Source of the DNA: Evansella sp. LMS18
GTDB taxonomy: Bacteria; Bacillota; Bacilli; Bacillales; Salisediminibacteriaceae
Assembly (NCBI RefSeq): GCF_024362785.1
Contig: NZ_CP093301.1
Span: 1,426,001 to 1,490,000, forward strand
Direction of reading: 5' to 3'
DNA length: 64,000 nt
The notes below the pieces were generated by a model. That model had not been told where the DNA came from. It was given only the letters and a program-made list of their open reading frames with translations, and searched no databases. Position numbers and translations under genes: made by a program. Positions 1 through 64,000 of this stretch are shown one piece after another. Numbering within the stretch: the first letter of the stretch is position 1; each line of letters starts with the position of its first letter.

Positions 1-906
1 TCTCCCGATGACACCGCTGATTGGCACCCCTGCGCCCATTGATTTGGAAACCGTAATAAGATCAGGTACGACATCAAAGTGCTCGATACCGAAGTAGCGT
101 CCCGTACGGCTGAAGCCTGCCTGAATCTCGTCTGAAATAAACATGATACCGTGCTTCTGGCACTCCTCATAAACGGCCTGGACAAAACGCTTCGAAGGAA
201 CGATGAATCCACCTTCGCCCTGGATCGGCTCCATCACCACAGCAGCAACTGTTTCAGGTGCCACATCGTTAATAAACACATCACGGAACTGCTGGATGAC
301 CATCGTTTCATAATCTTCCTCCGTCATATTTTCCGGACGGCGGTACGGATATGGATACGGCGCCTTATACACTTCCGGAGCAAACGGGCCAAACTCGAAT
401 TTGTATGGCTTCACTTTGCTTGTCATGCTCATCGTCATTAACGTTCGCCCATGGAAACCTCTCGTAAAAGAAATGATCCCCTGGCGTCTCGTATATTTCC
501 TTGCGATCTTAACAGCATTTTCTACCGCTTCCGCTCCGCTGTTCAAAAACATAACTTTCTTGTCATGTGTTCCAGGAGCAAGTGCCGCAAGCTTTTCAGC
601 CAGCTCAATATACGGCTCATACATCACTACGTTGAAACCGGTATGGATATATTTATCCACCTGCGCATAAAGGGCTTCCTTTACCTTTGGATGGCTGTGA
701 CCCACATTGACCGTACCGATCGCGCCGACAAAATCGATGAATGTATTCCCGTCCACATCACGCACAAGGGCACCTTCTGCAGTGTCTGCGAAAACAGGCG
801 CCCCGTAGGCAACACCTCTAGGGACAATATTATTTCTTCTCTCAAGCAGCTCCGCTGATTTTTCTCCAGGCAGGTTTGTATTTATGTTCGCGAACTTTTC
901 CGTCAT
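1..906 (-). CDS. gabT: Class III aminotransferase, GabT type (C-terminal part beyond left edge)
   Basis: PLP-dependent transaminase of the 4-aminobutyrate/acetylornithine group; the likely reaction is GABA plus 2-oxoglutarate to succinate semialdehyde plus glutamate. The minus-strand frame is open for 302 codons from ATG at 906 to the edge, so the C-terminus is missing. Family segments are visible in order: N-terminal GNTFIDFVGAIGTVNVGH, NSGAEAVENAVKIAR (PLP-phosphate region), GFHGRT, EPIQGEGGF, and ISDEIQAGFSRTG carrying the Asp that contacts the PLP ring. The window ends at SKSMGAG, which holds the PLP lysine. The start is set by AGAGAGG about 11 bases upstream; the two ATGs nearer that site run into a stop. 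GABA specificity is inferred; ornithine or another omega-amino acid is possible. Confidence 0.85.
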   Translation of the reverse strand, partial: MTEKFANINTNLPGEKSAELLERRNNIVPRGVAYGAPVFADTAEGALVRDVDGNTFIDFVGAIGTVNVGHSHPKVKEALYAQVDKYIHTGFNVVMYEPYIELAEKLAALAPGTHDKKVMFLNSGAEAVENAVKIARKYTRRQGIISFTRGFHGRTLMTMSMTSKVKPYKFEFGPFAPEVYKAPYPYPYRRPENMTEEDYETMVIQQFRDVFINDVAPETVAAVVMEPIQGEGGFIVPSKRFVQAVYEECQKHGIMFISDEIQAGFSRTGRYFGIEHFDVVPDLITVSKSMGAGVPISGVIGR

Positions 907-1020
907 CTCATAATCATCCTCTCTGAGAATTTAATTAATTCAATCTTTATTAGTTGCAAGATTCATGCCAACACCTAACCCTTGATATAATAAGGTTTTA
1001 AGTCCTGCAGAACATTAAGG

Positions 1021-1059
1021 TGAGTCAAAATTGAATTACATTAATTCGATTTTGACTCA
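1021..1059. repeat. Long inverted repeat upstream of gabT
   Basis: TGAGTCAAAATTGAATTA (1021-1038) is matched by its reverse complement at 1042-1059 with one mismatch and a 3-base centre. It lies 115 bp upstream of the gabT start and has no T-run on either side, so a regulator-binding dyad is more likely than a terminator. Confidence 0.6.
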
Positions 1060-1072
1060 AATTCAACTCAGG

Positions 1073-1087
1073 ATGTAAACGAAAGCT
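1073..1087. promoter_or_regulatory. Candidate cre (CcpA) site
   Basis: ATGTAAACGAAAGCT fits the degenerate cre consensus WTGNAANCGNWNNCW at every fixed position. It lies between the MenC2-like gene and gabT, on the gabT upstream side. Carbon catabolite control is inferred from the match alone. Confidence 0.4.
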
Positions 1088-1124
1088 CTGATTTAATTAA
1101 CTCGTCATCCGGGGGCCTTTCAAC

Positions 1125-2276
1125 CTAGTCAGTCACCAAAAAATCCACCTTTTTCTCAACGAGCACATTATGAATCGACTCTTTATGAAGCAAATATTTG
1201 TTCAGCGCCTTCTCGTCAATGTCATATCCAATGCCCGGTCCCTGAGGCACTTCCACCATTCCCGGCCTGGACATGACAATCTCCTTCATTACAATATCCT
1301 GCTCCCAGTATCTGTCCGACGGAGAGGTATCTCCCGGGATGACGAAATTGCTAAGTGACGCAATCGCCAGGTTGTAAGCCCGGCCCACCCCTGACTCAAG
1401 CATGCCGCCGCACCATACCGGCACATTATTCGCCTCGCAAAAATCGTGAATCCTCTTACTTTCCGTGAGACCCCCTACCCGGCCAATTTTAATATTAATA
1501 ATCTTGCAGCTTCCCAGTTCGATAGCCTTCCGGGCATCCTCCACACTATGGATACTTTCATCAAGGCAGACCGGCGTCTCCAGTTCCCTCTGCAGCTTCG
1601 CATGGTCAATAATGTCATCATGAGCAAGCGGCTGTTCAATCATCATCAGCTTATATTGATCAAGCTCTTTCAATATATCAATCTGATCCAGCGTGTAGGC
1701 GGAATTCGCGTCCGCCATCAACGGCACCTCATAGCCAAACCGCTCCCGGACCGCCCTGATCCGGTCCACATCTTTTCCAGGCTTAATTTTCACCTTAATT
1801 TTTTTATAGCCCGCCTTTATACTGTCCTCCACCCTTTCAAGCAGCGCCTCGACAGTAGGCTCGATCCCTAAGCTGACACCAACCTCAACCTCTTTTTTCA
1901 CACCTCCCAGTGCAGCTGCCAGGCTGATATTTTCCTTCCTGCAATACAAGTCCCAGATGGCATTTTCAAGGGCCGCCTTTGCCATGTAATTCCGCCTCAC
2001 CCACTTAAACAGATCAGTGACAGACTCAGGGTGGAGATCCTCCTGCTTAAATACCGTCGGAATCAAATTATTTTTCAGCACAGACAACGCCGTATCAATC
2101 GTCTCCTCATTGTAAGCCGGCTTCTCCATCGCCACACACTCCCCGTGGCCCACCTCATCGCCGCTGTACACACTCACAAGCAGAAACTCCTTATGCGTCT
2201 CCCTGCCAAAACTCGTCTCAAACGGAGACTTCAACGGCATTTTCACCCTCTGTAAATCAACCCGGTCAATTCTCAT
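1125..2276 (-). CDS. Enolase-superfamily MenC2 / N-acylamino acid racemase-like enzyme
   Basis: 383-residue member of the muconate-lactonizing subgroup of the enolase superfamily. The catalytic pattern is intact: K161-x-K163 in KVKIKPGKD, metal ligands D189 (MADAN), E214 (MIEQP) and D239 (CLDES), and K263 (NIKIG) on the opposite face. It could be o-succinylbenzoate synthase for menaquinone, or an N-succinylamino acid racemase; no men genes lie nearby and an aminotransferase is next door, so an amino-acid role is plausible. The frame stays open 45 codons upstream, but AAAGGAGT lies 9 bases before the ATG at 2276, which begins MRIDRVDLQ, the usual family N-terminus. Confidence 0.8.
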   Translation of the reverse strand: MRIDRVDLQRVKMPLKSPFETSFGRETHKEFLLVSVYSGDEVGHGECVAMEKPAYNEETIDTALSVLKNNLIPTVFKQEDLHPESVTDLFKWVRRNYMAKAALENAIWDLYCRKENISLAAALGGVKKEVEVGVSLGIEPTVEALLERVEDSIKAGYKKIKVKIKPGKDVDRIRAVRERFGYEVPLMADANSAYTLDQIDILKELDQYKLMMIEQPLAHDDIIDHAKLQRELETPVCLDESIHSVEDARKAIELGSCKIINIKIGRVGGLTESKRIHDFCEANNVPVWCGGMLESGVGRAYNLAIASLSNFVIPGDTSPSDRYWEQDIVMKEIVMSRPGMVEVPQGPGIGYDIDEKALNKYLLHKESIHNVLVEKKVDFLVTD

Positions 2277-2498
2277 ATGTACACTCCTTTTTTCGGAAAA
2301 ATTTAATACTGGATGCTTCATAAAGCGCAGATGGGGAGCTGCTTCCTCAGTAAGCCGCCGCCCCCGGCACCCATCACCTTTCAAAGTAAATGAATGTTCC
2401 TGCAGAAACACTGCCTATATGGTCTATTTTACAGCAGAGGTGGTGAAAAAGAGAGGAAACTTTATATAATTCTGAATATTGGAGATAATAATCATTCT

Positions 2499-2706
2499 AA
2501 GTTGTGCGCATGTCTATGGAAGTTGTGCGAAAGTCGCCTGATTTCGTGCGAATACCATAGTATCTTGTGCGATTAATCTGAAGTCGTGCGAATGCCCCTT
2601 TATCTTGTGCGCATCACCATAGAAGTCGTGCGTATCACTATAAAAGTTGTGCGTATCACTATAAAAGTTGTGCGTATCATCATGGAAGTCGCGCAAACCC
2701 ACAGAA
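2499..2706 (+). repeat. Array 1: ten 21-bp units, core TTGTGCG
   Basis: Contiguous diverged units start at 2499, 2520, 2541, 2562, 2581, 2602, 2623, 2644, 2665 and 2686. All steps are 21 bp except one of 19 bp (2562-2581). Each unit begins AAG or AT followed by TTGTGCG or TCGTGCG, then a variable AT-containing half. It fills the gap between the MenC2-like gene and the dioxygenase terminator. Reading frames through it, on either strand, are artefacts of a period that is a multiple of three. Confidence 0.9.
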
Positions 2707-2722
2707 TACAACGCAAATTTAA

Positions 2723-2760
2723 TAAAAACCCTCCACTGAAAATACATCCAGTGAAGGGTC
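2723..2760 (-). terminator. Rho-independent terminator of the dioxygenase gene
   Basis: On the minus strand, GACCCTTCACTGG pairs with CAGTGGAGGGT across an A/T-rich loop and is followed by TTTTTATT. It lies 9 bases past the dioxygenase stop codon. Confidence 0.8.
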
Positions 2761-2768
2761 CCAATCAA

Positions 2769-3752
2769 TTACTCGTATTCTTTTTCGAATTTTTTCTCGC
2801 TTCTTACTGTATCGATAGGCCGTACAAGTTTCTCAATCTGATCACGACGCCCTTCGAGGAACGGAGGGAGCGATAATTTTTCACCGAGAGTCTCGTATGG
2901 TTCATCTCCCATAAACCCAGGGCCGTCCGTGGCAAATTCGAACAGAATTTGCGGTGCGACCCGGGCGTATAACGATTTGAAGAAGAACCTGTCAACATAC
3001 CCGGACGTCTGGAAGCCAAAGCTCTTCAGGTGGGTATCCCACTGGTCGAGTTCCTGCTTATCTTCGATTCGGAATGCGGCATGGTGGACAGTGCCAAAGC
3101 CTTGCTGCCCCGGAGGCAGAACAACATTTTCCTCAACGATGACCTGGGCACCGTTTCCTCCCTCACCCACCTCAAATAAGTGAAGGGAGCCAACCTTATC
3201 AATCTCCCTGAATTTGAGCACCTTCTCAAGCATTTCCTTGAAGTAGCTGAAATCCGCAATTCTTATATGAAGCGGTCCCAGCCCTGTAATCGCATACTCA
3301 AGGGGAATTGGACCGTCCTGCCACGGAATCCCCACCTCGACACCTTCATTATTTTCATCGGAAACAAGCTGGTATTGCTGATCGTCAAAGTCAGCGAATG
3401 ACAATGTCTTTTTTCCAAACAGGTCTTTAATCCCTTTATGCTTTACGCCGAGACGGTCAAAACGCTTCACCCAGTAATCCAGCGCTTCGTCACTCGGAAC
3501 ACGGAATCCGGTCTTATAAATTTCATTCGTCCCATGCTTTCCCTGTGGGATGCCGGGAAAATCGAAGAAAGTCATGTCTGTACCCGCATTTCCTTTATCA
3601 TCGGCAAAAAAGAGGTGATATGTCTGAATATCATCCTGATTCACTGTTTTCTTCACAAGGCGCATACCCAGCGTATAAGTAAAAAAGTCATAATTTTTCT
3701 CCGCACTGCTCGTAATTGCTGTTACATGGTGCAACCCTTTAAGCTGATTCAT
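2769..3752 (-). CDS. Ring-cleaving dioxygenase of the VOC superfamily, MhqO-like
   Basis: 327 residues with two vicinal-oxygen-chelate halves. The N-terminus LKGLHHVTAITS and the second-half segment GTVHHAAFRI each supply the metal-ligand histidine typical of the family; RFFFKSLYARVAPQILFEFATDGPGF near the end (quoted in part: ILFEFATDGPGF) carries the glutamate ligand. Bacillus MhqO/MhqA homologues protect against quinones and electrophiles by cleaving aromatic diols. The start is ATG with ATAGGAG 9 bases upstream. It is a single gene with its own terminator; no MhqR-type regulator gene is adjacent. Confidence 0.85.
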   Translation of the reverse strand: MNQLKGLHHVTAITSSAEKNYDFFTYTLGMRLVKKTVNQDDIQTYHLFFADDKGNAGTDMTFFDFPGIPQGKHGTNEIYKTGFRVPSDEALDYWVKRFDRLGVKHKGIKDLFGKKTLSFADFDDQQYQLVSDENNEGVEVGIPWQDGPIPLEYAITGLGPLHIRIADFSYFKEMLEKVLKFREIDKVGSLHLFEVGEGGNGAQVIVEENVVLPPGQQGFGTVHHAAFRIEDKQELDQWDTHLKSFGFQTSGYVDRFFFKSLYARVAPQILFEFATDGPGFMGDEPYETLGEKLSLPPFLEGRRDQIEKLVRPIDTVRSEKKFEKEYE

Positions 3753-4037
3753 ATATCAAAACTCCTATCACATAGTTTAGTTGACAATATCACTATAAAA
3801 AAGTAAGTACCTTCAATTATAATATCAGATTTGAACTACGAACGCTACTAATTGACTCCACAGAACCCTTACCCATTATTCCCCAAATACAAGCATAGCT
3901 CTTCTTAGTTTTTCCATATCAAGCTTTTAGATGCACACTCATTACATGTTCTAAATAAATGGAAGGACGTATAAAATACCATATAACTGACGCAAATGAG
4001 CCAGGCTTTTCATCTTTTTAAGATTGGGGACAGCAGC

Positions 4038-4859
4038 ATGCAAATGATGGCTTTTATTAAAACAAAAAAATTCCTTTATGTTTTTACAGGTGCAGTTTTT
4101 CTGTTGTCATTGTTTCTTGCAAGTTCATTCTATACGTCCCATATAAAGGCGCAGACCTCCGCAATGGAAGATTCATACTTGTATTTAAGAGATCAGGTTT
4201 TTGCTCTGGAAAATACTCTGGAAGAGAAAAGCGGAATTTTAGAAAGCCTGGAAGAGGACATCGAAACCAAACAAGGAGAGCTGGAAAAGACAGAAGAGAA
4301 CCTTGCCGGGAAGGAAGCTGAACAGGCCGGCCTTGAGAAAGAATACTCTGAGAAAACAGCCCAGCTCCAGGAGGAGTACGATGAGACAGTGGCGATGATT
4401 GAACGAAGAGATGAGGTCCAGGAGGAGCTGGAGTCCCTCGAGGAAAGATTAGAAGCGGAAACAAAGGTGCTTAAAGCCAGCCTCGAAAAAGAACTTGCTG
4501 GTCTGGAAAAAGAAGTAAAAACAAAACAAGCAGAGGCGGATAAATTAGCAGCTGAAATTGAGGCCAAAAATGAGGAACTGGAGAATGTGACCACCGTAAT
4601 AAGAGAGAAAAAGGAAGAACCCGTTTCCCTGTCCGCAGGTATGTTTGTGGTGGGGCATGATATTGAGCCGGGGAGATACCTTGTGGAACCAGTGGGAAGA
4701 GGAAGTAACTTTGTGACGTATGATGCTAATGGGAAACTGTCTGTAAATATCATCTTGAGCAACCGTCCCGATCACGGAGTCAGCGAATATGTACTCTTTC
4801 TCGGTGACCAATACATCATTGACAGCAACACACCAGCAACCTTTACTCCGATTGAATAA
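4038..4859 (+). CDS. Membrane-anchored coiled-coil protein with C-terminal beta domain
   Basis: A short cytoplasmic head and one hydrophobic segment (FLYVFTGAVFLLSLFLASS) are followed by about 150 residues of Glu/Lys/Leu heptads, clearly a long coiled coil, and a C-terminal domain of about 75 residues beginning AGMFVVGHDIEPGRYLVEP. That GxFxVGxDIxPGxY pattern recurs at the C-terminus of many Gram-positive exported proteins of unknown role. Topology is probably type II with the coiled coil outside. The frame opens at an ATG at 3996 with no ribosome site; GGGGA precedes the ATG at 4038, which I prefer weakly. No function is assigned. Confidence 0.7.
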   Translation: MQMMAFIKTKKFLYVFTGAVFLLSLFLASSFYTSHIKAQTSAMEDSYLYLRDQVFALENTLEEKSGILESLEEDIETKQGELEKTEENLAGKEAEQAGLEKEYSEKTAQLQEEYDETVAMIERRDEVQEELESLEERLEAETKVLKASLEKELAGLEKEVKTKQAEADKLAAEIEAKNEELENVTTVIREKKEEPVSLSAGMFVVGHDIEPGRYLVEPVGRGSNFVTYDANGKLSVNIILSNRPDHGVSEYVLFLGDQYIIDSNTPATFTPIE

Positions 4860-4978
4860 ACAGCACTAGTAAAATATCCGGAGATATTCCGTTTATTTGC
4901 AGATTGGAGCCGTTTCGGTGGGAAGGGGAGGTTTGACCGTTTAGCACAGCAATATCACCCATTTTCTAATTTTCTTAG

Positions 4979-5007
4979 TAAATAGCCGGAATCTCTCCGG
5001 CTATTTA
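4979..5007. terminator. Convergent stem-loop
   Basis: TAAATAGCCGGA and TCCGGCTATTTA form a perfect 12-bp stem with a 5-base loop between two convergent genes. T-runs are weak on both sides. Confidence 0.6.
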
Positions 5008-5110
5008 AGCGGTTTTTAGTAATAATTACGAATTAAGCGGAATGCTTCCGTTTAACCATTTATTAAATCAGTTGCTTAACCTGGACCTCCTGCCAACTTA
5101 TTTAAGTATT

Positions 5111-5929
5111 TTATCCCTCCCTGACATCCGTCAGCTCTGCCTGGATAATATATCTGTCAGGTGCGACGCCGAAGAAATTAAAAGGATAGCAAGTGGTCAG
5201 CGTTAAGGTTGGCGAATCTTTTTCAACGATAACCGTCCGGTCCTCCGCATCAGTGATCCATATATTGCGGATCTGGTATTCATACACCTTCCCTTCAACC
5301 TCCGTATAAAGCCGGTCCCCTTCTTCCAGGTCACCAAGCTCGCTGAACACCGTATCCCTGTGCCCTGATAAAACGGTGTGGCCCATGCCGTCAGGAGGGG
5401 TGGTGAATTTACTGTCGTGGTACCCCACTCCCTTGTTCAGCGTATCATCGTCAGTTCCCCAGTAAACCTCATAAACCATCCCGAGTTTTGGTATGATCAG
5501 CTCTCCAAATCTGTCTCCAGGCTGGTAAGAAACCTCTCCATTTTCCTGCTCTGTTTTTTTTCCGCTAACTGTCGAATCCTCAGCAGCTGCCTCTTCTGTC
5601 CCTTTTATCTTCTCTACTTTTTCAGCGGATTTTCCTTCAACTTCTATGTGAACCCCATTTTCTTCTTCAGAAAAATTCTCATCGTTTTGATTCTCTGCTT
5701 CCCCTCTGGCGTCCCGGACTTCGACACCATCACTGTCGGCCCTTCCCACGTCAGTGCCTGCCTCTGTGTACCCCGCATCAATTTGCGAACTGTCCCAATT
5801 TTCACTCACTGCCTGAGCCCTCTCTTTATTCTGAACCGCTCCGGCACTGCCTCCGTACCACTGCCAGAAACTCCAGCCGGCAACAACTAACCCGGCTATC
5901 ATCACGAGAAAAAGAAGACGGTTTGTCAT
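5111..5929 (-). CDS. srtD: Class D sortase
   Basis: 272-residue membrane transpeptidase that cleaves sorting signals and links proteins to the cell wall. An N-terminal anchor (LLFLVMIAGLVVAGWSFW) is followed by an acidic, low-complexity linker of about 110 residues and a C-terminal catalytic domain from FGELIIPKLGM. Catalytic residues are H190 (LSGHRDT), C247 (LTLTTCYPF) and R259 (APDRYI). TLxTC with a C-terminal Arg fits class D. The ATG at 5929 has AAGGAG 9 bases upstream; an earlier in-frame ATG would put that site inside the gene. The divergent neighbour carries an LPATA signal and is its obvious substrate. The long acidic linker is unusual and suits a high-salt exterior. Confidence 0.92.
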   Translation of the reverse strand: MTNRLLFLVMIAGLVVAGWSFWQWYGGSAGAVQNKERAQAVSENWDSSQIDAGYTEAGTDVGRADSDGVEVRDARGEAENQNDENFSEEENGVHIEVEGKSAEKVEKIKGTEEAAAEDSTVSGKKTEQENGEVSYQPGDRFGELIIPKLGMVYEVYWGTDDDTLNKGVGYHDSKFTTPPDGMGHTVLSGHRDTVFSELGDLEEGDRLYTEVEGKVYEYQIRNIWITDAEDRTVIVEKDSPTLTLTTCYPFNFFGVAPDRYIIQAELTDVREG

Positions 5930-6175
5930 ATGTATTAACTCCTTCATTCAGGATTTTGACAGCTTCCATTTCATTCCTTTACCCGCTGTTAAAATGACTG
6001 AACCATTATTCCGAGAAAAAACTCTATTTTTTCTAAAAATTAGTTCTTTTTCTCTAAATTCAATTATCTGGAAGGAAAAGGAGTTTAACCAGGCGGGCAT
6101 AAAGGAAAACAATACAGGAACGCCTGAAAGGGTGAAGTACGCTCAATCTAAAATCATTTGACAGGAGGGCTTTGT

Positions 6176-7129
6176 TTGATTAAAAAGAGAAGTTTGACCG
6201 CTTTTGGCGCTTTGTCATTGTCTATGTTACTGATCGGAACAAACAGCACCGTTGCAAATGAAGATTTAACTGCTGAAGATGTACTCAATCAATCCAATGA
6301 GGCGATGGAAAGCCTGCATAGTTATTCCAGCACGATTGATTTGCACCAGCTTATGGATGACGGTATCTCAGGAGAAATGGAGATGTATTCGGAAATTCAG
6401 CAGGATGTCATTCTTGATCCGTTCAAACTTCGCCAGGTTATGACTTCAACTCTGCCGGACGGCTCAACAGAGACTATTACCTCTTACTTTACAGAGGATG
6501 GTTATTTTATGGAAGATCCTGAGGGCGGCTGGATGCAGCTTACTGACGATATGAACGATATGAATGGAACAGCCTATGATCCGAATGATCAAATCTATCA
6601 AATGGAAGCTTATGCTGATGACCTGGTTCTTTCTGAAGAGGGCGGCTACTACGTGATTACATACGAAGGAGACGGCGATGAGCTCTCCACTCTGATGAAC
6701 GACCTTACAGAAGAAGGAATGAGTGACGAAGATACAGCGTTAATGGAAGAAATGATGGCTGAATTCGATATCCATGATTTCTCCTATGTCCTTTATATTG
6801 ACACGGATACTTACTTTCTCGACAGCATGGTCCTTGAGCTTGATATGGAAATCCATGCTGAAGGAGAAGCATCCGTAAGCATCTGGCAGGACCTTGACAT
6901 GTCATTTTACAACTTCAACAGTGTGGAAGACTTTGAGATTCCACAGGAAGCACTCGAGGAATCAGATGATGTACATGAAGTGATTGACGAAGCAATAGAA
7001 GAGGCGGAAGAAGGGGATGAACTCCCGGCCACAGCCACAAACAATCCAATCATGGCTTTTGGCGGTCTGCTGCTTGCAATGGCGGCAGGCGGGGTGCTTC
7101 TCATGCGCCGGAGAATTCAGAGAGCTTAA
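6176..7129 (+). CDS. Sortase-anchored surface protein with LPATA signal (DUF6612-like)
   Basis: 317 residues: a signal peptide ending near NSTVANE, a strongly acidic exported domain of about 250 residues, and a complete sorting signal with LPATA at about 283-287, the hydrophobic run IMAFGGLLLAMAAGGVLLM and the tail RRRIQRA. The exported part, with its SYSSTIDL and YYVITYEGD segments, resembles the LolA/LppX-like fold of DUF6612 lipoproteins; that assignment is tentative. The start is TTG at 6176 with AGGAGGG 6 bases upstream. Position beside the divergent class D sortase makes it the likely cognate substrate, since class D sortases favour LPxTA. Confidence 0.85.
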   Translation: MIKKRSLTAFGALSLSMLLIGTNSTVANEDLTAEDVLNQSNEAMESLHSYSSTIDLHQLMDDGISGEMEMYSEIQQDVILDPFKLRQVMTSTLPDGSTETITSYFTEDGYFMEDPEGGWMQLTDDMNDMNGTAYDPNDQIYQMEAYADDLVLSEEGGYYVITYEGDGDELSTLMNDLTEEGMSDEDTALMEEMMAEFDIHDFSYVLYIDTDTYFLDSMVLELDMEIHAEGEASVSIWQDLDMSFYNFNSVEDFEIPQEALEESDDVHEVIDEAIEEAEEGDELPATATNNPIMAFGGLLLAMAAGGVLLMRRRIQRA

Positions 7130-7139
7130 TATAGTCACA

Positions 7140-7167
7140 AGAGACAGGTTGCCCTGTCTCTTTTTTA
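7140..7167 (+). terminator. Terminator of the LPATA protein gene
   Basis: AGAGACAGG and CCTGTCTCT form a 9-bp stem with a 3-base loop, followed by six T. Confidence 0.9.
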
Positions 7168-7292
7168 TTTCACCCGAAATCCGGTTCAAATAGTGCACAG
7201 CACCCACTCATACTTTCCATGTAAAGTTAACGACTTCCCGTATAAGTCCTCTCTGTTTTTCATATATACAGAGTATAGGGGGTGGTGATAAT

Positions 7293-7907
7293 TTGCGTGT
7301 ATTAAGCCTTGTTTTAATGTGTGCTGTTTGTTTTACAGGCTGTTCCCCAGGCAATGGAGGGACAGCGGTAAAAGAGACAGCAGATTCCGGGGAAGCGCCG
7401 AAAGTTACCGAAAGTTCAGCCGGCCCGCCGGCAAGTACGTTCGAACCATCGATTGCGCAAACGGCTGATAAAAGTCAGGATTTTCCCATTACACCTGTCA
7501 CCGAGGCTGAAAAAGTGTATGCTGAATTTATGGATATAATCTATGAAGATATTAATACAGCCTTTGATGAAGTGTTGAAAGAAATTGACCAGCTCGTTAA
7601 CCCTGACAATGAATACAGCAGGATGTATGCTTTCGATGAAGACTGGAATGCCAGTATGGATAAGCACCTCCGGATTATTTCCGGTATACTGGAGCATTTA
7701 CACGAAATGGAAACAGTGCCTGATTTGTATGCGGATCATCATTACCATACAAAAACAGGGCTGAATTTATTTCTCTCCTCTGTGGAGGCTACCCGTGAAG
7801 CAACTATTCAGGCTGATCCGGAATTGCTTCAGGAATCTGGCTCCCTGTATCTGGAAGCTTTCACCCATCTCGCACAAGTTCCTCATTTTTATCCTGAAAA
7901 GGAATAG
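7293..7907 (+). CDS. Small lipoprotein of unknown function
   Basis: 204 residues beginning with a short signal peptide and a lipobox CFTGC, so probably a membrane-anchored lipoprotein. A 45-residue Pro/Ser/Gly/Glu-rich linker is followed by a helical domain of about 130 residues rich in Glu, His and Tyr (VYAEFMDIIYEDINTAFDEV). The helical pattern resembles four-helix-bundle lipoproteins, but I recognise no family. The start is TTG at 7293 after AGGGGGTGG. Confidence 0.7.
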   Translation: MRVLSLVLMCAVCFTGCSPGNGGTAVKETADSGEAPKVTESSAGPPASTFEPSIAQTADKSQDFPITPVTEAEKVYAEFMDIIYEDINTAFDEVLKEIDQLVNPDNEYSRMYAFDEDWNASMDKHLRIISGILEHLHEMETVPDLYADHHYHTKTGLNLFLSSVEATREATIQADPELLQESGSLYLEAFTHLAQVPHFYPEKE

Positions 7908-7965
7908 AACCCACCGTAATTTGACCACCCTCATTCCTTATATTCACCTCAGACATACGGTTCTT

Positions 7966-7998
7966 AAGCCAGTATATCTATTACCTGGCTTTTATTTT
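7966..7998 (+). terminator. Terminator of the small lipoprotein gene
   Basis: AAGCCAG (7966-7972) pairs with CTGGCTT (7985-7991) and runs into TTATTTTT. Confidence 0.75.
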
Positions 7999-8099
7999 TG
8001 ACAAAACTAGACATTTTTTTGTTCAAACTATAACAACTTTTTATGAAAAGCGGGTATACACTATACGTAGAAGAAAAACCTCGAGGTGAAGCATAAAAG

Positions 8100-8291
8100 A
8101 TGAAACTGAAAATAAAAAGATTCGATGCCGTCAGCGGTTTCGAACGGGAAACTCCATTATCCGAACAAGTAAGGGCCTGGTTGAACTCCCGCCCGGATAT
8201 TACAGTAAAAGAAATAAAAATGGACGAAAGAGAGGCACTGCTTCTGTACGAGCTCAGTGAACCTGCTGCAGAGAGGCCCTTAGAAGTATAA
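8100..8291 (+). CDS. Small protein of 63 residues, unknown
   Basis: A short ORF starting MKLKIKRFDAVSG, with GAGGTG 11 bases before the ATG and a strong terminator 110 bp downstream. Alternating charged and hydrophobic residues suggest a small alpha/beta domain. A promoter-like TTTATG..TATACT stretch lies just upstream. No family is recognised; it is supported only by ribosome site, codon use and context. Confidence 0.5.
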   Translation: MKLKIKRFDAVSGFERETPLSEQVRAWLNSRPDITVKEIKMDEREALLLYELSEPAAERPLEV

Positions 8292-8399
8292 CATTAGGGG
8301 TATTGGCGAGCAGAGTGGCTGACTGGGCGAATTTCCGTAAAAAAAGCAATGGCCTCTGAAAATAGTAAAACAAATAGTTTTACCATCATCTATAGAGAA

Positions 8400-8432
8400 A
8401 ACGAGAAGCTGAACCAGCTTCTCGTTTTTTTA
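8400..8432 (+). terminator. Strong rho-independent terminator
   Basis: AACGAGAAGCTG and CAGCTTCTCGTT form a perfect 12-bp stem with an AAC loop, followed by seven T. Confidence 0.93.
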
Positions 8433-8609
8433 TAACTATCGCTGAAGTGAAAGTTCCTCCCTGCAAGATATTATTTCTTTGTACATTTAAAGGATATTCC
8501 CTTGGCATATACTAATAGCGTTGACAAAACAAGTCTGTTAATGGTAATTTAAATCTGTTATTATTCCGATTAGTTAACTAAGAATTAATTCCATGAGGAG
8601 GAAAATAAA

Positions 8610-9530
8610 ATGAAGAAGGCTTTATCATTACTGATGGTTCCTGCAGCCCTCACTGTTCTTGCTGCTTGCGGCGGGGCGAACGACAACAATGAGGAACAGG
8701 CTGAAAACACGAATGCCGGCAATGAAGCTAACGAGGAAGCTGTAAACAACAATAACGACGGCGCTGCAGATGGGGAAGATTCTGCCTGGGCGGAAATTGA
8801 AGAAGAAGGAACACTCATTGTAGGTACTTCAGGCACATACGCACCGGTTACCTTCCATAATGAAGATAACGAACTAACTGGTTTTGACGTAGAGCTTGCC
8901 CGTGCGATTGCAGATTATCATGGGCTTGAAGTGCAGTTTGAAACAATGGAATTTGACGGTATTTTACCAGCATTGCGTAACGGCCAGATTCACATGGCAG
9001 TCAATGACTTTGCTGTAACAGAAGAACGTCTTGAAACATTCGATTTCACTGATCCATACAAATTTTCCTATGGTTCTGTCATTGTCCGTTCGGAAGACGC
9101 AGACCAGTTCCAGTCCGCGGAAGACCTGGAAGGCGTTGACGCAGCACTTGGCTCGTTAACAAGTAACTATGCGCGATTCGCTGAATATATCGGCGCGAAC
9201 AGCACAGCTTATGATGGAGGCGTGGAACCAATCCTCCGCGATATCCTGGGAGGAAACCAGGACGCTTATTTAAACGACCGCCTTGTTCTGGCCCGTACAC
9301 TGGAAGAATTCGGTGATGAAAACCTCACTGTTGCCGAGGACGTAAAGTACCATTCAACAGAAAGTGCCATCCCAGTTTTAAAAGGAAATGAGGAACTGGT
9401 TGAGCAGCTTAATGAAGCGATCGAAGCGCTGAGAGAAGACGGAACTATTGCAGAGCTTTCCGAAGAATTTTACGGCGAAGACGCATCTGAACCTGTTGAT
9501 TCATCAGAAGTATATGAGTTTGATTTTTAA
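8610..9530 (+). CDS. Amino-acid (cystine-type) ABC transporter substrate-binding lipoprotein
   Basis: 306 residues: lipoprotein signal with LAAC lipobox, an acidic Asn/Glu/Gly linker, then a family 3 solute-binding domain beginning GTLIVGTSGTYAPVTFHN. Typical segments are GFDVELARAIA, FDGILPALRNGQIHMAVNDF (the ligand-contact loop) and FDFTDPYKFS. It is closest in pattern to cystine or polar-amino-acid binders. The start is ATG with GAGGAGG upstream. Permease and ATPase genes follow after a 512-bp gap filled by repeat array 2, which is unusual inside an ABC operon. Confidence 0.88.
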   Translation: MKKALSLLMVPAALTVLAACGGANDNNEEQAENTNAGNEANEEAVNNNNDGAADGEDSAWAEIEEEGTLIVGTSGTYAPVTFHNEDNELTGFDVELARAIADYHGLEVQFETMEFDGILPALRNGQIHMAVNDFAVTEERLETFDFTDPYKFSYGSVIVRSEDADQFQSAEDLEGVDAALGSLTSNYARFAEYIGANSTAYDGGVEPILRDILGGNQDAYLNDRLVLARTLEEFGDENLTVAEDVKYHSTESAIPVLKGNEELVEQLNEAIEALREDGTIAELSEEFYGEDASEPVDSSEVYEFDF

Positions 9531-9626
9531 AAATTGAGTGAGACCAATGCTGCGCCATGGCGTCGGCGTTTGTATATGGGGTTTGACTATACGGTGAGGT
9601 TTCGTTTGCAGAAAACAGGAGTTGTT

Positions 9627-9897
9627 TTCGCAGGTAAGGTTGCTCGTTTCGCAGGTAGGACTGCGCTTTTCGCAAGACAGCCTGGCTTTTTCGCAGATTG
9701 GAATGCTTTTTCCGCAGGTTGAACTGATATTTTCGCAGGTTGAACTCTATTTCGCGAATTGAAACCCCGATTTCGAGAATAGAAGGTGGGATTTCGCGAA
9801 TTGGCACCACCATTTCGAGAATGGGAATCATGATTTCGAGAATCAGCACCCCAAATTCGAGAATCGACACCATAATCTCGCGAATTGGCGGTTCCCT
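9627..9897 (+). repeat. Array 2: thirteen 21-bp units, core TTCGCAGG then TTCGMGAAT
   Basis: Units start at 9627, 9648, 9669, 9690, 9711, 9732, 9751, 9772, 9793, 9814, 9835, 9856 and 9877. Every step is 21 bp except one of 19 bp (9732-9751). The first six share TTCGCAGGTTGRA, the rest TTCGCGAAT or TTCGAGAAT, so the array is two fused sub-families joined exactly at the 19-bp unit. It lies between the binding-protein and permease genes. A frame reading ISRI repeats runs through it into the permease, but the permease's own ribosome site lies beyond the array. Confidence 0.93.
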
Positions 9898-10042
9898 GGC
9901 AATCAGACCTGCTGCCACTTCCATATTTACCGCTAATAAACTATTTTCACCGAACGGGTGCCTCAAAAGAATCAGCAGCATTCTTTTGGGTCACCCATTT
10001 CTTTTATTCGAGCTGCTTATCCTAGTAAAGGAGGTAAAACTA

Positions 10043-10744
10043 ATGATTGAATGGTTCAGCAATATTCAGTGGGAACATTTATATAACCCCCAGCTGGCGT
10101 GGGACTCCCTCCCGTTCTTATTAGAGGGACTGAGAATTACGATGATCATCTCCCTCTTCAGCATGTTCTTCGCACTCATTTTAGGAATTTTCATCGGGAT
10201 TGCCCGGATGTCAAAATTCTGGTTTTTACGCATACCAGCAAGAATTTATATTTCCTTCATGCGCGGCACCCCGCTTCTCGTTTTTATATTTATACTTTAT
10301 TACGGGCTCCCTGTAATAGGCGTCCAGTTTAACAGTGCGGTTGTAGCCGGCATTGTAGGGATCAGCTTGAACTTCGCAGCCTACAACGCGGAAGTTGTCC
10401 GTTCGGCAATTATGTCGGTCCCCCGGGGCCAGTGGGAGGCAGCCTCCTCCCTTCAAATGGGCTATGTACAGACAATGCGGCGCATCATCATTCCCCAGGC
10501 GACACGGATTGCCCTGCCGCCTACCTTCAACATTTTCATGGACGTAGTAAAAGGGACGTCTCTCGCCTCTGTGATTACAGTGCAGGAACTGCTGTACTCG
10601 TCCCGCGTTGTTGCCGGGAGAACGTATGACAGTATGACAATGTACATTACCGCCGCCCTCATTTACTGGGTAGTTTGTATTGTTATCGGCCATTTTCAGG
10701 AGCGATTGGAAAAAAGATATAACCGCTACTTAAGCCAGCGATGA
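10043..10744 (+). CDS. Polar amino-acid ABC transporter permease (cystine type)
   Basis: 233 residues, HisM/TcyB type, with about five membrane segments ([20 protein letters not shown] and others) and the EAA loop [20 protein letters not shown] that docks to the ATPase. The start is ATG at 10043 with AAAGGAGG 8 bases upstream. A longer frame from 9740 is only read-through of array 2. The stop overlaps an ATGA just before the ATPase gene, so the two are translationally coupled. Confidence 0.92.
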
Positions 10745-10758
10745 ACGGAGGGAAAAAC

Positions 10759-11502
10759 ATGATTGAAGTTAAAAGTTTAAAGAAGCAGTTTGATGATGTC
10801 ACTGTGCTTGAGTCAATTGATTTTACTGTGGAAAAAGGGGATGTTGTCTGTTTGATCGGACCTTCCGGTTCTGGAAAAACAACGCTGCTTCGCTGTTTGA
10901 ATCTGCTGGAAACACCGAACGCAGGATCTATCACAATCAGTGACAAAACAGTTTCCTTTGATAACAGAAAAGGGCTATCAAAAAAAGAAGTGAAAGAGCT
11001 TCGAAGTTTTTCCGGTATGGTTTTTCAAGGTTTCCATCTTTTTCCCCATAAAACGGTGATGGAGAATATCATTGAAGCGCCTTTGATTGTAAAAAAACAG
11101 GACAAGAAAAAATTGACTGCCGAAGGAGAAAGGCTCCTGGAGAAAGTGGGAATGTTGGAGCACCGGGATAAATACCCCGATTCCCTTTCAGGAGGACAGC
11201 AGCAAAGAGCTGCCATCGCCCGTGCACTGATGATGAACCCGGAAGTGATGCTGTTTGATGAACCAACGTCTGCACTCGACCCCCAGCTTGTCGGGGAAGT
11301 ACTTCGGGTAATTGAGGAACTGGCAAAGGAAGGCCAGACGATGGTCATCGTGACACACGAAATGAACTTCGCCCGCCGAATTGCGGACAAAGTGTTGTTT
11401 ATGGATGACGGCTACATTTTAGAATCCGGCCCGCCCGCCGAGGTTCTTGAGAAACCGAAAGAAGCACGCACGAAAGAATTTTTACAGCTTCTTGATGAAT
11501 AG
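10759..11502 (+). CDS. Polar amino-acid ABC transporter ATP-binding protein (cystine type)
   Basis: 247 residues with Walker A GPSGSGKT (34-41), Q-loop region [16 protein letters not shown], signature LSGGQQQR, Walker [14 protein letters not shown] and the switch histidine in VTHEMNFA. This is the canonical ATPase of PAAT-family importers. The ATG at 10741 overlaps the permease stop, but ACGGAGGG lies between it and the ATG at 10759, which I take as the start. Confidence 0.93.
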
Positions 11503-11510
11503 AAAAAAAG

Positions 11511-11552
11511 GAAGCGTCAAGGTGGATAAAAGTCCTCCAGGCGCTTTTTTTC
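11511..11552 (+). terminator. Terminator of the amino-acid ABC operon
   Basis: AAGCG-(T)-CAAGGTGGA pairs imperfectly with TCCTCCAGGCGCTT and runs into seven T. Confidence 0.7.
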
Positions 11553-11858
11553 TTCTGTTATGAATGAAAACTCCCCTCCCCTGCTGAAAAATTTCAGTTA
11601 AATAATTATTACATATCCCTTATATTAATTCATCCGACTACGCCTCCTAAACCAAAAATAATATTTTAGTATAATAACTAACGTGAAATAACCTGACAAA
11701 AAAAGAGCATTTTTTGTTAAAAACAGTAAGTTATATGCCAAATGGCCTACCTAAATTCTCATTTTAAGATATATAGCAACCCGAAATAAACTGTTGTATT
11801 AGGGTTTATTGTCGGTTTAAGAGTATCAGGGTAATTTTCTAAAAATTTAATAAAGTTA

Positions 11859-11886
11859 TTGCACTTTCGAAGAAAAGCTTTATACT
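11859..11886 (+). promoter_or_regulatory. Candidate sigma-A promoter for the AGCS symporter gene
   Basis: TTGCAC, 16 bases, TATACT, 54 bp before the start codon. The 350 bp upstream of it (from 11553) hold no gene; they are AT-rich and contain one imperfect dyad near 11779-11819 (AATAAAC/GTTTATT). Confidence 0.55.
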
Positions 11887-11940
11887 AAAACTATTCTATT
11901 AAATCTTCACAAAATTGACACACAAAAGGAGAGCAGGGAC

Positions 11941-13362
11941 ATGTTTATCGTCGACTTTTTGAACAACTTTCTTTGGACTTATGTAGTTATCATTGGGTTA
12001 CTTGGTTTAGGGCTTTATTTCACGGTCAGGACAGGCTTTATCCAATTCAGGTATCTGAGGGAAATGGTAAGAGTTGTTTTTGAAAAAACACCATCTCCTA
12101 ATCCAGGGGAAAAACCAATCTCTTCTTTTAAGTCATTTTGTATCGGATCAGCGACACGTATCGGAACAGGAAACCTTGCAGGGGTGGCGGTAGCAGTAAC
12201 ACTGGGAGGTCCTGGAGCCGTTTTCTGGATGTGGGTTGTCGCTTTAGTAGGGGGTGCGACAAGCTTTATCGAGAGCACACTTGCACAGGTATATAAAATC
12301 AGAGACACTGAAAAGCCGGGAACATACCGCGGAGGACCGGCCTATTATATTACAAAAGGGCTCAATAAGAGATGGCTCGGAATTATTTTTGCAGTATTAA
12401 TCGCTGTAACCTTTGGACTTATTTTTAACTCTGTACAAAGCAACACGATCGCATCTGCATTTGAAAGTGCATTCGGCCTCAACACATACATGGCAGGCGC
12501 GTTCATGGTTGTGTTAACAGGAGCGATCATCTTCGGCGGCGTGCACAGGATCGCAAACTTTTCAGCAGTTGTCGTGCCGATCATGGCAGTGCTTTATATC
12601 GCGGTGGCCTTATTCGTATTCTTTACTAACTTAAACATGGTTCCTGCAGTTCTTTCTTTAATCGTAAGCAGCGCATTTGGACTGGAGCAGGCAGTTGGGG
12701 GCGGTATTGGAGCAGCGATCATGTACGGTGTAAGACGGGGACTTTTCTCGAACGAAGCTGGTATGGGTAGTGCGCCAAACGCCGCAGCAACGTCGCACAT
12801 TTCCCACCCTGCAAAACAAGGCTTCATCCAGACGCTTGGTGTCTACCTTGATACTTTAGTTGTCTGTACAGCAACTGCGTTCCTTATTCTTGTATCCACA
12901 GATGTGTACAACTCTGGTCAATACGAAGGTATCAACCTTCTGCAGGCTTCACTAAGCTCGCAGGTTGGAGAATGGGCAAGCATTTTTGTAGCAGTAGCGA
13001 TCTTCCTTTTCGCTTTCAGCTCAATCATCGGAAGCTACTACTACGGTGAAACGAACCTGCAGTTCATTAAAAATGATAAGGTTATGCTGAATGTATACCG
13101 CGTAGCGACAATGGGCTTTGTAATGCTTGGAGCAGTTGCAGGACTTGGATTTGTCTGGGAGCTTGCCGACCTGTTCATGGCATTGATGACAATTATTAAC
13201 CTTGTCGGTATCATGTTACTCGGCGGAGTAGCCTTTAAAGTACTGAAAGACTATGAAGCACAAAGGAAAAAAGGTCTGGATCCAACATTCAATCCTGAAA
13301 AATTAGGGATTAAAAATACAGAAAGCTGGGATCAGGAAATCAACAAAAAGGTTGCAAACTAA
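11941..13362 (+). CDS. Sodium:alanine/glycine symporter, AGCS family
   Basis: 473 residues with about ten to eleven membrane segments. Family signatures are visible: GLGLYFTVRTGFIQFR at the N-terminus, ATRIGTGNLAGVAVAVTLGGPGAVFWMWV (sodium and substrate site), RRGLFSNEAGMGSAPNAAA and GVYLDTLVVCTATA. It imports small neutral amino acids with sodium. The start is ATG with AAAGGAG 9 bases upstream. It is a single-gene unit between a promoter and a terminator. Confidence 0.93.
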   Translation: MFIVDFLNNFLWTYVVIIGLLGLGLYFTVRTGFIQFRYLREMVRVVFEKTPSPNPGEKPISSFKSFCIGSATRIGTGNLAGVAVAVTLGGPGAVFWMWVVALVGGATSFIESTLAQVYKIRDTEKPGTYRGGPAYYITKGLNKRWLGIIFAVLIAVTFGLIFNSVQSNTIASAFESAFGLNTYMAGAFMVVLTGAIIFGGVHRIANFSAVVVPIMAVLYIAVALFVFFTNLNMVPAVLSLIVSSAFGLEQAVGGGIGAAIMYGVRRGLFSNEAGMGSAPNAAATSHISHPAKQGFIQTLGVYLDTLVVCTATAFLILVSTDVYNSGQYEGINLLQASLSSQVGEWASIFVAVAIFLFAFSSIIGSYYYGETNLQFIKNDKVMLNVYRVATMGFVMLGAVAGLGFVWELADLFMALMTIINLVGIMLLGGVAFKVLKDYEAQRKKGLDPTFNPEKLGIKNTESWDQEINKKVAN

Positions 13363-13383
13363 AGTGAGTTTAATGGAAAAAGG

Positions 13384-13413
13384 AAGGTACAGCCGGCTGG
13401 CTGTACCTTTTTT
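13384..13413 (+). terminator. Terminator of the AGCS gene
   Basis: AAGGTACAGCC and GGCTGTACCTT form an 11-bp perfect stem with a GGCT loop, followed by T's. Confidence 0.92.
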
Positions 13414-13430
13414 ACGGGATTTTGTACGAG

Positions 13431-13556
13431 GTTGGCGTGATAATTTATGTGTTTCGCGCGATAATACCTTAGTTCGGCGTGATAACCTGCCAGTTTCGCG
13501 CGATTCTACCTTAGTTCGGCGTGATAACCTGCCAGTTCTGCGTGATTAAACTCCAT
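13431..13556 (+). repeat. Array 3: six 21-bp units, core CGGCGTGATA / CGCGCGATA
   Basis: Units start at 13431, 13452, 13473, 13494, 13515 and 13536, with exact 21-bp steps. Two alternating types give a 42-bp higher-order period: TTCGGCGTGATAACCTGCC and TTTCGCGCGATWNTACCTT. It lies between convergent genes, starting 18 bp after the AGCS terminator. Confidence 0.93.
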
Positions 13557-13569
13557 TCCGTAAAGTAAT

Positions 13570-14511
13570 CTAGTACCCCCTGTTAACATCCACTATATTG
13601 GTAAGGTCTCTGCCTTCGTCAATATTTATTAACGTATCAAGGAAACATTCCGTCCCTTCTTCCGGAGTGGTCACCGCGGAAATATGTGGAGTTATATACA
13701 CTTTCGGATGGCTCCATAACGTGTCTGTTTCCGGCAGCGGCTCTGTTTCAAATACATCGAGCACGGCGAACTTCAGCTGCCCCTTGTCCAGCGCATCCAA
13801 TAATGCCCGGGAGTCAACAGAAGCTCCCCGGCCAACATTAATAAAACCGGTGCCCGAGAGCTTTTCAAAAAACGTATAATCAAACATCTTCCTCGTTTTT
13901 TCAGTCAGAGGCATGGTGCTGATTACATAATCAGCTTTCTGCAAAATTTCCGTATTTTCATCTCCAGTGGAGTATACCTCATCGAAATGCTCCTTCTGTT
14001 TTCCACTCAGAGACACACCGTATACCTTTATTCCGAAAAAGGACAGTATTTTTGCCGTCTCCTGGCCGATGTTTCCTGTCCCGTAAATGACCGCCGTTTT
14101 TTCCGCGAGCGGTACCGGAACGTCCTCCCGCCATTCCTTCTCCGTCTGCAGCTCCCTGAAAGTATCATGGTGCTGGCAGTCCTTCAGAATGTAACTTAAA
14201 CTAAACTCCCCGATCCGCTGGCCGAAAGAACAAATCGTTTTTGTTAAAAGCACATCGTCCTTCCAGTCCAGCCTGTCTAAAAACTTGTCCACACCTGCCC
14301 CGGTGGAATGCACCCATTTAATATTTCCAAAGGTGAAATTTTTTGTAGGGGCAAAAGCTACATATGTATCTGCCCAGTAAAAATCTTCTTCTATAACATC
14401 TTCCTCCGCTTTAAAACGCCACTGTTTTTTTCCAAATATGTCTGTTTCCTTTATAATTCTCTCCATTTCTTCCACACTGCCGCCGGTAACTAAAATATTG
14501 CTTATATCCAC
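13570..14511 (-). CDS. D-2-hydroxyacid dehydrogenase, NAD(P)-dependent
   Basis: 313 residues of the D-isomer-specific 2-hydroxyacid dehydrogenase family. The Rossmann motif GTGNIGQ follows AVIY; catalytic Arg is in NVGRGASVD, Glu in DVFETEPLP, and His in ITPHISAVT. The N-terminal substrate domain is diverged, as in the glyoxylate/hydroxypyruvate-reductase-like subgroup, and the substrate cannot be named. The start is GTG with AGGAG 8 bases upstream. Confidence 0.88.
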   Translation of the reverse strand: MDISNILVTGGSVEEMERIIKETDIFGKKQWRFKAEEDVIEEDFYWADTYVAFAPTKNFTFGNIKWVHSTGAGVDKFLDRLDWKDDVLLTKTICSFGQRIGEFSLSYILKDCQHHDTFRELQTEKEWREDVPVPLAEKTAVIYGTGNIGQETAKILSFFGIKVYGVSLSGKQKEHFDEVYSTGDENTEILQKADYVISTMPLTEKTRKMFDYTFFEKLSGTGFINVGRGASVDSRALLDALDKGQLKFAVLDVFETEPLPETDTLWSHPKVYITPHISAVTTPEEGTECFLDTLINIDEGRDLTNIVDVNRGY

Positions 14512-14593
14512 ATAATCACTCCTGAAATTTGCTTTGTATCTTAATTATCACATACCTGCTTTTCTTTTTAAATGGAAGACATCTGCCCGCACG

Positions 14594-14626
14594 AAAAAGA
14601 GCACCAGCCAAGCTGGGGCCCTCTGA
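14594..14626 (-). terminator. Terminator of the proline dehydrogenase gene
   Basis: On the minus strand AGAGGGCCCCAGC pairs with GGCTGGTGCTCT around a 2-base loop and is followed by TTTTTCG. Confidence 0.75.
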
Positions 14627-14693
14627 AAGTTAATAAGTAAAGCAATTAGAAATGGGAGGCCGAGGATACATTCCCAGCCTCCCAGAATCATTT

Positions 14694-15674
14694 TTATCTG
14701 CGCCTTCTTTTCAGCAACTGGCGCAGAACGAGGGCTCCGCCGATTGCTCCAAGTGTCATTTTCACTTTTTTGCTGCCGGCTGCTTCTTTTACTACGAGGT
14801 TGATATTTTGCGGCCTCTCAGCAAGCCTTCTCATAAAGTAGCCATACCAGTCATTTCCGAACGGTACATAGACGCATACATTTCGGCCTTCTTTCACGAG
14901 CTGGTCCTGGTAATCTTTCCTGAACCCGTAAAGCATCTGGATTTCATACTTTTCTTTCGGAATATTATTTTCCTCGGCATATTTCAGTGCCGCCTCAATT
15001 ATATTATGATCATGGGTTGCGATCGAGGTGAACTCTCCGTGCATTAGGTGAAGCTTAATCAGATGGAGAAAGTTCTCATCGATCTCTTTTTTATCCTGTA
15101 TCGCCACGTCTTCAGGTTCTTTATAAGCACCTTTAACGATTCGCATCCTGGTATCCTTGTACTGCATTACATCTTCCTCGGCACGGTATAAATATGCCTG
15201 GATTACCGTTCCAATATTAGTGTGGTCTTTCTTTAATTCATCCAGGATATCATATGTGGCCTGTATATTCGGATAATCTTCCATATCCATGTTTATAAAA
15301 ATATTATATTTTTCAGCAGCCTTCACAATTTCTCTGATATTATCCCTGCAGAAATCTTTATCGATCCCAAGCCCAAGCTGTGTAGGCTTCAGGGAGATAT
15401 GGGCATCCAGCTCATGGGTGTGAATAGCTTCGATTACTTCAAGTATTTCTGTTTTGAAATTCAGGGCAACTTCCTTTTCCGTAACAAACTCGCCGAGCCT
15501 GTCTATCGTAGCGGAAATGCCCGCAGCGTTAAGCTCTTTTACATGGCTAACCATTTCTTCAACACTAGTACCGCCAACCACATTGTTTGCACCTAAAGAG
15601 AGGCCGTAATTGCCGGCCAGCTTATTCAGCATCTTGTTCTGTGATAAATGCAAAATAGTATTTTTGATAAGCAT
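14694..15674 (-). CDS. Proline dehydrogenase (monofunctional)
   Basis: 326-residue FAD enzyme oxidising proline to 1-pyrroline-5-carboxylate at the membrane. It has the beta/alpha-barrel segments of the family: TIDRLGEFV, DAHISLKPTQLGLGID, FINMDMEDYP, VIQAYLYRAEED, RIVKGAYKEPEDVA, ATHDHNIIEAAL, EIQMLYGFR, and the substrate-binding YFMRRLAERP. The ATG at 15674 has GAGGTGG upstream; an earlier in-frame ATG adds 26 implausible residues. No P5C dehydrogenase gene is adjacent. The basic C-terminal tail RQLLKRRRR is notable. Confidence 0.93.
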   Translation of the reverse strand: MLIKNTILHLSQNKMLNKLAGNYGLSLGANNVVGGTSVEEMVSHVKELNAAGISATIDRLGEFVTEKEVALNFKTEILEVIEAIHTHELDAHISLKPTQLGLGIDKDFCRDNIREIVKAAEKYNIFINMDMEDYPNIQATYDILDELKKDHTNIGTVIQAYLYRAEEDVMQYKDTRMRIVKGAYKEPEDVAIQDKKEIDENFLHLIKLHLMHGEFTSIATHDHNIIEAALKYAEENNIPKEKYEIQMLYGFRKDYQDQLVKEGRNVCVYVPFGNDWYGYFMRRLAERPQNINLVVKEAAGSKKVKMTLGAIGGALVLRQLLKRRRR

Positions 15675-16071
15675 TTTGTCCACCTCGCAGCTTCCTCTGT
15701 TATTCTTTCTAATGCTCAAACAAAAACAATTACCCGCGAGCACCAGGAGCATCAGCCCATGTCTCTAATGATGTAACCGTTCTCAGTACTATTATACTAA
15801 ATTTTTCGGCGAATTATATAAGGAAGTTCCCTCCACATTTAATAGATAAACTGAAAAGGGGAGAAGTTTTTGGAGATTCATAGGCAGTGACGGGGGAATT
15901 ACCAGTTTGAAAATTATATTTAGTCGAAAAAACAGGTTTAGCCACCCTTTAAAAAAAGGTATAAAAAAGAAGAAGAAAGCTGATGGGTTAGCCGTCACAT
16001 CATGGAAAGTCTTCTGGCCCATCGCTTTCTTTCTGTCTTTTTCTGAAAAAGCTTTTAAACATTTCTACCCC
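15675..16071. other. Intergenic stretch with no recognisable gene
   Basis: AT-rich, with several A-runs. A plus-strand frame from 15907 is very Lys/Phe-rich, lacks a good ribosome site and runs into the terminator, so I do not call it. It presumably contains the proline dehydrogenase promoter, read leftward. Confidence 0.5.
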
Positions 16072-16105
16072 AAAAAGAGCCAGGATCCCCCCTCCTGGCT
16101 CTTTG
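16072..16105. terminator. Bidirectional terminator
   Basis: AAGAGCCAGGA and TCCTGGCTCTT form an 11-bp stem with a C-rich loop, with A's on the left and T's on the right. Confidence 0.8.
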
Positions 16106-16158
16106 CCTTTGTTACATAATTTCACACAAAATCGTGGGGGGTCTGGCCCCTGAACTTT

Positions 16159-17592
16159 TTACAGCTCTTCCACTGGGGTGATTTGGAAACTGTGGATCAT
16201 TTCTTCTATGATTTCTTCGTTTGCATGGTAGAATACTGGTGAGAGGCTGCCCTTCAGGTGGTACTCAATCCCGTTCTCGATTACGGCGAGATCAAACGCA
16301 ATGAAATTGGACGATACCTCCTTCATTATGTATGCATGCAATCCACTCTTTAATTCTATTTCTGTGTAATTCGAAAGTTCCGGCCCGAATTCCGGCATAT
16401 AATGAGAGGCATAAGCCAGTATCTTATTGCCGCCGTTTTGATAAAGAGACATACCATCACCGTTTCCGGCTGCCTTACCTGCCGGCCAGGACACTGGATA
16501 ATTCACTTCAAACCCAAACCGGCTGTTCGTATAAACAGTCCAGTTCACATTCCCGTTTCCATTCTCAAGCCCTTCCACAATAGCGAAGCTTCTCGCCATA
16601 GCACGAAGAACCTCTTTATATTTTTCGTAAAAATCTCTCGTTACATCAGCTATCAGATTATACTGGACATCATCTTTGATCAGAAACAGCTCGAACTGAA
16701 CCTCCGTGCCGTTCTGCCAGACTTCTCTTATAAAAGCCTGTTCCCCGCTCTCTGTCGTGAAGTCTGTGAATTCATCAAAGTTCGGAGAGTGCTCCTGATC
16801 AAAAAATGAAGCATACACAATAACGTCATTTCCGCCCTCGGAATACAGCTGAAGACCATCTCCATTTTCAGTTTCCTCACCAGCTTCCCAATAATCCGGG
16901 TAGGACAGCTCGAAACCAAATCTTGTATTTCTGTACGAGTCCCAATCCAGATGCTCTGCTGAAACCGGCTGTATTCCTTCTGACTCCGCCACCTGAAAAC
17001 TCCTGGCCATTTCCCTTAGTACCTGCTCATATTCCTCAAAAAATTCTTCGGATACTTCTGCATTCAGACGGTACTCCTTATCCTCCGTAAACATTGCCAC
17101 CGAATAAAAAACCATGCCGGTGTCTGTTAACTGAGTGTGAAGAAAAGCTTCCTGCCCGCTGTCAGTCTCTAATTCTTCAAACAAGCCAAGATCAGAGGGA
17201 TATTCCCCATCGAAATGCCGCGCAAAAACATAAATTTGATCAGCGCCGACATAGTACAATTCCACACCGTCCCCATTATCAGGTTCCTGGCCAATATGCC
17301 ATTCAGACGGATAATTAACCTGAAAGCCAAACCGTTCGTTTTCGTAAGTAGACCAATCTGTTACAAGATCTTCAACATCGGCCTCCTCGTTGTTTTCTCC
17401 CTCATTTTCCTGATTGTCCGGCTCATCATTCATTTCCTCATTGCTCTCCAGAGACGCACCATCTGCTTCTCCTTCTGTATTTTCAGCCTTTACCTCTTCC
17501 ATATTTTTTACCGTGTCTGTCTTCTGGGAGCAGGCGATCAGAGATAAGCATATAATTATAAAAATTCCAGCAGGATACAGCTTGCTTTTCAT
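16159..17592 (-). CDS. Lipoprotein with three tandem PsbP-like repeats
   Basis: 477 residues: signal peptide with LIAC lipobox, an acidic linker of about 55 residues, then three homologous domains of about 125 residues. They begin YENERFGFQVNYPSEW, YRNTRFGFELSYPDYW and YTNSRFGFEVNYPVSW, and each carries a NGDGxxLY motif about 15 residues later. The RFGFxxxYPxxW opening is typical of PsbP-fold lipoproteins of Firmicutes, usually found as one domain. The triplication within one reading frame is the odd feature. Its role is unknown. The start is ATG after AAAGGGCGG. Confidence 0.75.
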   Translation of the reverse strand: MKSKLYPAGIFIIICLSLIACSQKTDTVKNMEEVKAENTEGEADGASLESNEEMNDEPDNQENEGENNEEADVEDLVTDWSTYENERFGFQVNYPSEWHIGQEPDNGDGVELYYVGADQIYVFARHFDGEYPSDLGLFEELETDSGQEAFLHTQLTDTGMVFYSVAMFTEDKEYRLNAEVSEEFFEEYEQVLREMARSFQVAESEGIQPVSAEHLDWDSYRNTRFGFELSYPDYWEAGEETENGDGLQLYSEGGNDVIVYASFFDQEHSPNFDEFTDFTTESGEQAFIREVWQNGTEVQFELFLIKDDVQYNLIADVTRDFYEKYKEVLRAMARSFAIVEGLENGNGNVNWTVYTNSRFGFEVNYPVSWPAGKAAGNGDGMSLYQNGGNKILAYASHYMPEFGPELSNYTEIELKSGLHAYIMKEVSSNFIAFDLAVIENGIEYHLKGSLSPVFYHANEEIIEEMIHSFQITPVEEL

Positions 17593-17697
17593 AAAGCATC
17601 CGCCCTTTATAAAAATGATTTAATTATATTTTACATGAAAATAACCAATATTTAACTGGTTATTTCTAATCTGTCTCTATGAAACTATTTCCCTAAT

Positions 17698-18228
17698 TCA
17701 AGCATCACCCTGTACTGGCGGCCGCCCATCCTTCCAGCATCTTCTCAGTTTTTCGAGTGCCCGTCTCCGCCAGTCCTTTACAGTATTCACGTTCACTCCG
17801 TAAATTTCAGCAATATCCTTCGGCATATTTCCATTCAGGACAGCCTCTCTGGCCCATAATTTCTCTTTCCCAGACAGCCCTGACCGCTCCAGCCAGTCTT
17901 CAAGAATGAGCCTTTCTTCCTCTTTCATCCCCGCTCCCGCTATTTCTGCCAGAACTATTGGTTCTGTCACCGTATACCTTGATCCCCAGCGGTCCTGTTC
18001 GTAAATCGCCTGCTTCATCCGCCCGCTTACATAGCTCTTTGCGAACGGCGCAAACTCTCCCTTCTTCTCATCGTATTTCTGCCAAGCTTCATACAAAGCG
18101 ATACGGCCGATCTGTTCATAGTTATCCCTGTCGTTAAAAAGCTTCCACTTGTTAATCAGCGAATGAACGATCACCATATACTGCTTGCAGCACTCCTCAA
18201 ACAACTTACCACTCTTAATCTTTTCCAC
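17698..18228 (-). CDS. Sigma-70 family RNA polymerase sigma factor
   Basis: 176 residues with region 2 (LFEECCKQYMVIVHSLINKW, then YEQIGRIALYEAWQKYDEKKGEFAPFAKSYV, quoted in part: IGRIALYEAWQKYDEKKG) and a region 4 helix-turn-helix near the end (PKDIAEIYGVNVNTVKDWRRRALEKL). It is a small alternative sigma factor of the type common in Bacillus; the regulon is unknown. The frame opens at an ATG at 18261, but AGGAG sits 7 bases before a GTG at 18228 and would lie inside the longer gene, so I choose the GTG. A perfect 14-bp palindrome lies just upstream. Confidence 0.82.
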   Translation of the reverse strand: MEKIKSGKLFEECCKQYMVIVHSLINKWKLFNDRDNYEQIGRIALYEAWQKYDEKKGEFAPFAKSYVSGRMKQAIYEQDRWGSRYTVTEPIVLAEIAGAGMKEEERLILEDWLERSGLSGKEKLWAREAVLNGNMPKDIAEIYGVNVNTVKDWRRRALEKLRRCWKDGRPPVQGDA

Positions 18229-18243
18229 AGGATTTCTCCTAAT

Positions 18244-18257
18244 GGAAGCGCGCTTCC
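18244..18257. promoter_or_regulatory. Perfect palindrome before the sigma factor gene
   Basis: GGAAGCGCGCTTCC, 15 bp upstream of the GTG start and next to the ribosome site, is well placed for an operator. It resembles but does not satisfy the cre consensus. Confidence 0.5.
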
Positions 18258-18314
18258 GCATATTCCGCGGTAACCTCAGTGTAAGCGCGTAAACATTGGC
18301 GGACGAATGACGAT

Positions 18315-18380
18315 AATTGCGTTTTCGTACAGAGAAAAGTGCGTTTTCTGCTGGAGATAATTACGTTTTCTCTAAAGGAT
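18315..18380 (+). repeat. Array 4: three 22-bp units, core GCGTTTTC
   Basis: GCGTTTTC or ACGTTTTC recurs at 18319, 18341 and 18363, each preceded by an AGATAATT- or AGAAAAGT-like half. It is short and diverged, placed upstream of the sigma factor gene. Confidence 0.6.
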
Positions 18381-18582
18381 AATGTGATTATCTATATACT
18401 TTTCTAAGGGAAAAAATAGCTAACTTGATCCTCTTTATTTTTTCAGGGCAGCAAAACATGATATGAAATTTATCCATTAACTATGAAGAGTATTTTGGAA
18501 ACCGAGCTAGCGAGGGAGTACTATTGCGGATAAAAACAAAAAGGACCTAAATCCCGTTGATTTAAGCCCTTCATTATCTTTC

Positions 18583-18808
18583 TTGTTGCGAAAATAGTGG
18601 TGCTTGTGGCGATTTCGGCAACTCTTGTTGCGATATTAGTAGTCCTTGTTGCGATTCCTAATCCTTGTTGCGATATTAGTAGCACTTATTGCGATTTCAG
18701 CAACCCTTGTTGCGATATTAGTAGCCTTTGTTGCGATTCCAGCAACTCTTCTTGCGACTTAAGCAATTCTTGTTGCGATTCCAGCAACCCTTGTTGCGAA
18801 ATTAAACC
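18583..18808 (+). repeat. Array 5: eleven 21-bp units, core TTGTTGCGA
   Basis: Units start at 18583, 18604, 18625, 18646, 18665, 18686, 18707, 18728, 18749, 18770 and 18791; one step (18646-18665) is 19 bp, the rest 21. Two unit types tend to alternate: TTGTTGCGATATTAGTAG and TTGTTGCGATTCCAGCAA, giving a 42-bp dimer period. The array abuts the stop codon of the RacA-like gene. Confidence 0.95.
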
Positions 18809-19525
18809 TTATCTTTTAAAGATAGAAAAAATCTTGCTCAATCCGCCCTCTCGTTTTTGCAGAGCTGCTTCTAATCGCTTATTAAAATCACTTTGGGAGC
18901 GCCATTCTTTTTCCTGCTCTTCCCGAAGTGACTGCAGTTCAAATTCCAGCCGCTCACTTTTTTCTTTTTCCTGTTCCAGGAGCGATTCGTAATTGGACCT
19001 CTGCTGTTCTGTTAACTTCTCAATTTTTGCGTGTGTTTTCTGAGCCGAGTTTCCAATAGCGGAACTTATCACGTGATGGTCCTGCTGAAGCCGTGAGACC
19101 GTCGTTTTTAACTGGGTCATCCCTTCCGCCAGCTGCACATTCATTTCTCTGGCAGCTGCCACTTCCTTGGCGAGGAACATTAGCGTCTCTTTTAATTGTT
19201 CAGGATTATCTGGCAAAGCATCATATGTATCGGCAAGCGCTATATCGGTTATATCGGATGGACTCGTGCCGGCCAGTCTCTCTTTCTGCTGAGCCACAAG
19301 CTCTTTTGCCGTATCGTCCAGAGGCTTGTCCGTATCGCGTACCGCTATGAGCGCATCAATGTCAGACTGGACAAAAATACGCCTGTCTTTGTCTTTTAAG
19401 AATTCATACCCGTTCCGCTCCAGAATCTGTCCGTACTTCCTTACAGTTGGTGTGGCGATCCCCACTTTTTCAGCCACTTCCTTCGTTGTAAAAGAGCGCT
19501 CATTAGGTTGTATATCGCTTCTCAT
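18809..19525 (-). CDS. RacA-like MerR-type DNA-binding coiled-coil protein (DUF3967-like)
   Basis: 238 residues. An N-terminal MerR-type helix-turn-helix (FTTKEVAEKVGIATPTVRKY, then RNGYEFLKDKDRRIF) is followed by a helical region and a long coiled coil from about residue 115 to 220, ending in a basic tail KIFSIFKR. This layout matches RacA and the plasmid or chromosomal DUF3967 proteins, which bind DNA at dispersed sites and anchor or segregate it. The start is ATG with GGGAGG 9 bases upstream. Its upstream region holds two palindromes built on TATCGC, likely its own operators. Confidence 0.8.
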   Translation of the reverse strand: MRSDIQPNERSFTTKEVAEKVGIATPTVRKYGQILERNGYEFLKDKDRRIFVQSDIDALIAVRDTDKPLDDTAKELVAQQKERLAGTSPSDITDIALADTYDALPDNPEQLKETLMFLAKEVAAAREMNVQLAEGMTQLKTTVSRLQQDHHVISSAIGNSAQKTHAKIEKLTEQQRSNYESLLEQEKEKSERLEFELQSLREEQEKEWRSQSDFNKRLEAALQKREGGLSKIFSIFKR

Positions 19526-19581
19526 ATCGTCAAACCTCCCTTACTATAAATATGAAGGTTACTAGACGATTTTGCAAGCAT

Positions 19582-19598
19582 GTATCGCCTGGCGATAC
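19582..19598. promoter_or_regulatory. Operator-like palindrome 1 upstream of the RacA-like gene
   Basis: GTATCGCC T GGCGATAC, perfect 8-bp arms about one central base, 57 bp upstream of the start codon. The half-site GTATCGC recurs at about 19650. Confidence 0.65.
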
Positions 19599-19677
19599 GT
19601 AAATATTTATCAACTTACTAAACAATGCCAGCATTTCTTCACAAAACTTAGTATCGCTTTCCCCAGAACGAAAAACA

Positions 19678-19698
19678 GCATATCGCATAGCGATATGC
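19678..19698. promoter_or_regulatory. Operator-like palindrome 2 upstream of the RacA-like gene
   Basis: GCATATCGC, three bases, GCGATATGC: perfect 9-bp arms sharing the TATCGC/GCGATA half-site with palindrome 1, about 96 bp away. Autoregulation by the MerR-type protein is inferred. Confidence 0.65.
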
Positions 19699-19756
19699 AA
19701 CCTCCCCTACTATTCACCTCTTCTGTTTCCAATCCCATACTCCTTCCACAAAGATA

Positions 19757-19780
19757 CCAGGAACCTCCCCAGGCTCCTGG
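19757..19780 (-). terminator. Stem-loop after the SpoIIAA-like gene
   Basis: CCAGGAGCCT and AGGTTCCTGG (minus strand) pair with one mismatch around GGGG; the following T-run is weak. Confidence 0.55.
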
Positions 19781-19804
19781 CATTGTGAACTTTATATCAT
19801 CCCT

Positions 19805-20167
19805 CTATTGCTGAAGCCACTCCAGCGCTTCTTCTCTTTGGCCAAGTTCAAATTCCTTCGTTTCAAGACCAGGCACAATAGCGTCGATTTTATTGCTGAA
19901 TTCTACCCACTTACTATCCGTGTTTGAAAACAATGCAATCTTTTCCACGTCCTTGGAATGCTTACTGAAGGCTTTCATGTCCTGTATCATCCCTTTAACT
20001 GTATAGCCCTCAGCATCTGCAAATTGTACAAGGAAGTTAACTTTATCTGTATTTTTCTTCAGCTTCTCCATCTTCATTTCCAATGCTTCCACATCATCTT
20101 TAGATATTTCATCATCAATCACAATCTCAAGCACATTATCCACATTTGGTGTTTCTTTTATGAGCAT
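19805..20167 (-). CDS. STAS/SEC14-like (SpoIIAA-like) domain protein
   Basis: 120 residues with alternating beta/alpha pattern: LEIVIDDEISKDDVEALEMKM, NFLVQFADAEGYTVKGMIQDM, VEKIALFSNTDSKWVEF, ending EALEWLQQ. This matches the SpoIIAA-like family of small cytoplasmic proteins whose ligand is unclear. The start is ATG at 20167 with AAAGGAGG 8 bases upstream; a longer in-frame ATG would include that site. Confidence 0.75.
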   Translation of the reverse strand: MLIKETPNVDNVLEIVIDDEISKDDVEALEMKMEKLKKNTDKVNFLVQFADAEGYTVKGMIQDMKAFSKHSKDVEKIALFSNTDSKWVEFSNKIDAIVPGLETKEFELGQREEALEWLQQ

Positions 20168-20318
20168 GGACATGCCCTCCTTTAAATAAGGTTTGTACAC
20201 CTTTACCCGATGTTGGAGAGGACAACACATTACAGCAGATCCTTCCCTCCTTAAATCCCACTCTTCTTGACATTGCCTTGCCGTTATAGTTTATTAATAC
20301 AAAAAGCGGGAGGCCCAT

Positions 20319-20771
20319 ATGGACTACATTGACAAACTGCGTGAAAAAGTCGGAACAATGCCTGTAATTTTAACCTCTGCGGGAGTTATCGTCCTTAAAG
20401 ATGAAGACAAAGTATTGCTGGGATACAGGGCCGATACAAAGGATTGGGGACTGCCAGGAGGATACATGGAACCAGGGGAAACCCTCGAAGAAACAGCCAT
20501 TCGGGAACTAAAGGAAGAAATTGATATAAAAGCCGAAAGCCTGGAGATTTATAAAGTCTTCTCCGGGACTGAATTTTACCACGAGTACCCAAACGGCGAT
20601 AAAGTATACAGCGTCATGGCGGTGTTCCTTTACTCGGATGTGGAACAATCAATTAACGTCGACAATACAGAGATCCTGAAAGTAAAGTATTTCAATTTAC
20701 GGGAACTGCCTGAAAGGATGACGAAAACAACGAGGAAGATTTTGAACGCATACAGAGGTACAGAGATGTGA
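20319..20771 (+). CDS. Nudix hydrolase
   Basis: 150 residues with a complete Nudix box, GGYMEPGETLEETAIRELKEEI (glycine and glutamates all present), after the hydrophobic strand PVILTSAGVIVL. It hydrolyses a nucleoside diphosphate linked to an unknown group X. The start is ATG with GGGAGG 5 bases upstream. It is divergent from the SpoIIAA-like gene and convergent with sda. Confidence 0.9.
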   Translation: MDYIDKLREKVGTMPVILTSAGVIVLKDEDKVLLGYRADTKDWGLPGGYMEPGETLEETAIRELKEEIDIKAESLEIYKVFSGTEFYHEYPNGDKVYSVMAVFLYSDVEQSINVDNTEILKVKYFNLRELPERMTKTTRKILNAYRGTEM

Positions 20772-20815
20772 AATAATTAAAAACGAACAAGTTACGGATG
20801 GTGCATAAGGAAGAG

Positions 20816-20845
20816 AAAAAGAACTGGAGGATTCCGGTTCTTTTT
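20816..20845. terminator. Shared bidirectional terminator of nudix and sda
   Basis: AAAAAGAACTGGA and TCCGGTTCTTTTT pair with one mismatch around GGAT. It reads as a terminator in both directions and overlaps the last two bases of the sda stop codon. Confidence 0.8.
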
Positions 20846-21002
20846 AAATTTGTCTTTTTCTTTTTTTCTCCTCAAGAGCCTCTCTTATGATCTGCCTTCT
20901 TTCCAGTTCTTTCCGAAGCTGAAGGATAAATAACGGGTCAAGGTTTTGCTCACATGCTTTAATATATGCTTCTTTTAACTCTTTGTCTGCTAAAGTCCTC
21001 AT
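20844..21002 (-). CDS. sda: Sporulation histidine kinase inhibitor Sda
   Basis: 52-residue protein starting MRTLADKELKEAYIKACEQN, then LDPLFILQLRKELERR and a highly basic tail. The LxDxxLxxAYxKAxxxNLDxxFIxLLxxExxRR pattern is that of Sda, which binds the sporulation kinase KinA and blocks phosphorelay start when DNA replication is perturbed. It is slightly longer than Bacillus subtilis Sda because of the extra charged tail. The start is ATG with GGAGG 9 bases upstream. It supports a spore-forming host. Confidence 0.85.
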   Translation of the reverse strand: MRTLADKELKEAYIKACEQNLDPLFILQLRKELERRQIIREALEEKKRKRQI

Positions 21003-21193
21003 AAATTATGCCTCCATCGTTACCGTTAAGTAAATTTACAAGAGAGGTCCTTTTATATACTTTGCCTTTACGTAAACATGTCAGTTAGTGTTAATGCCCT
21101 CCAAAGGTCATTTCTTTCAGTGTGTATTTTGTAAAGGGTGGGAATTCAGGGAGAAGAAGTTTCCTGCTGCAGAACAGGGGGACGGCTATCCTT

Positions 21194-21880
21194 TCATTTT
21201 TTTGCTACTACCAAACCAATTTTAATAGCCTTTCTGACGGCAGTCGTTCTGTCATTCGCGTTGAGCTTTTTCATTATTGCGCCTACATGCGTGGCAATGG
21301 TGGAATTTGCAAAATACATTTTGTTTGCGATTTCATTCATGCTGTATCCATCTAAAATTAACTGGAGGATATCCATTTCTTTTTCTGAAAAAATAAAGTG
21401 TGATTCCTCTATTAATTGCAGACGGTTAATCTGCCTTTTCTGACCCCTCTTTTTCTGGATTTCCTCAATTAACTCCAGATGTATTGATGGCTCCATAAAG
21501 ATTTCATGGATCAGCAGTGATTTCAGTACTATATCCATGTACCTTTCCAGAAAAGGAAGAGATACAATTCCCCCGACCGGATATTCCAGAAATGACAGCA
21601 GTTCAAGGGATGGTTTATTTTTGCTGATCAATACATAGCTTGCTTTTTTATCGTTAAGCATATCTTCTGATAAAAGATGCCTGAGCTTCTTTTCACTGAA
21701 GCCATCGGCAGTAACAAGGGTGATGCGGTTTTTCTGAATTGTCGCTGGAGGTATACCTTCTTCACTTATCAGCAAAGACAGCCTCTTATTGATTCTCTCT
21801 TTAACAGCTATTGATATTTGCTCTGTTGGATCCATAAATATAACGTCAGTTTCCAGCTGATTTCCCCTGTTTTTCCCCAT
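21194..21880 (-). CDS. LuxR-type helix-turn-helix transcriptional regulator
   Basis: 228 residues. The C-terminal 65 residues form a LuxR/GerE helix-turn-helix (FSEKEMDILQLILDGYSMNE, then IANKMYFANSTIATHVGAIM). The N-terminal 150 residues have the alternating strand/helix pattern of a receiver domain, with VLISKNKP and GGIVSLPF, but lack a clear phospho-acceptor DD pair, so it is an atypical response regulator or works without phosphorylation. No kinase gene is adjacent. The ribosome site (AAGGA) is weak. Confidence 0.75.
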   Translation of the reverse strand: MGKNRGNQLETDVIFMDPTEQISIAVKERINKRLSLLISEEGIPPATIQKNRITLVTADGFSEKKLRHLLSEDMLNDKKASYVLISKNKPSLELLSFLEYPVGGIVSLPFLERYMDIVLKSLLIHEIFMEPSIHLELIEEIQKKRGQKRQINRLQLIEESHFIFSEKEMDILQLILDGYSMNEIANKMYFANSTIATHVGAIMKKLNANDRTTAVRKAIKIGLVVAKK

Positions 21881-22428
21881 ACGTAATTTACCATTCCTTA
21901 CTTACATAACTGATTATTTTTCTGAATTACCCCCGCAGCATGTTTTTTTCAGTAGAATCCAGTTGCTGTGAAATATTTAGTGTTATGTCCTTAGACAGGT
22001 TGCTGCATAGTCCAATATTATTTATTTTACTAGCTTGCCCATGCCTGTACCTGGGTTGATAATGCAAAATAAAGAAACCAAACTTGCAAAAAGACAGTAT
22101 ATTTTAAATAACTCCGTCATTATGGATTTTTTATTATTTAAATATTAACACAAAAATTACCAAAAAAATTAAATAGTCAAATAAATAAATCATGACTTTT
22201 ATATTGCAGTTTTGTCGAAAATACAGTTCTTTTTACCTAATCGACCTTAAGTTTTCACTTAAATAGATTCCAGTAATTGAAGATTGCTACTTACTCACAT
22301 TTCGAAGGTTAGCTCAGCCGCCATACCAAGTAGTTTATTTAACCTGCTTTTTAAAAATGCACTATTATTTTCCACTAATAAATCTGAAGTGAAATTAGAG
22401 ACTATATGTAGTGAGGGAGGTTTCTAAT
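21881..22428. other. AT-rich intergenic region, nothing recognised
   Basis: About 550 bp, roughly two thirds A+T, with no convincing ORF, repeat array or terminator. It must contain the promoters of the two divergent flanking genes. Confidence 0.5.
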
Positions 22429-22944
22429 TTGTTCAATCTATTCGAAAAAAAGCTGCTGAAAATTTTACTTTTTATTGGAATTATAATGACGCCCTTCTCC
22501 CTGTTTGGGAAAGAATATAAAAAATGGATAATTGCATACCTGCTTAACGCCTATGCGAACACATTTATCGCTCCGGCAGCAGCAGAGAAAGGCTTTTTGA
22601 ATTACCCAGTGAGGTTTGTGCCAAAAGTATATAAAAGCAGCATCATTTATGATTACTGCCTATGTTCCTTAGTCACCGTCTGGTATTGCAGATCCTCCAT
22701 GAAAGACAACTGGAAAACATCCTTCTGGAAAGTCTGGCTGTTCGTCTTGCCCCAAGTATTCGCAGAAACATGGCTAGAAAAAAATACACAACTGATAAAG
22801 TACAATAAAGGCTGGACAAGTATACATTCACTCGTAACAATAGCCGCTGCCAAGCTGTCCATCAGGTATTTCCTCACCTTCTTAGAGAAATTCGAAGGGC
22901 GAAAACAAAAAGAATGGACCGCTAACAAGGTTTATGTGGAGTAG
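22429..22944 (+). CDS. Small multi-pass membrane protein, CBO0543-like
   Basis: 171 residues with four hydrophobic segments (ILLFIGIIMTPFSLFG; WIIAYLLNAYANTFIAPAAA; IIYDYCLCSLVTVWY; WLFVLPQVFAETWLEK) and a conserved-looking NKGWTSIHSLVTI near the end. The pattern fits the poorly described CBO0543 membrane proteins of spore formers; that name is tentative. The start is TTG at 22429 with GGGAGG 8 bases upstream. Confidence 0.6.
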   Translation: MFNLFEKKLLKILLFIGIIMTPFSLFGKEYKKWIIAYLLNAYANTFIAPAAAEKGFLNYPVRFVPKVYKSSIIYDYCLCSLVTVWYCRSSMKDNWKTSFWKVWLFVLPQVFAETWLEKNTQLIKYNKGWTSIHSLVTIAAAKLSIRYFLTFLEKFEGRKQKEWTANKVYVE

Positions 22945-22961
22945 CAGGAGAGGCAGTGGAG

Positions 22962-23122
22962 GGGTACCCTGCCCAGAGTCTGGTTGTGCGCTAAATACTT
23001 TAACTTGTAGTAAGTTAGCGGTGCAGGGTTACCCTGTTGCGTCGTTAGTTGAACCGATGTGGATGTAGCGTCCGTTATCTCCCGGCTAAACATCTTCGCT
23101 TCTAGGCGGGAGTTTTACGGAC
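22962..23122 (+). ncRNA. Structured intergenic element A (possible RNA)
   Basis: Three nested elements. GGGTACCCTGC (22963) pairs with GCAGGGTTACCC (23023). A 5-bp stem at 23040-23044/23055-23059 closes the loop TTAGTTGAAC. A long stem joins GTCCGT (23070) with ACGGAC (23117) and, inside it, CTCCCGGCTA with TAGGCGGGAG. The stem-plus-TTAGTT..GAAC loop and the following GGATGTAGCG recur in element B. The strand is assumed. No known RNA family is recognised. Confidence 0.5.
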
Positions 23123-23310
23123 GGTTGCATCGGGATAAATGCAAACCTTCTCGATTTGGGCGATAAATTAAGAAAAAGACGTATGCCAATTCATACGTCA
23201 ATTCTTCTCTCTTTTAGTACGTTAGCGGTACACCTCTTTAACTAAACCCATCCCTCAGCAATAACCATTGCCGCCTCCGCCTCTGAAATTAATACCCAGC
23301 TGCAGAATTA

Positions 23311-24417
23311 TTATCGAAGTCTCTTCATACTTATGTTTATATTGTTTTTCTTAAACTCCCGGAACCCCTGTGCCCTTCCCCATTGCTGCATATGCTCATA
23401 GTCCGGATCGCTTTTATCTCCAATAATCTGGAGGAAGTTTTCATAACCTGGTTCTCCGCCCACATCCTCTGGCGGGGCGGCGCCTTCCCCTTCAAGACAA
23501 AGGGGATGATTTAACTCGTAATCATCTATTACTCCTTCAGCCTCAATGACATGCTCCCAGTCATCGCCAAAATCATACTTATAGATTATCCTGGCTGGAA
23601 GAATGTCAGTTAGCCTGACATCATTCTCTCTATCTACCGGGACGTTCCGTTCAAACCCATACGTTTCACCGCCTGGGACTAAAACAACTAACGGCTGGTC
23701 CTCCCTGATAGGAGCCACGTTGCTGCCTTTACCAGCTTCATACACCGCAAACTCATGCAGGTGGCTGTCCTGCCACTCAAAGGCAGCCTGGATTATTTCA
23801 TGCAAATTTTCAAAAGTTGTTGTGGACGGGACCACAATTCTCCGCCATACAGAGTGATTACTCAATGTAAGTGTAACCTTTAGCTGAACGGCTTCCATTT
23901 GAAGAACCGCACGTCCTGCGAACTCTTCAAGATGCTTGTACATTTCTTCATCCGGAGTGATATAGTCCCCCTTGCCATCCCCAGCCAGTAAATCATTAAT
24001 TCGCCTGGTGAGGGGAGTCTGAATGACAGTTCCCTCGTCAATAAATTTATAGAAATGTTCAACGTTCCCGCAAATTTGGTTCAGTCTTGCTACACTCGTT
24101 CTGTCCTTCGTTTTTGTAAAAATCACCTTCCCTGCCTGTTCCATATACTTTTCAATGACCTCTTCATGGATCCTATCGGCTTTAAACGTCTCACGGATTG
24201 CCGTCATGATGAGCGTGTCGATATTTTTAAAGTCTTTCGCTTTCAGCCCAAATAGCACAACAGCATAACGGCTTACATCATTCATCAGCACGAGAGCCTT
24301 TTTACGTCCTAACTTTAATAGATTCCCATGCCATGAAAATAAAGAGTTTTCCTCCGTACGTGGTTCTGCCTTGATTTTCAATTCGTCCAGTAATTTTTTC
24401 GTACACTGAATTTGCAA
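23311..24417 (-). CDS. pRiA4b ORF-3-like protein with N-terminal DUF6933-like domain
   Basis: 368 residues, two domains. Residues 1-160 (MQIQCTKKLLDELKI, FSWHGNLLKLGRKKALVLMN) match the DUF6933 pattern. From about residue 175, LKVTLTLSNHSVWRRIVVPS, then LHEIIQAAFEWQDSHLHEF, YKYDFGDDWEHVIE and GGEPGYENFL are hallmarks of the plasmid pRiA4b ORF-3 domain. Function is unknown for both; the ORF-3 domain is common in plasmid and defence-rich accessory regions. GGAGGGG lies 6 bases before a TTG at 24417; an ATG 15 bases upstream overlaps it. Confidence 0.8.
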   Translation of the reverse strand: MQIQCTKKLLDELKIKAEPRTEENSLFSWHGNLLKLGRKKALVLMNDVSRYAVVLFGLKAKDFKNIDTLIMTAIRETFKADRIHEEVIEKYMEQAGKVIFTKTKDRTSVARLNQICGNVEHFYKFIDEGTVIQTPLTRRINDLLAGDGKGDYITPDEEMYKHLEEFAGRAVLQMEAVQLKVTLTLSNHSVWRRIVVPSTTTFENLHEIIQAAFEWQDSHLHEFAVYEAGKGSNVAPIREDQPLVVLVPGGETYGFERNVPVDRENDVRLTDILPARIIYKYDFGDDWEHVIEAEGVIDDYELNHPLCLEGEGAAPPEDVGGEPGYENFLQIIGDKSDPDYEHMQQWGRAQGFREFKKNNINISMKRLR

Positions 24418-24589
24418 ATGATTCCCCTCCATTATTAACCGATTCCTATGCTTCTGCCTATTTTAACATTTTGTCTCATATGGGACCTGATTAGACTATT
24501 AAAACTTAATTTTTTTATAGTGGTCCGGCATTTCTGCCTAAGACTTAGGTACCGAAAAGAAAATTAGGAATTTATTTTCTGCAAAAGGA

Positions 24590-24822
24590 GTTTGATAGAT
24601 TAAGGTTAGCCAGGAAAGAACGCCTGCTCAAGATTGGGCTAAAGTAAAGCCGCAGCCAGGTGTCCCTTACTTCGAAAACCGGCCTTTATAAAGGTAAACC
24701 TCCAGCAGTGGGGGGGGTTCATTCCCCCACTGATTGTTAGTTCCTTGAACCAATCAGGATGTTAGCGATGTATCCGGAAAAAAATCAAGCCGCGTTCCTC
24801 TATATGAGGAACGTGGTTTTTT
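24590..24822 (+). ncRNA. Structured intergenic element B with its own terminator
   Basis: A non-coding stretch. CAGTGGGGG/CCCCCACTG forms a hairpin (24706-24732), overlapped at its last base by a 7-bp stem CTGATTG/CAATCAG (24730-24757) closing the loop TTAGTTCCTTGAAC, and then by GGATGTTAGCG. It ends in a textbook plus-strand terminator with no ORF before it. The loop and tail match element A while the stem bases differ in a pairing-preserving way. A promoter was not identified; the left limit is approximate. Confidence 0.5.
24790..24822 (+). terminator. Terminator of element B
   Basis: CCGCGTTCCTC and GAGGAACGTGG pair over 11 bp (one G-T) with loop TATAT, followed by six T. No plus-strand CDS precedes it within 1.8 kb. 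Confidence 0.9.
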
Positions 24823-24850
24823 AATTTTTTTGAGAGGAGTTTAATAGTAC

Positions 24851-25037
24851 CTGTGCGTATGCCCCTCTCAGTTGTGCGATAAACCTTTGGAGTTGTGCGA
24901 ATGTGCATGGAAGTCGTGCGATCAACCTAAACTTGTGCAATCACCCCCTTTAGTTGTGCGAATCCCATCTGAACTCGCGCAAATAAGCACCAAAGTTGTG
25001 CGAATAATCTCCTAACTTGTGCAATCACCCTCAGTAA
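24851..25037 (+). repeat. Array 6: nine 21-bp units, core TTGTGCGAAT
   Basis: Units start at 24851, 24872, 24893, 24914, 24933, 24954, 24975, 24996 and 25017; one step is 19 bp (24914-24933), the rest 21. It shares the TTGTGCGAAT core with array 1, 22 kb away, but the variable halves differ. Confidence 0.93.
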
Positions 25038-25052
25038 TTAAACTAATCCACA

Positions 25053-25094
25053 TAAAAAAACGCCTGGCTCCCCCCTTCAAGGGAACCAGGCATT
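25053..25094 (-). terminator. Terminator of the hydantoinase operon
   Basis: On the minus strand AATGCCTGGTTCCC pairs with GGGAGCCAGGCGTT and runs into TTTTTTT, 13 bp past the permease stop. Confidence 0.9.
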
Positions 25095-25106
25095 TTCCTG
25101 TTGCAA

Positions 25107-26447
25107 CTAAGCTACATTATTTTTCCCGTTACCCGCCTTCCACTCATCTGGTGTAAACTGGTCTGGTGCTGAACTCGCTTTTATTTTCATAGCAGCATAG
25201 TAAACGACCACTGCTGCGAGTAAGGACTGTACTGCCGGCAGACCGAACGGCTGTACATACTGAGTATAGTATCCCACTCCTGTTGCGACTATTATTGCTA
25301 TAGTAGCCATCCAGTTCCAGCCCTGGTTATCTACCCATTGTTTATTTCTGACTAAGAAGAAGTCAGCCATCATAACACCTGCAATAGCCGGATAGATTAA
25401 CGCAGTCATATACAGGAAGTCCATAAAGTAATCCAAAACACCAGCGAGGGCAACAATGATTGCTACAATTGTCCCTGCAAAGGTTAATAAAGCTCTTCCT
25501 CGGCCAGAGTTTACATTCATAACATTTGAAAGTGCAAGCCCCATGCTGTAGTTATTTACAAGCTGGCTTGTCCAGGTAGCGAACCAAAGGATAAGAAAGC
25601 CCCATACAGGAAAGCCAAGATTAAGCATTACTTCTACAATGTCAGCGGAGCCGACACCAACAGACATTATTGCACCTACATAAAATAAAGGAAATCCGAC
25701 AGCGATAATGCCAAGAGGAATTAAAATATTATCTTTTGCTCTGGGCTTAGCATACCGGGTATAGTCTGACGCGATAACCCATTGGGAAACGTTGACACCA
25801 ATTACTAAACTGACAGCCATCAGGAAAGTCATCGTTGGTTCCGGTGACCATGTGGAAATTGTTTCCCACCCTGTATTATTTAATGCATAAAATATACCAG
25901 CTCCAATTAACAGTAGCCCTGCCGGAACCGCTATATAATCGGTCCATTTCATAGATGCATAGCCAATAATCGAAGGAACAGCAAACAATAAACCTGCGAT
26001 TACAGTGATCACAGCCCAGGCTAACCACTGAGTTGTGTAATCGATTCCTAACATAGCTGAGATTGCATTCCCCGCTACCGCTGTCTGTAATGCCCACCAT
26101 CCTGTAGAGACAACAAAAATTGTAATACCTACAATTAGTCTTGCCTGTAATGCACCAAAGCTTGTCCTGGCAATTACTGATGAGGAACGTCCTGTTTTTG
26201 CACCAATATACCCTTGAAGTGCATTACCTATCCATTGGAATACGAACATTGAAACTGCAAGAATCCAAAAAATTGAGGACATCCCAAAGCTTACTGCCAG
26301 TGTCGCCCCCACCATTAAAACAGGAATTGTAAACTCCAGTCCCCCAAAGATTACTGCCGGTGTTAACCAGTGCTGCCGTTCAGATTTTGGTATTGCAGAT
26401 AGTGCTTCATCCCTCACCATTGTTTTACCCACTGCTTTTTCCTCCAT
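25107..26447 (-). CDS. NCS1-family nucleobase/hydantoin permease
   Basis: 446 residues with about twelve membrane segments. PKSERQHWLTPAVIFGGLEF at the N-terminus, the FGALQARLI region, and MNVNSGRG after LVNNYSMGLALSN fit the CodB/Mhp1-type NCS1 family, which imports cytosine, purines, allantoin or hydantoins with sodium or protons. Its place as last gene of the hyuA-hyuB unit makes a hydantoin-like or cyclic amide substrate likely. The start is ATG after AAGGGG. Confidence 0.85.
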   Translation of the reverse strand: MEEKAVGKTMVRDEALSAIPKSERQHWLTPAVIFGGLEFTIPVLMVGATLAVSFGMSSIFWILAVSMFVFQWIGNALQGYIGAKTGRSSSVIARTSFGALQARLIVGITIFVVSTGWWALQTAVAGNAISAMLGIDYTTQWLAWAVITVIAGLLFAVPSIIGYASMKWTDYIAVPAGLLLIGAGIFYALNNTGWETISTWSPEPTMTFLMAVSLVIGVNVSQWVIASDYTRYAKPRAKDNILIPLGIIAVGFPLFYVGAIMSVGVGSADIVEVMLNLGFPVWGFLILWFATWTSQLVNNYSMGLALSNVMNVNSGRGRALLTFAGTIVAIIVALAGVLDYFMDFLYMTALIYPAIAGVMMADFFLVRNKQWVDNQGWNWMATIAIIVATGVGYYTQYVQPFGLPAVQSLLAAVVVYYAAMKIKASSAPDQFTPDEWKAGNGKNNVA

Positions 26448-26517
26448 AATAAACCCCTTCCTTATAATAGACGGAATATTCTGTAAATATTTGGCATACC
26501 GTCTTTAATTTTATATG

Positions 26518-26547
26518 CAGCCAAACCTCCTGGTGGAGATTTGGCTG
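26518..26547 (-). terminator. Stem-loop between cupin and NCS1 permease genes
   Basis: CAGCCAAACCTCC and GGAGATTTGGCTG pair with one mismatch around TGGT. The T-run on the minus strand is poor, so it may attenuate or protect the transcript rather than end it. Confidence 0.5.
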
Positions 26548-26598
26548 TTAAACATAAGTAAGTGTTCGAACAACATAGATGAGGGTCCAGGATGTGTT

Positions 26599-26934
26599 TT
26601 ACCGTTTTACGAGCGTCCAGATAATCTCACAGTCGGTTGTTCCTTTATTATATGCCCAATGCTCTTCTCCTTTAGGGATGAAGGTCGCCTGTCCCGAGGT
26701 AATTTCGTATTCTTTTCCCCCGCTCATCGTAACTATTGAACCTTTTGTTACTACCGCATACTCATCTTCCTCGTGGGATCCCGTTCCTTGAAGCGGGATC
26801 CTGGCACCAGGAGGTATAGACACAACCCCCAGGACGGCTTTCGCTCCTTCCGTAACGGTTTCGTTAAAGAGAGTTTTCATTACAATTTCCGGACGATCGT
26901 CCGGAGCTACCTCTTTGATAGTTACTACCTCCAC
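26599..26934 (-). CDS. Small cupin-domain protein of the hydantoinase operon
   Basis: 111 residues forming one cupin barrel: GSHEEDEYAVVTKGSIVTMS (motif 1, one His plus acidic ligands) and ATFIPKGEEHWAYN (motif 2). It may be an isomerase or a metal-dependent accessory enzyme. The start is GTG directly after the hyuB stop (zero spacing), with its AAGGAG site inside the hyuB tail, so the two are coupled. Confidence 0.8.
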   Translation of the reverse strand: MEVVTIKEVAPDDRPEIVMKTLFNETVTEGAKAVLGVVSIPPGARIPLQGTGSHEEDEYAVVTKGSIVTMSGGKEYEITSGQATFIPKGEEHWAYNKGTTDCEIIWTLVKR

Positions 26935-28692
26935 TTATACCCGCTCCTTTTGTTCCCGTTCAGCGGTTATCCCTTGAACTTCCAGGGTTACTGGATCAAT
27001 AACCACGCCATAGTCAGCCTTTGCCTGCTCAACGGTGATATATTCATTTTTCACATCTAAAACGACTTTCTCCACAGGACGGTCCAGAGGGCTTCCATAC
27101 CCGCCGCCTGTTGCAGTAATGAGGCGCACAACTTCATTCTTCATTAAAGGATACTGATTATATTTTCCGAATGGCCCGTCGACAGAACCGTCCGATTTAA
27201 CAATTTCAAACTTATTATTAGATCCTTCTTTTCCTCCTTCTGCCCCCCATACATTAAACTTATGACGGCCGAATGAGGCAGTAACAAACTGGTTATCTGT
27301 CATAGCCCGGTATGAACGGATAACACCTTGGCCGCCGCGGAATTCTCCGGCACCGGCTCCGTCTGTATTTAAGCTGTATTCATCTACTAAAACACCGTTC
27401 CTAGTCTCACAGACCTCCACTGGGATGTTAAAGGTTTCCCCGTCTAATATACAAAATTGTGCTGGATCTCCGTCACGGTCAACCGCTGCTCCCCATCCAC
27501 CTACAGATGGCTCGACAATCAGGAATGGTTCGTCCGTATCCTGATGCTTTCCGCCAACAATAGCTACACAGACAGATAACAAATGCCCGGCAGTGAGGCG
27601 GTCAGGAATAACCGGAGCCAGCGCTTTCCAGACGAGGTCACAGCCAAACAGCATGGACTCCCAGTACATAGACACTGGGGCAGGCCTAACGGCGTTAAAA
27701 ACAGAGCCTTCATCTGTTAAAATTTTCAGCGGACGGAAAGCGCCATCATTAACGTCCTGCGAAGGATTGGTTATCGCAAGGAAAATCGTACGGACGGATG
27801 AAATCATTCCCGTTAATGTTGAGTTGATAGACCCCGTTACCTGCGGATGGCTTCCCCGAAAGTCACATATAAAAGCGTCATCTCTGATTTTAAGTTTCAG
27901 CTGAACTTTAAAAGGACCTTCTTCAATTCCGTCGTCATCGATATAATCCACAGCCTCGAAGGTTCCTTTCGGAAGTTCCTTCAGTGCTTTAAGAGAAAGC
28001 TGTTCACCATGATCCAACAAATGGTCAATGGAGTTTTTTACTATATCTTTTCCGTACTTGTCACACAACTCACGGAAACGCCGATCACCAGTTTTTAAAG
28101 CTGCAACCTGTGCCCACATATCCCCAAGAGACAAATCAGGGAAGCGGACATTCGCTGCGATAATGTCTACGACAGCCTGGTTAAGCTTTCCTTCATCATA
28201 TAATTTCACACATGGGAACTGCAGGCCTTCCTGATAAATTTCCGTAGAGTTAGTAGACATGGAGCCTGCATCTTTACCCCCGACCTCTGTCCAGTGGGCT
28301 TTATTCGCCGAAAACGCCACAAGCTCTCCTTTGTAGAAAATCGGCATAACGAGACCTACGTCACAGAGATGAGAACCACCACCTCCGTAAGGGTCATTAA
28401 TCAGAATGATATCTCCCGGCTTTAAATCACCGCTTTTGTTATATCTTTCAACCGTTTCTTTAACCATGAAAGACAGCATACCAATGAATCCGGTAACCCC
28501 ATTCCCCTGAGTGAGCAGCTGGCCCTTTGAATCCGTAAGCCCGCTGGCATAGTCAAGAACCTCATAAATAATCGGGCTCATGGAAGTACGCGCTAACGCG
28601 TAAAACATTTCTTCCCCAATGGCAACAAGGGAATCTTTCACAATATCAAGCGTAAAAGGATCGACTTTCGGCGCGATAATCTGGTTAGACAT
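26935..28692 (-). CDS. Hydantoinase B/oxoprolinase family protein
   Basis: 585 residues, the usual length for HyuB. Family segments: FYALARTSMSPIIYEVLDYASG, DIILINDPYGGGGSHLCDVG, HWTEVGGKDAGSMSTNSTEI, and GAGEFRGGQGVIRSYRA near the C-terminus. With HyuA it forms an ATP-dependent cyclic amidase (N-methylhydantoinase, 5-oxoprolinase or acetophenone-carboxylase type). The start is ATG, 2 bases after the hyuA stop, preceded by GAGGTGGGGG. The exact substrate is unknown. Confidence 0.92.
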   Translation of the reverse strand: MSNQIIAPKVDPFTLDIVKDSLVAIGEEMFYALARTSMSPIIYEVLDYASGLTDSKGQLLTQGNGVTGFIGMLSFMVKETVERYNKSGDLKPGDIILINDPYGGGGSHLCDVGLVMPIFYKGELVAFSANKAHWTEVGGKDAGSMSTNSTEIYQEGLQFPCVKLYDEGKLNQAVVDIIAANVRFPDLSLGDMWAQVAALKTGDRRFRELCDKYGKDIVKNSIDHLLDHGEQLSLKALKELPKGTFEAVDYIDDDGIEEGPFKVQLKLKIRDDAFICDFRGSHPQVTGSINSTLTGMISSVRTIFLAITNPSQDVNDGAFRPLKILTDEGSVFNAVRPAPVSMYWESMLFGCDLVWKALAPVIPDRLTAGHLLSVCVAIVGGKHQDTDEPFLIVEPSVGGWGAAVDRDGDPAQFCILDGETFNIPVEVCETRNGVLVDEYSLNTDGAGAGEFRGGQGVIRSYRAMTDNQFVTASFGRHKFNVWGAEGGKEGSNNKFEIVKSDGSVDGPFGKYNQYPLMKNEVVRLITATGGGYGSPLDRPVEKVVLDVKNEYITVEQAKADYGVVIDPVTLEVQGITAEREQKERV

Positions 28693-28694
28693 GT

Positions 28695-30737
28695 TTACAC
28701 CCCCACCTCAATGATTAAGTTTCCATAACTATCGACTGTCAGCTGCTGGCCCGGATAAAGCACAGTAGAATTCGACTGTTCCTCCACAATCGCAGGACCT
28801 TCAATTGTCACCTCAGCACCGAGCTTTGTTCTGTCATAAACTTTCGTATCTACCCACCCGTCCTCTTCATAGAGAACAGATCTCACTTCTTTAAGAGCAT
28901 CTTCAGCAGTACCCTCAGTTGCAGGTAGTTTTGCTAATTCCGGCTTCTGTACTGTACCGAAGGCCGTCAGGTGTAAATTAACAATTTCTGTCGGAGCTCC
29001 TTCGAGTTTGAACGTATATAGCTGCTCGTGTGTTTCATGGAACTTCTCAATAACATGTTTCATACTTTCTTCTGTTATTTCACCTGCAGGTACTGGAACT
29101 TTTACAGTATGCTCCTGTCCCAGGTAGCGCAGATCGGCGAATCGTGTCAAAATTACGTCTTCTTCCTCCACACCCTCATCTTTATACTGAGCAACCGCCT
29201 GTGTTTCCTGAACTTCAAGCTGCTTATTCAGTTCAGAAAAATCGATTCCTTCCACTCTGCGGATGTATGTCTGAATATAATCATGCCTTAGGTCCGTCAT
29301 CAGCATTCCCCATGCGGAGAAAACGGAAGCACCGACTGGCACAATAACTTTGTTTACTCCTAATTCTTTTGCCAGTGCCGGCGCGTGCATAGAACCGCCG
29401 CCGCCAAAAGCGACTAATGTAAATTCCCTCGGATCATAGCCTTTTCTTACTGAAATTAGCTTTAACGCATTAAGCATATTGGAATTGGCAATTCTGATAA
29501 TCCCTAATGCTGCTTCCTCTACTGTAGTGCTGAATGGCTTGGCTATTTTCTCTGTAATTGCCTGCTTTACTTTTTCCATATCAACGTCATTATCAAAGTT
29601 TGCTGGTGATAATCGCCCAACAACTAAATTAGCATCTGTAGTTGTCGGCTCTTCCCCGCCTCTTCCGTATGCTACAGGACCAGGAAGTGCACCAGCAGAT
29701 TTAGGGCCTACCCGTAAAGAACCTCCATCATCTATCCAGGCGATTGATCCCCCGCCGTTCCCAATTTCCACTATGTCAACAACGGGAACCTTTACTGGGT
29801 AGCCCGCTGTACGGTCGGTTCTTTCAATGCTGTAGTCTGTGGAAACTTTTACTTCCCCTTTATCAATGAGCGAACATTTTGCTGTAGTACCACCAATATC
29901 AAATGCAATAATATTATCCTCACCTAGCATTTTTCCAAGAATTGCAGATCCGTAAATCCCTGCCACTGGTCCTGATTCCAGCATATTTATTGGAGTCTGT
30001 TTAGACTGGTCAAAGGTAGTCGTTCCCCCGTTTGACTGCATAATATACTTGTTTGACTCTGTTCCAGCTTCTTTAAGTTCATTCTCCAGCCGGTCTACAT
30101 AAGAAGAAGCAATCGGTTTAACATAAGAGTTTAATACTGTAGTACTTGTCCTTTCATATTCCCGCCACTCTTTCGTTACTTCATGGGAAGCAGTAACGGC
30201 AACCTCTGGCCAAAGCTCCTTAACAAGCTCTACTGTTTCTTTTTCATGTGTATCATTGCTGTAGGAATGAAGAAAGGAAACAGCGACAGCCTGTACATTT
30301 TCCTTTTTAAAATAATCTACTATTTCTTTTACTCGTTCTTTATTAAGCGGCTCAATAACTTCACCTTTATATGTAAGCCTCTCCTCAACTTCCTGTCGCA
30401 GGTGCCGCGGCACAAATGGGGTCGGTTTTTCATAGCGTACATTGAATAAATCAGGACGGTTTCCTCGTGCAATCTCAAGTACATCTCTGAACCCTTTTGT
30501 TGTGATCAGCCCTGTTTTTACCCCTTTACGCTCCGTTAATGCGTTGATGATTACAGTAGTTCCATGAATAAATGTGTTTAACTGGTCCAGGTTAATTTCA
30601 CTTTCATCTAATACATTCATTACACCTCTCTCAAAATTCGGAGGTGTGGTATGGCTCTTGGCAATACCCATTTTCCCACCGTCATCCACATAAACTAAAT
30701 CAGTAAACGTACCGCCAATATCTGTAGCAACTCTCAT
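28695..30737 (-). CDS. Hydantoinase A/oxoprolinase family protein
   Basis: 680 residues of the ASKHA ATPase-type HyuA subunit. Phosphate-binding segments ATDIGGTFTDLVYVD at the N-terminus and AFDIGGTTAKCSLID in the second half, plus HGTTVIINALTERKG and EIGNGGGSIAW, are all present. It acts with HyuB next to it. The start is ATG with AAAGGTGG upstream. The operon's regulator gene lies immediately upstream on the same strand. Confidence 0.92.
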   Translation of the reverse strand: MRVATDIGGTFTDLVYVDDGGKMGIAKSHTTPPNFERGVMNVLDESEINLDQLNTFIHGTTVIINALTERKGVKTGLITTKGFRDVLEIARGNRPDLFNVRYEKPTPFVPRHLRQEVEERLTYKGEVIEPLNKERVKEIVDYFKKENVQAVAVSFLHSYSNDTHEKETVELVKELWPEVAVTASHEVTKEWREYERTSTTVLNSYVKPIASSYVDRLENELKEAGTESNKYIMQSNGGTTTFDQSKQTPINMLESGPVAGIYGSAILGKMLGEDNIIAFDIGGTTAKCSLIDKGEVKVSTDYSIERTDRTAGYPVKVPVVDIVEIGNGGGSIAWIDDGGSLRVGPKSAGALPGPVAYGRGGEEPTTTDANLVVGRLSPANFDNDVDMEKVKQAITEKIAKPFSTTVEEAALGIIRIANSNMLNALKLISVRKGYDPREFTLVAFGGGGSMHAPALAKELGVNKVIVPVGASVFSAWGMLMTDLRHDYIQTYIRRVEGIDFSELNKQLEVQETQAVAQYKDEGVEEEDVILTRFADLRYLGQEHTVKVPVPAGEITEESMKHVIEKFHETHEQLYTFKLEGAPTEIVNLHLTAFGTVQKPELAKLPATEGTAEDALKEVRSVLYEEDGWVDTKVYDRTKLGAEVTIEGPAIVEEQSNSTVLYPGQQLTVDSYGNLIIEVGV

Positions 30738-30790
30738 GAAAATACCACCTTTCTTCCCTGTTTATTCTTAAAATAGCTTACAAAACGATT

Positions 30791-30832
30791 TTGACCCGGC
30801 CTGAAGGGAGCAATGTCATTCCATTCGGCCGG
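30791..30832. other. Stem-loop between regulator and hyuA
   Basis: ACCCGGCC and GGCCGGTT pair across a 26-base loop. No T-run follows on the minus strand, so it may be a leader structure rather than a terminator. Confidence 0.4.
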
Positions 30833-31378
30833 TTAAAAAAGAACTGGTGTCAGCACACAAAGCACCTTCGCTTCGGTGTTCAGGGGATTTTCCCACTGGT
30901 GAGGAATATCGGATGGAAAGTGAATAGAGTCCCCTGCTTTTACTAAATATTCTTTCTCCTCCACAGTAAATAGCACTACTCCCTCAATGACGTAATAAAA
31001 TTCTTCTCCCGGATGGTTAAAAACCTTATCAGATGATGGCTGCCCCGGAGCTAAACTTACTAGCAATGGCTCCAGCGACCTTCCTGTGAAGTTGCCTCCA
31101 AGCCTTGTATACTCTGCCAATGAACCTTCAATTCGAAACGTGTGGTGTTCACTTTGTTTTACGTGAAAATTTCTGTTAGAAACATTTTCAAAAAAATCGG
31201 TTATCTGAACCTCAAGTGCGTCGGAAATTTTCTTTAAGGAAGTTATCGCAATCGACGAAGATCCCCGTTCAACCTGTGACAGAAAACTTACTGACAAACC
31301 CGTTTTTTCACTTAAACCTTTTAACGTTAGCTTTTTTTCTGTACGTAGCTCTCTGATTTTCTCTGAAACTTCTTCCAT
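30833..31378 (-). CDS. XRE-family regulator with C-terminal cupin sensor
   Basis: 181 residues. The N-terminal helix-turn-helix (IRELRTEKKLTLKGLSEKTG, then LSVSFLSQVERG) is followed by a C-terminal cupin (FNHPGEEFYYVIEGVVLFTV and HFPSDIPHQWEN). This architecture belongs to small-molecule-responsive repressors or activators of adjacent catabolic genes. The ATG at 31378 has GGGAGG 5 bases upstream; the longer frame is not needed. It probably controls the hyu operon. Confidence 0.87.
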   Translation of the reverse strand: MEEVSEKIRELRTEKKLTLKGLSEKTGLSVSFLSQVERGSSSIAITSLKKISDALEVQITDFFENVSNRNFHVKQSEHHTFRIEGSLAEYTRLGGNFTGRSLEPLLVSLAPGQPSSDKVFNHPGEEFYYVIEGVVLFTVEEKEYLVKAGDSIHFPSDIPHQWENPLNTEAKVLCVLTPVLF

Positions 31379-31598
31379 AAAATCCTCCCATGGAATTTTA
31401 AGTAAATCGTAATTTTTAAAGCTATACTTCAATTTATTAGAATATATCATAATTATTTTTGAATTAAAAGAAAATTTTTAAAACATTGACAAAACTGAAT
31501 TTTATTCGTGAGGGGATATGCCTTTATGAGAATATAAATCTGATGTTTGTTAACCGGTATATGTAAAGTGAGGATAACTGGGGAACTATTAAGAGAAG

Positions 31599-31762
31599 TT
31601 CTGCGAACGGACCCTTTAGTTGTGCGAATAAACACCAAAGTTTTGCGATTTCACCCCCTATCAACACCCCGCTCTACTTATCACGCCCCGCATGAATGTT
31701 ATCACGCCGAACCCGCCCATTATCGTGCCGAGCCCGCATATAATCACGCCAACCTGCCAGAT
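31599..31762 (+). repeat. Array 7: eight units, cores TTGTGCGAAT then TATCACGCC
   Basis: Units start at 31599, 31620 and 31641 (TTNTGCGA type), then about 31660, 31679, 31700, 31721 and 31742 (TATCACGCC type). Steps are 21, 21, 19, 19, 21, 21 and 21. The second sub-array is array 3's vocabulary in reverse complement (GGCGTGATA; AACCTGCCAG is also shared in the last unit). It lies in a divergent gap between the XRE regulator and cstA genes. Confidence 0.88.
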
Positions 31763-31820
31763 GACTAAATTTTTTAGCACCTAACCTTAGAACCTGGTCA
31801 AAAAAATAATAAAAATTTTA

Positions 31821-31866
31821 CTGACTTTTTGTAAGCGTAACCATCCTTGTCAGATAAGCTTACAAG
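31821..31866 (+). promoter_or_regulatory. Interleaved inverted repeats upstream of cstA
   Basis: CTGAC (31821-31825) pairs with GTCAG (31849-31853), and TTGTAAGC (31829-31836) pairs with GCTTACAA (31858-31865). The two pairings interleave, as in an H-type pseudoknot, or else mark overlapping operators. It lies 115 bp before the cstA start. Confidence 0.45.
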
Positions 31867-31981
31867 CCTAACTTATATTTTGAATTAATATTTTTTTCAG
31901 AAAACTATGGTTGTTTTTCCCCACAAGAGTAGTTACACTATTCTCTATACTTAAATAACAATCAGACGGGAGAGTAGAGAT

Positions 31982-33415
31982 ATGACTACGTTTATCTTGG
32001 CAATAGTTTTATTAATAGGCGGATATATGATTTATTCGAAGGTTGTGGAACGGTTATTCGGGATAAACGATAATGAACCAACACCTGCCTATACAAAGGG
32101 AGACAATCTTGATTACATACCGATGCCCTGGTGGAAGGGAAGTTTAATTCAATTACTTAATATTGCGGGACTGGGGCCAATTTTTGGTGCTGTAATGGGA
32201 GCACTATATGGACCTGTCGCCTTCATCTGGATTGTCGTTGGTTCTATTTTTGCAGGAGCCGTTCACGACTATTTTTCCGGCATGCTTTCCTTAAGGCACA
32301 GAGGAGAACAGTATCCCCAGCTGGTACGACGATACTTAGGAAACGGGGCAGCCATCTTTATTTACGGGATCACGATTGTTCTCATGATCCTTGTGGCATC
32401 TTCTTTTACTGCAGGGCCTGCCCAGCTTATTGCCCAAATCACACCCTTAAGCTTTTTAGCTGCAATTGGTATCGTTTTTGCTTATTTTCTGCTTGCAGCT
32501 CTGCTGCCAGTAAACAAAATCATCGGGAAAATCTACCCGGTATTTGGCGGGATACTGATTTTTATGGCGGTAGCAGTTGGTGTTGCACTTCTGTTTACTG
32601 ACAGGCAGATACCGAATCTTACCGTGGAAAACCTTCACCCTCAGGAGCTGCCAATCTGGCCTCTGTTAATGGTTACTATTTCATGTGGAGCTATTTCCGG
32701 ATTCCATAGCACACAGAGCCCGATTATCGCCCGCACACTGAAAAAAGAATCAGACGGAAGAAAGGTGTTTTACGGAGCAATGATCGCAGAAGGGATTATC
32801 GCAATGATCTGGGCGGCTGCTGGCATGACCTTTTTCGGCGGAACAGAAGGCCTTCAGGCAGCGCTTGCAGAAGGCGGACCGGCTGGCGTTGTTAACGAAA
32901 TCTCCATCACCTTCCTTGGAACCTTAGGAGGAATTCTCGCGATTCTCGGTGTAATCATCCTGCCTATCACGACAGGTGATACCGCGTTACGTTCTTCAAG
33001 GATGATGCTGACAGAGGTTATTGGCAAAAAATACACTAAGATTAACGGAAAAGTTGGCGTGTTCCTGATGACATTTGTTATGGCTGTACCGGTACTAATT
33101 CTCAGTACGATTCAGTTTGAATTTTTATGGAGGTACGTCGGCTGGACAAACCAGGTTGTGGCAACCTTCATGCTCTGGACTGCAGCTGTTTATCTGCTGC
33201 ATAAAAACCGGGCACACTTGGTATGCGCTATCCCGGCGATCTTCATGAGCGCGGTTGTCTGTACCTACATTTTCTATGCGCCGGAAGGGTTCGGCATGGA
33301 TTACCAAGTGTCCGTTATCATCGGACTGGTGCTAACAGCAATCATCGCATTCTGGTATATTAATAAGGTGAAAAAAGTGAAACGCGGGCAGCAGACGAAC
33401 GTGGATGCTGCGTGA
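31982..33415 (+). CDS. cstA: CstA-family carbon starvation protein
   Basis: 477 residues, about thirteen membrane segments. Family segments: DNLDYIPMPWWKGSLIQLLN, IAGLGPIFGAVMGALYGPVA, GAVHDYFSGMLSLRHRGEQ, ISCGAISGFHSTQSPIIART and LPITTGDTALRSSRMML. CstA-type proteins import peptides or pyruvate under starvation. This is the short Firmicutes form, without the long C-terminal domain of enterobacterial CstA. The start is ATG after GGGAGAG. Confidence 0.9.
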   Translation: MTTFILAIVLLIGGYMIYSKVVERLFGINDNEPTPAYTKGDNLDYIPMPWWKGSLIQLLNIAGLGPIFGAVMGALYGPVAFIWIVVGSIFAGAVHDYFSGMLSLRHRGEQYPQLVRRYLGNGAAIFIYGITIVLMILVASSFTAGPAQLIAQITPLSFLAAIGIVFAYFLLAALLPVNKIIGKIYPVFGGILIFMAVAVGVALLFTDRQIPNLTVENLHPQELPIWPLLMVTISCGAISGFHSTQSPIIARTLKKESDGRKVFYGAMIAEGIIAMIWAAAGMTFFGGTEGLQAALAEGGPAGVVNEISITFLGTLGGILAILGVIILPITTGDTALRSSRMMLTEVIGKKYTKINGKVGVFLMTFVMAVPVLILSTIQFEFLWRYVGWTNQVVATFMLWTAAVYLLHKNRAHLVCAIPAIFMSAVVCTYIFYAPEGFGMDYQVSVIIGLVLTAIIAFWYINKVKKVKRGQQTNVDAA

Positions 33416-33424
33416 TTAATGGAG

Positions 33425-33463
33425 AAACCCTGGCTGTTTTGATGTGCAGCCGGGGTTTTTGTT
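33425..33463 (+). terminator. Terminator of cstA
   Basis: AACCCTGGCTG and CAGCCGGGGTT pair with one G-T or mismatch around ten bases, followed by TTTGTTT. Confidence 0.85.
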
Positions 33464-33594
33464 TGGAAAAATTAAATGATATTACAATAATAAAATTTAC
33501 CGGCCATCGCACTTGGGAAAAGTTATGAACATTATATTAAAATAAAATGATAGATTCATATTCTATTAACTATGGCACGACTTGAATAACACCT

Positions 33595-33641
33595 GCACCT
33601 TTTGTCCACCCTGTTTAATAGAAAGGGTGGACAAAAGGTGC
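33595..33641 (+). promoter_or_regulatory. Perfect 18-bp hairpin covering the vanZ ribosome site and start
   Basis: GCACCTTTTGTCCACCCT (33595-33612) and its exact reverse complement (33624-33641) flank an 11-base loop. The ribosome site AGGGTGG and the GTG start (33638) both lie in the 3' arm, so the folded mRNA would hide them. Confidence 0.7.
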
Positions 33642-34141
33642 GTTATTTTAACTTAGTCTTGCTGATATGCTCCGTCGCTGCGGCCATTATTTTATCTTCC
33701 ATAATCTATGAAACTGGAGGTGTTCTTGAAGCATCAGCTGTGCGCTCTGTTTACAAGGGAGAATCCTCCCTTCTGTTCCTGTTCCAAATGGAGAGTTCCT
33801 TCTATTCTATCTATCCGCTGGTCGATGGACCAGCAGATCTCCAGCTCCGAAAAGCCGCACACTTTTTTGCCTATGGTTTCCTTGCCGCTGTCATTTATTG
33901 TTTAGTTACCTGGGCTCCCTTTTGGCAGAGAGGCGCGGCCGCAGTGGCGAGTTCTTCCCTGATTGGGACCATTGATGAAATCCATCAGCATTTCCTGTTA
34001 AATCGAAGTGGCAGGCTGCTTGATATCTTCATTAACCTAGCAGGAAGTGTTACTGCAGTCCTTCTTATAATGGGGTTAGTGGCTTTTTTAAGTTTCATAG
34101 AAGCAAAATTCCCTGAAAATCAGGAACATTCACAGCTTTAA
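33638..34141 (+). CDS. VanZ-like membrane protein
   Basis: 167 residues with four membrane segments. Core family motif: LRKAAHFFAYGFLAAVIYCL, then GTIDEIHQHFLLNRSGRLLD and IFINLAGS. VanZ proteins give low-level teicoplanin resistance in some hosts; most chromosomal members have no known role. I take the GTG at 33638 (AGGGTGG 7 bases upstream) as start; a TTG at 33602 would put the hairpin inside the coding region. Confidence 0.82.
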   Translation: MRYFNLVLLICSVAAAIILSSIIYETGGVLEASAVRSVYKGESSLLFLFQMESSFYSIYPLVDGPADLQLRKAAHFFAYGFLAAVIYCLVTWAPFWQRGAAAVASSSLIGTIDEIHQHFLLNRSGRLLDIFINLAGSVTAVLLIMGLVAFLSFIEAKFPENQEHSQL

Positions 34142-34157
34142 GGTCTCTCGCCTCAGC

Positions 34158-34295
34158 TTTTTGCAGAAACCTGCCTTCAAAATTTTGCAGATAATTAATA
34201 TATTGGCGAAAAACTTATTTTATTGGCTAAATCGGAGGTTTTATTGGCGAAAATCAATTTTTATTGGCGAAATCCATGAGTTTATCGGCGAAACA
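34158..34295 (+). repeat. Array 8: units of 20-21 bp, core TTGGCGAAA
   Basis: TTGGC recurs at 34203, 34223, 34244, 34264 and (as TCGGC) 34285, in steps of 20, 21, 20 and 21, preceded by two TTTTGCAG units from 34158. It lies between convergent genes. Confidence 0.82.
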
Positions 34296-34318
34296 AATAA
34301 ATTACTAAACCTCCCCCC

Positions 34319-34355
34319 ATAAAAAAACAAGCAGGCACTGTCCTCCAGTGCCTGC
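34319..34355 (-). terminator. Terminator of the TcaA-like lipoprotein gene
   Basis: GCAGGCACTG and CAGTGCCTGC form a perfect 10-bp stem with a 5-base loop; on the minus strand it runs into TTGTTTTTTT. Confidence 0.92.
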
Positions 34356-34379
34356 CCCTCAGTTCCTCTTTTATACAAC

Positions 34380-36254
34380 TCAAGGCCTCTCTATTTTTCC
34401 AAGCGTCAATCGGCCATTCTGTTCGTTCACTGTATACAACCATGTAAAGTCTTTCACTTCGTTCGATCCGTCTGCCTGGATGATATCAATCGTTTCTTCC
34501 ACCGTCACGATATGCTGATTCGGTTGAACGTGCAAGTCATAATCAACAACACGGAAGTTCACCAGCGACTGGGTAATGCCCAGGTCCTCCATTCTGTCCA
34601 CCAGCGCGACCTGGTCGCTGTACAAGGAGCTGCCTGGTGTCAGGATTGGCTCCACAATGGAAAAGTTATTCTCGTTAATTGCTTGAATCAACGTGACGAG
34701 GTATGTTTCCACTGCACGGTCAATGTCTCTTTTGAGGTCTGCCTCGTTATCCGGGCTGCCACTGTCAGATGAACCTCCGGCCGAAGACCCTCCCCCTGAA
34801 CCAGAACCTGAGCCCGAGCCACCCGACTCATATCTTACTTCATTATAAGAAAGACTATCGGCCCAGCGATGGATTGTTGCCGGGAGCTGTGAACTCTCCC
34901 CGGACACATTCGTATAATAATAAACCACATCATCATTCAGCACCGCGCCCCAGAGCTCTCCCTGGTCGGTGGAAATGATGATTGCTTCCATTATAGTAGC
35001 GAGTCCCCGCACATAACCCCGCACAACCTTCGCGTTCGTGTAACCGTCAAGATTATCTTCCTCTGTAATAAACTGCATCCTTTCCGCAAACCACTGATAC
35101 TGGTCCCCTGTAAGCTCTGCAAAATTAGCGTTCTGCTCGGCGGAATTAAATACTCCTATATCTAAAAGATACGTGTCATTGCTGGCAGAGGACCCACCTT
35201 GTTTTTCACCGGAATACTCCCCTTCAAAAAACACGCCGATCCCGCCATAGAAGGAACATTCCTCTGTCTGGTCCACCTTAATATTGCCGCCGGAAAAATG
35301 GAACGTCAGCTGACATGTACTTTGGCTATCTTTATAGACAGCTTTCCCACCAGAATCCAGCACAGCGGTGCCCTCAATATCTCCAGTGTTCCCTCCGCTA
35401 AGGGCCTGCAGGTTAAAATTAAAGCTGTCCGCTCCGCCATTCTCACTTATCGTAAGGACAGCCCTGTTATGCATACTCTCCCTTACAAATTCACCAGACC
35501 AATCGGAGCCTGCCTCCGGACCGCCGCCATCTGATGGTTCGGTAGTAATCTCCGGAACTTCCGGTTCCCCGATAAACATAAATGATATTTCATTATCTAC
35601 TTGGCCGCCCTCGCCCATCACCGAATAACCGACCAGATTATAATCAAGGGCAAAGCTCATCGACTTTAATTCGTTCCCGTCCCTGTCCCTTGTTGTTACC
35701 CATACAAGCTCGTCAAAAGTATGGAAAGCGCCGATGTGGTCACTTTTTATCTCAATTTCTTTTTCTACTATCTGCCCATCATAAGGAGTCCTCCACTTCA
35801 GGCCGTCTTCAACCGGATACTTCAGGAGAAGCTCCGTGTCGCGGAGGTTTTTAATTTCCTCCTCAGCTTCTTGTAAAGTTTCCGCTGCCAGGCCATAAAG
35901 CCCATCATTCGTTTCGTAAAAATAGATTTTTCCTAAGTCACCTTCAAGAGAATCCGTTACCTCTGCTTCAATCAGGTGATCTGTAACCCGGGTGTATGTA
36001 TATTCTCTGTTAGTCTTCTCGCTCCCTGCACTGAGCGCAGCATATGTAATAGTATCTTCCACTGCCATGTAGGAAGGGTGAATCAGCTCTTCTTCTTCAG
36101 CTGCTTCGTTCTCTTCCTCAGCCAGATCCCCATTCTCCTCATTTTCCTCCGCTCCCTGCTCCTCTTCCCCCTCTGCTTCAGCCGCCTCCTCACCAGGGCT
36201 GCAGGCACCCAAAAACAACAGCAAACAAACTAATATAAACCAATATCTTTTCAT
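34380..36254 (-). CDS. Large multidomain lipoprotein with C-terminal TcaA/YvbJ-like NTF2 domain
   Basis: 624 residues: lipobox LGAC, a Glu-rich linker of about 35 residues, a beta-rich domain to about 225, a Gly/Pro linker, a second beta domain with two cysteines (STCQLTFHF and EECSFYGG, a likely disulfide), a third domain, a Gly/Ser linker (about 488-506) and a C-terminal NTF2-like domain (RAVETYLVTLIQAINENNFS, then NQHIVTVEETIDII). The last domain resembles the end of TcaA/YvbJ, membrane proteins linked to glycopeptide response. Its neighbour on the other strand is vanZ-like. Function is otherwise unknown. Confidence 0.7.
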   Translation of the reverse strand: MKRYWFILVCLLLFLGACSPGEEAAEAEGEEEQGAEENEENGDLAEEENEAAEEEELIHPSYMAVEDTITYAALSAGSEKTNREYTYTRVTDHLIEAEVTDSLEGDLGKIYFYETNDGLYGLAAETLQEAEEEIKNLRDTELLLKYPVEDGLKWRTPYDGQIVEKEIEIKSDHIGAFHTFDELVWVTTRDRDGNELKSMSFALDYNLVGYSVMGEGGQVDNEISFMFIGEPEVPEITTEPSDGGGPEAGSDWSGEFVRESMHNRAVLTISENGGADSFNFNLQALSGGNTGDIEGTAVLDSGGKAVYKDSQSTCQLTFHFSGGNIKVDQTEECSFYGGIGVFFEGEYSGEKQGGSSASNDTYLLDIGVFNSAEQNANFAELTGDQYQWFAERMQFITEEDNLDGYTNAKVVRGYVRGLATIMEAIIISTDQGELWGAVLNDDVVYYYTNVSGESSQLPATIHRWADSLSYNEVRYESGGSGSGSGSGGGSSAGGSSDSGSPDNEADLKRDIDRAVETYLVTLIQAINENNFSIVEPILTPGSSLYSDQVALVDRMEDLGITQSLVNFRVVDYDLHVQPNQHIVTVEETIDIIQADGSNEVKDFTWLYTVNEQNGRLTLGKIERP

Positions 36255-36521
36255 CTGCCACTCTCCAATCTACTCGTCTGATCTGATTCTGATCACCTAA
36301 AACTATAATACTATAAATAAATTAAATTAAGGATGCTGACTGGGATTTTTTTCTGACAAACACTGAATAATAACAGAATTTTCATTATTTAATCCCTGGA
36401 ACCCATAAGGATAATCTCCAATACGTTATAATTATTTTAACGCTGGTTTCACTGCGCTAATGTTTTTACCCCATAAGTCACTTCCTCGTTTTATTCTGCC
36501 AAACTATCAAGGAGGGTTTTA

Positions 36522-37924
36522 ATGTTTATTCAGGATCTTATTGAAAAAATCGGCACCGAAAAAGTAAGCCAGAATGAAACAGACTTATACCGCCACAGCC
36601 AGGACGAGTCTCCCCACGAGGCGTGGAGCCTGATGTTGTCTGCTTTCCTGAATCAAAGGAAGATATACTAAGAATTTTAGAAGTGGCCCGTACATATAAA
36701 ATCCCAGTGACCCCTTTTGGCGCAGGGTCCGGTCTGGAAGGCCAGGCAATCCCTGTGAAAAAAGGAATTTCTCTTAGTTTTGAAAAAATGAACGCAGTAG
36801 TGGGTTTTTCACCGGAGGATTTGACTGTAACAGTACAGCCGGGAATTACCCGCCTGCAGTTAAATAAGCTGATTAATCGGCACGGCTTGATGTTCCCCAT
36901 CGACCCTGGGGCCGATGCGACGATTGGAGGGATGACCGCAACGAACGCCAGCGGAACAACTGCTGTGCGCTATGGCTCTATGAGGGACCAGCTCCTGGAC
37001 CTGGAAGTCGTATTAGCTGACGGCACCGTAATGCATACTGGTTCCCTTGCTAAAAAGTCATCTTCGGGCTATGGCTTAACTGGTTTATTCGCCGGTTCGG
37101 AAGGAACTTTAGGAATCATTACGGAAATTTCGCTGCGCCTTCACGGTGTTCCGGAATATAGACTCGGTGCCCGGTGCACTTTTGAACAGCCGGAGGATTG
37201 CGCCAAAGCAGCCCAGGCGGTGTTACTCAGCGGCATTCCGGTGATGCGCATGGAACTCGTCGATGCCCAGAGTATTGAACAAATAAATAGATATGGCGGA
37301 TATAATTACCCGAAAGCACACTATTTATTTTTCGAATTTGCGGGATTGAAAGCAGCTGTTAAAGAAGAGATAAAGCTTGCGGAAGAATTGATGCATGACC
37401 TGGGCTGTAAAAACTGGGAAGCCTCCGATGACTCAAAGGACCTGAGCGAACTCTGGAAAGCCCGACACGAATTATCCTATGCTTACAGACATGTGAAAGG
37501 CATAAGCATTACCGGCACAGACGTGTGCGTGCCAATCTCACGACTCCCGGAACTCGTTAATTATGCCCGTGAGCTAATTGAGGAAAGCGGATTAAAAGGC
37601 GGCCTTTTAGGCCATGTCGGGGACGGAAACTTCCATGCAATCATAAGTTTCGACCCGAAAAAAACAGGTGAGAAAGAAAAAGCAGGGCACATAAATGAAG
37701 CCCTCACTATAAGGGCGATAGAAGCAGGTGGTACCTGCACTGGAGAACACGGCGTAGGATTGGGAAAAATAAAATTCCAGGAAGCCGAACACGGCCCAGC
37801 CGTAGACATCATGAAAAACATGAAAAAAATGCTGGATCCGGAAGGGATTTTGAATCCGGGGAAGATTTGGTGCCTGTCCCCCCCCCGAATAATCTTGTTC
37901 CACGGTAAATGTTCCACGGAATAA
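36522..37924 (+). pseudogene. glcD: Glycolate oxidase subunit GlcD-like FAD oxidase, frameshifted
   Basis: FAD-linked oxidase of the GlcD/D-lactate dehydrogenase family. Translation begins at ATG 36522 (GGAGGG 7 bases before) as MFIQDLIEKIGTEKVSQNET and continues to HSQDESPHEA, then shifts. The correct continuation VEPDVVCFPESKEDI is in the -1 frame from 36623, while the first frame stops at 36663. One missing G in GCG(G)TGG explains it. The rest is intact: PFGAGSGLEG, DPGADATIGGMTATNASGTT, GLFAGSEGTLGIIT, GHVGDGNFHA, and CTGEHGVGLGK. After ILNPGKIW the last residues come from a REP-like repeat. A sequencing error is possible. Confidence 0.8.
37869..37920 (-). repeat. REP-like element, copy 1 (diverged, within the glcD 3' end)
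   Basis: Reads GGTGCCTGTC, a C-run, CCGAA, then CTTGTTCCACGGTAAATG and TTCCACGGA. It matches the copy at 62490 at most positions, but the palindrome is degraded and the TTTCAC words are TTCCAC. It supplies the last 17 codons and stop of the glcD frame. Confidence 0.8.
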
Positions 37925-38000
37925 TACTCAATAAGTGTAATAGAAATGGTGACGGTCGGTTTCTCTACCTTGCTTACCTTTGGCAGTTTTCGTCATCGGC

Positions 38001-38042
38001 ACAAAAAAACAGGCAGGTAATCGCAAATGATTATCTGTCTGT
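38001..38042 (-). terminator. Terminator of the first racemase-family gene; one of two near-identical hairpins
   Basis: ACAGGCAGGTAATC and GATTATCTGTCTGT pair over 14 bp (two G-T) with a 6-base loop; the minus strand then reads TTTTTTTGT. The same hairpin, with the GGCACA-A-run flank, occurs at 51021-51063. Confidence 0.9.
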
Positions 38043-38092
38043 ATCATGAGCATCCATTCCTGCGCAGTTACAGCCTCCCTGTATATTGCTAT

Positions 38093-39097
38093 TCAAAGCA
38101 AAAACCCATCGCCTATCTCATCAGCCGGGGTTTTTACAAACTTATGAAACCCCGTTATCGATGCCTTCCCCTTTATTGTTGGAATTACAGCATCATAGTT
38201 TTCTACTCTGGTCAGGGCTGTTATTTCACCTTCCAGCTGGCTTTCAATAATACTTTCATGAATAAAAGACTCTCCAGCTTTCAGCTCTCCCCTGGCGTAC
38301 AGGGTGGCAAGCCTGGCACTTGTACCTGTTCCGCATGGAGATCTGTCAATTTGCCCCTCTGCAAATACGGTGACATTACGCAGATGAGAATCAGCCTTTT
38401 TCGGTCTGTCAGAGATAATGACACCATAGATCCCTTTAAGCTCCCTTTCCAGAGGATGGATAACCTCCAGATTACCATCGATAAATTCCTTTATTTTCTT
38501 CCCCCAGGTTTTCAATGCCGGAAGTTCATCAACTAAGACATTTACTCCTATATCTTCTGCGTGTACAACTGCGTAAAATGCTCCGCCGAATGCAATGTCC
38601 ACTTTGAAGCTGCCTTCAGGTAAGCTAACCTCGTAGTCAGACTTATAAACAAACGAAGGGACATTCTCAAAAGAGACATTTTTCACGACAGATCCTTCGT
38701 GTTCAGCGGTGGCAATAACCTGCCCTGCAGGTGTGTCTATTATAAATTGTGACTGGCGATCCCCTTTTTTAGATACCATACCTGTTTCCACAGCTGCTGT
38801 GACTACAGCAATAATACCGTGACCGCACATTGTACTGAATCCTTCATTATGCATAAACAAGACACCAAAATCAGCTTCATCACTGACAGGGGGAGTCATC
38901 ACACAACCGTACATACCTTCATGCCCTCTTGGTTCATGCATTAAAAACCTGCGGATATTATCATGGAATTCCCGGAAATACGCTCTCTTTTGAAGAATAG
39001 TTTCCCCTTTTATTTCAGGAAGGCCGCCAGTGATAATCCTTAATGGTTCTCCCGCAGTATGTGCATCAATCGTTGAATACATATTAGTTATTTCCAA
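38093..39097 (-). CDS. Proline racemase / 4-hydroxyproline 2-epimerase family, catalytic
   Basis: 334 residues with both catalytic cysteines: C91 in MCGHG and C255 in [12 protein letters not shown] Cys-Cys pair marks a racemase or epimerase rather than the dehydratase subgroup, which has Thr at the second position. The context points to epimerisation of trans-4-hydroxy-L-proline to cis-4-hydroxy-D-proline. The start is TTG with GGAGGG upstream. It is last in the leftward gene series; a cupin gene precedes it by 85 bp. Confidence 0.88.
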
Positions 39098-39182
39098 GCT
39101 ATTGCCCTCCTGTTTTTATTTGTCAAAAAGAAGATAGAATTCTAATTGCCTGGAAGAAAAAGAAGAAAAATCCCTTGCAAAC

Positions 39183-39551
39183 TTAAGTATGCATTCCTGA
39201 AAATATTTTTCCCGTTAAAAATACATTATCGCCTTCAAAATCAGGCTGGGATGTGACAAGGTAATCCAGGGAGAGGTCCGTTTCATTGCACATTTGATGT
39301 GGAACAAGCGGAGGAACAGAGTACCCTTCCTGAGGCTTCAATTCGATATTTTTCCCGGGAATTTTGAGTACTGCCGAGCCAGATAATATATAGAAAAACT
39401 GCTGGGAATAATTATGGAAATGTCTTGCCTCCGCTCTGCGGGGCGGCAGTACTTTATGCCATACACTCAGCTCGCTGCATTTGTGTAAAAGCCAGCAATC
39501 ATAATTATCTCCCCACTTATAACGTTCCGCTGTATCTTTGCAAATTTTCAT
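39183..39551 (-). CDS. Cupin-domain protein of the hydroxyproline island
   Basis: 122 residues, one cupin barrel: RRAEARHFHNYSQQFFYILS (His ligands), VLKIPGKNIELKPQEGYSVP and PHQMCNE (third His). It is similar to small metal-binding cupins that act as isomerases or stabilise catabolic intermediates. AAAGGAG lies 9 bases before the ATG at 39551. No specific role is assigned. Confidence 0.78.
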   Translation of the reverse strand: MKICKDTAERYKWGDNYDCWLLHKCSELSVWHKVLPPRRAEARHFHNYSQQFFYILSGSAVLKIPGKNIELKPQEGYSVPPLVPHQMCNETDLSLDYLVTSQPDFEGDNVFLTGKIFSGMHT

Positions 39552-39626
39552 CCCTATCAACTCCTTTTTCTGATTATGTATCAGCAAAATAAGAGATAAA
39601 ACAAAGGCTTTAACAGAGCGAGTCGT

Positions 39627-39678
39627 AAAAAAACAGCTTCTGGCCCTATAGCAATAACTAATACGCTATTAGGGCCAG
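39627..39678 (-). terminator. Terminator of the dapA-like gene
   Basis: CTGGCCCTATAGC and GCTATTAGGGCCAG pair over 13 bp with one bulged base and a 12-base loop; on the minus strand the hairpin is followed by AAGCTGTTTTTTT. Confidence 0.85.
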
Positions 39679-39692
39679 GCACTAATTCCACT

Positions 39693-40586
39693 CTACTGTC
39701 CTACTGTTGCAAGCTGCTCAAGGATTTCTTTGAGTTTCGCTTCTTCTTCCTCATTCAAAGGCAGACGCGGTTTACGGGATGGGCCCCCTGCCAGCCCTTG
39801 CAGGTCCATTGCACGTTTAACAATCTGCACATACTTCCCTGAGCCTTCAATAAAGCTGCATAATGGAAGAATTCTGTCATAAAGCTCCCAGGCTTCATCA
39901 TAATTTCCTTGCTTAGCTGCGTTATATAAATCTGTTACTAACTTAGGAGCGATATTGCCCGCTACAGAAATCCAGCCTGTTGCTCCGACGAGGAATGATT
40001 CCAGAGCAAGGTCGTCGGATCCGCAGAATGTTTTTAGATACCCTTTTCCCTGCCGTGTAATATCCCTCAGTTTGCCAATGTCCCCGCTTGATTCTTTAAT
40101 GTGTGTGATATTTTCCACATCCCGGGCTACATTTAAGATTGTTTCGGTGCCAATATTAACTCCGGAAGTAAAAGGGTTATTATAAATCATTACCGGAATA
40201 CTGACAGACTGTGCGGCTTCCTTAAAATGTTCATAGATTTCTTCGTCTTTCGGATGGGCGTAATAGGAGTTAATCAGCAAAGCCGCATCTGCACCTGCAG
40301 CTTCAGCCTGTTTTGTATACTCTACCGTGTCTTTTGTCGTCTCCGCAGCTGTTCCAACAACTAGAGGAACACGGCCATTTACCTGTTCCACCGCTGCTGT
40401 GGCTACTTGAAAACGTTCCTCCTTCGTTAAACTTACAAACTCACCAGTACTGCCATTTACCACAATCCCGGCTGCACCTTCGCCGATAAAGTGTTCTATA
40501 TTTTGTTTTAAACCGCTGTAATTTACTTCCCCATCTTCATCCATTGGTGTTATCAGTACTGGAAACGCTCCTTCAAGTTCTCTCAT
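39693..40586 (-). CDS. DapA-family lyase, likely pyrroline-4-hydroxy-2-carboxylate deaminase
   Basis: 297-residue Schiff-base aldolase of the dihydrodipicolinate synthase family. K164 (THIKESSGD) is the Schiff-base lysine and Y135 (VMIYNNP) the proton relay; GSTGEFVSLT is the usual substrate loop. Lysine-pathway genes are absent, while epimerase, dehydrogenase and aldehyde dehydrogenase surround it, so the expected reaction is deamination and dehydration to 2-oxoglutarate semialdehyde, as for LhpC. The start is ATG at 40586 with AAGGAGG upstream. Confidence 0.85.
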   Translation of the reverse strand: MRELEGAFPVLITPMDEDGEVNYSGLKQNIEHFIGEGAAGIVVNGSTGEFVSLTKEERFQVATAAVEQVNGRVPLVVGTAAETTKDTVEYTKQAEAAGADAALLINSYYAHPKDEEIYEHFKEAAQSVSIPVMIYNNPFTSGVNIGTETILNVARDVENITHIKESSGDIGKLRDITRQGKGYLKTFCGSDDLALESFLVGATGWISVAGNIAPKLVTDLYNAAKQGNYDEAWELYDRILPLCSFIEGSGKYVQIVKRAMDLQGLAGGPSRKPRLPLNEEEEAKLKEILEQLATVGQ

Positions 40587-40738
40587 GACCAAAATCCTCC
40601 TTAAGAATAAAAATAATATAGTTTTTATAATCAGCCGGGAATTGCAGTCTATTAGCCTTATCAAGCAAAACACACCCGGCTTTTATGGTTTTAAAAGAAT
40701 ATGTTTACTCAGCAAATTTTCTATTTCATTAATTATTG

Positions 40739-42175
40739 CTAGTTTACTAGTTTCTCTGCCGGGATTACCTTTTCGGTGTCATCAGCTGACTTGGTGTACC
40801 AGATAAATCTATTAGTAAACCCATACAACAATGTGATGAGCACAACTAAGATGTTAAACCAGAGGAACGGCAGATATGACAAAGTAGCAACCCCGAGAGT
40901 GGCAGCCATAAAGACACCCCCGTCAGACCACGGAACCATCGGGGTCATTACTGTACCTCCCGCCTCCGTATTTCGCGACAATACTCTTCGGTCAATGTTC
41001 AGCCTGTCGTAGTTTTCTTCTGTAATTTTACTCGCAGTAATGATAGACACGTAAGCTGCACCACCGAAGAAGTTCCCGAAGAAACCTGCTAAAACAGTAG
41101 TGAGTGTAGTTTTACCAGCATCATTCGCCCAGTTAAGCATCTGCACACAAATAGCTCTCAGGATTCCTGTTTTCTCCATCAGTCCACCAACACCAAGGGC
41201 GAACAAGATAAGTACAATCACATCGAGCATGAAAGTGATTCCCCCGCGATTTAACAAGTTATCAATAAATTCCACACCTGAAGAAATACTCATACCGTTG
41301 TATAAAATGTTAAAAGCATCAAGGAAACTCATATTCTGGAATAAGGACGCCCAGACAGCTCCAAGGAGTGCCCCAAAGATGATAACGGGTATTGAAGGCA
41401 TCCTTAATGCGAGCAGTCCAATTACTACCACAGCCGGAATAAGCATGTACCAGCCGATATTAAAATATTCATTGAGGGCTCCCATTGTCTGCTGCGCCTG
41501 CTCTACAGAACCGCTGCCATCTACAAAAAATAACCCTGTAGTTAAAAACAACGCTCCTGCAATCAGGAATGCCGGAGCACTCACATAAAGCATAGATTTA
41601 ATATGCTCGATTAAATCCACCTTCGACAAGGAAGCAGTCATTACTGTGGTGTCTGACAGCGGGGACAGCTTATCACCAACATAACAGCCGGAAATAACCG
41701 CACCGGCGACAAGTGCTATCGGAAGACCAAAGCTTGCGCCTATCCCTATCATCGCAATACCTGCTGTACCGGCAGATCCGAACGACGTCCCTGTTGCCAA
41801 AGAAGTGATGGCACAAATAACGAATGCAGTTAACAAGAATATAGTTGGGTTAATAATAGACAGACCGTAATAGATAATACTAGGCACTATTCCTCCCGCT
41901 ATCCAAGTACCGATTAACGCCCCTACGGCTATCAGTACAAGCACCGCTTCCGAACCATCGTATATCCCTTTTAATATTCCATCCTGCATTTCCTTATACT
42001 TGTAGCCGATACGAAGACCCACAAGCATAATGACAAACCAGGTCGTCAGCAAAGCCAGCTGAATTGGGATTTCAAACTGGACGATAAATAAAAACATAAT
42101 CAGGACAAATGAAATTAACACAAACAACACTTCAGACAGATATGGGAGCCTTTTTTCCGTTGTCTCTAAACTCAT
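40739..42175 (-). CDS. NhaC-family Na+/H+ antiporter-type transporter
   Basis: 478 residues, about eleven membrane segments, with ATGTSFGSAGTAGIAMIGIG, GAVISGCYVGDKLSPLSDTT, VGGLMEKTG and NTEAGGTVMTPMVPWSDGG, all typical of NhaC. Within a catabolic operon such proteins often exchange an organic substrate for protons or sodium, so it may import hydroxyproline. AAAGGAGT precedes the ATG at 42175; a GTG 9 bases upstream is too near the ribosome site. Confidence 0.88.
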   Translation of the reverse strand: MSLETTEKRLPYLSEVLFVLISFVLIMFLFIVQFEIPIQLALLTTWFVIMLVGLRIGYKYKEMQDGILKGIYDGSEAVLVLIAVGALIGTWIAGGIVPSIIYYGLSIINPTIFLLTAFVICAITSLATGTSFGSAGTAGIAMIGIGASFGLPIALVAGAVISGCYVGDKLSPLSDTTVMTASLSKVDLIEHIKSMLYVSAPAFLIAGALFLTTGLFFVDGSGSVEQAQQTMGALNEYFNIGWYMLIPAVVVIGLLALRMPSIPVIIFGALLGAVWASLFQNMSFLDAFNILYNGMSISSGVEFIDNLLNRGGITFMLDVIVLILFALGVGGLMEKTGILRAICVQMLNWANDAGKTTLTTVLAGFFGNFFGGAAYVSIITASKITEENYDRLNIDRRVLSRNTEAGGTVMTPMVPWSDGGVFMAATLGVATLSYLPFLWFNILVVLITLLYGFTNRFIWYTKSADDTEKVIPAEKLVN

Positions 42176-42345
42176 TATTCTCACACTCCTTTTAATATTG
42201 TTCTGCGGAACCTTTGTTGTTTTTCACTCATGCGCCTGTTTGAAGTTTTTTCAGTATCCTGGTGCTGGCAGCTCGTACTGCTTAGACCTACAGACAATGC
42301 AGTTTTCCTCCTGTCACAAATTAATGACTCATCCCCTCCTTTTCA

Positions 42346-43266
42346 TTACTTAAGTAAGAATCCATTTCTCAATGGATCCTCTTCATCGAGGATAAACTGG
42401 TGAATGCCAGTGACAAAACTCTTCACCTCTATGGAAAATTGGTTATCCTCTCCAGAAACAATGCTGGCAGTTAAATTGCTGCCAAAAATGCTTTCGTTTG
42501 TAAACTTACCTGTAATCCCAATCTCCTCCCTTAGTAATGTATAGAGGAGAAATGTGCTGTCCACTCCCGGTGAGCGGATAATGCTGCCATCTCGCTCGAA
42601 AGTTACTGACCGGACAGAGTTTTCCCCAGGATTACCGGCCTCTTTTAATAAAAAGCCATGAAATTCTGTCCCATTTCTTTGCAACTCTTCAGCCGTTTTG
42701 TTTCCCCAGCTGATGATTGAGGAAATATAGTCCATTTCCAGTGACGGCACTGATTCCGACAATTCGTAAATATAGTAATGCCTTGAAGCATCGACCAAAG
42801 CTGTAATAAAAGTGGCTTCCCTGCCTGTTACTGCACAGCTTCTGTTTTCCATTTGAACTTTCATTACTTCCCCGTTTTCAAGAGGAGCCTTCACTGTAAA
42901 AACACCTTCTGTTGTTTCAATGTCATAGACGCCGCTTGCTTTTTCAGGAAGATTTCCTGTCTCCAGGAGTGCTGTGACAGCAGCCGCCAGACCACTGTAC
43001 TGAAACGTAAGCTGCGGATCGTGGTTTAAAAACAGCAGGCCGAAATCAGCCTTTTTGGATGGAAGGACGATACACCCGTTCATCCCCCGGTGCCCTCTCG
43101 GTTCGTTTAAGAGGAGGTCCTTTTCAAACTGGCAGTTCTCTTTCACGAATGCAGCGTTTTCCTTCAGGCTCTTCTCCCCTAAAAAAATGGAGGAATGGAT
43201 AATAATCCGGAATGCCTCTCCTGCTACATGAGTATCAATGGTCGAATACATCTTTTCAAACTTCAT
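42346..43266 (-). CDS. Proline racemase-family paralogue lacking both catalytic cysteines
   Basis: 306 residues, homologous along its length to the two flanking racemase-family proteins (MYSTIDTHVAGEAFR, NEPRGHRGMNG, ISSIISWGNK, GIHQFILDEEDPLRNGFLL). At the first catalytic position MCGHG has become FQYSG (Gln 89 for Cys). At the second, DRSPCGTG has become IRSPGVDS (Gly 235 for Cys). The frame is intact and the ribosome site is present, so this is a kept pseudo-enzyme, not decay in progress. It may be a partner subunit or a ligand binder. It sits between NhaC and a catalytic racemase. Confidence 0.85.
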   Translation of the reverse strand: MKFEKMYSTIDTHVAGEAFRIIIHSSIFLGEKSLKENAAFVKENCQFEKDLLLNEPRGHRGMNGCIVLPSKKADFGLLFLNHDPQLTFQYSGLAAAVTALLETGNLPEKASGVYDIETTEGVFTVKAPLENGEVMKVQMENRSCAVTGREATFITALVDASRHYYIYELSESVPSLEMDYISSIISWGNKTAEELQRNGTEFHGFLLKEAGNPGENSVRSVTFERDGSIIRSPGVDSTFLLYTLLREEIGITGKFTNESIFGSNLTASIVSGEDNQFSIEVKSFVTGIHQFILDEEDPLRNGFLLK

Positions 43267-43287
43267 TTAATTCATCTCACCTCCATC

Positions 43288-44310
43288 TTAGTGCCCTTCC
43301 ATTGGGGGAATAAGCAGGAATCCTTCTTTAAGGGGATCCTTCTCGTTGTAGAAAAAGCGATGCATCCCCATCACCCAGGCGGATCCTGTCACCTCCGGAA
43401 CTACAGCTTCCAGCCCCTTCACATTATTCACTTCGAGAATTTTCGCTTTAAAAAGTGTGCCGACGATACTTTCATAAACGAAGAGTTCATCTTTACCTAT
43501 CTCCTGCCTGTTGTACATGACTGCCAGTTTTGCGGATGTACCTGTTCCGCAAGGAGAGCGGTCAATGCCTCCCGGCGGTACGACGACTGTATTTTTAGCA
43601 TCCGCCTCCGGGTGCACCGGATCAGTATAAAACTCAATATGTGTTAATCCATTAATAAACGGATAATCAGGGTGGACCACTTCTTCCGTGGCGTTAATCT
43701 TATTGCGTATGTTGATTGCCTTTTCTATAATGACAGATGCATTATCTGTCGTTAGTTCCAGGCCAAGCTTCCTAGCGTCGATGATTCCGTAGAAGTTACC
43801 GCCGTATGCAATATCACAAGAAACAGTACTTGCCCCTTCCACCTCCACCTCCACTGTCTTCAGCAAAAAGGAAGGGACATTTGCGAAAGTGACCTCTTTC
43901 GCTATCCCGTTCTCCACTTTAATTTTCGTTTTCACAAGCCCTGCCGGAGTATCGAGGTTAACATAGGTGAAAGGTTCTTTCACTTCGATCAGGCCTGCTT
44001 CAATCAAGGCTGTGCAGCAGCCGATCGTATCGTGGCCGCACATAGGCAGATAGCCCCCTGTTTCGATATAAATGACGCCGATATCCGCCTCCGGATCACA
44101 CGGTTCGGTAAGAAGCACTCCGGACATGACATCATGTCCTCGTGGCTCATTCATGAGAAATTTCCGGATCCAGTCGTATTTTTCTTTCATATAGAGCATC
44201 TTTTCCGACATCGTCGATCCTTTTAACGGTGGCAGACCGCTTATTAACGTCCTCGTAGGATTGCCCCCCGTATGTGTATCGATCGTTGAAAATAAACGCT
44301 GAAAGTTCAC
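43288..44310 (-). CDS. Proline racemase / 4-hydroxyproline 2-epimerase family, catalytic
   Basis: 340 residues with C91 (MCGHDTIGCC) and C254 ([11 protein letters not shown]), the two-base catalytic pair. It is the copy nearest the dehydrogenase gene and overlaps it by 4 bp (GTGA), so it is translationally coupled and the best candidate for the hydroxyproline epimerase. The start is GTG with GAGGGTGG upstream. It differs clearly from the copy at 38093, so the two may prefer different isomers. Confidence 0.9.
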   Translation of the reverse strand: MNFQRLFSTIDTHTGGNPTRTLISGLPPLKGSTMSEKMLYMKEKYDWIRKFLMNEPRGHDVMSGVLLTEPCDPEADIGVIYIETGGYLPMCGHDTIGCCTALIEAGLIEVKEPFTYVNLDTPAGLVKTKIKVENGIAKEVTFANVPSFLLKTVEVEVEGASTVSCDIAYGGNFYGIIDARKLGLELTTDNASVIIEKAINIRNKINATEEVVHPDYPFINGLTHIEFYTDPVHPEADAKNTVVVPPGGIDRSPCGTGTSAKLAVMYNRQEIGKDELFVYESIVGTLFKAKILEVNNVKGLEAVVPEVTGSAWVMGMHRFFYNEKDPLKEGFLLIPPMEGH

Positions 44311-45485
44311 TTGCTCACCACCCTCTCTTTAAAACGGTCGTGCCTTAACGGTTCCACAGGTATACACGTTTCTTTACCTGTAATCATCTCTGAAATTACC
44401 TTGCCTGTAACAGCGGCAAGGCTGATGCCATCTCCTTCGTGCCCTGCTGCAATATAGTAACCAGGCACTTCCTCCACATGGGAGATTACCGGAAGATGAT
44501 CCTCTGTCCATGGCCGGAGTCCGGCATATGTCCGGATTACCGTCATATCAGCGATTTTCGGATAAAATCTCACTGCCCTTCTGGCAATCGTTTTTGTCAC
44601 TTCATGATTTACCTTGAGGTCAAACCCGTTGAATTCCCTGCTGCTTCCTATTAAAAAATTCTGACTTTCCGTAGGCTCAAAAACTAATGCAACACCGTAT
44701 TTTTCAGTAAGGGGGTCGACGATACGCTCCCCGCCAAATTTGGATATTAAGTAACCAAACTCCATCACCTTTCTGAGGCCTACCGCCTGCTGCCTCGATG
44801 CTACAATTAACTGCCCTTTCCTAGGCTTTATCGGGATATCAATATCCACCATTTCACCAAGCTTCGGAGCCCAGATCCCGCCTGCGTTTACTACTTTATT
44901 TGCAGTAAAAACACCACTATTTGTCTCAATAACAAACTGGGATTCGTTCCTGGTTATTCGGCGCACTTGCGTATTTGTATGTATTTTCGCTCCGTATTTT
45001 TCTGCACTATGGAACAAGGAAAAAGTGAGCATATAAGGATTCACTGTGGAATCTGTTTTACATTCCAGGCCTCCGTATAAATCATCTGCGAAATACTTTG
45101 ATTCATTTCTTAAGTCCGCCCTGTCCAGCATGCGGAAATCAAGCCCTGCTTCCTGCTGCTGGTTCACCCACTTCTGTGCTGCCTCCATTTCTGCATCATT
45201 CTCACAAACAAGAATGCTCCCGGGGTTCCGGTATTCAAATGAAAGCTCCAGTTCATCCTTCAGCTCATGAACAAGCTGCTGGCTGACTAATGACATCTGG
45301 CTGTCGAACCCGGGATCTTTATCTATCGCCAGAATGTTGCCGTCGCATCTTGAAGACGTACCGCTCGCAAGATCCTTTTTTTCCAGGACAGTTACATCCT
45401 TGCCTGCCCTGGAGCAGTAGTAAGCGATCGCCCCGCCGATAATACCGCCGCCGATGACGATTACATCTCTGTTGATTATATTCAA
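44307..45485 (-). CDS. DadA-type FAD-dependent amine dehydrogenase, likely D-hydroxyproline dehydrogenase subunit
   Basis: 392 residues. N-terminal dinucleotide motif VIVIGGGIIGGAIAYYCSRA and Glu of LEK, GTSSRCDGNILA near the flavin, and a C-terminal YAGLRPWTEDHLPVI with AAGHEGDGISLAAVTG closing the FAD site, as in DadA, glycine oxidase and LhpB. It probably oxidises cis-4-hydroxy-D-proline to the pyrroline, passing electrons to the iron-sulfur and FAD subunits encoded divergently. The start is TTG at 45485 with GGGAGG 8 bases upstream; the frame continues 20 codons further without a better site. Confidence 0.87.
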   Translation of the reverse strand: MNIINRDVIVIGGGIIGGAIAYYCSRAGKDVTVLEKKDLASGTSSRCDGNILAIDKDPGFDSQMSLVSQQLVHELKDELELSFEYRNPGSILVCENDAEMEAAQKWVNQQQEAGLDFRMLDRADLRNESKYFADDLYGGLECKTDSTVNPYMLTFSLFHSAEKYGAKIHTNTQVRRITRNESQFVIETNSGVFTANKVVNAGGIWAPKLGEMVDIDIPIKPRKGQLIVASRQQAVGLRKVMEFGYLISKFGGERIVDPLTEKYGVALVFEPTESQNFLIGSSREFNGFDLKVNHEVTKTIARRAVRFYPKIADMTVIRTYAGLRPWTEDHLPVISHVEEVPGYYIAAGHEGDGISLAAVTGKVISEMITGKETCIPVEPLRHDRFKERVVSK

Positions 45486-45523
45486 AGCAAAAACCTCCCT
45501 TCTTCCTCCTCGCATATTAGTAA

Positions 45524-45540
45524 TGCAATCTTCATGCCAA
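45524..45540 (-). promoter_or_regulatory. Sigma-54 promoter for the leftward catabolic genes
   Basis: Minus strand TTGGCATGAAGATTGCA: GG and GC with exactly ten bases between, matching the -24/-12 consensus TGGCAC-N5-TTGC. It is about 40 bp before the dehydrogenase start. Confidence 0.82.
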
Positions 45541-45582
45541 TTCAAATAATTCTAATTTTTCGGAAAGTATATTGAATATTAG

Positions 45583-45629
45583 ACACTAGTGTGTAAAAAT
45601 ATTTGTGAAGTGTAAACGTTTTTATACAC
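45583..45629. promoter_or_regulatory. Candidate activator/CcpA sites between the divergent sigma-54 units
   Basis: ACACTAGTGT (45583-45592) is a perfect palindrome and GTGTAAACGTTTTTATACAC (45610-45629) a near palindrome, both sharing GTGT/ACAC ends. TGTAAACGTTTTTA within the second matches a cre site at 13 of 14 positions. They could be enhancer sites for the activator or CcpA control of its gene. Confidence 0.45.
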
Positions 45630-45654
45630 AGATAGCAGGGAGGGATGGGAATTG

Positions 45655-47352
45655 ATGCCGTTAATTTCATCATTCGAAGAACTGGCTGAAACAGATTTTA
45701 AAGTAGTGAAAAATATGCAGGCAGCCGAGGCGGAAATCAAAAAAAATACCAATATAAAGATATTTCTTATGGAAACAGGCAATGTCCATCTTGTAGGTGA
45801 TTCGGACAAGTTAATCGTTGAGCCATGCGGGAAAGTAAGCGTCAATGAAGAGATCAGCAAGATTTTTAAGCTCCTCGAGAAGTATGAATACATTTTGTTA
45901 TCCGGGAAAAAGGGAAAGCCAGCCGGCTATATAAGCAGGCAACTTCTGCCTGAGAGGCTTTTTGAAATTCATCAGCAGCTGCATGCTTACATTTCAACGA
46001 TCCTGGAGACCATTGATGAGTCCTGTACAGTCATAGACAGGGAACAGAAAGTAGTTGCCTGGACAAAAGGAGCAGAACAGATTTTTTCGGTGAAAAAAGA
46101 AGAAATTATCGGCAAACCGATCACAGACTTCTTCTCTCCTGACCGCCTGGAGATCCTGAAAACCCTGAGCGATGGCACTTCTCTCCACCACAGTCAGCAT
46201 AAAGCACGAGAAAACCAGGTAGTATTGATTAACTCTAATCCCGTTTATTTGAATAAGGAAATTATCGGCGCAGTTGTCTCTGAAACTGATATCACCAGCC
46301 AACTGAAATTGAATAAAGAACTATACGATGCTTCCCAAAAGCTGTTTACCCTGGAGAAGGAAGTGAGAGGGCTCCTCCCTTCTGATAATCCTTTTCTGAA
46401 TATCCGTGGAAACAGCAAAGCTTTAAAGCAAGTGATCGGGAAGATAAAAAAAGCCGCCTCAACCGATGCCCATATACTGATTCATGGAGAAAGCGGCGTA
46501 GGAAAAGAACTCTTTGCAAAGTCTGCCCACATGCTTCGGGAAGGTGCACACGCTCCTTTTATTGCGATAAACTGCGGTGCCATTCCATCCAGTTTATTTG
46601 AAAGTGAAATTTTCGGTTATGTAAAAGGGGCGTTTTCCGGCGCCGACCAGAAAGGAAAAAAAGGAAAAGTCGAACTGGCAAAGGGTGGCACTTTATTTTT
46701 GGACGAAATTGGTGAAATGCCGCTGGAAATGCAGGTCAAGCTCCTCCGCTTGCTTCAGGAAAGGAAGTTTTATCCTGTCGGTGGAACGAAAGAAATTACT
46801 GTAGATTTTCGGCTGATAGCTGCCACAAATCGTAATTTAAGAGAACTTGTGAATACCGGAAAATTTAGGGAAGACCTTTATTACCGGCTGAACGTTGTGA
46901 GTATAGAAATCCCCCCACTGAGAAAACGCCCGGAAGACATCATCGAACTGACACATTATTTTTTGCACGAGTTATCCATCAAGTACAATCGCCCGATTCA
47001 CGGAATATCACAGTACGTCATGCAGGGGCTTTTGCAACATAACTGGCCAGGGAATATCAGAGAGCTGAAAAATGTTGTTGAACGCCTCGTCGTGTTTTCG
47101 GAAGATGGAGAAATTGACCTCGCAGACCTGCCATTTGAAACAGACCTCACTCCACAGACAAACGGGCATACCTTTACACCAGGAGAAATTGACAACAGGC
47201 CCCTGAGCGAACGGGTTCATGAACTTGAAAAGGAAATAATCATTAAGGAGCTTCAAAAATGTGAGGGGAATAAGCTGGAGTGCGCGAAAAAACTTAAGAT
47301 AACAAGAGCCACCCTCTATAATCGTATCAATAAATTAGGGATAAAAATCTGA
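45655..47352 (+). CDS. PAS-domain sigma-54-dependent transcriptional activator
   Basis: 565 residues. An N-terminal region of about 100 residues is followed by a PAS domain (about 105-220, TILETIDESCTVIDREQKVV), the AAA+ domain with Walker A GESGVGKE (278-285), the sigma-54 contact loop GAFSGA (325-330) and Walker B LFLDEIGE (347-354), then a C-terminal Fis-type helix-turn-helix (CAKKLKITRATLYNRINKLG). The usual loop is GAFTGA; Thr to Ser is rare. The family includes PrdR and RocR regulators of amino-acid catabolism. GGGAGGG precedes the ATG at 45655. It lies between the two sigma-54 promoters it should drive. Confidence 0.92.
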   Translation: MPLISSFEELAETDFKVVKNMQAAEAEIKKNTNIKIFLMETGNVHLVGDSDKLIVEPCGKVSVNEEISKIFKLLEKYEYILLSGKKGKPAGYISRQLLPERLFEIHQQLHAYISTILETIDESCTVIDREQKVVAWTKGAEQIFSVKKEEIIGKPITDFFSPDRLEILKTLSDGTSLHHSQHKARENQVVLINSNPVYLNKEIIGAVVSETDITSQLKLNKELYDASQKLFTLEKEVRGLLPSDNPFLNIRGNSKALKQVIGKIKKAASTDAHILIHGESGVGKELFAKSAHMLREGAHAPFIAINCGAIPSSLFESEIFGYVKGAFSGADQKGKKGKVELAKGGTLFLDEIGEMPLEMQVKLLRLLQERKFYPVGGTKEITVDFRLIAATNRNLRELVNTGKFREDLYYRLNVVSIEIPPLRKRPEDIIELTHYFLHELSIKYNRPIHGISQYVMQGLLQHNWPGNIRELKNVVERLVVFSEDGEIDLADLPFETDLTPQTNGHTFTPGEIDNRPLSERVHELEKEIIIKELQKCEGNKLECAKKLKITRATLYNRINKLGIKI

Positions 47353-47363
47353 CAATGTAATTG

Positions 47364-47380
47364 TTGGCATTACTCTTGCA
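47364..47380 (+). promoter_or_regulatory. Sigma-54 promoter for the rightward catabolic genes
   Basis: TTGGCATTACTCTTGCA: GG-N10-GC spacing and TTGGCAT / TTGCA identical to the leftward promoter at both core boxes. It is 44 bp before the ferredoxin-like gene. Confidence 0.85.
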
Positions 47381-47423
47381 TAATTAATTTACTGCAGACA
47401 GTAATCAGAGGCAGGTGAATACA

Positions 47424-47693
47424 TTGGCAGATTTTGAAATGATCATATGCAGGTGTGAAGAAGTGACTTACGGAGAATTAATTAAAACAGCTGAAGAATT
47501 TAACTGCACCGCACGGGAACTGAAACTTCGGACACGAGCCGGAATGGGGTATTGCGGCGGAAGGACTTGCAGAACAATGGTTGATAAAGCAGCCCTGGGG
47601 CCTGAAATATCGAAGGGTACAGAAATCACCCTGAAATATCAGCCGCCGCTGCGCCCTATCAGCTTCGGACGGTTAGGAGGGAAAGATAAATGA
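47424..47693 (+). CDS. BFD-like [2Fe-2S] protein, dehydrogenase small subunit
   Basis: 89 residues with four cysteines in BFD order: CRCEEV near the N-terminus and GYCGGRTC about 33 residues later. It matches the small iron-sulfur subunit (LhpF-like) of multi-subunit D-hydroxyproline or opine dehydrogenases. Start chosen: TTG at 47424 after GGCAGGTG; a GTG 9 bases earlier is also in frame. It overlaps the next gene by 4 bp. Confidence 0.85.
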   Translation: MADFEMIICRCEEVTYGELIKTAEEFNCTARELKLRTRAGMGYCGGRTCRTMVDKAALGPEISKGTEITLKYQPPLRPISFGRLGGKDK

Positions 47694-48028
47694 GCAGCAG
47701 AATAACAGACCATCCTGTCCTGGGAAAACTTCCGGAAACTCGTTTTGTCACCTTCTCTTTTAATAGTCAGGAATATGAGGGTTCTGAGGGAGAATCTATA
47801 GCTGCAGCATTACTCGCAAACGGCATCCGCACGTTAAGGTACCACGAAGAAAGCGGTTCTCCACGGGGCATTTACTGTAATATCGGACACTGCTTTGAAT
47901 GCCGGGTTACTGTGGACGGCGAACCAGGTGTCCGGGCATGCCTTACTCCAGTCAAAGAAGGCATGGCTGTAGAAAGCAGCGGCAAGCTCCCCTCCCCTGT
48001 GAGAGACTGGAGGCCTGAAAATGACTGA
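47690..48028 (+). CDS. (2Fe-2S) ferredoxin-like subunit, HcnA type
   Basis: 112 residues with the Fer2-like pattern: FVTFSFNSQEYEGSEGESIA, then GIYCNIGHCFECRVTV and RACLTP, giving four Cys ligands (CxxxxCxxC...C). Such subunits are encoded or fused at the N-terminus of the large FAD subunit in sarcosine oxidase alpha, HcnA and opine dehydrogenases; here they are separate. Start ATGA overlaps the previous stop, and its end overlaps the next gene. Confidence 0.87.
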   Translation: MSSRITDHPVLGKLPETRFVTFSFNSQEYEGSEGESIAAALLANGIRTLRYHEESGSPRGIYCNIGHCFECRVTVDGEPGVRACLTPVKEGMAVESSGKLPSPVRDWRPEND

Positions 48029-49280
48029 TGTAATTATTATTGGAGCCGGGCCTGCAGGACTATCCGCTGCGGCCGTTGCTGCTGAAAAAGGTCTTAATGT
48101 ACTTGTAATCGATGAATATATGAAACCGGGTGGGCGGCTTCTTGGCCAATTGTACGAAGAACCAGACGGCTCGTGGTGGAATGGTATAGAAGAATCAGCA
48201 AAGCTGTTTAACCGGGTCAACCAGGCGGGTGTAACTGTTAAACTGCAAACTCCAGTAAATAATATTGAAACTACAGCCGATGGGATATGGTCTGTTTACA
48301 CAGAGGAAGAGACCTTTTCCACAAAGCATTTGCTCATTGCAACTGGTGCAGCTGAAGCCCCTGTTCCAGTTCCTGGATGGACACTCCCAGGAGTTATGTC
48401 CGTCGGGGCCGCACAAGTAATTACCAATGTACACAGAGTAAAACCAGGAAATCGCGGCGTGATTATTGGCATAAACGTATTATCAGCCGCAATTGCCATG
48501 GAACTTAAGCTTGCTGGAGTGGAAGTCATTTCTCTATCTTTGCCGGGAAAGAATTCTATGACGGAAGAGGCAGCCGATCCAGGGAAAGTTCTTGATTCTC
48601 TGCTTCATGTTTCGCATATGGCTCCTTCTCCCCTCGTTCGTTTCGGCAGCAGATTTATGCAAAATGAAACTATGAAAAAACTAGGTGTCTCCTTTTTTCC
48701 AAAAAAAGGAGTCAAGATGTGGGACATACCGGTACAGCTCAGAAAAGCTGTCATTGAAATATACGGGGAAAATGAAGTTGAGGGTGTAGTAATGGCTAAT
48801 GTCACGTCAGACGGTGAGGTCATCACAGGCACCGAGGAAAAAATCACTGCTGATTTTGTCTGCATCGCCGGAGGCTTATATCCTCTTGCAGAGCTTGCAG
48901 CTGTCGCAGGCTGCCCGTTCTATTTGATTGATGAACTCGGTGGATATGTCCCATTACATAGTGAGCAGATGGAGACAACCTTGAAAGGCCTGTACGTTGC
49001 CGGAAATATTACCGGTATCGAAGGGGCCAAAGTTGCCGCTGCCCAGGGAACCACTGCAGGCCTAACTATTGCAAGTAACTCGGGAATTCAGGGATTGGAT
49101 AAAGAAATCCAGCTCTCCATTCAAACTATTAAACAGATAAGAGACAAAGCCTCCATCCAGTTCCATCCGGAAGTTAAAAAAGGCAGAGAAATCATTCAGG
49201 AAAAATGGGAAGAATATGCCCGGACTTTGGACGGCGCTACTGAAGCAGAAGCGACTTCTAAGGCAGGAACAGGAACTTAG
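48021..49280 (+). CDS. FAD/NAD(P)-dependent oxidoreductase subunit, HcnB/LhpE type
   Basis: 419 residues. First nucleotide-binding motif DVIIIGAGPAGLSAAAVAAE with the acidic end of VIDE, then PGGRLLGQL, the ATGAAEAPVPVPGW loop, and the C-terminal GLYVAGNITGIEGAKVAAAQ that closes the FAD site. It is the large flavin subunit of the multi-part dehydrogenase. The second Rossmann motif is altered: NRGVIIGINVLSAAIAMELK has GINVLS where GxGxxG is usual, so NAD(P) use is doubtful. Confidence 0.87.
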   Translation: MTDVIIIGAGPAGLSAAAVAAEKGLNVLVIDEYMKPGGRLLGQLYEEPDGSWWNGIEESAKLFNRVNQAGVTVKLQTPVNNIETTADGIWSVYTEEETFSTKHLLIATGAAEAPVPVPGWTLPGVMSVGAAQVITNVHRVKPGNRGVIIGINVLSAAIAMELKLAGVEVISLSLPGKNSMTEEAADPGKVLDSLLHVSHMAPSPLVRFGSRFMQNETMKKLGVSFFPKKGVKMWDIPVQLRKAVIEIYGENEVEGVVMANVTSDGEVITGTEEKITADFVCIAGGLYPLAELAAVAGCPFYLIDELGGYVPLHSEQMETTLKGLYVAGNITGIEGAKVAAAQGTTAGLTIASNSGIQGLDKEIQLSIQTIKQIRDKASIQFHPEVKKGREIIQEKWEEYARTLDGATEAEATSKAGTGT

Positions 49281-49365
49281 AGCGAGTTTAAAAAGTTTTT
49301 TTAGGAATGAGAATGGTACGCGCAAACGTGCTCTGAAAAATATAATTTTAACGGAGGGAAAAACA

Positions 49366-50862
49366 ATGGCTAATACACAAACAATCGACTTGAAGCCCAG
49401 AGTGACCGCTTTTTTAAAGGAAAAAACAGGCCTTTATATTAACGGTGAGTATGTTCCATCTAAAGGGGGGAAGACCATTGATGTGCTCAACCCGGCAACG
49501 GAGGAGAGAATTGCTGAGGTTTATGAAGCTGAAGAAGAAGATATTAACACAGCAGTTGCTGCATCGCGACGGGCTTTTGATGAAGGTGAGTGGACGAAAA
49601 TGGATGCAGCCGAACGTTCCCGGCTCATTTATAAATTCGCCGACCTGCTCGAAGAACACAGAGAAGAACTAGCGCAATTGGAAACACTGGATAACGGAAA
49701 GCCGTATTCCGTCGCTCTGGCAGATGATATCGATGGGACAATTCAGCACTTCCGCTACTATGCAGGCTGGGCAACGAAAATCGAAGGAAAAACTGTCCAG
49801 GTTTCCCCAGATTATCTTAACTATATCGTCCATGAACCTGTAGGGGTTGTAGGCCAGATCATTCCCTGGAACTTTCCACTTGCCATGGCGGCCTGGAAAC
49901 TTGGCTCTGCACTTGCGGTCGGCTGTACAGTAGTCATTAAACCGGCAACGGAAACACCCCTTTCCCTATTATACGCAGCAAATTTATTTAAGGAGGCTGG
50001 TTTTCCGGACGGTGTGGTGAATGTGGTTCCAGGAACAGGGCGCATCGCAGGCGAAGCAATTATTCGTCACCGGGATATAGATAAAGTTGCCTTTACCGGT
50101 TCTACCGCCGTTGGGAAATCCGTAATGAAACAGGCAGCGGACCAGATTAAAGGCGTTACCCTTGAACTTGGCGGTAAATCCCCGGCAATTATTTTAGAAG
50201 ATGCGGACTTAGGTGAAGCGATTGACGGGGCATTAGCCGGGACCATGTACAACCATGGGCAGAACTGCAGCGCCTGCACGAGAGTTTACGTCCACCGGTC
50301 CTTGTACGAAGAAGTATTGGATGGGCTCGCTGAACGGGCAAATTCCATAACAGTTGGGAACGGGCTCAACGAGGAAACTGAGATGGGTCCGCTCGTTTCC
50401 CAAAAACAGTTGGAAACTGTCCTTTCTTATATTGAAAAAGGGAAGGAAGAAGGAGCTCGCCTTGTTGCAGGGGGGGCACGTGCTCATGATAAAGGATACT
50501 TTGTCCAGCCAACCATTTTCGCCGACGTTACAGATGATATGACAATCTCCCACGAAGAAATTTTTGGACCAGTCATGGCTGTCTGTCCATTTGATTCCGT
50601 TGAAGAAGTTATTCGACGGGCAAACGACAGCGAATACGGACTGGCAGCCAGCGTCTGGACAATGAATGTGAAAAAAGCACACTATATAGCCAGTAAACTC
50701 CAATCTGGAACAGTCTGGATCAACGATTTCGGCCTCGAATGGGAAACTATGCCTTTCGGCGGCTACAAGCAATCGGGGATCGGCCGCGAAATGGGAGGAG
50801 AATATGGACTCGCCAACTACACTGAAATAAAAAGCGTATTCGTAAACATAAAACAAAAGTAA
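49366..50862 (+). CDS. Aldehyde dehydrogenase, likely 2-oxoglutarate semialdehyde dehydrogenase
   Basis: 498 residues. Catalytic Cys301 (GQNCSA), general base Glu267 (LELGGK) and Asn169 (IPWNFPLAM) are present, with the FTGSTAVGK nucleotide loop and EIFGPVMAV near the end. By context it oxidises 2-oxoglutarate semialdehyde to 2-oxoglutarate, ending the hydroxyproline route. ACGGAGGG lies 7 bases before the ATG at 49366; a longer frame from 49216 overlaps the previous gene and is rejected. Confidence 0.92.
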   Translation: MANTQTIDLKPRVTAFLKEKTGLYINGEYVPSKGGKTIDVLNPATEERIAEVYEAEEEDINTAVAASRRAFDEGEWTKMDAAERSRLIYKFADLLEEHREELAQLETLDNGKPYSVALADDIDGTIQHFRYYAGWATKIEGKTVQVSPDYLNYIVHEPVGVVGQIIPWNFPLAMAAWKLGSALAVGCTVVIKPATETPLSLLYAANLFKEAGFPDGVVNVVPGTGRIAGEAIIRHRDIDKVAFTGSTAVGKSVMKQAADQIKGVTLELGGKSPAIILEDADLGEAIDGALAGTMYNHGQNCSACTRVYVHRSLYEEVLDGLAERANSITVGNGLNEETEMGPLVSQKQLETVLSYIEKGKEEGARLVAGGARAHDKGYFVQPTIFADVTDDMTISHEEIFGPVMAVCPFDSVEEVIRRANDSEYGLAASVWTMNVKKAHYIASKLQSGTVWINDFGLEWETMPFGGYKQSGIGREMGGEYGLANYTEIKSVFVNIKQK

Positions 50863-50867
50863 TGATA

Positions 50868-50909
50868 AAAATGCGCTTGGGAAGCAGGATTGCTTTCCAA
50901 GCGCATTTT
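50868..50909 (+). terminator. Terminator of the rightward hydroxyproline operon
   Basis: AAAATGCGCTTGGGAAGCA pairs with TGCTTTCCAAGCGCATTTT (one G-T) around four bases. Confidence 0.92.
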
Positions 50910-51020
50910 CCGCTTTTCCCCTTCGGTTCATAAGCTCGGTAAACATTGCGTTCTCTACTTTACTCTCTTTGATTACGATACCACTGGTAGCTTTCGTATC
51001 CGCATACTTTATATAGGCAC

Positions 51021-51063
51021 ACAAAAAAAACAGGCAGATAATCGTCAATGATTATCTGCCTGT
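51021..51063 (-). terminator. Terminator of the esterase gene; second copy of a dispersed hairpin
   Basis: ACAGGCAGATAATC and GATTATCTGCCTGT form a perfect 14-bp stem with a 6-base loop, and on the minus strand run into TTTTTTTTGT. It is almost the same as 38001-38042. Confidence 0.92.
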
Positions 51064-51075
51064 ATGTTAATCAGT

Positions 51076-52041
51076 CTATTTCCGTACAGTTGCAACTTCC
51101 CTATGCATCGCCCACTTCGCCGCCCTCACATAATCGGACAGGGCACGCTGCGAAACGTCTGCCTGAGGTGCCAGGCCTTCGAACCCATGGTAAGCGCCTG
51201 GATACATATGGAACTCCACATCAACGCCAGCCTGAGCGAGTTGGGTCACATAAGTAAGTGTTTCGTCCCGGAACGGGTCCAGCTGGCCGATACAAGTATA
51301 AGTATATGGGAGTCCGGATAAGTCCTCCGCCCTTGACGGTGCTGCGTACTCTGGCACATTTTCTGTTCCTTGCATGCCGTCTAAATAAGCACGCCAGCCC
51401 TTTTCATTAAGTTCCTGGTTCCAGATAAGATGCTCGCTGCCAGTCTCTTTGCTTGAAGGAGAATTGTTGCGGTCATCGATCATCGGATATAAAGGCATCT
51501 GGAAAGAAAGCTTCGGCCCCTGCCTGTCTCTCGCGAGAAGAGCCAACCCTGCAGTTAGACCTCCGCCGGCACTTTGCCCCGCCGCTCCAATCCGCTCCGG
51601 GTCTACTCCTAATTCAGCAGCATTTTCCGAAAACCATTTCAGTGCGGCATAGCAATCTTCAAGAGGAGCCGGGTACGGGTGTTCCGGAGCGAGCCTGTAA
51701 TCAACAGACACAACTACACACCCCGCCTCTTTCACAAACTGCTGGCAGAGCAGGTCACTTTCTTTTGCTGTCCCTAAAACATAGCCTCCTCCGTGGATCC
51801 AAAGGAGTCCCGGGAGCACACCATTTCTTTCCTTTGGTTCGTGAATCCTAACCCGGACATCAGGCTCCCCTTCCGCTCCAGGCACCATTTTTTCTGTAAG
51901 TGATATTGTTTCATCAAGGGGAATATCCAGCGCTTCCTGACTTTCCGCGAGTAACTTCCGTGTTTCCTCCAGGTTGTCCAAATTCAGGGCAGGGAACAAT
52001 TCCAGTGATTCACGTAATTCAGGATCAATTCGATTTTTCAA
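51076..52041 (-). CDS. Alpha/beta hydrolase, hormone-sensitive-lipase family esterase
   Basis: 321 residues. Oxyanion motif WIHGGGYVLG, nucleophile elbow GQSAGG (the family usually has GDSAGG), catalytic Asp in GQLDPFRDE and His in AYHGFE. It probably acts on short-chain esters and is cytoplasmic (no signal peptide). The start is TTG at 52041 with AGAGGTG upstream. It is a single gene with its own terminator. Confidence 0.88.
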   Translation of the reverse strand: MKNRIDPELRESLELFPALNLDNLEETRKLLAESQEALDIPLDETISLTEKMVPGAEGEPDVRVRIHEPKERNGVLPGLLWIHGGGYVLGTAKESDLLCQQFVKEAGCVVVSVDYRLAPEHPYPAPLEDCYAALKWFSENAAELGVDPERIGAAGQSAGGGLTAGLALLARDRQGPKLSFQMPLYPMIDDRNNSPSSKETGSEHLIWNQELNEKGWRAYLDGMQGTENVPEYAAPSRAEDLSGLPYTYTCIGQLDPFRDETLTYVTQLAQAGVDVEFHMYPGAYHGFEGLAPQADVSQRALSDYVRAAKWAMHREVATVRK

Positions 52042-52299
52042 TTGGCTTCACCTCTTCAGTTTTTTTGGGGTAAAAAAACGAGTCAACGACATAGAGACAA
52101 AAGCAGCAATACTGGTGCTGATGAAAAAGTTTTGAGGATCTGGATGTGTGGCGGTAAAAGCGGTGTGAATTGATAGCAAATAACATGCCACCTCCATTTT
52201 ACTGAATATTCAAACATTAGTAAACAATAAAGATGAATGATTAATGCACTTTTTATACAACCTAGACAGAGGCGATGACAGAAAGATGAGACACTCTTC

Positions 52300-52355
52300 G
52301 TGAAACATTCGGTGTGAAACAAGATTTTTCGGGCGGTGACAGGCACCACCCGAAA
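52300..52355 (+). repeat. REP-like element, copy 2, upstream of alkaline phosphatase
   Basis: GTGAAACATTCGGTGTGAAACA, a doubled GTGAAACA word, then AAGATTTTTCGGGCGGTG and a palindrome TTTCGGGCGGTG/CACCACCCGAAA around ACAGG. It ends 17 bp before the phosphatase start, in its leader. Confidence 0.85.
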
Positions 52356-52371
52356 GAGGGAGGATTAATTA

Positions 52372-53826
52372 ATGAAGCGTACACTCGGTTTTCTTATGGT
52401 TTTTGTTCTTGGGATGACAGCGTTTGGCTGCAACGGGGGTCAGGGAGCAGCAGAAAATGCCCAGAATGCGGAAACGGAAAACACCGGTCAGGAAGAGCAA
52501 GCGGCTGGGGACAATGCAGTCGACACCCCGAAGAACGTTATTGTCATGGTCGGTGATGGCATGGGACTGGGACAGATGGAGGTGGCCCGCCTTTTTGAAC
52601 ATGGGAAAGAAGGAGAGCTGTTTATGGAAACTCTCCCTCATGTTGCCCTCTCCAGAACCTATTCAGCTGACAATATGGTAACTGACTCCGCTGCAGCCGG
52701 GACGGCAATTGCTAATGGTGAAAAAACGAATAATGGAATGCTCGGCGTATCCCCCGATGGAGAAGAATTGACGAGCATTATCGATGTTTTTAAAGAACAA
52801 GGAAAAACGGTCGGCATTGTCTCCACAAATACTGTGACAGACGCCACTCCTGCAGGTTTTATCGCGAAGGTAGAAAGCCGCTCCGGGCAGGATGAAATTG
52901 CGAGGCAGCTTTTTGAAGGTAAGTACGACATCGCCTTAGGCGGAGGCGAAAGTTATTTTGAACCTGATGCCCAGGATGGAGATGATTTGCTGGTATCCTT
53001 TGAAGAAGAAGGGTATGAGATCGTTCGTACGAGGGACGAGTTAGAAAACTTTGAACCGGATGCCGAATCAAAGCTATTAGGGTTATTTCACCCCTCTTTT
53101 ATGAATTATGTAGGAGACCGGGAAGCTTACGACAGTGAAGAACCTACGCTGGTAGAAATGGCAGAAACGGCGATCGAAACAGCTTCAAAAAACGAGGATG
53201 GTTTTTTCCTAATGATTGAAGGCGCGAGAATTGACCACGTCTCTCATGCCGCTGATTTCGGCGGGATATGGCGAGAGACAATTGAATTTGATAATGCTGT
53301 GGAACATGCAGTGAACTGGGCAGAGGAAGATGGGGAAACACTAGTCGTTGTCCTTGCAGACCATGAAACGATGGGAATCGCGGCATCAGAGGAAATGGAC
53401 ATAGACGGACTGAAAGAGATTGGAGTTTCTCCGGAATATATGGCTTCACAATTGGAAATCGATGAGGAAACCAATAATTATACAGCAGATAGCATCCGTG
53501 ATGTATTTGAGGAATACGCCAATATGGATATATCTGATGAAGAAATCCAGCAATTCCTGGATAACGTTCTGGATGCAGAGGATCCCGAGGGCCGCCCTGT
53601 TCTGCTGCACATTGTCGGCTGGGAAATAGGGAGCATCATTGCAGACCATTACCGCGGAGCAGCAATGAACCGGCAAATCCGGGAAGAAAGCGATACTGGA
53701 GGCCATACTGCAAACATGGTGCCTGTTTTCTCCTATGGTGTCTCTGCCGAACAGTTCGAAGGTGTGCTGGATAACACAGAAATTCCAAGAATGATTGCAG
53801 AAATAAGTGGTTATGAGTTTGAATAA
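52372..53826 (+). CDS. Alkaline phosphatase, secreted lipoprotein
   Basis: 484 residues. Signal peptide with a Cys after TAFG (likely lipoprotein), an Asn/Glu/Gln linker, then the alkaline phosphatase core: metal-binding VIVMVGDGMGLGQM, phosphoserine S106 in TDSAAAGTA, IEGARIDHVSHAAD, VLADHETMG and GGHTA. It releases phosphate from monoesters outside the membrane. AGGGAGG lies 9 bases before the ATG. It lies between two REP-like elements in the same orientation, and acidic composition suits salt. Confidence 0.92.
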   Translation: MKRTLGFLMVFVLGMTAFGCNGGQGAAENAQNAETENTGQEEQAAGDNAVDTPKNVIVMVGDGMGLGQMEVARLFEHGKEGELFMETLPHVALSRTYSADNMVTDSAAAGTAIANGEKTNNGMLGVSPDGEELTSIIDVFKEQGKTVGIVSTNTVTDATPAGFIAKVESRSGQDEIARQLFEGKYDIALGGGESYFEPDAQDGDDLLVSFEEEGYEIVRTRDELENFEPDAESKLLGLFHPSFMNYVGDREAYDSEEPTLVEMAETAIETASKNEDGFFLMIEGARIDHVSHAADFGGIWRETIEFDNAVEHAVNWAEEDGETLVVVLADHETMGIAASEEMDIDGLKEIGVSPEYMASQLEIDEETNNYTADSIRDVFEEYANMDISDEEIQQFLDNVLDAEDPEGRPVLLHIVGWEIGSIIADHYRGAAMNRQIREESDTGGHTANMVPVFSYGVSAEQFEGVLDNTEIPRMIAEISGYEFE

Positions 53827-53884
53827 TTGCTGCCACCACCTGAATAAGCAATGACATAAAAATGATGCAAGCGTGAGAACCCTC

Positions 53885-53940
53885 GTGAAACATTCGGTGT
53901 GAAACAAGATTTTTCGGGTGGTGCCTGTCACCACCCGAAT
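53885..53940 (+). repeat. REP-like element, copy 3, downstream of alkaline phosphatase
   Basis: Identical to copy 2 over GTGAAACATTCGG...TTTTTCGGG except in the palindrome centre: TTCGGGTGGTG CCTGT CACCACCCGAA, a perfect 11-bp stem. Weaker similarity to copy 2 continues about 30 bp upstream (ATGACA..AAA.ATGA). Confidence 0.88.
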
Positions 53941-53984
53941 TAGTGCTTCTGCCCCGGCTGTACAGTTTATTCCTCTCCTCCCTT

Positions 53985-54434
53985 CTAATCCTCGTTGTGA
54001 AATTTTGCTATCTTTTTTAGAATTTCAGATGCCGCCTTCCGGTAAAACATTGGGTGCAGCCCAATTGTCATCTTCCGGTATTCCTCCTTTTTTGCTTCAT
54101 AGAGCGGGTTTGGCATTTCTCCCGATGGCTCAATCCCTGTGTAGCGCGGGTAACGAAAACCTTCCGTGTTTACAAGCACTTTGCCCCCAGTCTCATAATT
54201 CACAACACGGATACACCTCGCCTCGCCCCGCTCGTTATGCCCCCCATCTCCAGGCATACACCATCCCTGATGGGCAAGCAAGTCATCGGTGAAGTCCTTA
54301 AACCGCTTATTGTCCAGATGGACTTCTTTAGTAATGCAGCACTTCTCCATCCACTCCACATCTTCTGAGTTCCCTTCCTCGAAAAAAGGCAAATCCTCCA
54401 AATTTATTGCTTTATAAGCGAATAGCGTTTTCAT
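53985..54434 (-). CDS. Conserved-looking protein of unknown function (149 residues)
   Basis: Soluble, mixed alpha/beta. Aromatic and Gly/Pro-rich middle (HQGWCMPGDGG, VLVNTEGFRYPRYTGI) and a helical end. It has three cysteines (MEKCC, GWCMPG) and one in ARCIRV, but no known metal pattern. It recalls DUF6329-type proteins; I cannot confirm that. The start is ATG with AAGGGGG upstream. Confidence 0.55.
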   Translation of the reverse strand: MKTLFAYKAINLEDLPFFEEGNSEDVEWMEKCCITKEVHLDNKRFKDFTDDLLAHQGWCMPGDGGHNERGEARCIRVVNYETGGKVLVNTEGFRYPRYTGIEPSGEMPNPLYEAKKEEYRKMTIGLHPMFYRKAASEILKKIAKFHNED

Positions 54435-54751
54435 AATTAATTAACCCCCTTGGCTTTTTTGGCAGCTTATCTGCTGCTTTCACTTTATATGTACAAGATT
54501 TAAGGAAAAAAGTATGGGGAGAGGAAATTATTTTTATATCAAACAAAGGGATCTAATCAGTTGCTACTCCATAATGACCCTATTTACTCTCTGAAGCTGT
54601 TGTCCAGACTAACTTCAATACCTTAATATTAAGAAGAACTTGAAAATACTTAATTTCTTCTTTGCGTAAATAGTTCGTGAAAGAAGATGTCTTTAGTGGA
54701 ATTTTATGAATCAGGTAAATTGGTAAAGCTCGTTTCTTTCCATGCTGAATG

Positions 54752-54770
54752 TGTTATATTTATTATAACA
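54752..54770. promoter_or_regulatory. Palindromic operator candidate before the ArsR-type gene
   Basis: TGTTATA, five bases, TATAACA, 28 bp before the start codon. Its left part GTGTTATATTT is repeated exactly at 55817 before the sugar ABC operon. The rest of the 364-bp gap holds no gene. Confidence 0.6.
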
Positions 54771-54798
54771 ACAAAACATAGAATAAAAGGAGAGCAGA

Positions 54799-55722
54799 AT
54801 GAAGGACCTAAACCTGGATATTAATAATGCTCTGCAAGTTTGCAAAGCTATCGCAAACGAGCACCGTCTGAATATACTCCGCATCCTTAGTAAAGAACCG
54901 CATAACGTTAATGAGTTAGCCGAAAAGCTCGGCCTCCCCTTTTCAACGACAGCAGTAAATGTAAAGAAGCTTGAAGATGTAGGGTTAATCAGTACCCAGC
55001 TTGTTCCTGGACGTGGGACCCAAAAAGTAAATACGAAAAACATTGACCGAATTATTATAGATCTTTTTGAAGAAGATACTGAAATCGAAAAGAATACTAT
55101 AACTATCGAAATGCCAATAGGGGAATTTATAGATGTCAGTGTTGAACCCAGTTGCGGTCTGGTTGGTCTTAAGGATTACATTGGCATGCAGGATGATCCT
55201 CGTTCATTTTATGAAACAAACCGCCGGAAGGCAGAACTTCTGTACTTCAAGAATGGTTATGTGGAATACAGGTTCCCTAATCGCATTCCTTTTGGTTCCA
55301 CACCTTCAGAAATAGAGTTTTCTGCTGAAATTTGTTCTGAAGCCCCTTACCATAAAAATGACTGGCCGTCTGATATTACTTTGTGGGTTAACCAGCAAGA
55401 TATTGGAACCTGGACATCTCCAGGAGACTTTGGCGGTGAAAGAGGATTCCATACTCCAAAATGGTGGAGTGTTAACTTTACTCAGTTTGGTCTTCTGAAG
55501 AACTGGAAAATAAATGATGAAGGGACCTTCCTTGACGGAGTGAAACTATCCGACGTTAAGCTTAAAGAACTCAATATTATGGACAAACCGTTCATCTCCC
55601 TCCGGTTCGGTATAAAAGAAGATGCACTTAATGCCGGCGGCCTGAATATTTTTGGCCGTGAGTTCGGCAACTACCGCCAGGCAATCATTATGAACGTAAA
55701 ATACATTAATAAAAATGAATAA
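54799..55722 (+). CDS. ArsR-type winged-helix regulator with large C-terminal domain
   Basis: 307 residues. The N-terminal 85 form an ArsR/SmtB winged helix (ALQVCKAIANEHRLNILRIL, FSTTAVNVKKLEDVGLI). No metal-binding cysteines occur in the recognition helix. The C-terminal 210 residues are beta-rich (YVEYRFPNRIPFGSTPSEIE, ICSEAPYHKNDWPSDITLWV), like a ligand-binding sandwich, as in sugar-responsive ArsR relatives. It precedes a sugar ABC transporter and a GH2 glycosidase, its probable targets. AAAGGAG lies before the ATG. Confidence 0.85.
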   Translation: MKDLNLDINNALQVCKAIANEHRLNILRILSKEPHNVNELAEKLGLPFSTTAVNVKKLEDVGLISTQLVPGRGTQKVNTKNIDRIIIDLFEEDTEIEKNTITIEMPIGEFIDVSVEPSCGLVGLKDYIGMQDDPRSFYETNRRKAELLYFKNGYVEYRFPNRIPFGSTPSEIEFSAEICSEAPYHKNDWPSDITLWVNQQDIGTWTSPGDFGGERGFHTPKWWSVNFTQFGLLKNWKINDEGTFLDGVKLSDVKLKELNIMDKPFISLRFGIKEDALNAGGLNIFGREFGNYRQAIIMNVKYINKNE

Positions 55723-55733
55723 TAACGTTGAAA

Positions 55734-55763
55734 AGACCGCCTTATAAGGCGGTTTTCTTTTTT
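55734..55763 (+). terminator. Terminator of the ArsR-type gene
   Basis: ACCGCCTTA and TAAGGCGGT form a self-complementary stem followed by TTTCTTTTTT. Confidence 0.88.
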
Positions 55764-55805
55764 ATACAACTTTTTTATATTTTATTTTAAAAAAATATGT
55801 AATAA

Positions 55806-55827
55806 AACACTTTTTTGTGTTATATTT
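55806..55827. promoter_or_regulatory. Operator candidate before the sugar ABC operon
   Basis: AACAC and GTGTT flank six T; GTGTTATATTT (55817-55827) is identical to part of the site before the ArsR-type gene. Confidence 0.5.
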
Positions 55828-55857
55828 TGTTTATTAAAACATTAGGGGGGTTCTTCC

Positions 55858-57141
55858 TTGAAAAAAATGAGAAGGCTTACATTAGCTCTGGGTCTACCTT
55901 TATTACTCTTAGGTGCATGTTCTTCCGATGATAATAACCAAAGTGAAGCAACTGGTTCAGACAGCAGCAGTGGCGACAAAATCGAGTTAAGTTACTGGGT
56001 TCCTTTCAGCGGTTCCGACGGTGAATTTATGGAGGAAATGGTGAGGGAGTTTAACCAATCCCAGGACGATATTGAAGTGGAATTTATGAATAATAACTGG
56101 GATGACTTCTATCCGAAGCTGCGTACAGCACTTGTTTCCAACTCGGCTCCTGACATTGCTGTGTCCCACGTATCCAACCTTGCTGAACTGATTCCTACCG
56201 GAGCAGTTGAGCCATTGGACGAACTGGCTGAAGAAGCAGGTCTTGACTGGTCAACGTATTCGGAAAACCAGGTGGACGCAACTCTGGTTGACGGTTCTCA
56301 CTACGCCGTGCCGCTTGATACACATGCAGTTATTATGTATTACAACAAAGAGCTTTTAGACGACGCAGGCCTGTTGAATGATGATGGCTCAATAATGATG
56401 GAAGAGGGCGCAGAAGGCTTTACCAATATGCTTAGAATCCTGCAGGATGAATTACCTTCAGACATCACACCAATGGTAATTGGAAGCAATAATATTTTCA
56501 CATTCTGGATCTGGCATGCTCTTGTGAGCCAGCAAGGACTGGAGTACCTTGATGGAGATCAGGTGAATATTGACTCACCTGAGAGCGTGACTGCAATGAA
56601 CATCATGAGCCAATGGCTGGAAGAAGATTTAATGCCTGCTGATGTAGGAGACAACAGTTATGATATTTTCAAAACTGGCCAGGCAGCCGTTACATTCACA
56701 GGGGTATGGGCTACAGGTAACTTTGAAACAGAAGAATCTTTAGATTTCGAAGCTGTTCCGTTTCCACAGCTGTATGATGAACCTGCTGCATGGGGGAATT
56801 CACATACATTGATTGTACCTGCACAGGCTGATCGCGAGAAACAAGTCGCTGCTGTCCAGTTCGCTGACTGGCTTGCAGAAAACAGTGTTAAATGGGCTGA
56901 AGCAGGACACGTTCCACCAAAGCCTTCTGTCATTGAATCCGCAGAGTATCAGGAACTCCCTTACCGCCCAGAATATGCTTCAGTTATGGACGATGTAAAA
57001 TATGTTCCTGCTTCTGATCAGCAAAGTGCTATTACTGATGCGATCCTTGAGTCACTTGTAAAAATAAATTATGGACAAGTCTCAGTAGAAGATGGCATTA
57101 AGGAAGCACATGATAAAGTCGAAGCATTAACAGGAAACTAA
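55858..57141 (+). CDS. Sugar ABC transporter substrate-binding lipoprotein
   Basis: 427 residues of solute-binding family 1. Lipobox LGAC, an acidic Ser/Asp linker, then ELSYWVPFSGSDGEFMEEMV, DIAVSHVSNLAEL, MYYNKELLDDAGL and FKTGQAAVTFTGVWATGNF. It presents an oligosaccharide or glycoside to the two permeases that follow. The start is TTG with GGGGGG 7 bases upstream. No ATPase gene is present here, so a shared MsmX-type ATPase is expected. Confidence 0.92.
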   Translation: MKKMRRLTLALGLPLLLLGACSSDDNNQSEATGSDSSSGDKIELSYWVPFSGSDGEFMEEMVREFNQSQDDIEVEFMNNNWDDFYPKLRTALVSNSAPDIAVSHVSNLAELIPTGAVEPLDELAEEAGLDWSTYSENQVDATLVDGSHYAVPLDTHAVIMYYNKELLDDAGLLNDDGSIMMEEGAEGFTNMLRILQDELPSDITPMVIGSNNIFTFWIWHALVSQQGLEYLDGDQVNIDSPESVTAMNIMSQWLEEDLMPADVGDNSYDIFKTGQAAVTFTGVWATGNFETEESLDFEAVPFPQLYDEPAAWGNSHTLIVPAQADREKQVAAVQFADWLAENSVKWAEAGHVPPKPSVIESAEYQELPYRPEYASVMDDVKYVPASDQQSAITDAILESLVKINYGQVSVEDGIKEAHDKVEALTGN

Positions 57142-57161
57142 AGAAACCGGGCATTTAACAG

Positions 57162-57198
57162 AGGATGTGAAGTAAACTTATCTTTCACTTCACATCCT
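57162..57198 (+). other. Intercistronic hairpin after the binding-protein gene
   Basis: AGGATGTGAAGT and ACTTCACATCCT form a perfect 12-bp stem around 13 bases, with no T-run. It is well placed to raise binding-protein mRNA relative to the permeases by partial termination or 3' end protection. Confidence 0.75.
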
Positions 57199-57219
57199 GC
57201 TTTATAAGGGGTGCTTCAA

Positions 57220-58137
57220 TTGACTGATAAAACAAACGAGCAAATCATCAGTGTTTCAGCATACAAACGGAAAGAAACTATCCGCAATTACGCCACTGCA
57301 GCCTTATTTTTGGCACCGTTTATGGTGCTGTACATCTGGTTCTGGATCTATCCGATAATACAAGGGTTTATTACCAGTTTGACAACAGGCTCATATGGTG
57401 TGGAACAAAACTTCGTCGGGCTCAGCAACTATGCATACATGCTTACTGACAATAAATTCTGGGTCTCCTTCGGCAACACGCTTTATTTTATATTAATTTC
57501 AACCCCAACAATTGTAGTGCTGGGTCTAATAATGGCTTTAATTGTTAATTCAAAACTAAAAGGAACAACTATTCTGCGTAGTGCCTTTTTTATGCCTTAC
57601 ATGCTCTCCATCTCTGTAGTAGGAAGCATCTGGGTATTCATTTTACAGTCCCGTACAGGGCTGCTCGCCGAAACATTTCAGCTATTCGGCTACACAATGG
57701 AAATTTCATGGTTTGGAAGCTGGGGGATGGGCTGGCTCTCAATCCTGATTGCTACACTCTGGTGGACTGTAGGGTTTAACATGATTCTGTTCCTTGCCGG
57801 ATTGCAGGAAATACCTGAAGAAATATATGAAGCTGCTGATATTGACGGAGCATCAAGCTGGGAAAAATTCCGCTACATTACTTTTCCATCTTTACGCGGT
57901 GTAACTGCCCTTGTAATTCTGCTTCAGACAATCGCTTCTTTTAAACTATTCGGGCAAACATTTTTGATTACAAATGGCGGTCCTGGCATTTCGACCACGC
58001 CGCTGGTTCATTATATTTATCAAGTTGCTTTCAGGCAATGGGATATGGGGTATGCCTCCGCAATTTCCTTTGTATTGTTCCTGGTAATCTCATTAATTGC
58101 CTTTATACAGTACAAAGTTTTGATGAAAAAAGACTGA
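57220..58137 (+). CDS. Sugar ABC transporter permease, MalF/UgpA type
   Basis: 305 residues, six membrane segments, with FLAPFMVLYIWFWIYPIIQG at the start and the EAA loop EEIYEAADIDGASSWEKFRY. The start is TTG at 57220 with AAGGGG 9 bases upstream; a GTG three codons earlier overlaps the ribosome site. Confidence 0.92.
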   Translation: MTDKTNEQIISVSAYKRKETIRNYATAALFLAPFMVLYIWFWIYPIIQGFITSLTTGSYGVEQNFVGLSNYAYMLTDNKFWVSFGNTLYFILISTPTIVVLGLIMALIVNSKLKGTTILRSAFFMPYMLSISVVGSIWVFILQSRTGLLAETFQLFGYTMEISWFGSWGMGWLSILIATLWWTVGFNMILFLAGLQEIPEEIYEAADIDGASSWEKFRYITFPSLRGVTALVILLQTIASFKLFGQTFLITNGGPGISTTPLVHYIYQVAFRQWDMGYASAISFVLFLVISLIAFIQYKVLMKKD

Positions 58138-58160
58138 CTTAGTAATGGAGGTAACTGCAC

Positions 58161-58997
58161 ATGCTTAAAAGAACAATATTATCGAAAAAGTTCTGGATGT
58201 ACTTTTTCGCATATTTACTCGCTGCCATAATGGTGTTCCCTTTATTATGGATGCTTATATCCTCATTTAAGCCTCCTGGTTCAACTGTAACAGTGCTGAA
58301 TCAACTGTTATCGGCTCCATTTTCCCTTGAGAGTTACCAGGCAGTACTTCGGCCTGACGGTACGGCAATGATGTGGCGCTGGACTTTCAACAGTGTACTC
58401 GTAGGTGTAGTTCAAACTGTAGTAACCGTCCTGTTCAGTTCCTGGGCAGCCTTTGCAGTATCAAGAATTCCATTCAAAGGGAAAGGGTTCATTTTCGTCT
58501 TCACCTTTATCGGGCTTATGGTTCCTATGGAATCTATAGTCGTACCGCTCTTTAATATGATTGTTGATCTTAACTGGGTTAACACATACCATGCATTAAT
58601 ATGGCCGGGAATGATGCTTCCGCTGGCATTCTTAATTCTGAAGCAATTTATTGACCAGTTACCAAATGAATTACTTGAAGCTGCAAAAATTGATGGAGCA
58701 GGCTTTTTCACCATGTGGGCTAAAATAATTCTCCCATTATCAAAAAGCTCCATGGCAGCGGTTAGTATTTTCATATTCATTCAGTCCTGGAATAATTTAC
58801 TTTGGCCGCTCCTGGTAGCTCAGGAAAGAAGCATGATGACACTCCCAGTGGGTATACCCACCTTCCAAAGTAACTTTGCTACAGATTTAGCTATTCCAAT
58901 GGCATCCAATGTGGTTGCCAGTATTCCAGCTTTAATTGTGTTCTTACTGTTCCAAAAACATATTATACGAGGAATTGCCCTATCGGGAATAAAGTGA
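58161..58997 (+). CDS. Sugar ABC transporter permease, MalG/UgpE type
   Basis: 278 residues, six membrane segments, with MVFPLLWMLISSFKPPG and the EAA loop ELLEAAKIDGAGFFTMWAKI. The ATG has TGGAGG upstream. It pairs with the preceding permease. Confidence 0.93.
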   Translation: MLKRTILSKKFWMYFFAYLLAAIMVFPLLWMLISSFKPPGSTVTVLNQLLSAPFSLESYQAVLRPDGTAMMWRWTFNSVLVGVVQTVVTVLFSSWAAFAVSRIPFKGKGFIFVFTFIGLMVPMESIVVPLFNMIVDLNWVNTYHALIWPGMMLPLAFLILKQFIDQLPNELLEAAKIDGAGFFTMWAKIILPLSKSSMAAVSIFIFIQSWNNLLWPLLVAQERSMMTLPVGIPTFQSNFATDLAIPMASNVVASIPALIVFLLFQKHIIRGIALSGIK

Positions 58998-59010
58998 TGG
59001 AGGATATGTC

Positions 59011-61755
59011 ATGAGAAAAAAACACAGCTTAGACGGCGCCTGGCAGTTTCAGGTTGATGCATCAGAAAAGGGACAAAAAGATAAATGGTTTATGAACGGA
59101 CTGCCAGACAGCACAGCCATAATGGTCCCCCATATTTGGCAGACCGACGAAAAGTATGTCACCTATTCAGGTGCTGCATGGTACGAAAAAGAACTGAATA
59201 TTGGCGTGAAACAGGATGATATACAGTACTGGCTTCACTTTGATGCGGTGGATTACGAAGCGTCTGTATGGCTAAACGGGCAATATCTCGGCAGACACGA
59301 AGGTGGGTTTACACCTTTCTCCTATAATGTGACCGCTGTACTTAAAAGCAACATAAACAAAGTAACTGTAAGGGTTTATGACCCGAATGACAATGCGGAA
59401 ATTCCAATTGGAAAACAAGGAAGCTGGTACACGAGGGTGAGCGGTATCTGGCAGTCTGTCTATATAGAAGAACGCCGTGAGCAGTTCATTGAATCCGCTC
59501 TTGTGACACCAATAATTAAAGAAAACGCTGTTTCTGTCAAAACAGAGACCCATGGCGTGACTGAAGACGCTGAACTTACCTTCCTTATCAGCGAGCACTT
59601 AAACAAAGAGCTTATCTTCAAAGAAGAAACACAGATAATTAAAGAGCAGCAGTCGAACATTCAGCTGTCATGGAAGGACATAAACCTTTGGTCACCCGAC
59701 AGCCCTTATTTATACGATCTCACTATTATTTTGAAAAAAGACGGGGAAGTGCTTGATGAGTACGAAGTAACCTTTGGCATGAGAGAAGTTACTTACCGTG
59801 ACGGCATGGTCTATTTAAACGGGGAGCCTCTTTATATTCGCGGTGCTCTTGACCAGTCATTTTATCCTGATACGGTTTACAATCCCCCTTCTGAAGAGTG
59901 GATTATTGATGAAATTAATAAAGCAAAACATATGGGTTTCAATATGCTCCGTAAGCATATCAAAATCGAAGTCCCTGAATACCTGTACTGGGCTGACAGG
60001 CTCGGAATGTTAATCTGGGAAGAACCACCGAACATTGTTAAGTGGTCTAAACAAGCCAACAATCGTTTCAGGAATGAATTAATGGAGATGATTAAGCGGG
60101 ACTACAACCACCCGTCTATCATTTTCTGGTCTATTTATAATGAAGAATGGGGTCTTGAATGGGATTTAGCTAATGACAAAGAGAAGCAATTATATGTGGA
60201 AGCTCTTTATAACGAAGTTACCACCCTAGACCCTATTCGCCTTGTCTGCGACAACTCTGGTTGGACGCATGTAAAAACAGATATCAACGATCATCATCGC
60301 TACTTCACTTTACCAGAGCAGTTGAACGAATGGCGCGAGGATATAAAGGATTATATGATCGGAAACCCTGCAAAGAATTACGTAGGAGAGAATTTTTCAA
60401 GACAAGAACCTATAATTGTGTCTGAGTTCGGAGTATGGGGACTGCCTGATCCTCAGGAAATGACTAATTATTATGGCCACCAGCCCAGATGGTACGAAAA
60501 TCTTGGTGATGAAACCCATAAAGAGGACTTTAAGCGCCCATTGACATTAATGGAGAACTTTAAAAAATATCAGCTGAATAAAGTTTTCAAAGATTATAAA
60601 GAACTGTCCTTACATTCACAAAGGCGACAGTTCCGTGCAAACCAGGCACTCATCGAAGAAATGCGGAAGGAGCCTGGATTAAATGGCTATATCGTAACTG
60701 AATTTACAGATATTGAATGGGAGACAAACGGCTGGATGACCTACTCAAGGAAAATAAAAGCTCCTTTTAACAATGCTGCAAGGTTTAACGGATCCCTTAT
60801 CGTAATGGCCGATTTGGTAAAAAGGAATTACTGGGCTGACGAGACTGCAACTGTTGATTTAATCATTTCAAACAATGACCAAAAAGCACTGAAGGGTGTT
60901 TTATCGTGGGAACTTACAAACCTCGGAATAAAAGGGGAGATTTCAATAAAGGGAGGAAATAAGCTTCATACAAAACTACCTGGTGCCATTGAGCTAAAAT
61001 TCCCTGAAGTAAATTCCCCCCTGCAGGAGGAATTACTGTTAACATTATCCCTTGAAACAGGAGATATTGCAGAAAATACTATTGAATTGACTGTATCCCC
61101 TCTTCTGGAGCAATCTAAAACAGAGAAAACAATTTTTACAGCAGAGCTTCCTGTTTCGTTCCAGGAACACCTTCGTTCACACGGGTACACGCTCACTGAC
61201 AAATTAGAAAAGGCAGACTTAGCAATATGTTCTGTACTCACACCTCGTTTACAAGAGGCGTATGAAAATGGAAAAAATGTTATTTTCCTTGCTGAAGACG
61301 GGGACAATATACCAGAAAAAGGGTTATATACGTTCCGTCAATTAGACTTAGGAGAAAGCTGGAACAGGACTTCATCTTTTAACTACGTGAATGTGGACCA
61401 CTTCAAAGGCTTGCCGCTTCAAAAAGAAATGGGCTGGGAATTCGAAGGAATTTACCCGGACTATGTACTTCCTCTCACTAATTATGAAAAAGTCGGAGGA
61501 ACGGTCGGGAGAATAGTCTACATGTTCGGTAATGATTCAATTATTAACACATCTGATATTATTTCAGGCTATTTCCAGGGCTGGGCAGGACAAGTTGGCG
61601 CTTCCCTGATCCGAAAATATAACAGCAGCAGTACTTTCACGTTAACTACATGGAAGCTTATCAATAATTACGGAGAACACCCAGTTGCAACTGCCATCAT
61701 TAATCATCTGATTGAACAGGTGCAGCCAGCAGCAGCGGAATTGCAGCGAAACTAA
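59011..61755 (+). CDS. Glycoside hydrolase family 2 enzyme, cytoplasmic
   Basis: 914 residues. Sugar-binding domain (SLDGAWQFQVDA, GAAWYEKELNI, WLNGQYLGRHEGGFTPFSYN), immunoglobulin-like domain (INLWSPDSPYLYDL), then the TIM barrel with acid/base E378 (FWSIYNEEWG) and nucleophile E472 (VSEFGVWG). About 300 further residues form beta and other accessory domains. There is no signal peptide, so it acts on substrate brought in by the ABC transporter encoded before it. Beta-galactosidase, glucuronidase or another exo-activity cannot be told apart from sequence alone. Confidence 0.9.
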   Translation: MRKKHSLDGAWQFQVDASEKGQKDKWFMNGLPDSTAIMVPHIWQTDEKYVTYSGAAWYEKELNIGVKQDDIQYWLHFDAVDYEASVWLNGQYLGRHEGGFTPFSYNVTAVLKSNINKVTVRVYDPNDNAEIPIGKQGSWYTRVSGIWQSVYIEERREQFIESALVTPIIKENAVSVKTETHGVTEDAELTFLISEHLNKELIFKEETQIIKEQQSNIQLSWKDINLWSPDSPYLYDLTIILKKDGEVLDEYEVTFGMREVTYRDGMVYLNGEPLYIRGALDQSFYPDTVYNPPSEEWIIDEINKAKHMGFNMLRKHIKIEVPEYLYWADRLGMLIWEEPPNIVKWSKQANNRFRNELMEMIKRDYNHPSIIFWSIYNEEWGLEWDLANDKEKQLYVEALYNEVTTLDPIRLVCDNSGWTHVKTDINDHHRYFTLPEQLNEWREDIKDYMIGNPAKNYVGENFSRQEPIIVSEFGVWGLPDPQEMTNYYGHQPRWYENLGDETHKEDFKRPLTLMENFKKYQLNKVFKDYKELSLHSQRRQFRANQALIEEMRKEPGLNGYIVTEFTDIEWETNGWMTYSRKIKAPFNNAARFNGSLIVMADLVKRNYWADETATVDLIISNNDQKALKGVLSWELTNLGIKGEISIKGGNKLHTKLPGAIELKFPEVNSPLQEELLLTLSLETGDIAENTIELTVSPLLEQSKTEKTIFTAELPVSFQEHLRSHGYTLTDKLEKADLAICSVLTPRLQEAYENGKNVIFLAEDGDNIPEKGLYTFRQLDLGESWNRTSSFNYVNVDHFKGLPLQKEMGWEFEGIYPDYVLPLTNYEKVGGTVGRIVYMFGNDSIINTSDIISGYFQGWAGQVGASLIRKYNSSSTFTLTTWKLINNYGEHPVATAIINHLIEQVQPAAAELQRN

Positions 61756-61765
61756 CAAACTAACA

Positions 61766-61797
61766 AAAAAAGAGCACAGCATCCTGTGTTCTTTTTT
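61766..61797 (+). terminator. Terminator of the GH2 operon
   Basis: AAGAGCACAG and CTGTGTTCTT pair with one G-T around CATC, followed by T's. Confidence 0.88.
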
Positions 61798-61810
61798 CAC
61801 TTTTATTAAA

Positions 61811-61858
61811 GGCCAGCCTTCCTCTGCGTAACGCAGCGGAAGGCTGCCTTTTTATTTT
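61811..61858 (+). terminator. Second strong hairpin after the GH2 operon
   Basis: GGCCAGCCTTCCTCTGCGT pairs with ACGCAGCGGAAGGCTGCC with two mismatches and runs into TTTTTATTTT. No CDS lies between the two terminators. Confidence 0.85.
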
Positions 61859-62103
61859 GGTGGACGGTGGGACGGGACATGGGACACCGTTCCGCAAGTT
61901 GAACAGTAATCACAAGAATGTGTGGGGAGGCGTGTCATGGGGAATAATACTTTACTTCTCCCCCTTTTAGTATCGGCCCCAGATAAACCTTCAGATGAGA
62001 AGACAGTTTGCATACCAATCAAAAATTCTGCTTTTTTATGATTAATATATTCCATTACTGTACATACTAGATTCATAGAATAAATTAAATGAGGTGTTAA
62101 ACA

Positions 62104-62487
62104 ATGGAAAATCGAATCTCAATGGTGGCGTTTAAAAGTTTAGTGGAATTATACAAAACTCATCCAGAAAACAGTCTTGAATCGGTTAAAAACCTTGATC
62201 AGGCATATGACCAGGGAATGTCTGAAGTACTAAGAGAGATTGCTATGACAGAACTGCTGAAATATGAGGCGACTGAAGGAAAGATTGTAATCGACAGCGA
62301 GGCAGACAGAGAAGAAACAGAGGCATTCAAAACGGCAATGCGCCTTTGTAGTACGAGAGCTCAGAGGAGCGCATTACTAAAAGTCGACTCCGCCTATAAC
62401 CATTGTGCCTCACTCAGAGGAGAACAGCTATTCATCGAAGGATTTATGCGAGGGTATAAATTCCTCAAAGAATTGGGATCCCTGTAG
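62104..62487 (+). CDS. Small soluble protein of unknown function (127 residues)
   Basis: Largely helical (MVAFKSLVELYKTHPENSLE; FKTAMRLCSTRAQRSALLKV), with a C-terminal FIEGFMRGYKFLKELG. GAGGTG lies about 9 bases before the ATG. No family is recognised. It is followed by a REP-like element. Confidence 0.65.
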   Translation: MENRISMVAFKSLVELYKTHPENSLESVKNLDQAYDQGMSEVLREIAMTELLKYEATEGKIVIDSEADREETEAFKTAMRLCSTRAQRSALLKVDSAYNHCASLRGEQLFIEGFMRGYKFLKELGSL

Positions 62488-62489
62488 GG

Positions 62490-62540
62490 GGTGCCTGTCA
62501 CCACCCGAATTTTCTTGTTTCACAGCAAATGTTTCACGGA
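62490..62540 (-). repeat. REP-like element, copy 4
   Basis: GGTGCCTGTCACCACCCGAA followed by TTTTCTTGTTTCACAGCAAA and TGTTTCACGGA: the reverse orientation of copies 2 and 3. Both TGTTTCAC words are intact; only part of the palindrome is kept. Confidence 0.85.
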
Positions 62541-62677
62541 TGCAATGCCGTCCATAGTTGTTCGAACTTTTATTTCACCTAATTGAAAAGACCCGCTTTC
62601 AGCTGAATGAATACCTGCAAAGTCGCCCGCAGGCTGGGGCAGGCCTTCGTATTTAAATAAAGATGGTTTGCCATACC

Positions 62678-62718
62678 AAAAAGCCACATCCTGATTGTCA
62701 GGAATGTGGCTTTTTTTT
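62678..62718. terminator. Bidirectional terminator after atoE
   Basis: AAAAAGCCACATCCTGA pairs with TCAGGAATGTGGCTTTTT (one bulge) with flanking A and T runs. It ends 15 bp past the atoE stop. Confidence 0.88.
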
Positions 62719-62733
62719 GCATAGTACTTATTT

Positions 62734-64000
62734 TTAGAAGAACAGCAATCCTACCGCAATCGGGAAGAAGCTGTATATTAATATGATAACGCAGAACCCC
62801 ATGATGTCGCGCACTTTGAGACCAGCGATGGCGAGAAGCGGCAGCGCCCAGAATGGCTGGATCATATTTGTCCAGGCGTCACCCCACGCTACAGCCATGG
62901 CGGTTTTCGCTGTGTCCACACCTAATTCGATTGAGGCTGGAATCATAAGTGGACCCTGAATTGCCCACTGGCCCCCTCCAGATGGGACGAAAAAGTTAAT
63001 AATCCCTGCACTAATAAAGGTAAACAGCGGAAGTGTGAAATCGGTAGCAATGCTGACGAACCAGAGGGAAATCTGTTCGGAGAGGCCGGATGCCACCATC
63101 ATTCCCATAATTCCTGCATAAAAGGGGAACTGAATAATTATTCCTCCCGCATTTTTAACCGCATCAGTTACACTGTCCAGGAAACGGCGAGGTGTACGGT
63201 GAAAGAGAATTCCAAGGAATAAAAAAATGAAATTTACGATATTGATATTCAGGTCAAAACCGTTTTGGGCGAAGTGAAACACAACAAATAAAAGGCCGAG
63301 AACAGCGATGACGATTGATAAAATCTGGCTGTTTTCCAGGCGCTCCGCAGGTGTGTCAGGTTTTGGGCTTTCTTCTTCTGTGAATGCTTGTTCATCATGC
63401 TGGAGAAGGGTTGGATTGTTTGCCGCCGTACTGCCACTTGAACGAAGTAAATAGAGGTTTAATAAAGGTAATGTAAATAATAGAAAAAGAACAATGAACA
63501 GGTTAGCACTGCTGAAAATCGTTGCTGTTACAGGGACTGTGCCCATTACATCCTCCAGGAAGTGACCTGGTGTAGCAATCAGCAGCGGTCCGGAAGCCGA
63601 TAAACCTCCATGCCATAGCAAAAATCCACTGTAAGCACTGGCCATAAGTATCCGGTAATCCACAGTCGGCACCCTCCTGGCCACATGAATCCCGAGAAGA
63701 GCACCCACCACGAGACCGAACCCATAGCTAATCAGACACGCAACTCCTGCTACAAACGTTACGAGCACCACAGCCTGTCCCGGAGTATTCGCAAGAGTGC
63801 TGATAGTTGTTAAGATCCTGCGGACGATCGGAGTGTTAGCTAAAATATAACCTGTGACTACAATGAGTGACATCTGCATGGCGAATTCCAGCAGATCCCA
63901 AAAACCAGTGCCCCAATGCTCAACCATTTGGACAGGAGAACTATTCGTAAACAGAATGCCCAACAGATAAACAATAATCGTCAGCAAAACAGCAAACAAA
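62734..64000 (-). CDS. atoE: Short-chain fatty acid transporter AtoE family (N-terminus beyond right edge)
   Basis: More than 420 residues remain, about eleven membrane segments. Family segments: MVEHWGTGFWDLLEFAMQMS, GLVVGALLGIHVARRV, LWHGGLSASGPLLIATPGH and the pore-like FFVPSGGGQWAIQGPLMIPA, then WGDAWTNMIQPFWALPLL. It imports acetoacetate or short fatty acids. The frame is open to the window edge, so the start is not seen. Confidence 0.92.
   Translation of the reverse strand, partial: LFAVLLTIIVYLLGILFTNSSPVQMVEHWGTGFWDLLEFAMQMSLIVVTGYILANTPIVRRILTTISTLANTPGQAVVLVTFVAGVACLISYGFGLVVGALLGIHVARRVPTVDYRILMASAYSGFLLWHGGLSASGPLLIATPGHFLEDVMGTVPVTATIFSSANLFIVLFLLFTLPLLNLYLLRSSGSTAANNPTLLQHDEQAFTEEESPKPDTPAERLENSQILSIVIAVLGLLFVVFHFAQNGFDLNINIVNFIFLFLGILFHRTPRRFLDSVTDAVKNAGGIIIQFPFYAGIMGMMVASGLSEQISLWFVSIATDFTLPLFTFISAGIINFFVPSGGGQWAIQGPLMIPASIELGVDTAKTAMAVAWGDAWTNMIQPFWALPLLAIAGLKVRDIMGFCVIILIYSFFPIAVGLLFF

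Follow-up and report, generated by a model that had tools for sequence, protein, structure and literature searches.

The window, i.e., the whole stretch of 64,000 nucleotides of Evansella sp. LMS18 that was analysed, contains real phased arrays with a unit of approx. 21 bp, which are members of a chromosome-wide family. The original prediction had named at least eight of these arrays, and phased units are indeed present at all eight places, the one at 18315 being weak.

Arrays of the window

The first array (2491..2702, plus strand) consists of approx. 11 units of class C (GTTGTGCGAAY) with two 19-bp steps, and is located beyond a terminator-like hairpin at 2725–2762. A mixed array of 13–15 units is found on the minus strand (9625..9889), and changes from class A (CCTGCGAAA, 9625–9746) to class E (TTCTCGAAAT, 9749–9889). 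It lies between the genes of a solute-binding protein (SBP_bac_3) and an ABC permease, which look like a single transporter operon, and its orthologue in the sister genome is shorter. It had been claimed that every unit has a GCG core; however, part of this array carries TCTCGA. Between convergent genes, six units of class F (GCGYGATAA) follow each other at 21 bp (13429..13551, plus strand), with a terminator-like hairpin at 13384–13409. The weak array (18312..18394, plus strand; TTGCGTTTTC) has three or four units in steps of 20–22 bp. The array at 18582..18804 (plus strand), with 11 units of class B (CTTGTTGCGAWAT), is placed between a gene stop codon and a terminator-like hairpin (18540–18572); its orthologue in the sister genome has 22 scored core positions. 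Class C is found again at 24852..25032 (plus strand; nine units, one 19-bp step), where the spacers differ from those of the sister genome more than the cores do, and as a short array of three units between divergent genes (31596..31660, plus strand). Four class F-like units are present on the minus strand at 31665..31758 (GGCGTGATAA on that strand). The last array, of class D (TTTATTGGCGAAA), has five units spaced 20–21 bp (34201..34303, plus strand), with a terminator-like hairpin at 34329–34357, and about one unit is recognisable at the matching place in the sister genome.

Gene calls based on codon usage place the window arrays between genes, as had been predicted; since, in addition, the 19-bp step breaks the reading frame, the idea that they are decayed coding repeats was rejected. 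No array with a period of 19–22 or 40–42 was listed by TRF between 34.3 and 64 kb of the window. The family is, however, present on both chromosome arms, which does not agree with the enrichment on one arm that had been considered.

Unit, spacing and divergence

In the whole genome, the pattern GCGA-N17-GCGA-N17-GCGA, i.e., GCGA three times at 21 bp, has 143 matches versus 1 for the reversed control, and CGAA repeated four times has 128 versus 0 for its control. The autocorrelation of intergenic DNA that had been put forward as a check was run on a sample of 464 kb, formed by the window and 20 evenly spaced stretches of 20 kb. Lag 21 heads the list with 24 self-matching segments, compared with one to three for each of the lags 16–20 and 22–24; further peaks appear at lags 42 (15 segments) and 52 (13), and lag 15 gives 10 segments. 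A second array period, of 52 bp (approx. five turns), occurs in the genus, and because the sequences of these 52-bp arrays differ between genomes, selection may act on the period as such.

The unit is composed of a class-specific 5' half and GCGAWAT, which together form a non-symmetrical site of approx. 12 bp with strict letters, e.g., TTGTTGCGA or TTCTCGAAAT. The 1147 scored steps include 790 of 21 bp, 208 of 19 bp, 71 of 20 bp and 38 of 22 bp, with a mean of 20.56 bp. Hence, 21 bp prevails as expected, but the 19-bp step, thought to be rare, is the second commonest, and often comes after three or four units (21-21-21-19). At a higher order, two arrays contain blocks of 82 bp with a similarity of 93–94%, and for a third array the figure is 79%.

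For each of five classes, the two arrays with the greatest divergence were considered; within these arrays, spacer identity was 0.22–0.32, versus 0.26–0.30 expected for unrelated DNA. The same-array identity of the 5' half was 0.40–0.68, a value that is slightly inflated, as is more clearly the conservation of the core, which was used for detection. Together with a spacing of mostly 21 or 19 bp, these values bear out the view that phase is kept better than sequence. Given that the 5' half, the core and the phase persist where the spacers resemble unrelated DNA, the arrays are probably under selection. In 16 of 20 orthologous array pairs from two species (four pairs lacking usable flanks were left out), mismatches affect 7% of the GCGA positions, 12% of those of the 5' half and 24% of those of the spacer. 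The outer flanks that align well (79–98% identical) are not more mismatched than the core with its 7%, and the spacer is the fast part. The long-period arrays L010 5306, L014 6770, L018 15345 and L019 13117 were left out of this comparison, as well as of the core-class comparison and the stop-codon-distance and GC-harmonic counts; the weak window array 18312 was left out of the core-class comparison and of the orthologous-pair and GC-harmonic counts. Measured from anchor to anchor, 14 of the 16 pairs show a length difference above 20 bp. Between sister species the turnover of arrays is rapid, with units gained and lost and some arrays missing in the sister; therefore, none of the arrays has to be essential by itself. 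The distribution is also patchy in the genus and the order for the few core patterns screened: the class C triple is present in 8 of 397 genomes of the order, including that of the window, and its reversed control in 2 of 397.

Gene context and replication polarity

Arrays occur more often than expected in gaps between convergent genes, and less often than expected where the genes diverge. In tandem gaps, they are nearer the upstream stop codon in 18 of 21 cases in G000 and 9 of 13 in its sister G004, in agreement with the predicted location near gene 3' ends; the counts are 4 of 9 in G003 and 30 of 47 loci (p 0.08) in a larger G000 set, so that the prediction holds in part. The hand count of G004 omits two class C loci, and the gene-context, polarity and skew counts omit a class F locus (2214139) that falls within a called gene.

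A new observation, made in one lineage (G000, with G004 as its sister), is the fork-related polarity of the arrays. Classes A, A2 and E, a grouping chosen after the data were seen and whose loci may share ancestry, point the same way as the replication fork at 38 of their 43 loci (Fisher test of strand by arm, p 5e-8), and at 32 of 35 when loci are thinned to 3 kb apart. The five wrong-way loci include long arrays near 1.69 Mb. In whole-genome pattern lists with hand-grouped loci and the origin set at dnaA (1.93 Mb), 21 of 26 class E and 14 of 15 class A2 loci are co-directional. On the other hand, class B, whose 5' half is unlike that of A, A2 and E, runs against the fork at 13 of 15 loci; when every class is counted, co-directional loci number 48 of 78.

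Classes A, A2 and E are nevertheless co-directional at 11 of the 12 loci whose nearest 3'-facing gene opposes replication (p 0.006), showing that in this lineage array orientation follows replication and not the neighbouring gene; gene orientation thus fails as the cause of the polarity. GC skew was also rejected, since the leading-strand spacer GC skew of co-directional arrays is near 0 (A 0.02, A2 0.02, E 0.05). The corresponding AT skew is 0.34 for A, 0.28 for A2 and 0.03 for E, with 0.04 for other intergenic DNA; being raised in A and A2, it leaves base composition as a factor that may contribute. Strand-specific folding does not explain the polarity either, because A/A2 and E differ in its sign yet share the same orientation.

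Possible roles and known systems

The best explanation, to which we assign a probability of roughly 0.4, is that these are duplex-DNA arrays for a putative protein, with a fork-related polarity. The site of approx. 12 bp in each unit would be read on double-stranded DNA, and because the sites repeat every two helical turns, several copies of the protein could bind next to each other, almost on the same face of the helix. The sites of A, A2 and E would mostly be kept pointing along the fork, and those of class B mostly in the opposite direction. Regarding the selection on helical spacing suggested in the original prediction, phase does persist while spacers diverge; that selection acts through protein binding is what we infer. 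The fork would set the polarity of the arrays, and the arrays may have an effect on replication, supercoiling or chromosome layout. If a protein reads the arrays, the chromosome would have a new means of encoding the direction of the fork or the local architecture of its DNA. Testable handles are offered by the fixed spacing, by the several core classes and by the fact that orientation agrees with the fork even against the neighbouring gene. We are more doubtful about a broader proposal, i.e., that the arrays represent a new chromosome element, replication-polar, helically phased and with a higher order (21-21-21-19), served by one protein family with several specificities, that marks fork direction or organises the DNA behind the fork.

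A close rival of protein binding, which we hold as a serious though tentative possibility, is a driven or neutral satellite that would arise by replication-strand-dependent tandem duplication or by single-strand copying at the fork; the arrays would be tolerated where no promoter is harmed, and their polarity would reflect birth instead of function. The length changes between sister species, the 82-bp blocks (as in unequal exchange), the scarcity between divergent genes, the patchy distribution and the polarity by arm are all consistent with this idea. Nevertheless, recent duplication alone would not preserve 5' halves and cores next to spacers at the level of unrelated DNA. Moreover, the candidate enzymes do not mark array-rich genomes, given that, of 9 genomes of the genus, all 9 have Y1_Tnp and 7 have RVT_1, so neither a transposase nor a reverse transcriptase emerged as a marker; likewise, stretches of 6.5–7 kb around the four Y1_Tnp genes of G000 contain no intergenic lag-21 segment.

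It seems unlikely that the arrays are gyrase-type wrapping sites similar to BIME-2, in which phased GC/AT alternation would bend DNA round gyrase near gene ends. One study describes a G/C variation phased at 10 bp in the E. coli gyrase motif, as well as gyrase cleavage in BIME-2 (PMC6379681). In the GC profile of the units, the mean share is largest for the second harmonic (10.5 bp) in each of three genomes (0.24, 0.23 and 0.29); omitting the four long-period arrays and the weak array 18312, this harmonic exceeds a column-permuted null in all 11 classes, although weakly in every one of them (P 0.011–0.227); the enrichment between convergent genes also agrees with this role. However, wrapping requires neither the strict letters of the units nor replication polarity.

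An RNA-level element of 3' untranslated regions, suggested previously, is very improbable, and a role at the DNA level fits better. It is true that array 18582 is flanked by a stop codon and a terminator-like hairpin, that array 9625 is inside an apparent operon, and that the folding of classes C, D and F is slightly stronger than the intergenic mean (for D, -16.3 versus -11.9 kcal/mol, three loci). Nonetheless, in A, A2, B and E folding is not stronger than in the rest of the intergenic DNA, and the window has 0 covariance-model matches to Rfam at the gathering score. Moreover, three arrays of the window are located past a terminator-like hairpin detected in a scan, and a fourth one (24852) past a hairpin recognised by eye; orientation, in addition, follows replication and not the gene. 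Least probable of all are SRS/KOPS-like translocase guides: A, A2 and E share their polarity by replichore, but class B is opposite, the core is unlike the translocase octamer, the sites form arrays and not single octamers, and the SRS role looks filled because the word GAGAAGG, which belongs to the SRS of B. subtilis, shows a skew of its own here (142 to 46).

The roles of interspersed bacterial repeats are often not known, and a search of open-licence PMC papers gave no description of this family among the papers listed. The STAR elements of Staphylococcus, whose function is not known according to the available part of their description, are also dispersed, intergenic and variable in copy number, with short conserved direct repeats and variable spacers (PMC3532100). 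Their 14-bp GC-rich core, T(G/A/T)TGTTG(G/T)GGCCC(C/A), is not contained in any array core class, their spacers measure 40–44 bp versus array steps of 21 or 19 bp, and the same part of that description makes no mention of two-turn phasing (PMC3532100). REP/BIME sequences resemble the arrays in being intergenic at many loci, with BIME-2 cut by gyrase (PMC6379681); unlike REPs, which are palindromic and able to form stem-loops, the arrays are direct repeats with no clear folding signal in the main classes. MIRU and other minisatellites are interspersed tandem repeats of intergenic DNA with units longer than those of the arrays, and we know of no replication polarity for them. Some REP/BIME copies are also found inside operons. 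CRISPR repeats have at least 23 nt and unique spacers of similar length, in contrast with the 21-bp period and approx. 12-bp core of the arrays. A scan of 14 proteins of the window detected no rep or par gene. Plasmid iterons and plasmid centromere repeats are side-by-side protein sites that share with the arrays a spacing of approx. 20–22 bp; the difference is that the arrays occupy at least 70 chromosomal loci.

Phased units and their spacing

Phased arrays of units of about 21 bp had been predicted for eight places in the window, and head-to-tail units were found at all of them, with 6–15 core positions, edges included, in each array reported there by chain scoring. The units share a common layout, in which a class-specific 5' half is followed by GCGAWAT (or TCGAAAT, or ACGAAAT) and then by a variable spacer. 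According to the core, the arrays were grouped into classes A (CAACCTGCGAAAT), A2 (CAATCAACGAAAT), B (CTTGTTGCGAWAT), C (GTTGTGCGAAY), D (TTTATTGGCGAAA), E (TATTCTCGAAAT) and F (GCGYGATAA), and in some cases the class switches inside a single array, e.g., from A to E at 9625–9889. This array (within 8634–11502) is flanked by genes for a solute-binding protein and a permease, in an apparent ABC transporter operon; REP elements of E. coli affect expression at such intra-operon places.

The 21-bp period of the original prediction was upheld by lag autocorrelation over 464 kb, which detected 24 intergenic self-match segments at lag 21 and at most 10 at any other lag from 8 to 25 (maximum at lag 15). 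Across the whole genome (4.90 Mb, single contig), GCGA repeated three times at 21-bp spacing occurs 143 times versus once for the reversed pattern; the corresponding counts are 128 to 0 for CGAA x4, 96 to 0 for the class E pattern and 83 to 0 for that of class A2.

The loci of classes A, A2, B, C and E provide 1147 scored steps, of which 790 measure 21 bp and 208 measure 19 bp, the remainder being of 20 (71), 22 (38), 18 (26) and 23 bp (14); the mean step is 20.56 bp, i.e., 10.28 bp per turn. The commonest run between successive 19-bp steps is three 21-bp steps (53/113; none in 22/113), which accounts for the 82-bp blocks found by TRF in several classes; since the block copies are not independent, this pattern is given without a p-value.

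Replication polarity and placement between genes

Point sampling places the sign changes of GC skew in the intervals 1.715–1.96 Mb and 4.41–4.655 Mb, and dnaA is located at 1.93 Mb; the replication map used for the counts took 1.84 and 4.55 Mb, with no counted locus at 1.84–1.93 Mb. The core points along the replication fork in 12/14 loci of class A, 12/12 of A2 and 14/17 of E, and in 2/15 of B, 3/10 of C, 0/3 of D and 5/7 of F, some of these loci sharing an array with another class. When the A, A2 and E loci were thinned to 3 kb apart, 32 of 35 were co-directional. Arrays of these classes whose nearest 3'-facing gene opposes replication number 12, and 11 of them follow replication. Hand counts of whole-genome pattern lists gave 21/26 for class E and 14/15 for A2, and about 26/30 for CGAA x4 in the sister genome G004, where dnaA lies at 1.14 Mb and the terminus was taken to fall at 3.12–3.53 Mb. 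The counts and lists for the present genome contain seven A, A2 and E places that run against the fork, and four of these are at 1.69–1.84 Mb, left of the origin (1691, 1693, 1829 and 1840 kb).

Spacer GC skew and strand folding were considered as causes of the polarity and fail to explain it; spacer AT skew is raised in classes A and A2. Outside the arrays, GAGAAGG favours the leading strand (142 versus 46 in the fetched stretches of this genome), which we take to be the expected behaviour of a SpoIIIE recognition sequence.

Regarding gene context, the 70 loci of the fetched stretches depart from the distribution expected by length (p 0.003), with 18 in convergent gaps (expected 9.4), 5 in divergent gaps (11.3) and 47 between tandem genes (49.3). 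Genes were called by codon usage, which misses some, e.g., a permease gene ending at 10744 and a VanZ-like gene at 33602–34141. In smaller sets the convergent excess is weak in this genome (5, expected 3.0) and in the relative G003 (4, expected 1.8), and there is none in G004 (2 versus 1.7).

Divergence of the units and possible readings

Within arrays, spacer identity (columns 8–16) has class means of 0.31–0.42 versus 0.27–0.28 expected for unrelated DNA; class means for the core are 0.79–0.90, inflated because CG was required for detection. When each class is represented by its two lowest arrays, which are extremes of 66 arrays, some with four units only, the spacer is at 0.22–0.32 (expected 0.26–0.30), whereas the 5' half is maintained at 0.40–0.68. 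Between orthologous arrays of the present genome and G004 (16 of 20 pairs usable, some paired units being probably paralogous), mismatch rises from 7% for GCGA and 12% for the 5' half to 24% for the spacer and 30% for the DNA that separates the array from its anchor. The outer flanks are 79–98% identical by BLAST, 14/16 pairs differ in anchor-to-anchor length by over 20 bp, and the arrays at 2491 and 34201 have little or no counterpart in the compared G004 stretch.

These data fit arrays of fork-polar sites on duplex DNA for a putative protein, to which we assign a probability of roughly 0.4. Such a protein would read the unit site on the duplex, its sites lying side by side, one every two turns, and site direction would matter to something travelling with the fork. 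The main rival, a driven satellite, is a serious possibility that accounts for the turnover of the arrays and for their polarity, but leaves unexplained the 5' halves kept amid saturated spacers. A less likely alternative is wrapping of the kind that gyrase performs; the 10.5-bp component of the GC profile is weakly above the null in every class.

Relatives and other array families

When 35 genomes of the family were compared, GCGA triples outnumbered their reversed control in G004 (129 to 2), G003 (60 to 0), G006 (25 to 1), G022 (23 to 2), G008 (13 to 1), G020 (10 to 5) and G028 (6 to 1), and the remaining genomes had at most 5 each. CGAA x4 was found in G008 (7 to 0) and G022 (9 to 2). A genus-wide family is disfavoured, since CGAA x4 is absent from G003 (control 1) and G006 (control 6), and no true lag-21 segment was detected in G001, G006 or G008 (100 kb covered per genome), one G001 segment being a run of N. 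The class C triple is present in 8 of 397 genomes of the order, this one included (reversed control, 2/397). In G003, every listed GCGA triple lies within about 110 kb (L175–L177, 4.24–4.36 Mb), and the arrays have a different core, AGTTACGNGCGATT, with some blocks of about 164 bp.

A scan of named genomes gave at least 119 matching stretches. Twenty of the 80 listed were inspected; 12 resemble phased arrays whose cores are akin to those described here (Lentibacillus, Oceanobacillus halotolerans, Bacillus coahuilensis, Salsuginibacillus and Evansella clarkii), and the other eight, from other genomes, were left unclassed, several resembling plain tandem repeats. A crude ORF caller placed many of the inspected stretches inside ORFs, so that their assignment to intergenic DNA is tentative.

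Evenly or arbitrarily placed stretches of G001, G006, G008 and the present genome, the window among them, contain 37 intergenic arrays, and in 30 of these the basic period is 20–22 bp (14) or 51–52 bp (16). The latter, about five helical turns, marks a second family in these four genomes, with one array in G004; its members include L010 5306–5895, L012 11340–11756, L014 6770–7578 and L018 15373–16264, and others in L178, L181, L182, L183, L186 and L188. Comparison of 17 such arrays, drawn from five genomes, gave a median best identity of 0.42 versus 0.41 in shuffled units, and 21/136 pairs exceed the 95th percentile of the null (0.48), indicating a period common across genomes where the sequence mostly differs. 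Medians within one genome of 0.55 (LMS18) and 0.53 (G006) indicate that the arrays are related within each, and most 52-bp units carry an inverted repeat (mean arm 6.1 versus 2.4). Two further arrays, L013 9955–10546 and L229 3791–4316, have a period of 101 bp and are rich in GGTTCCAGGAACC palindromes; one of the two adjoins a Y1_Tnp match.
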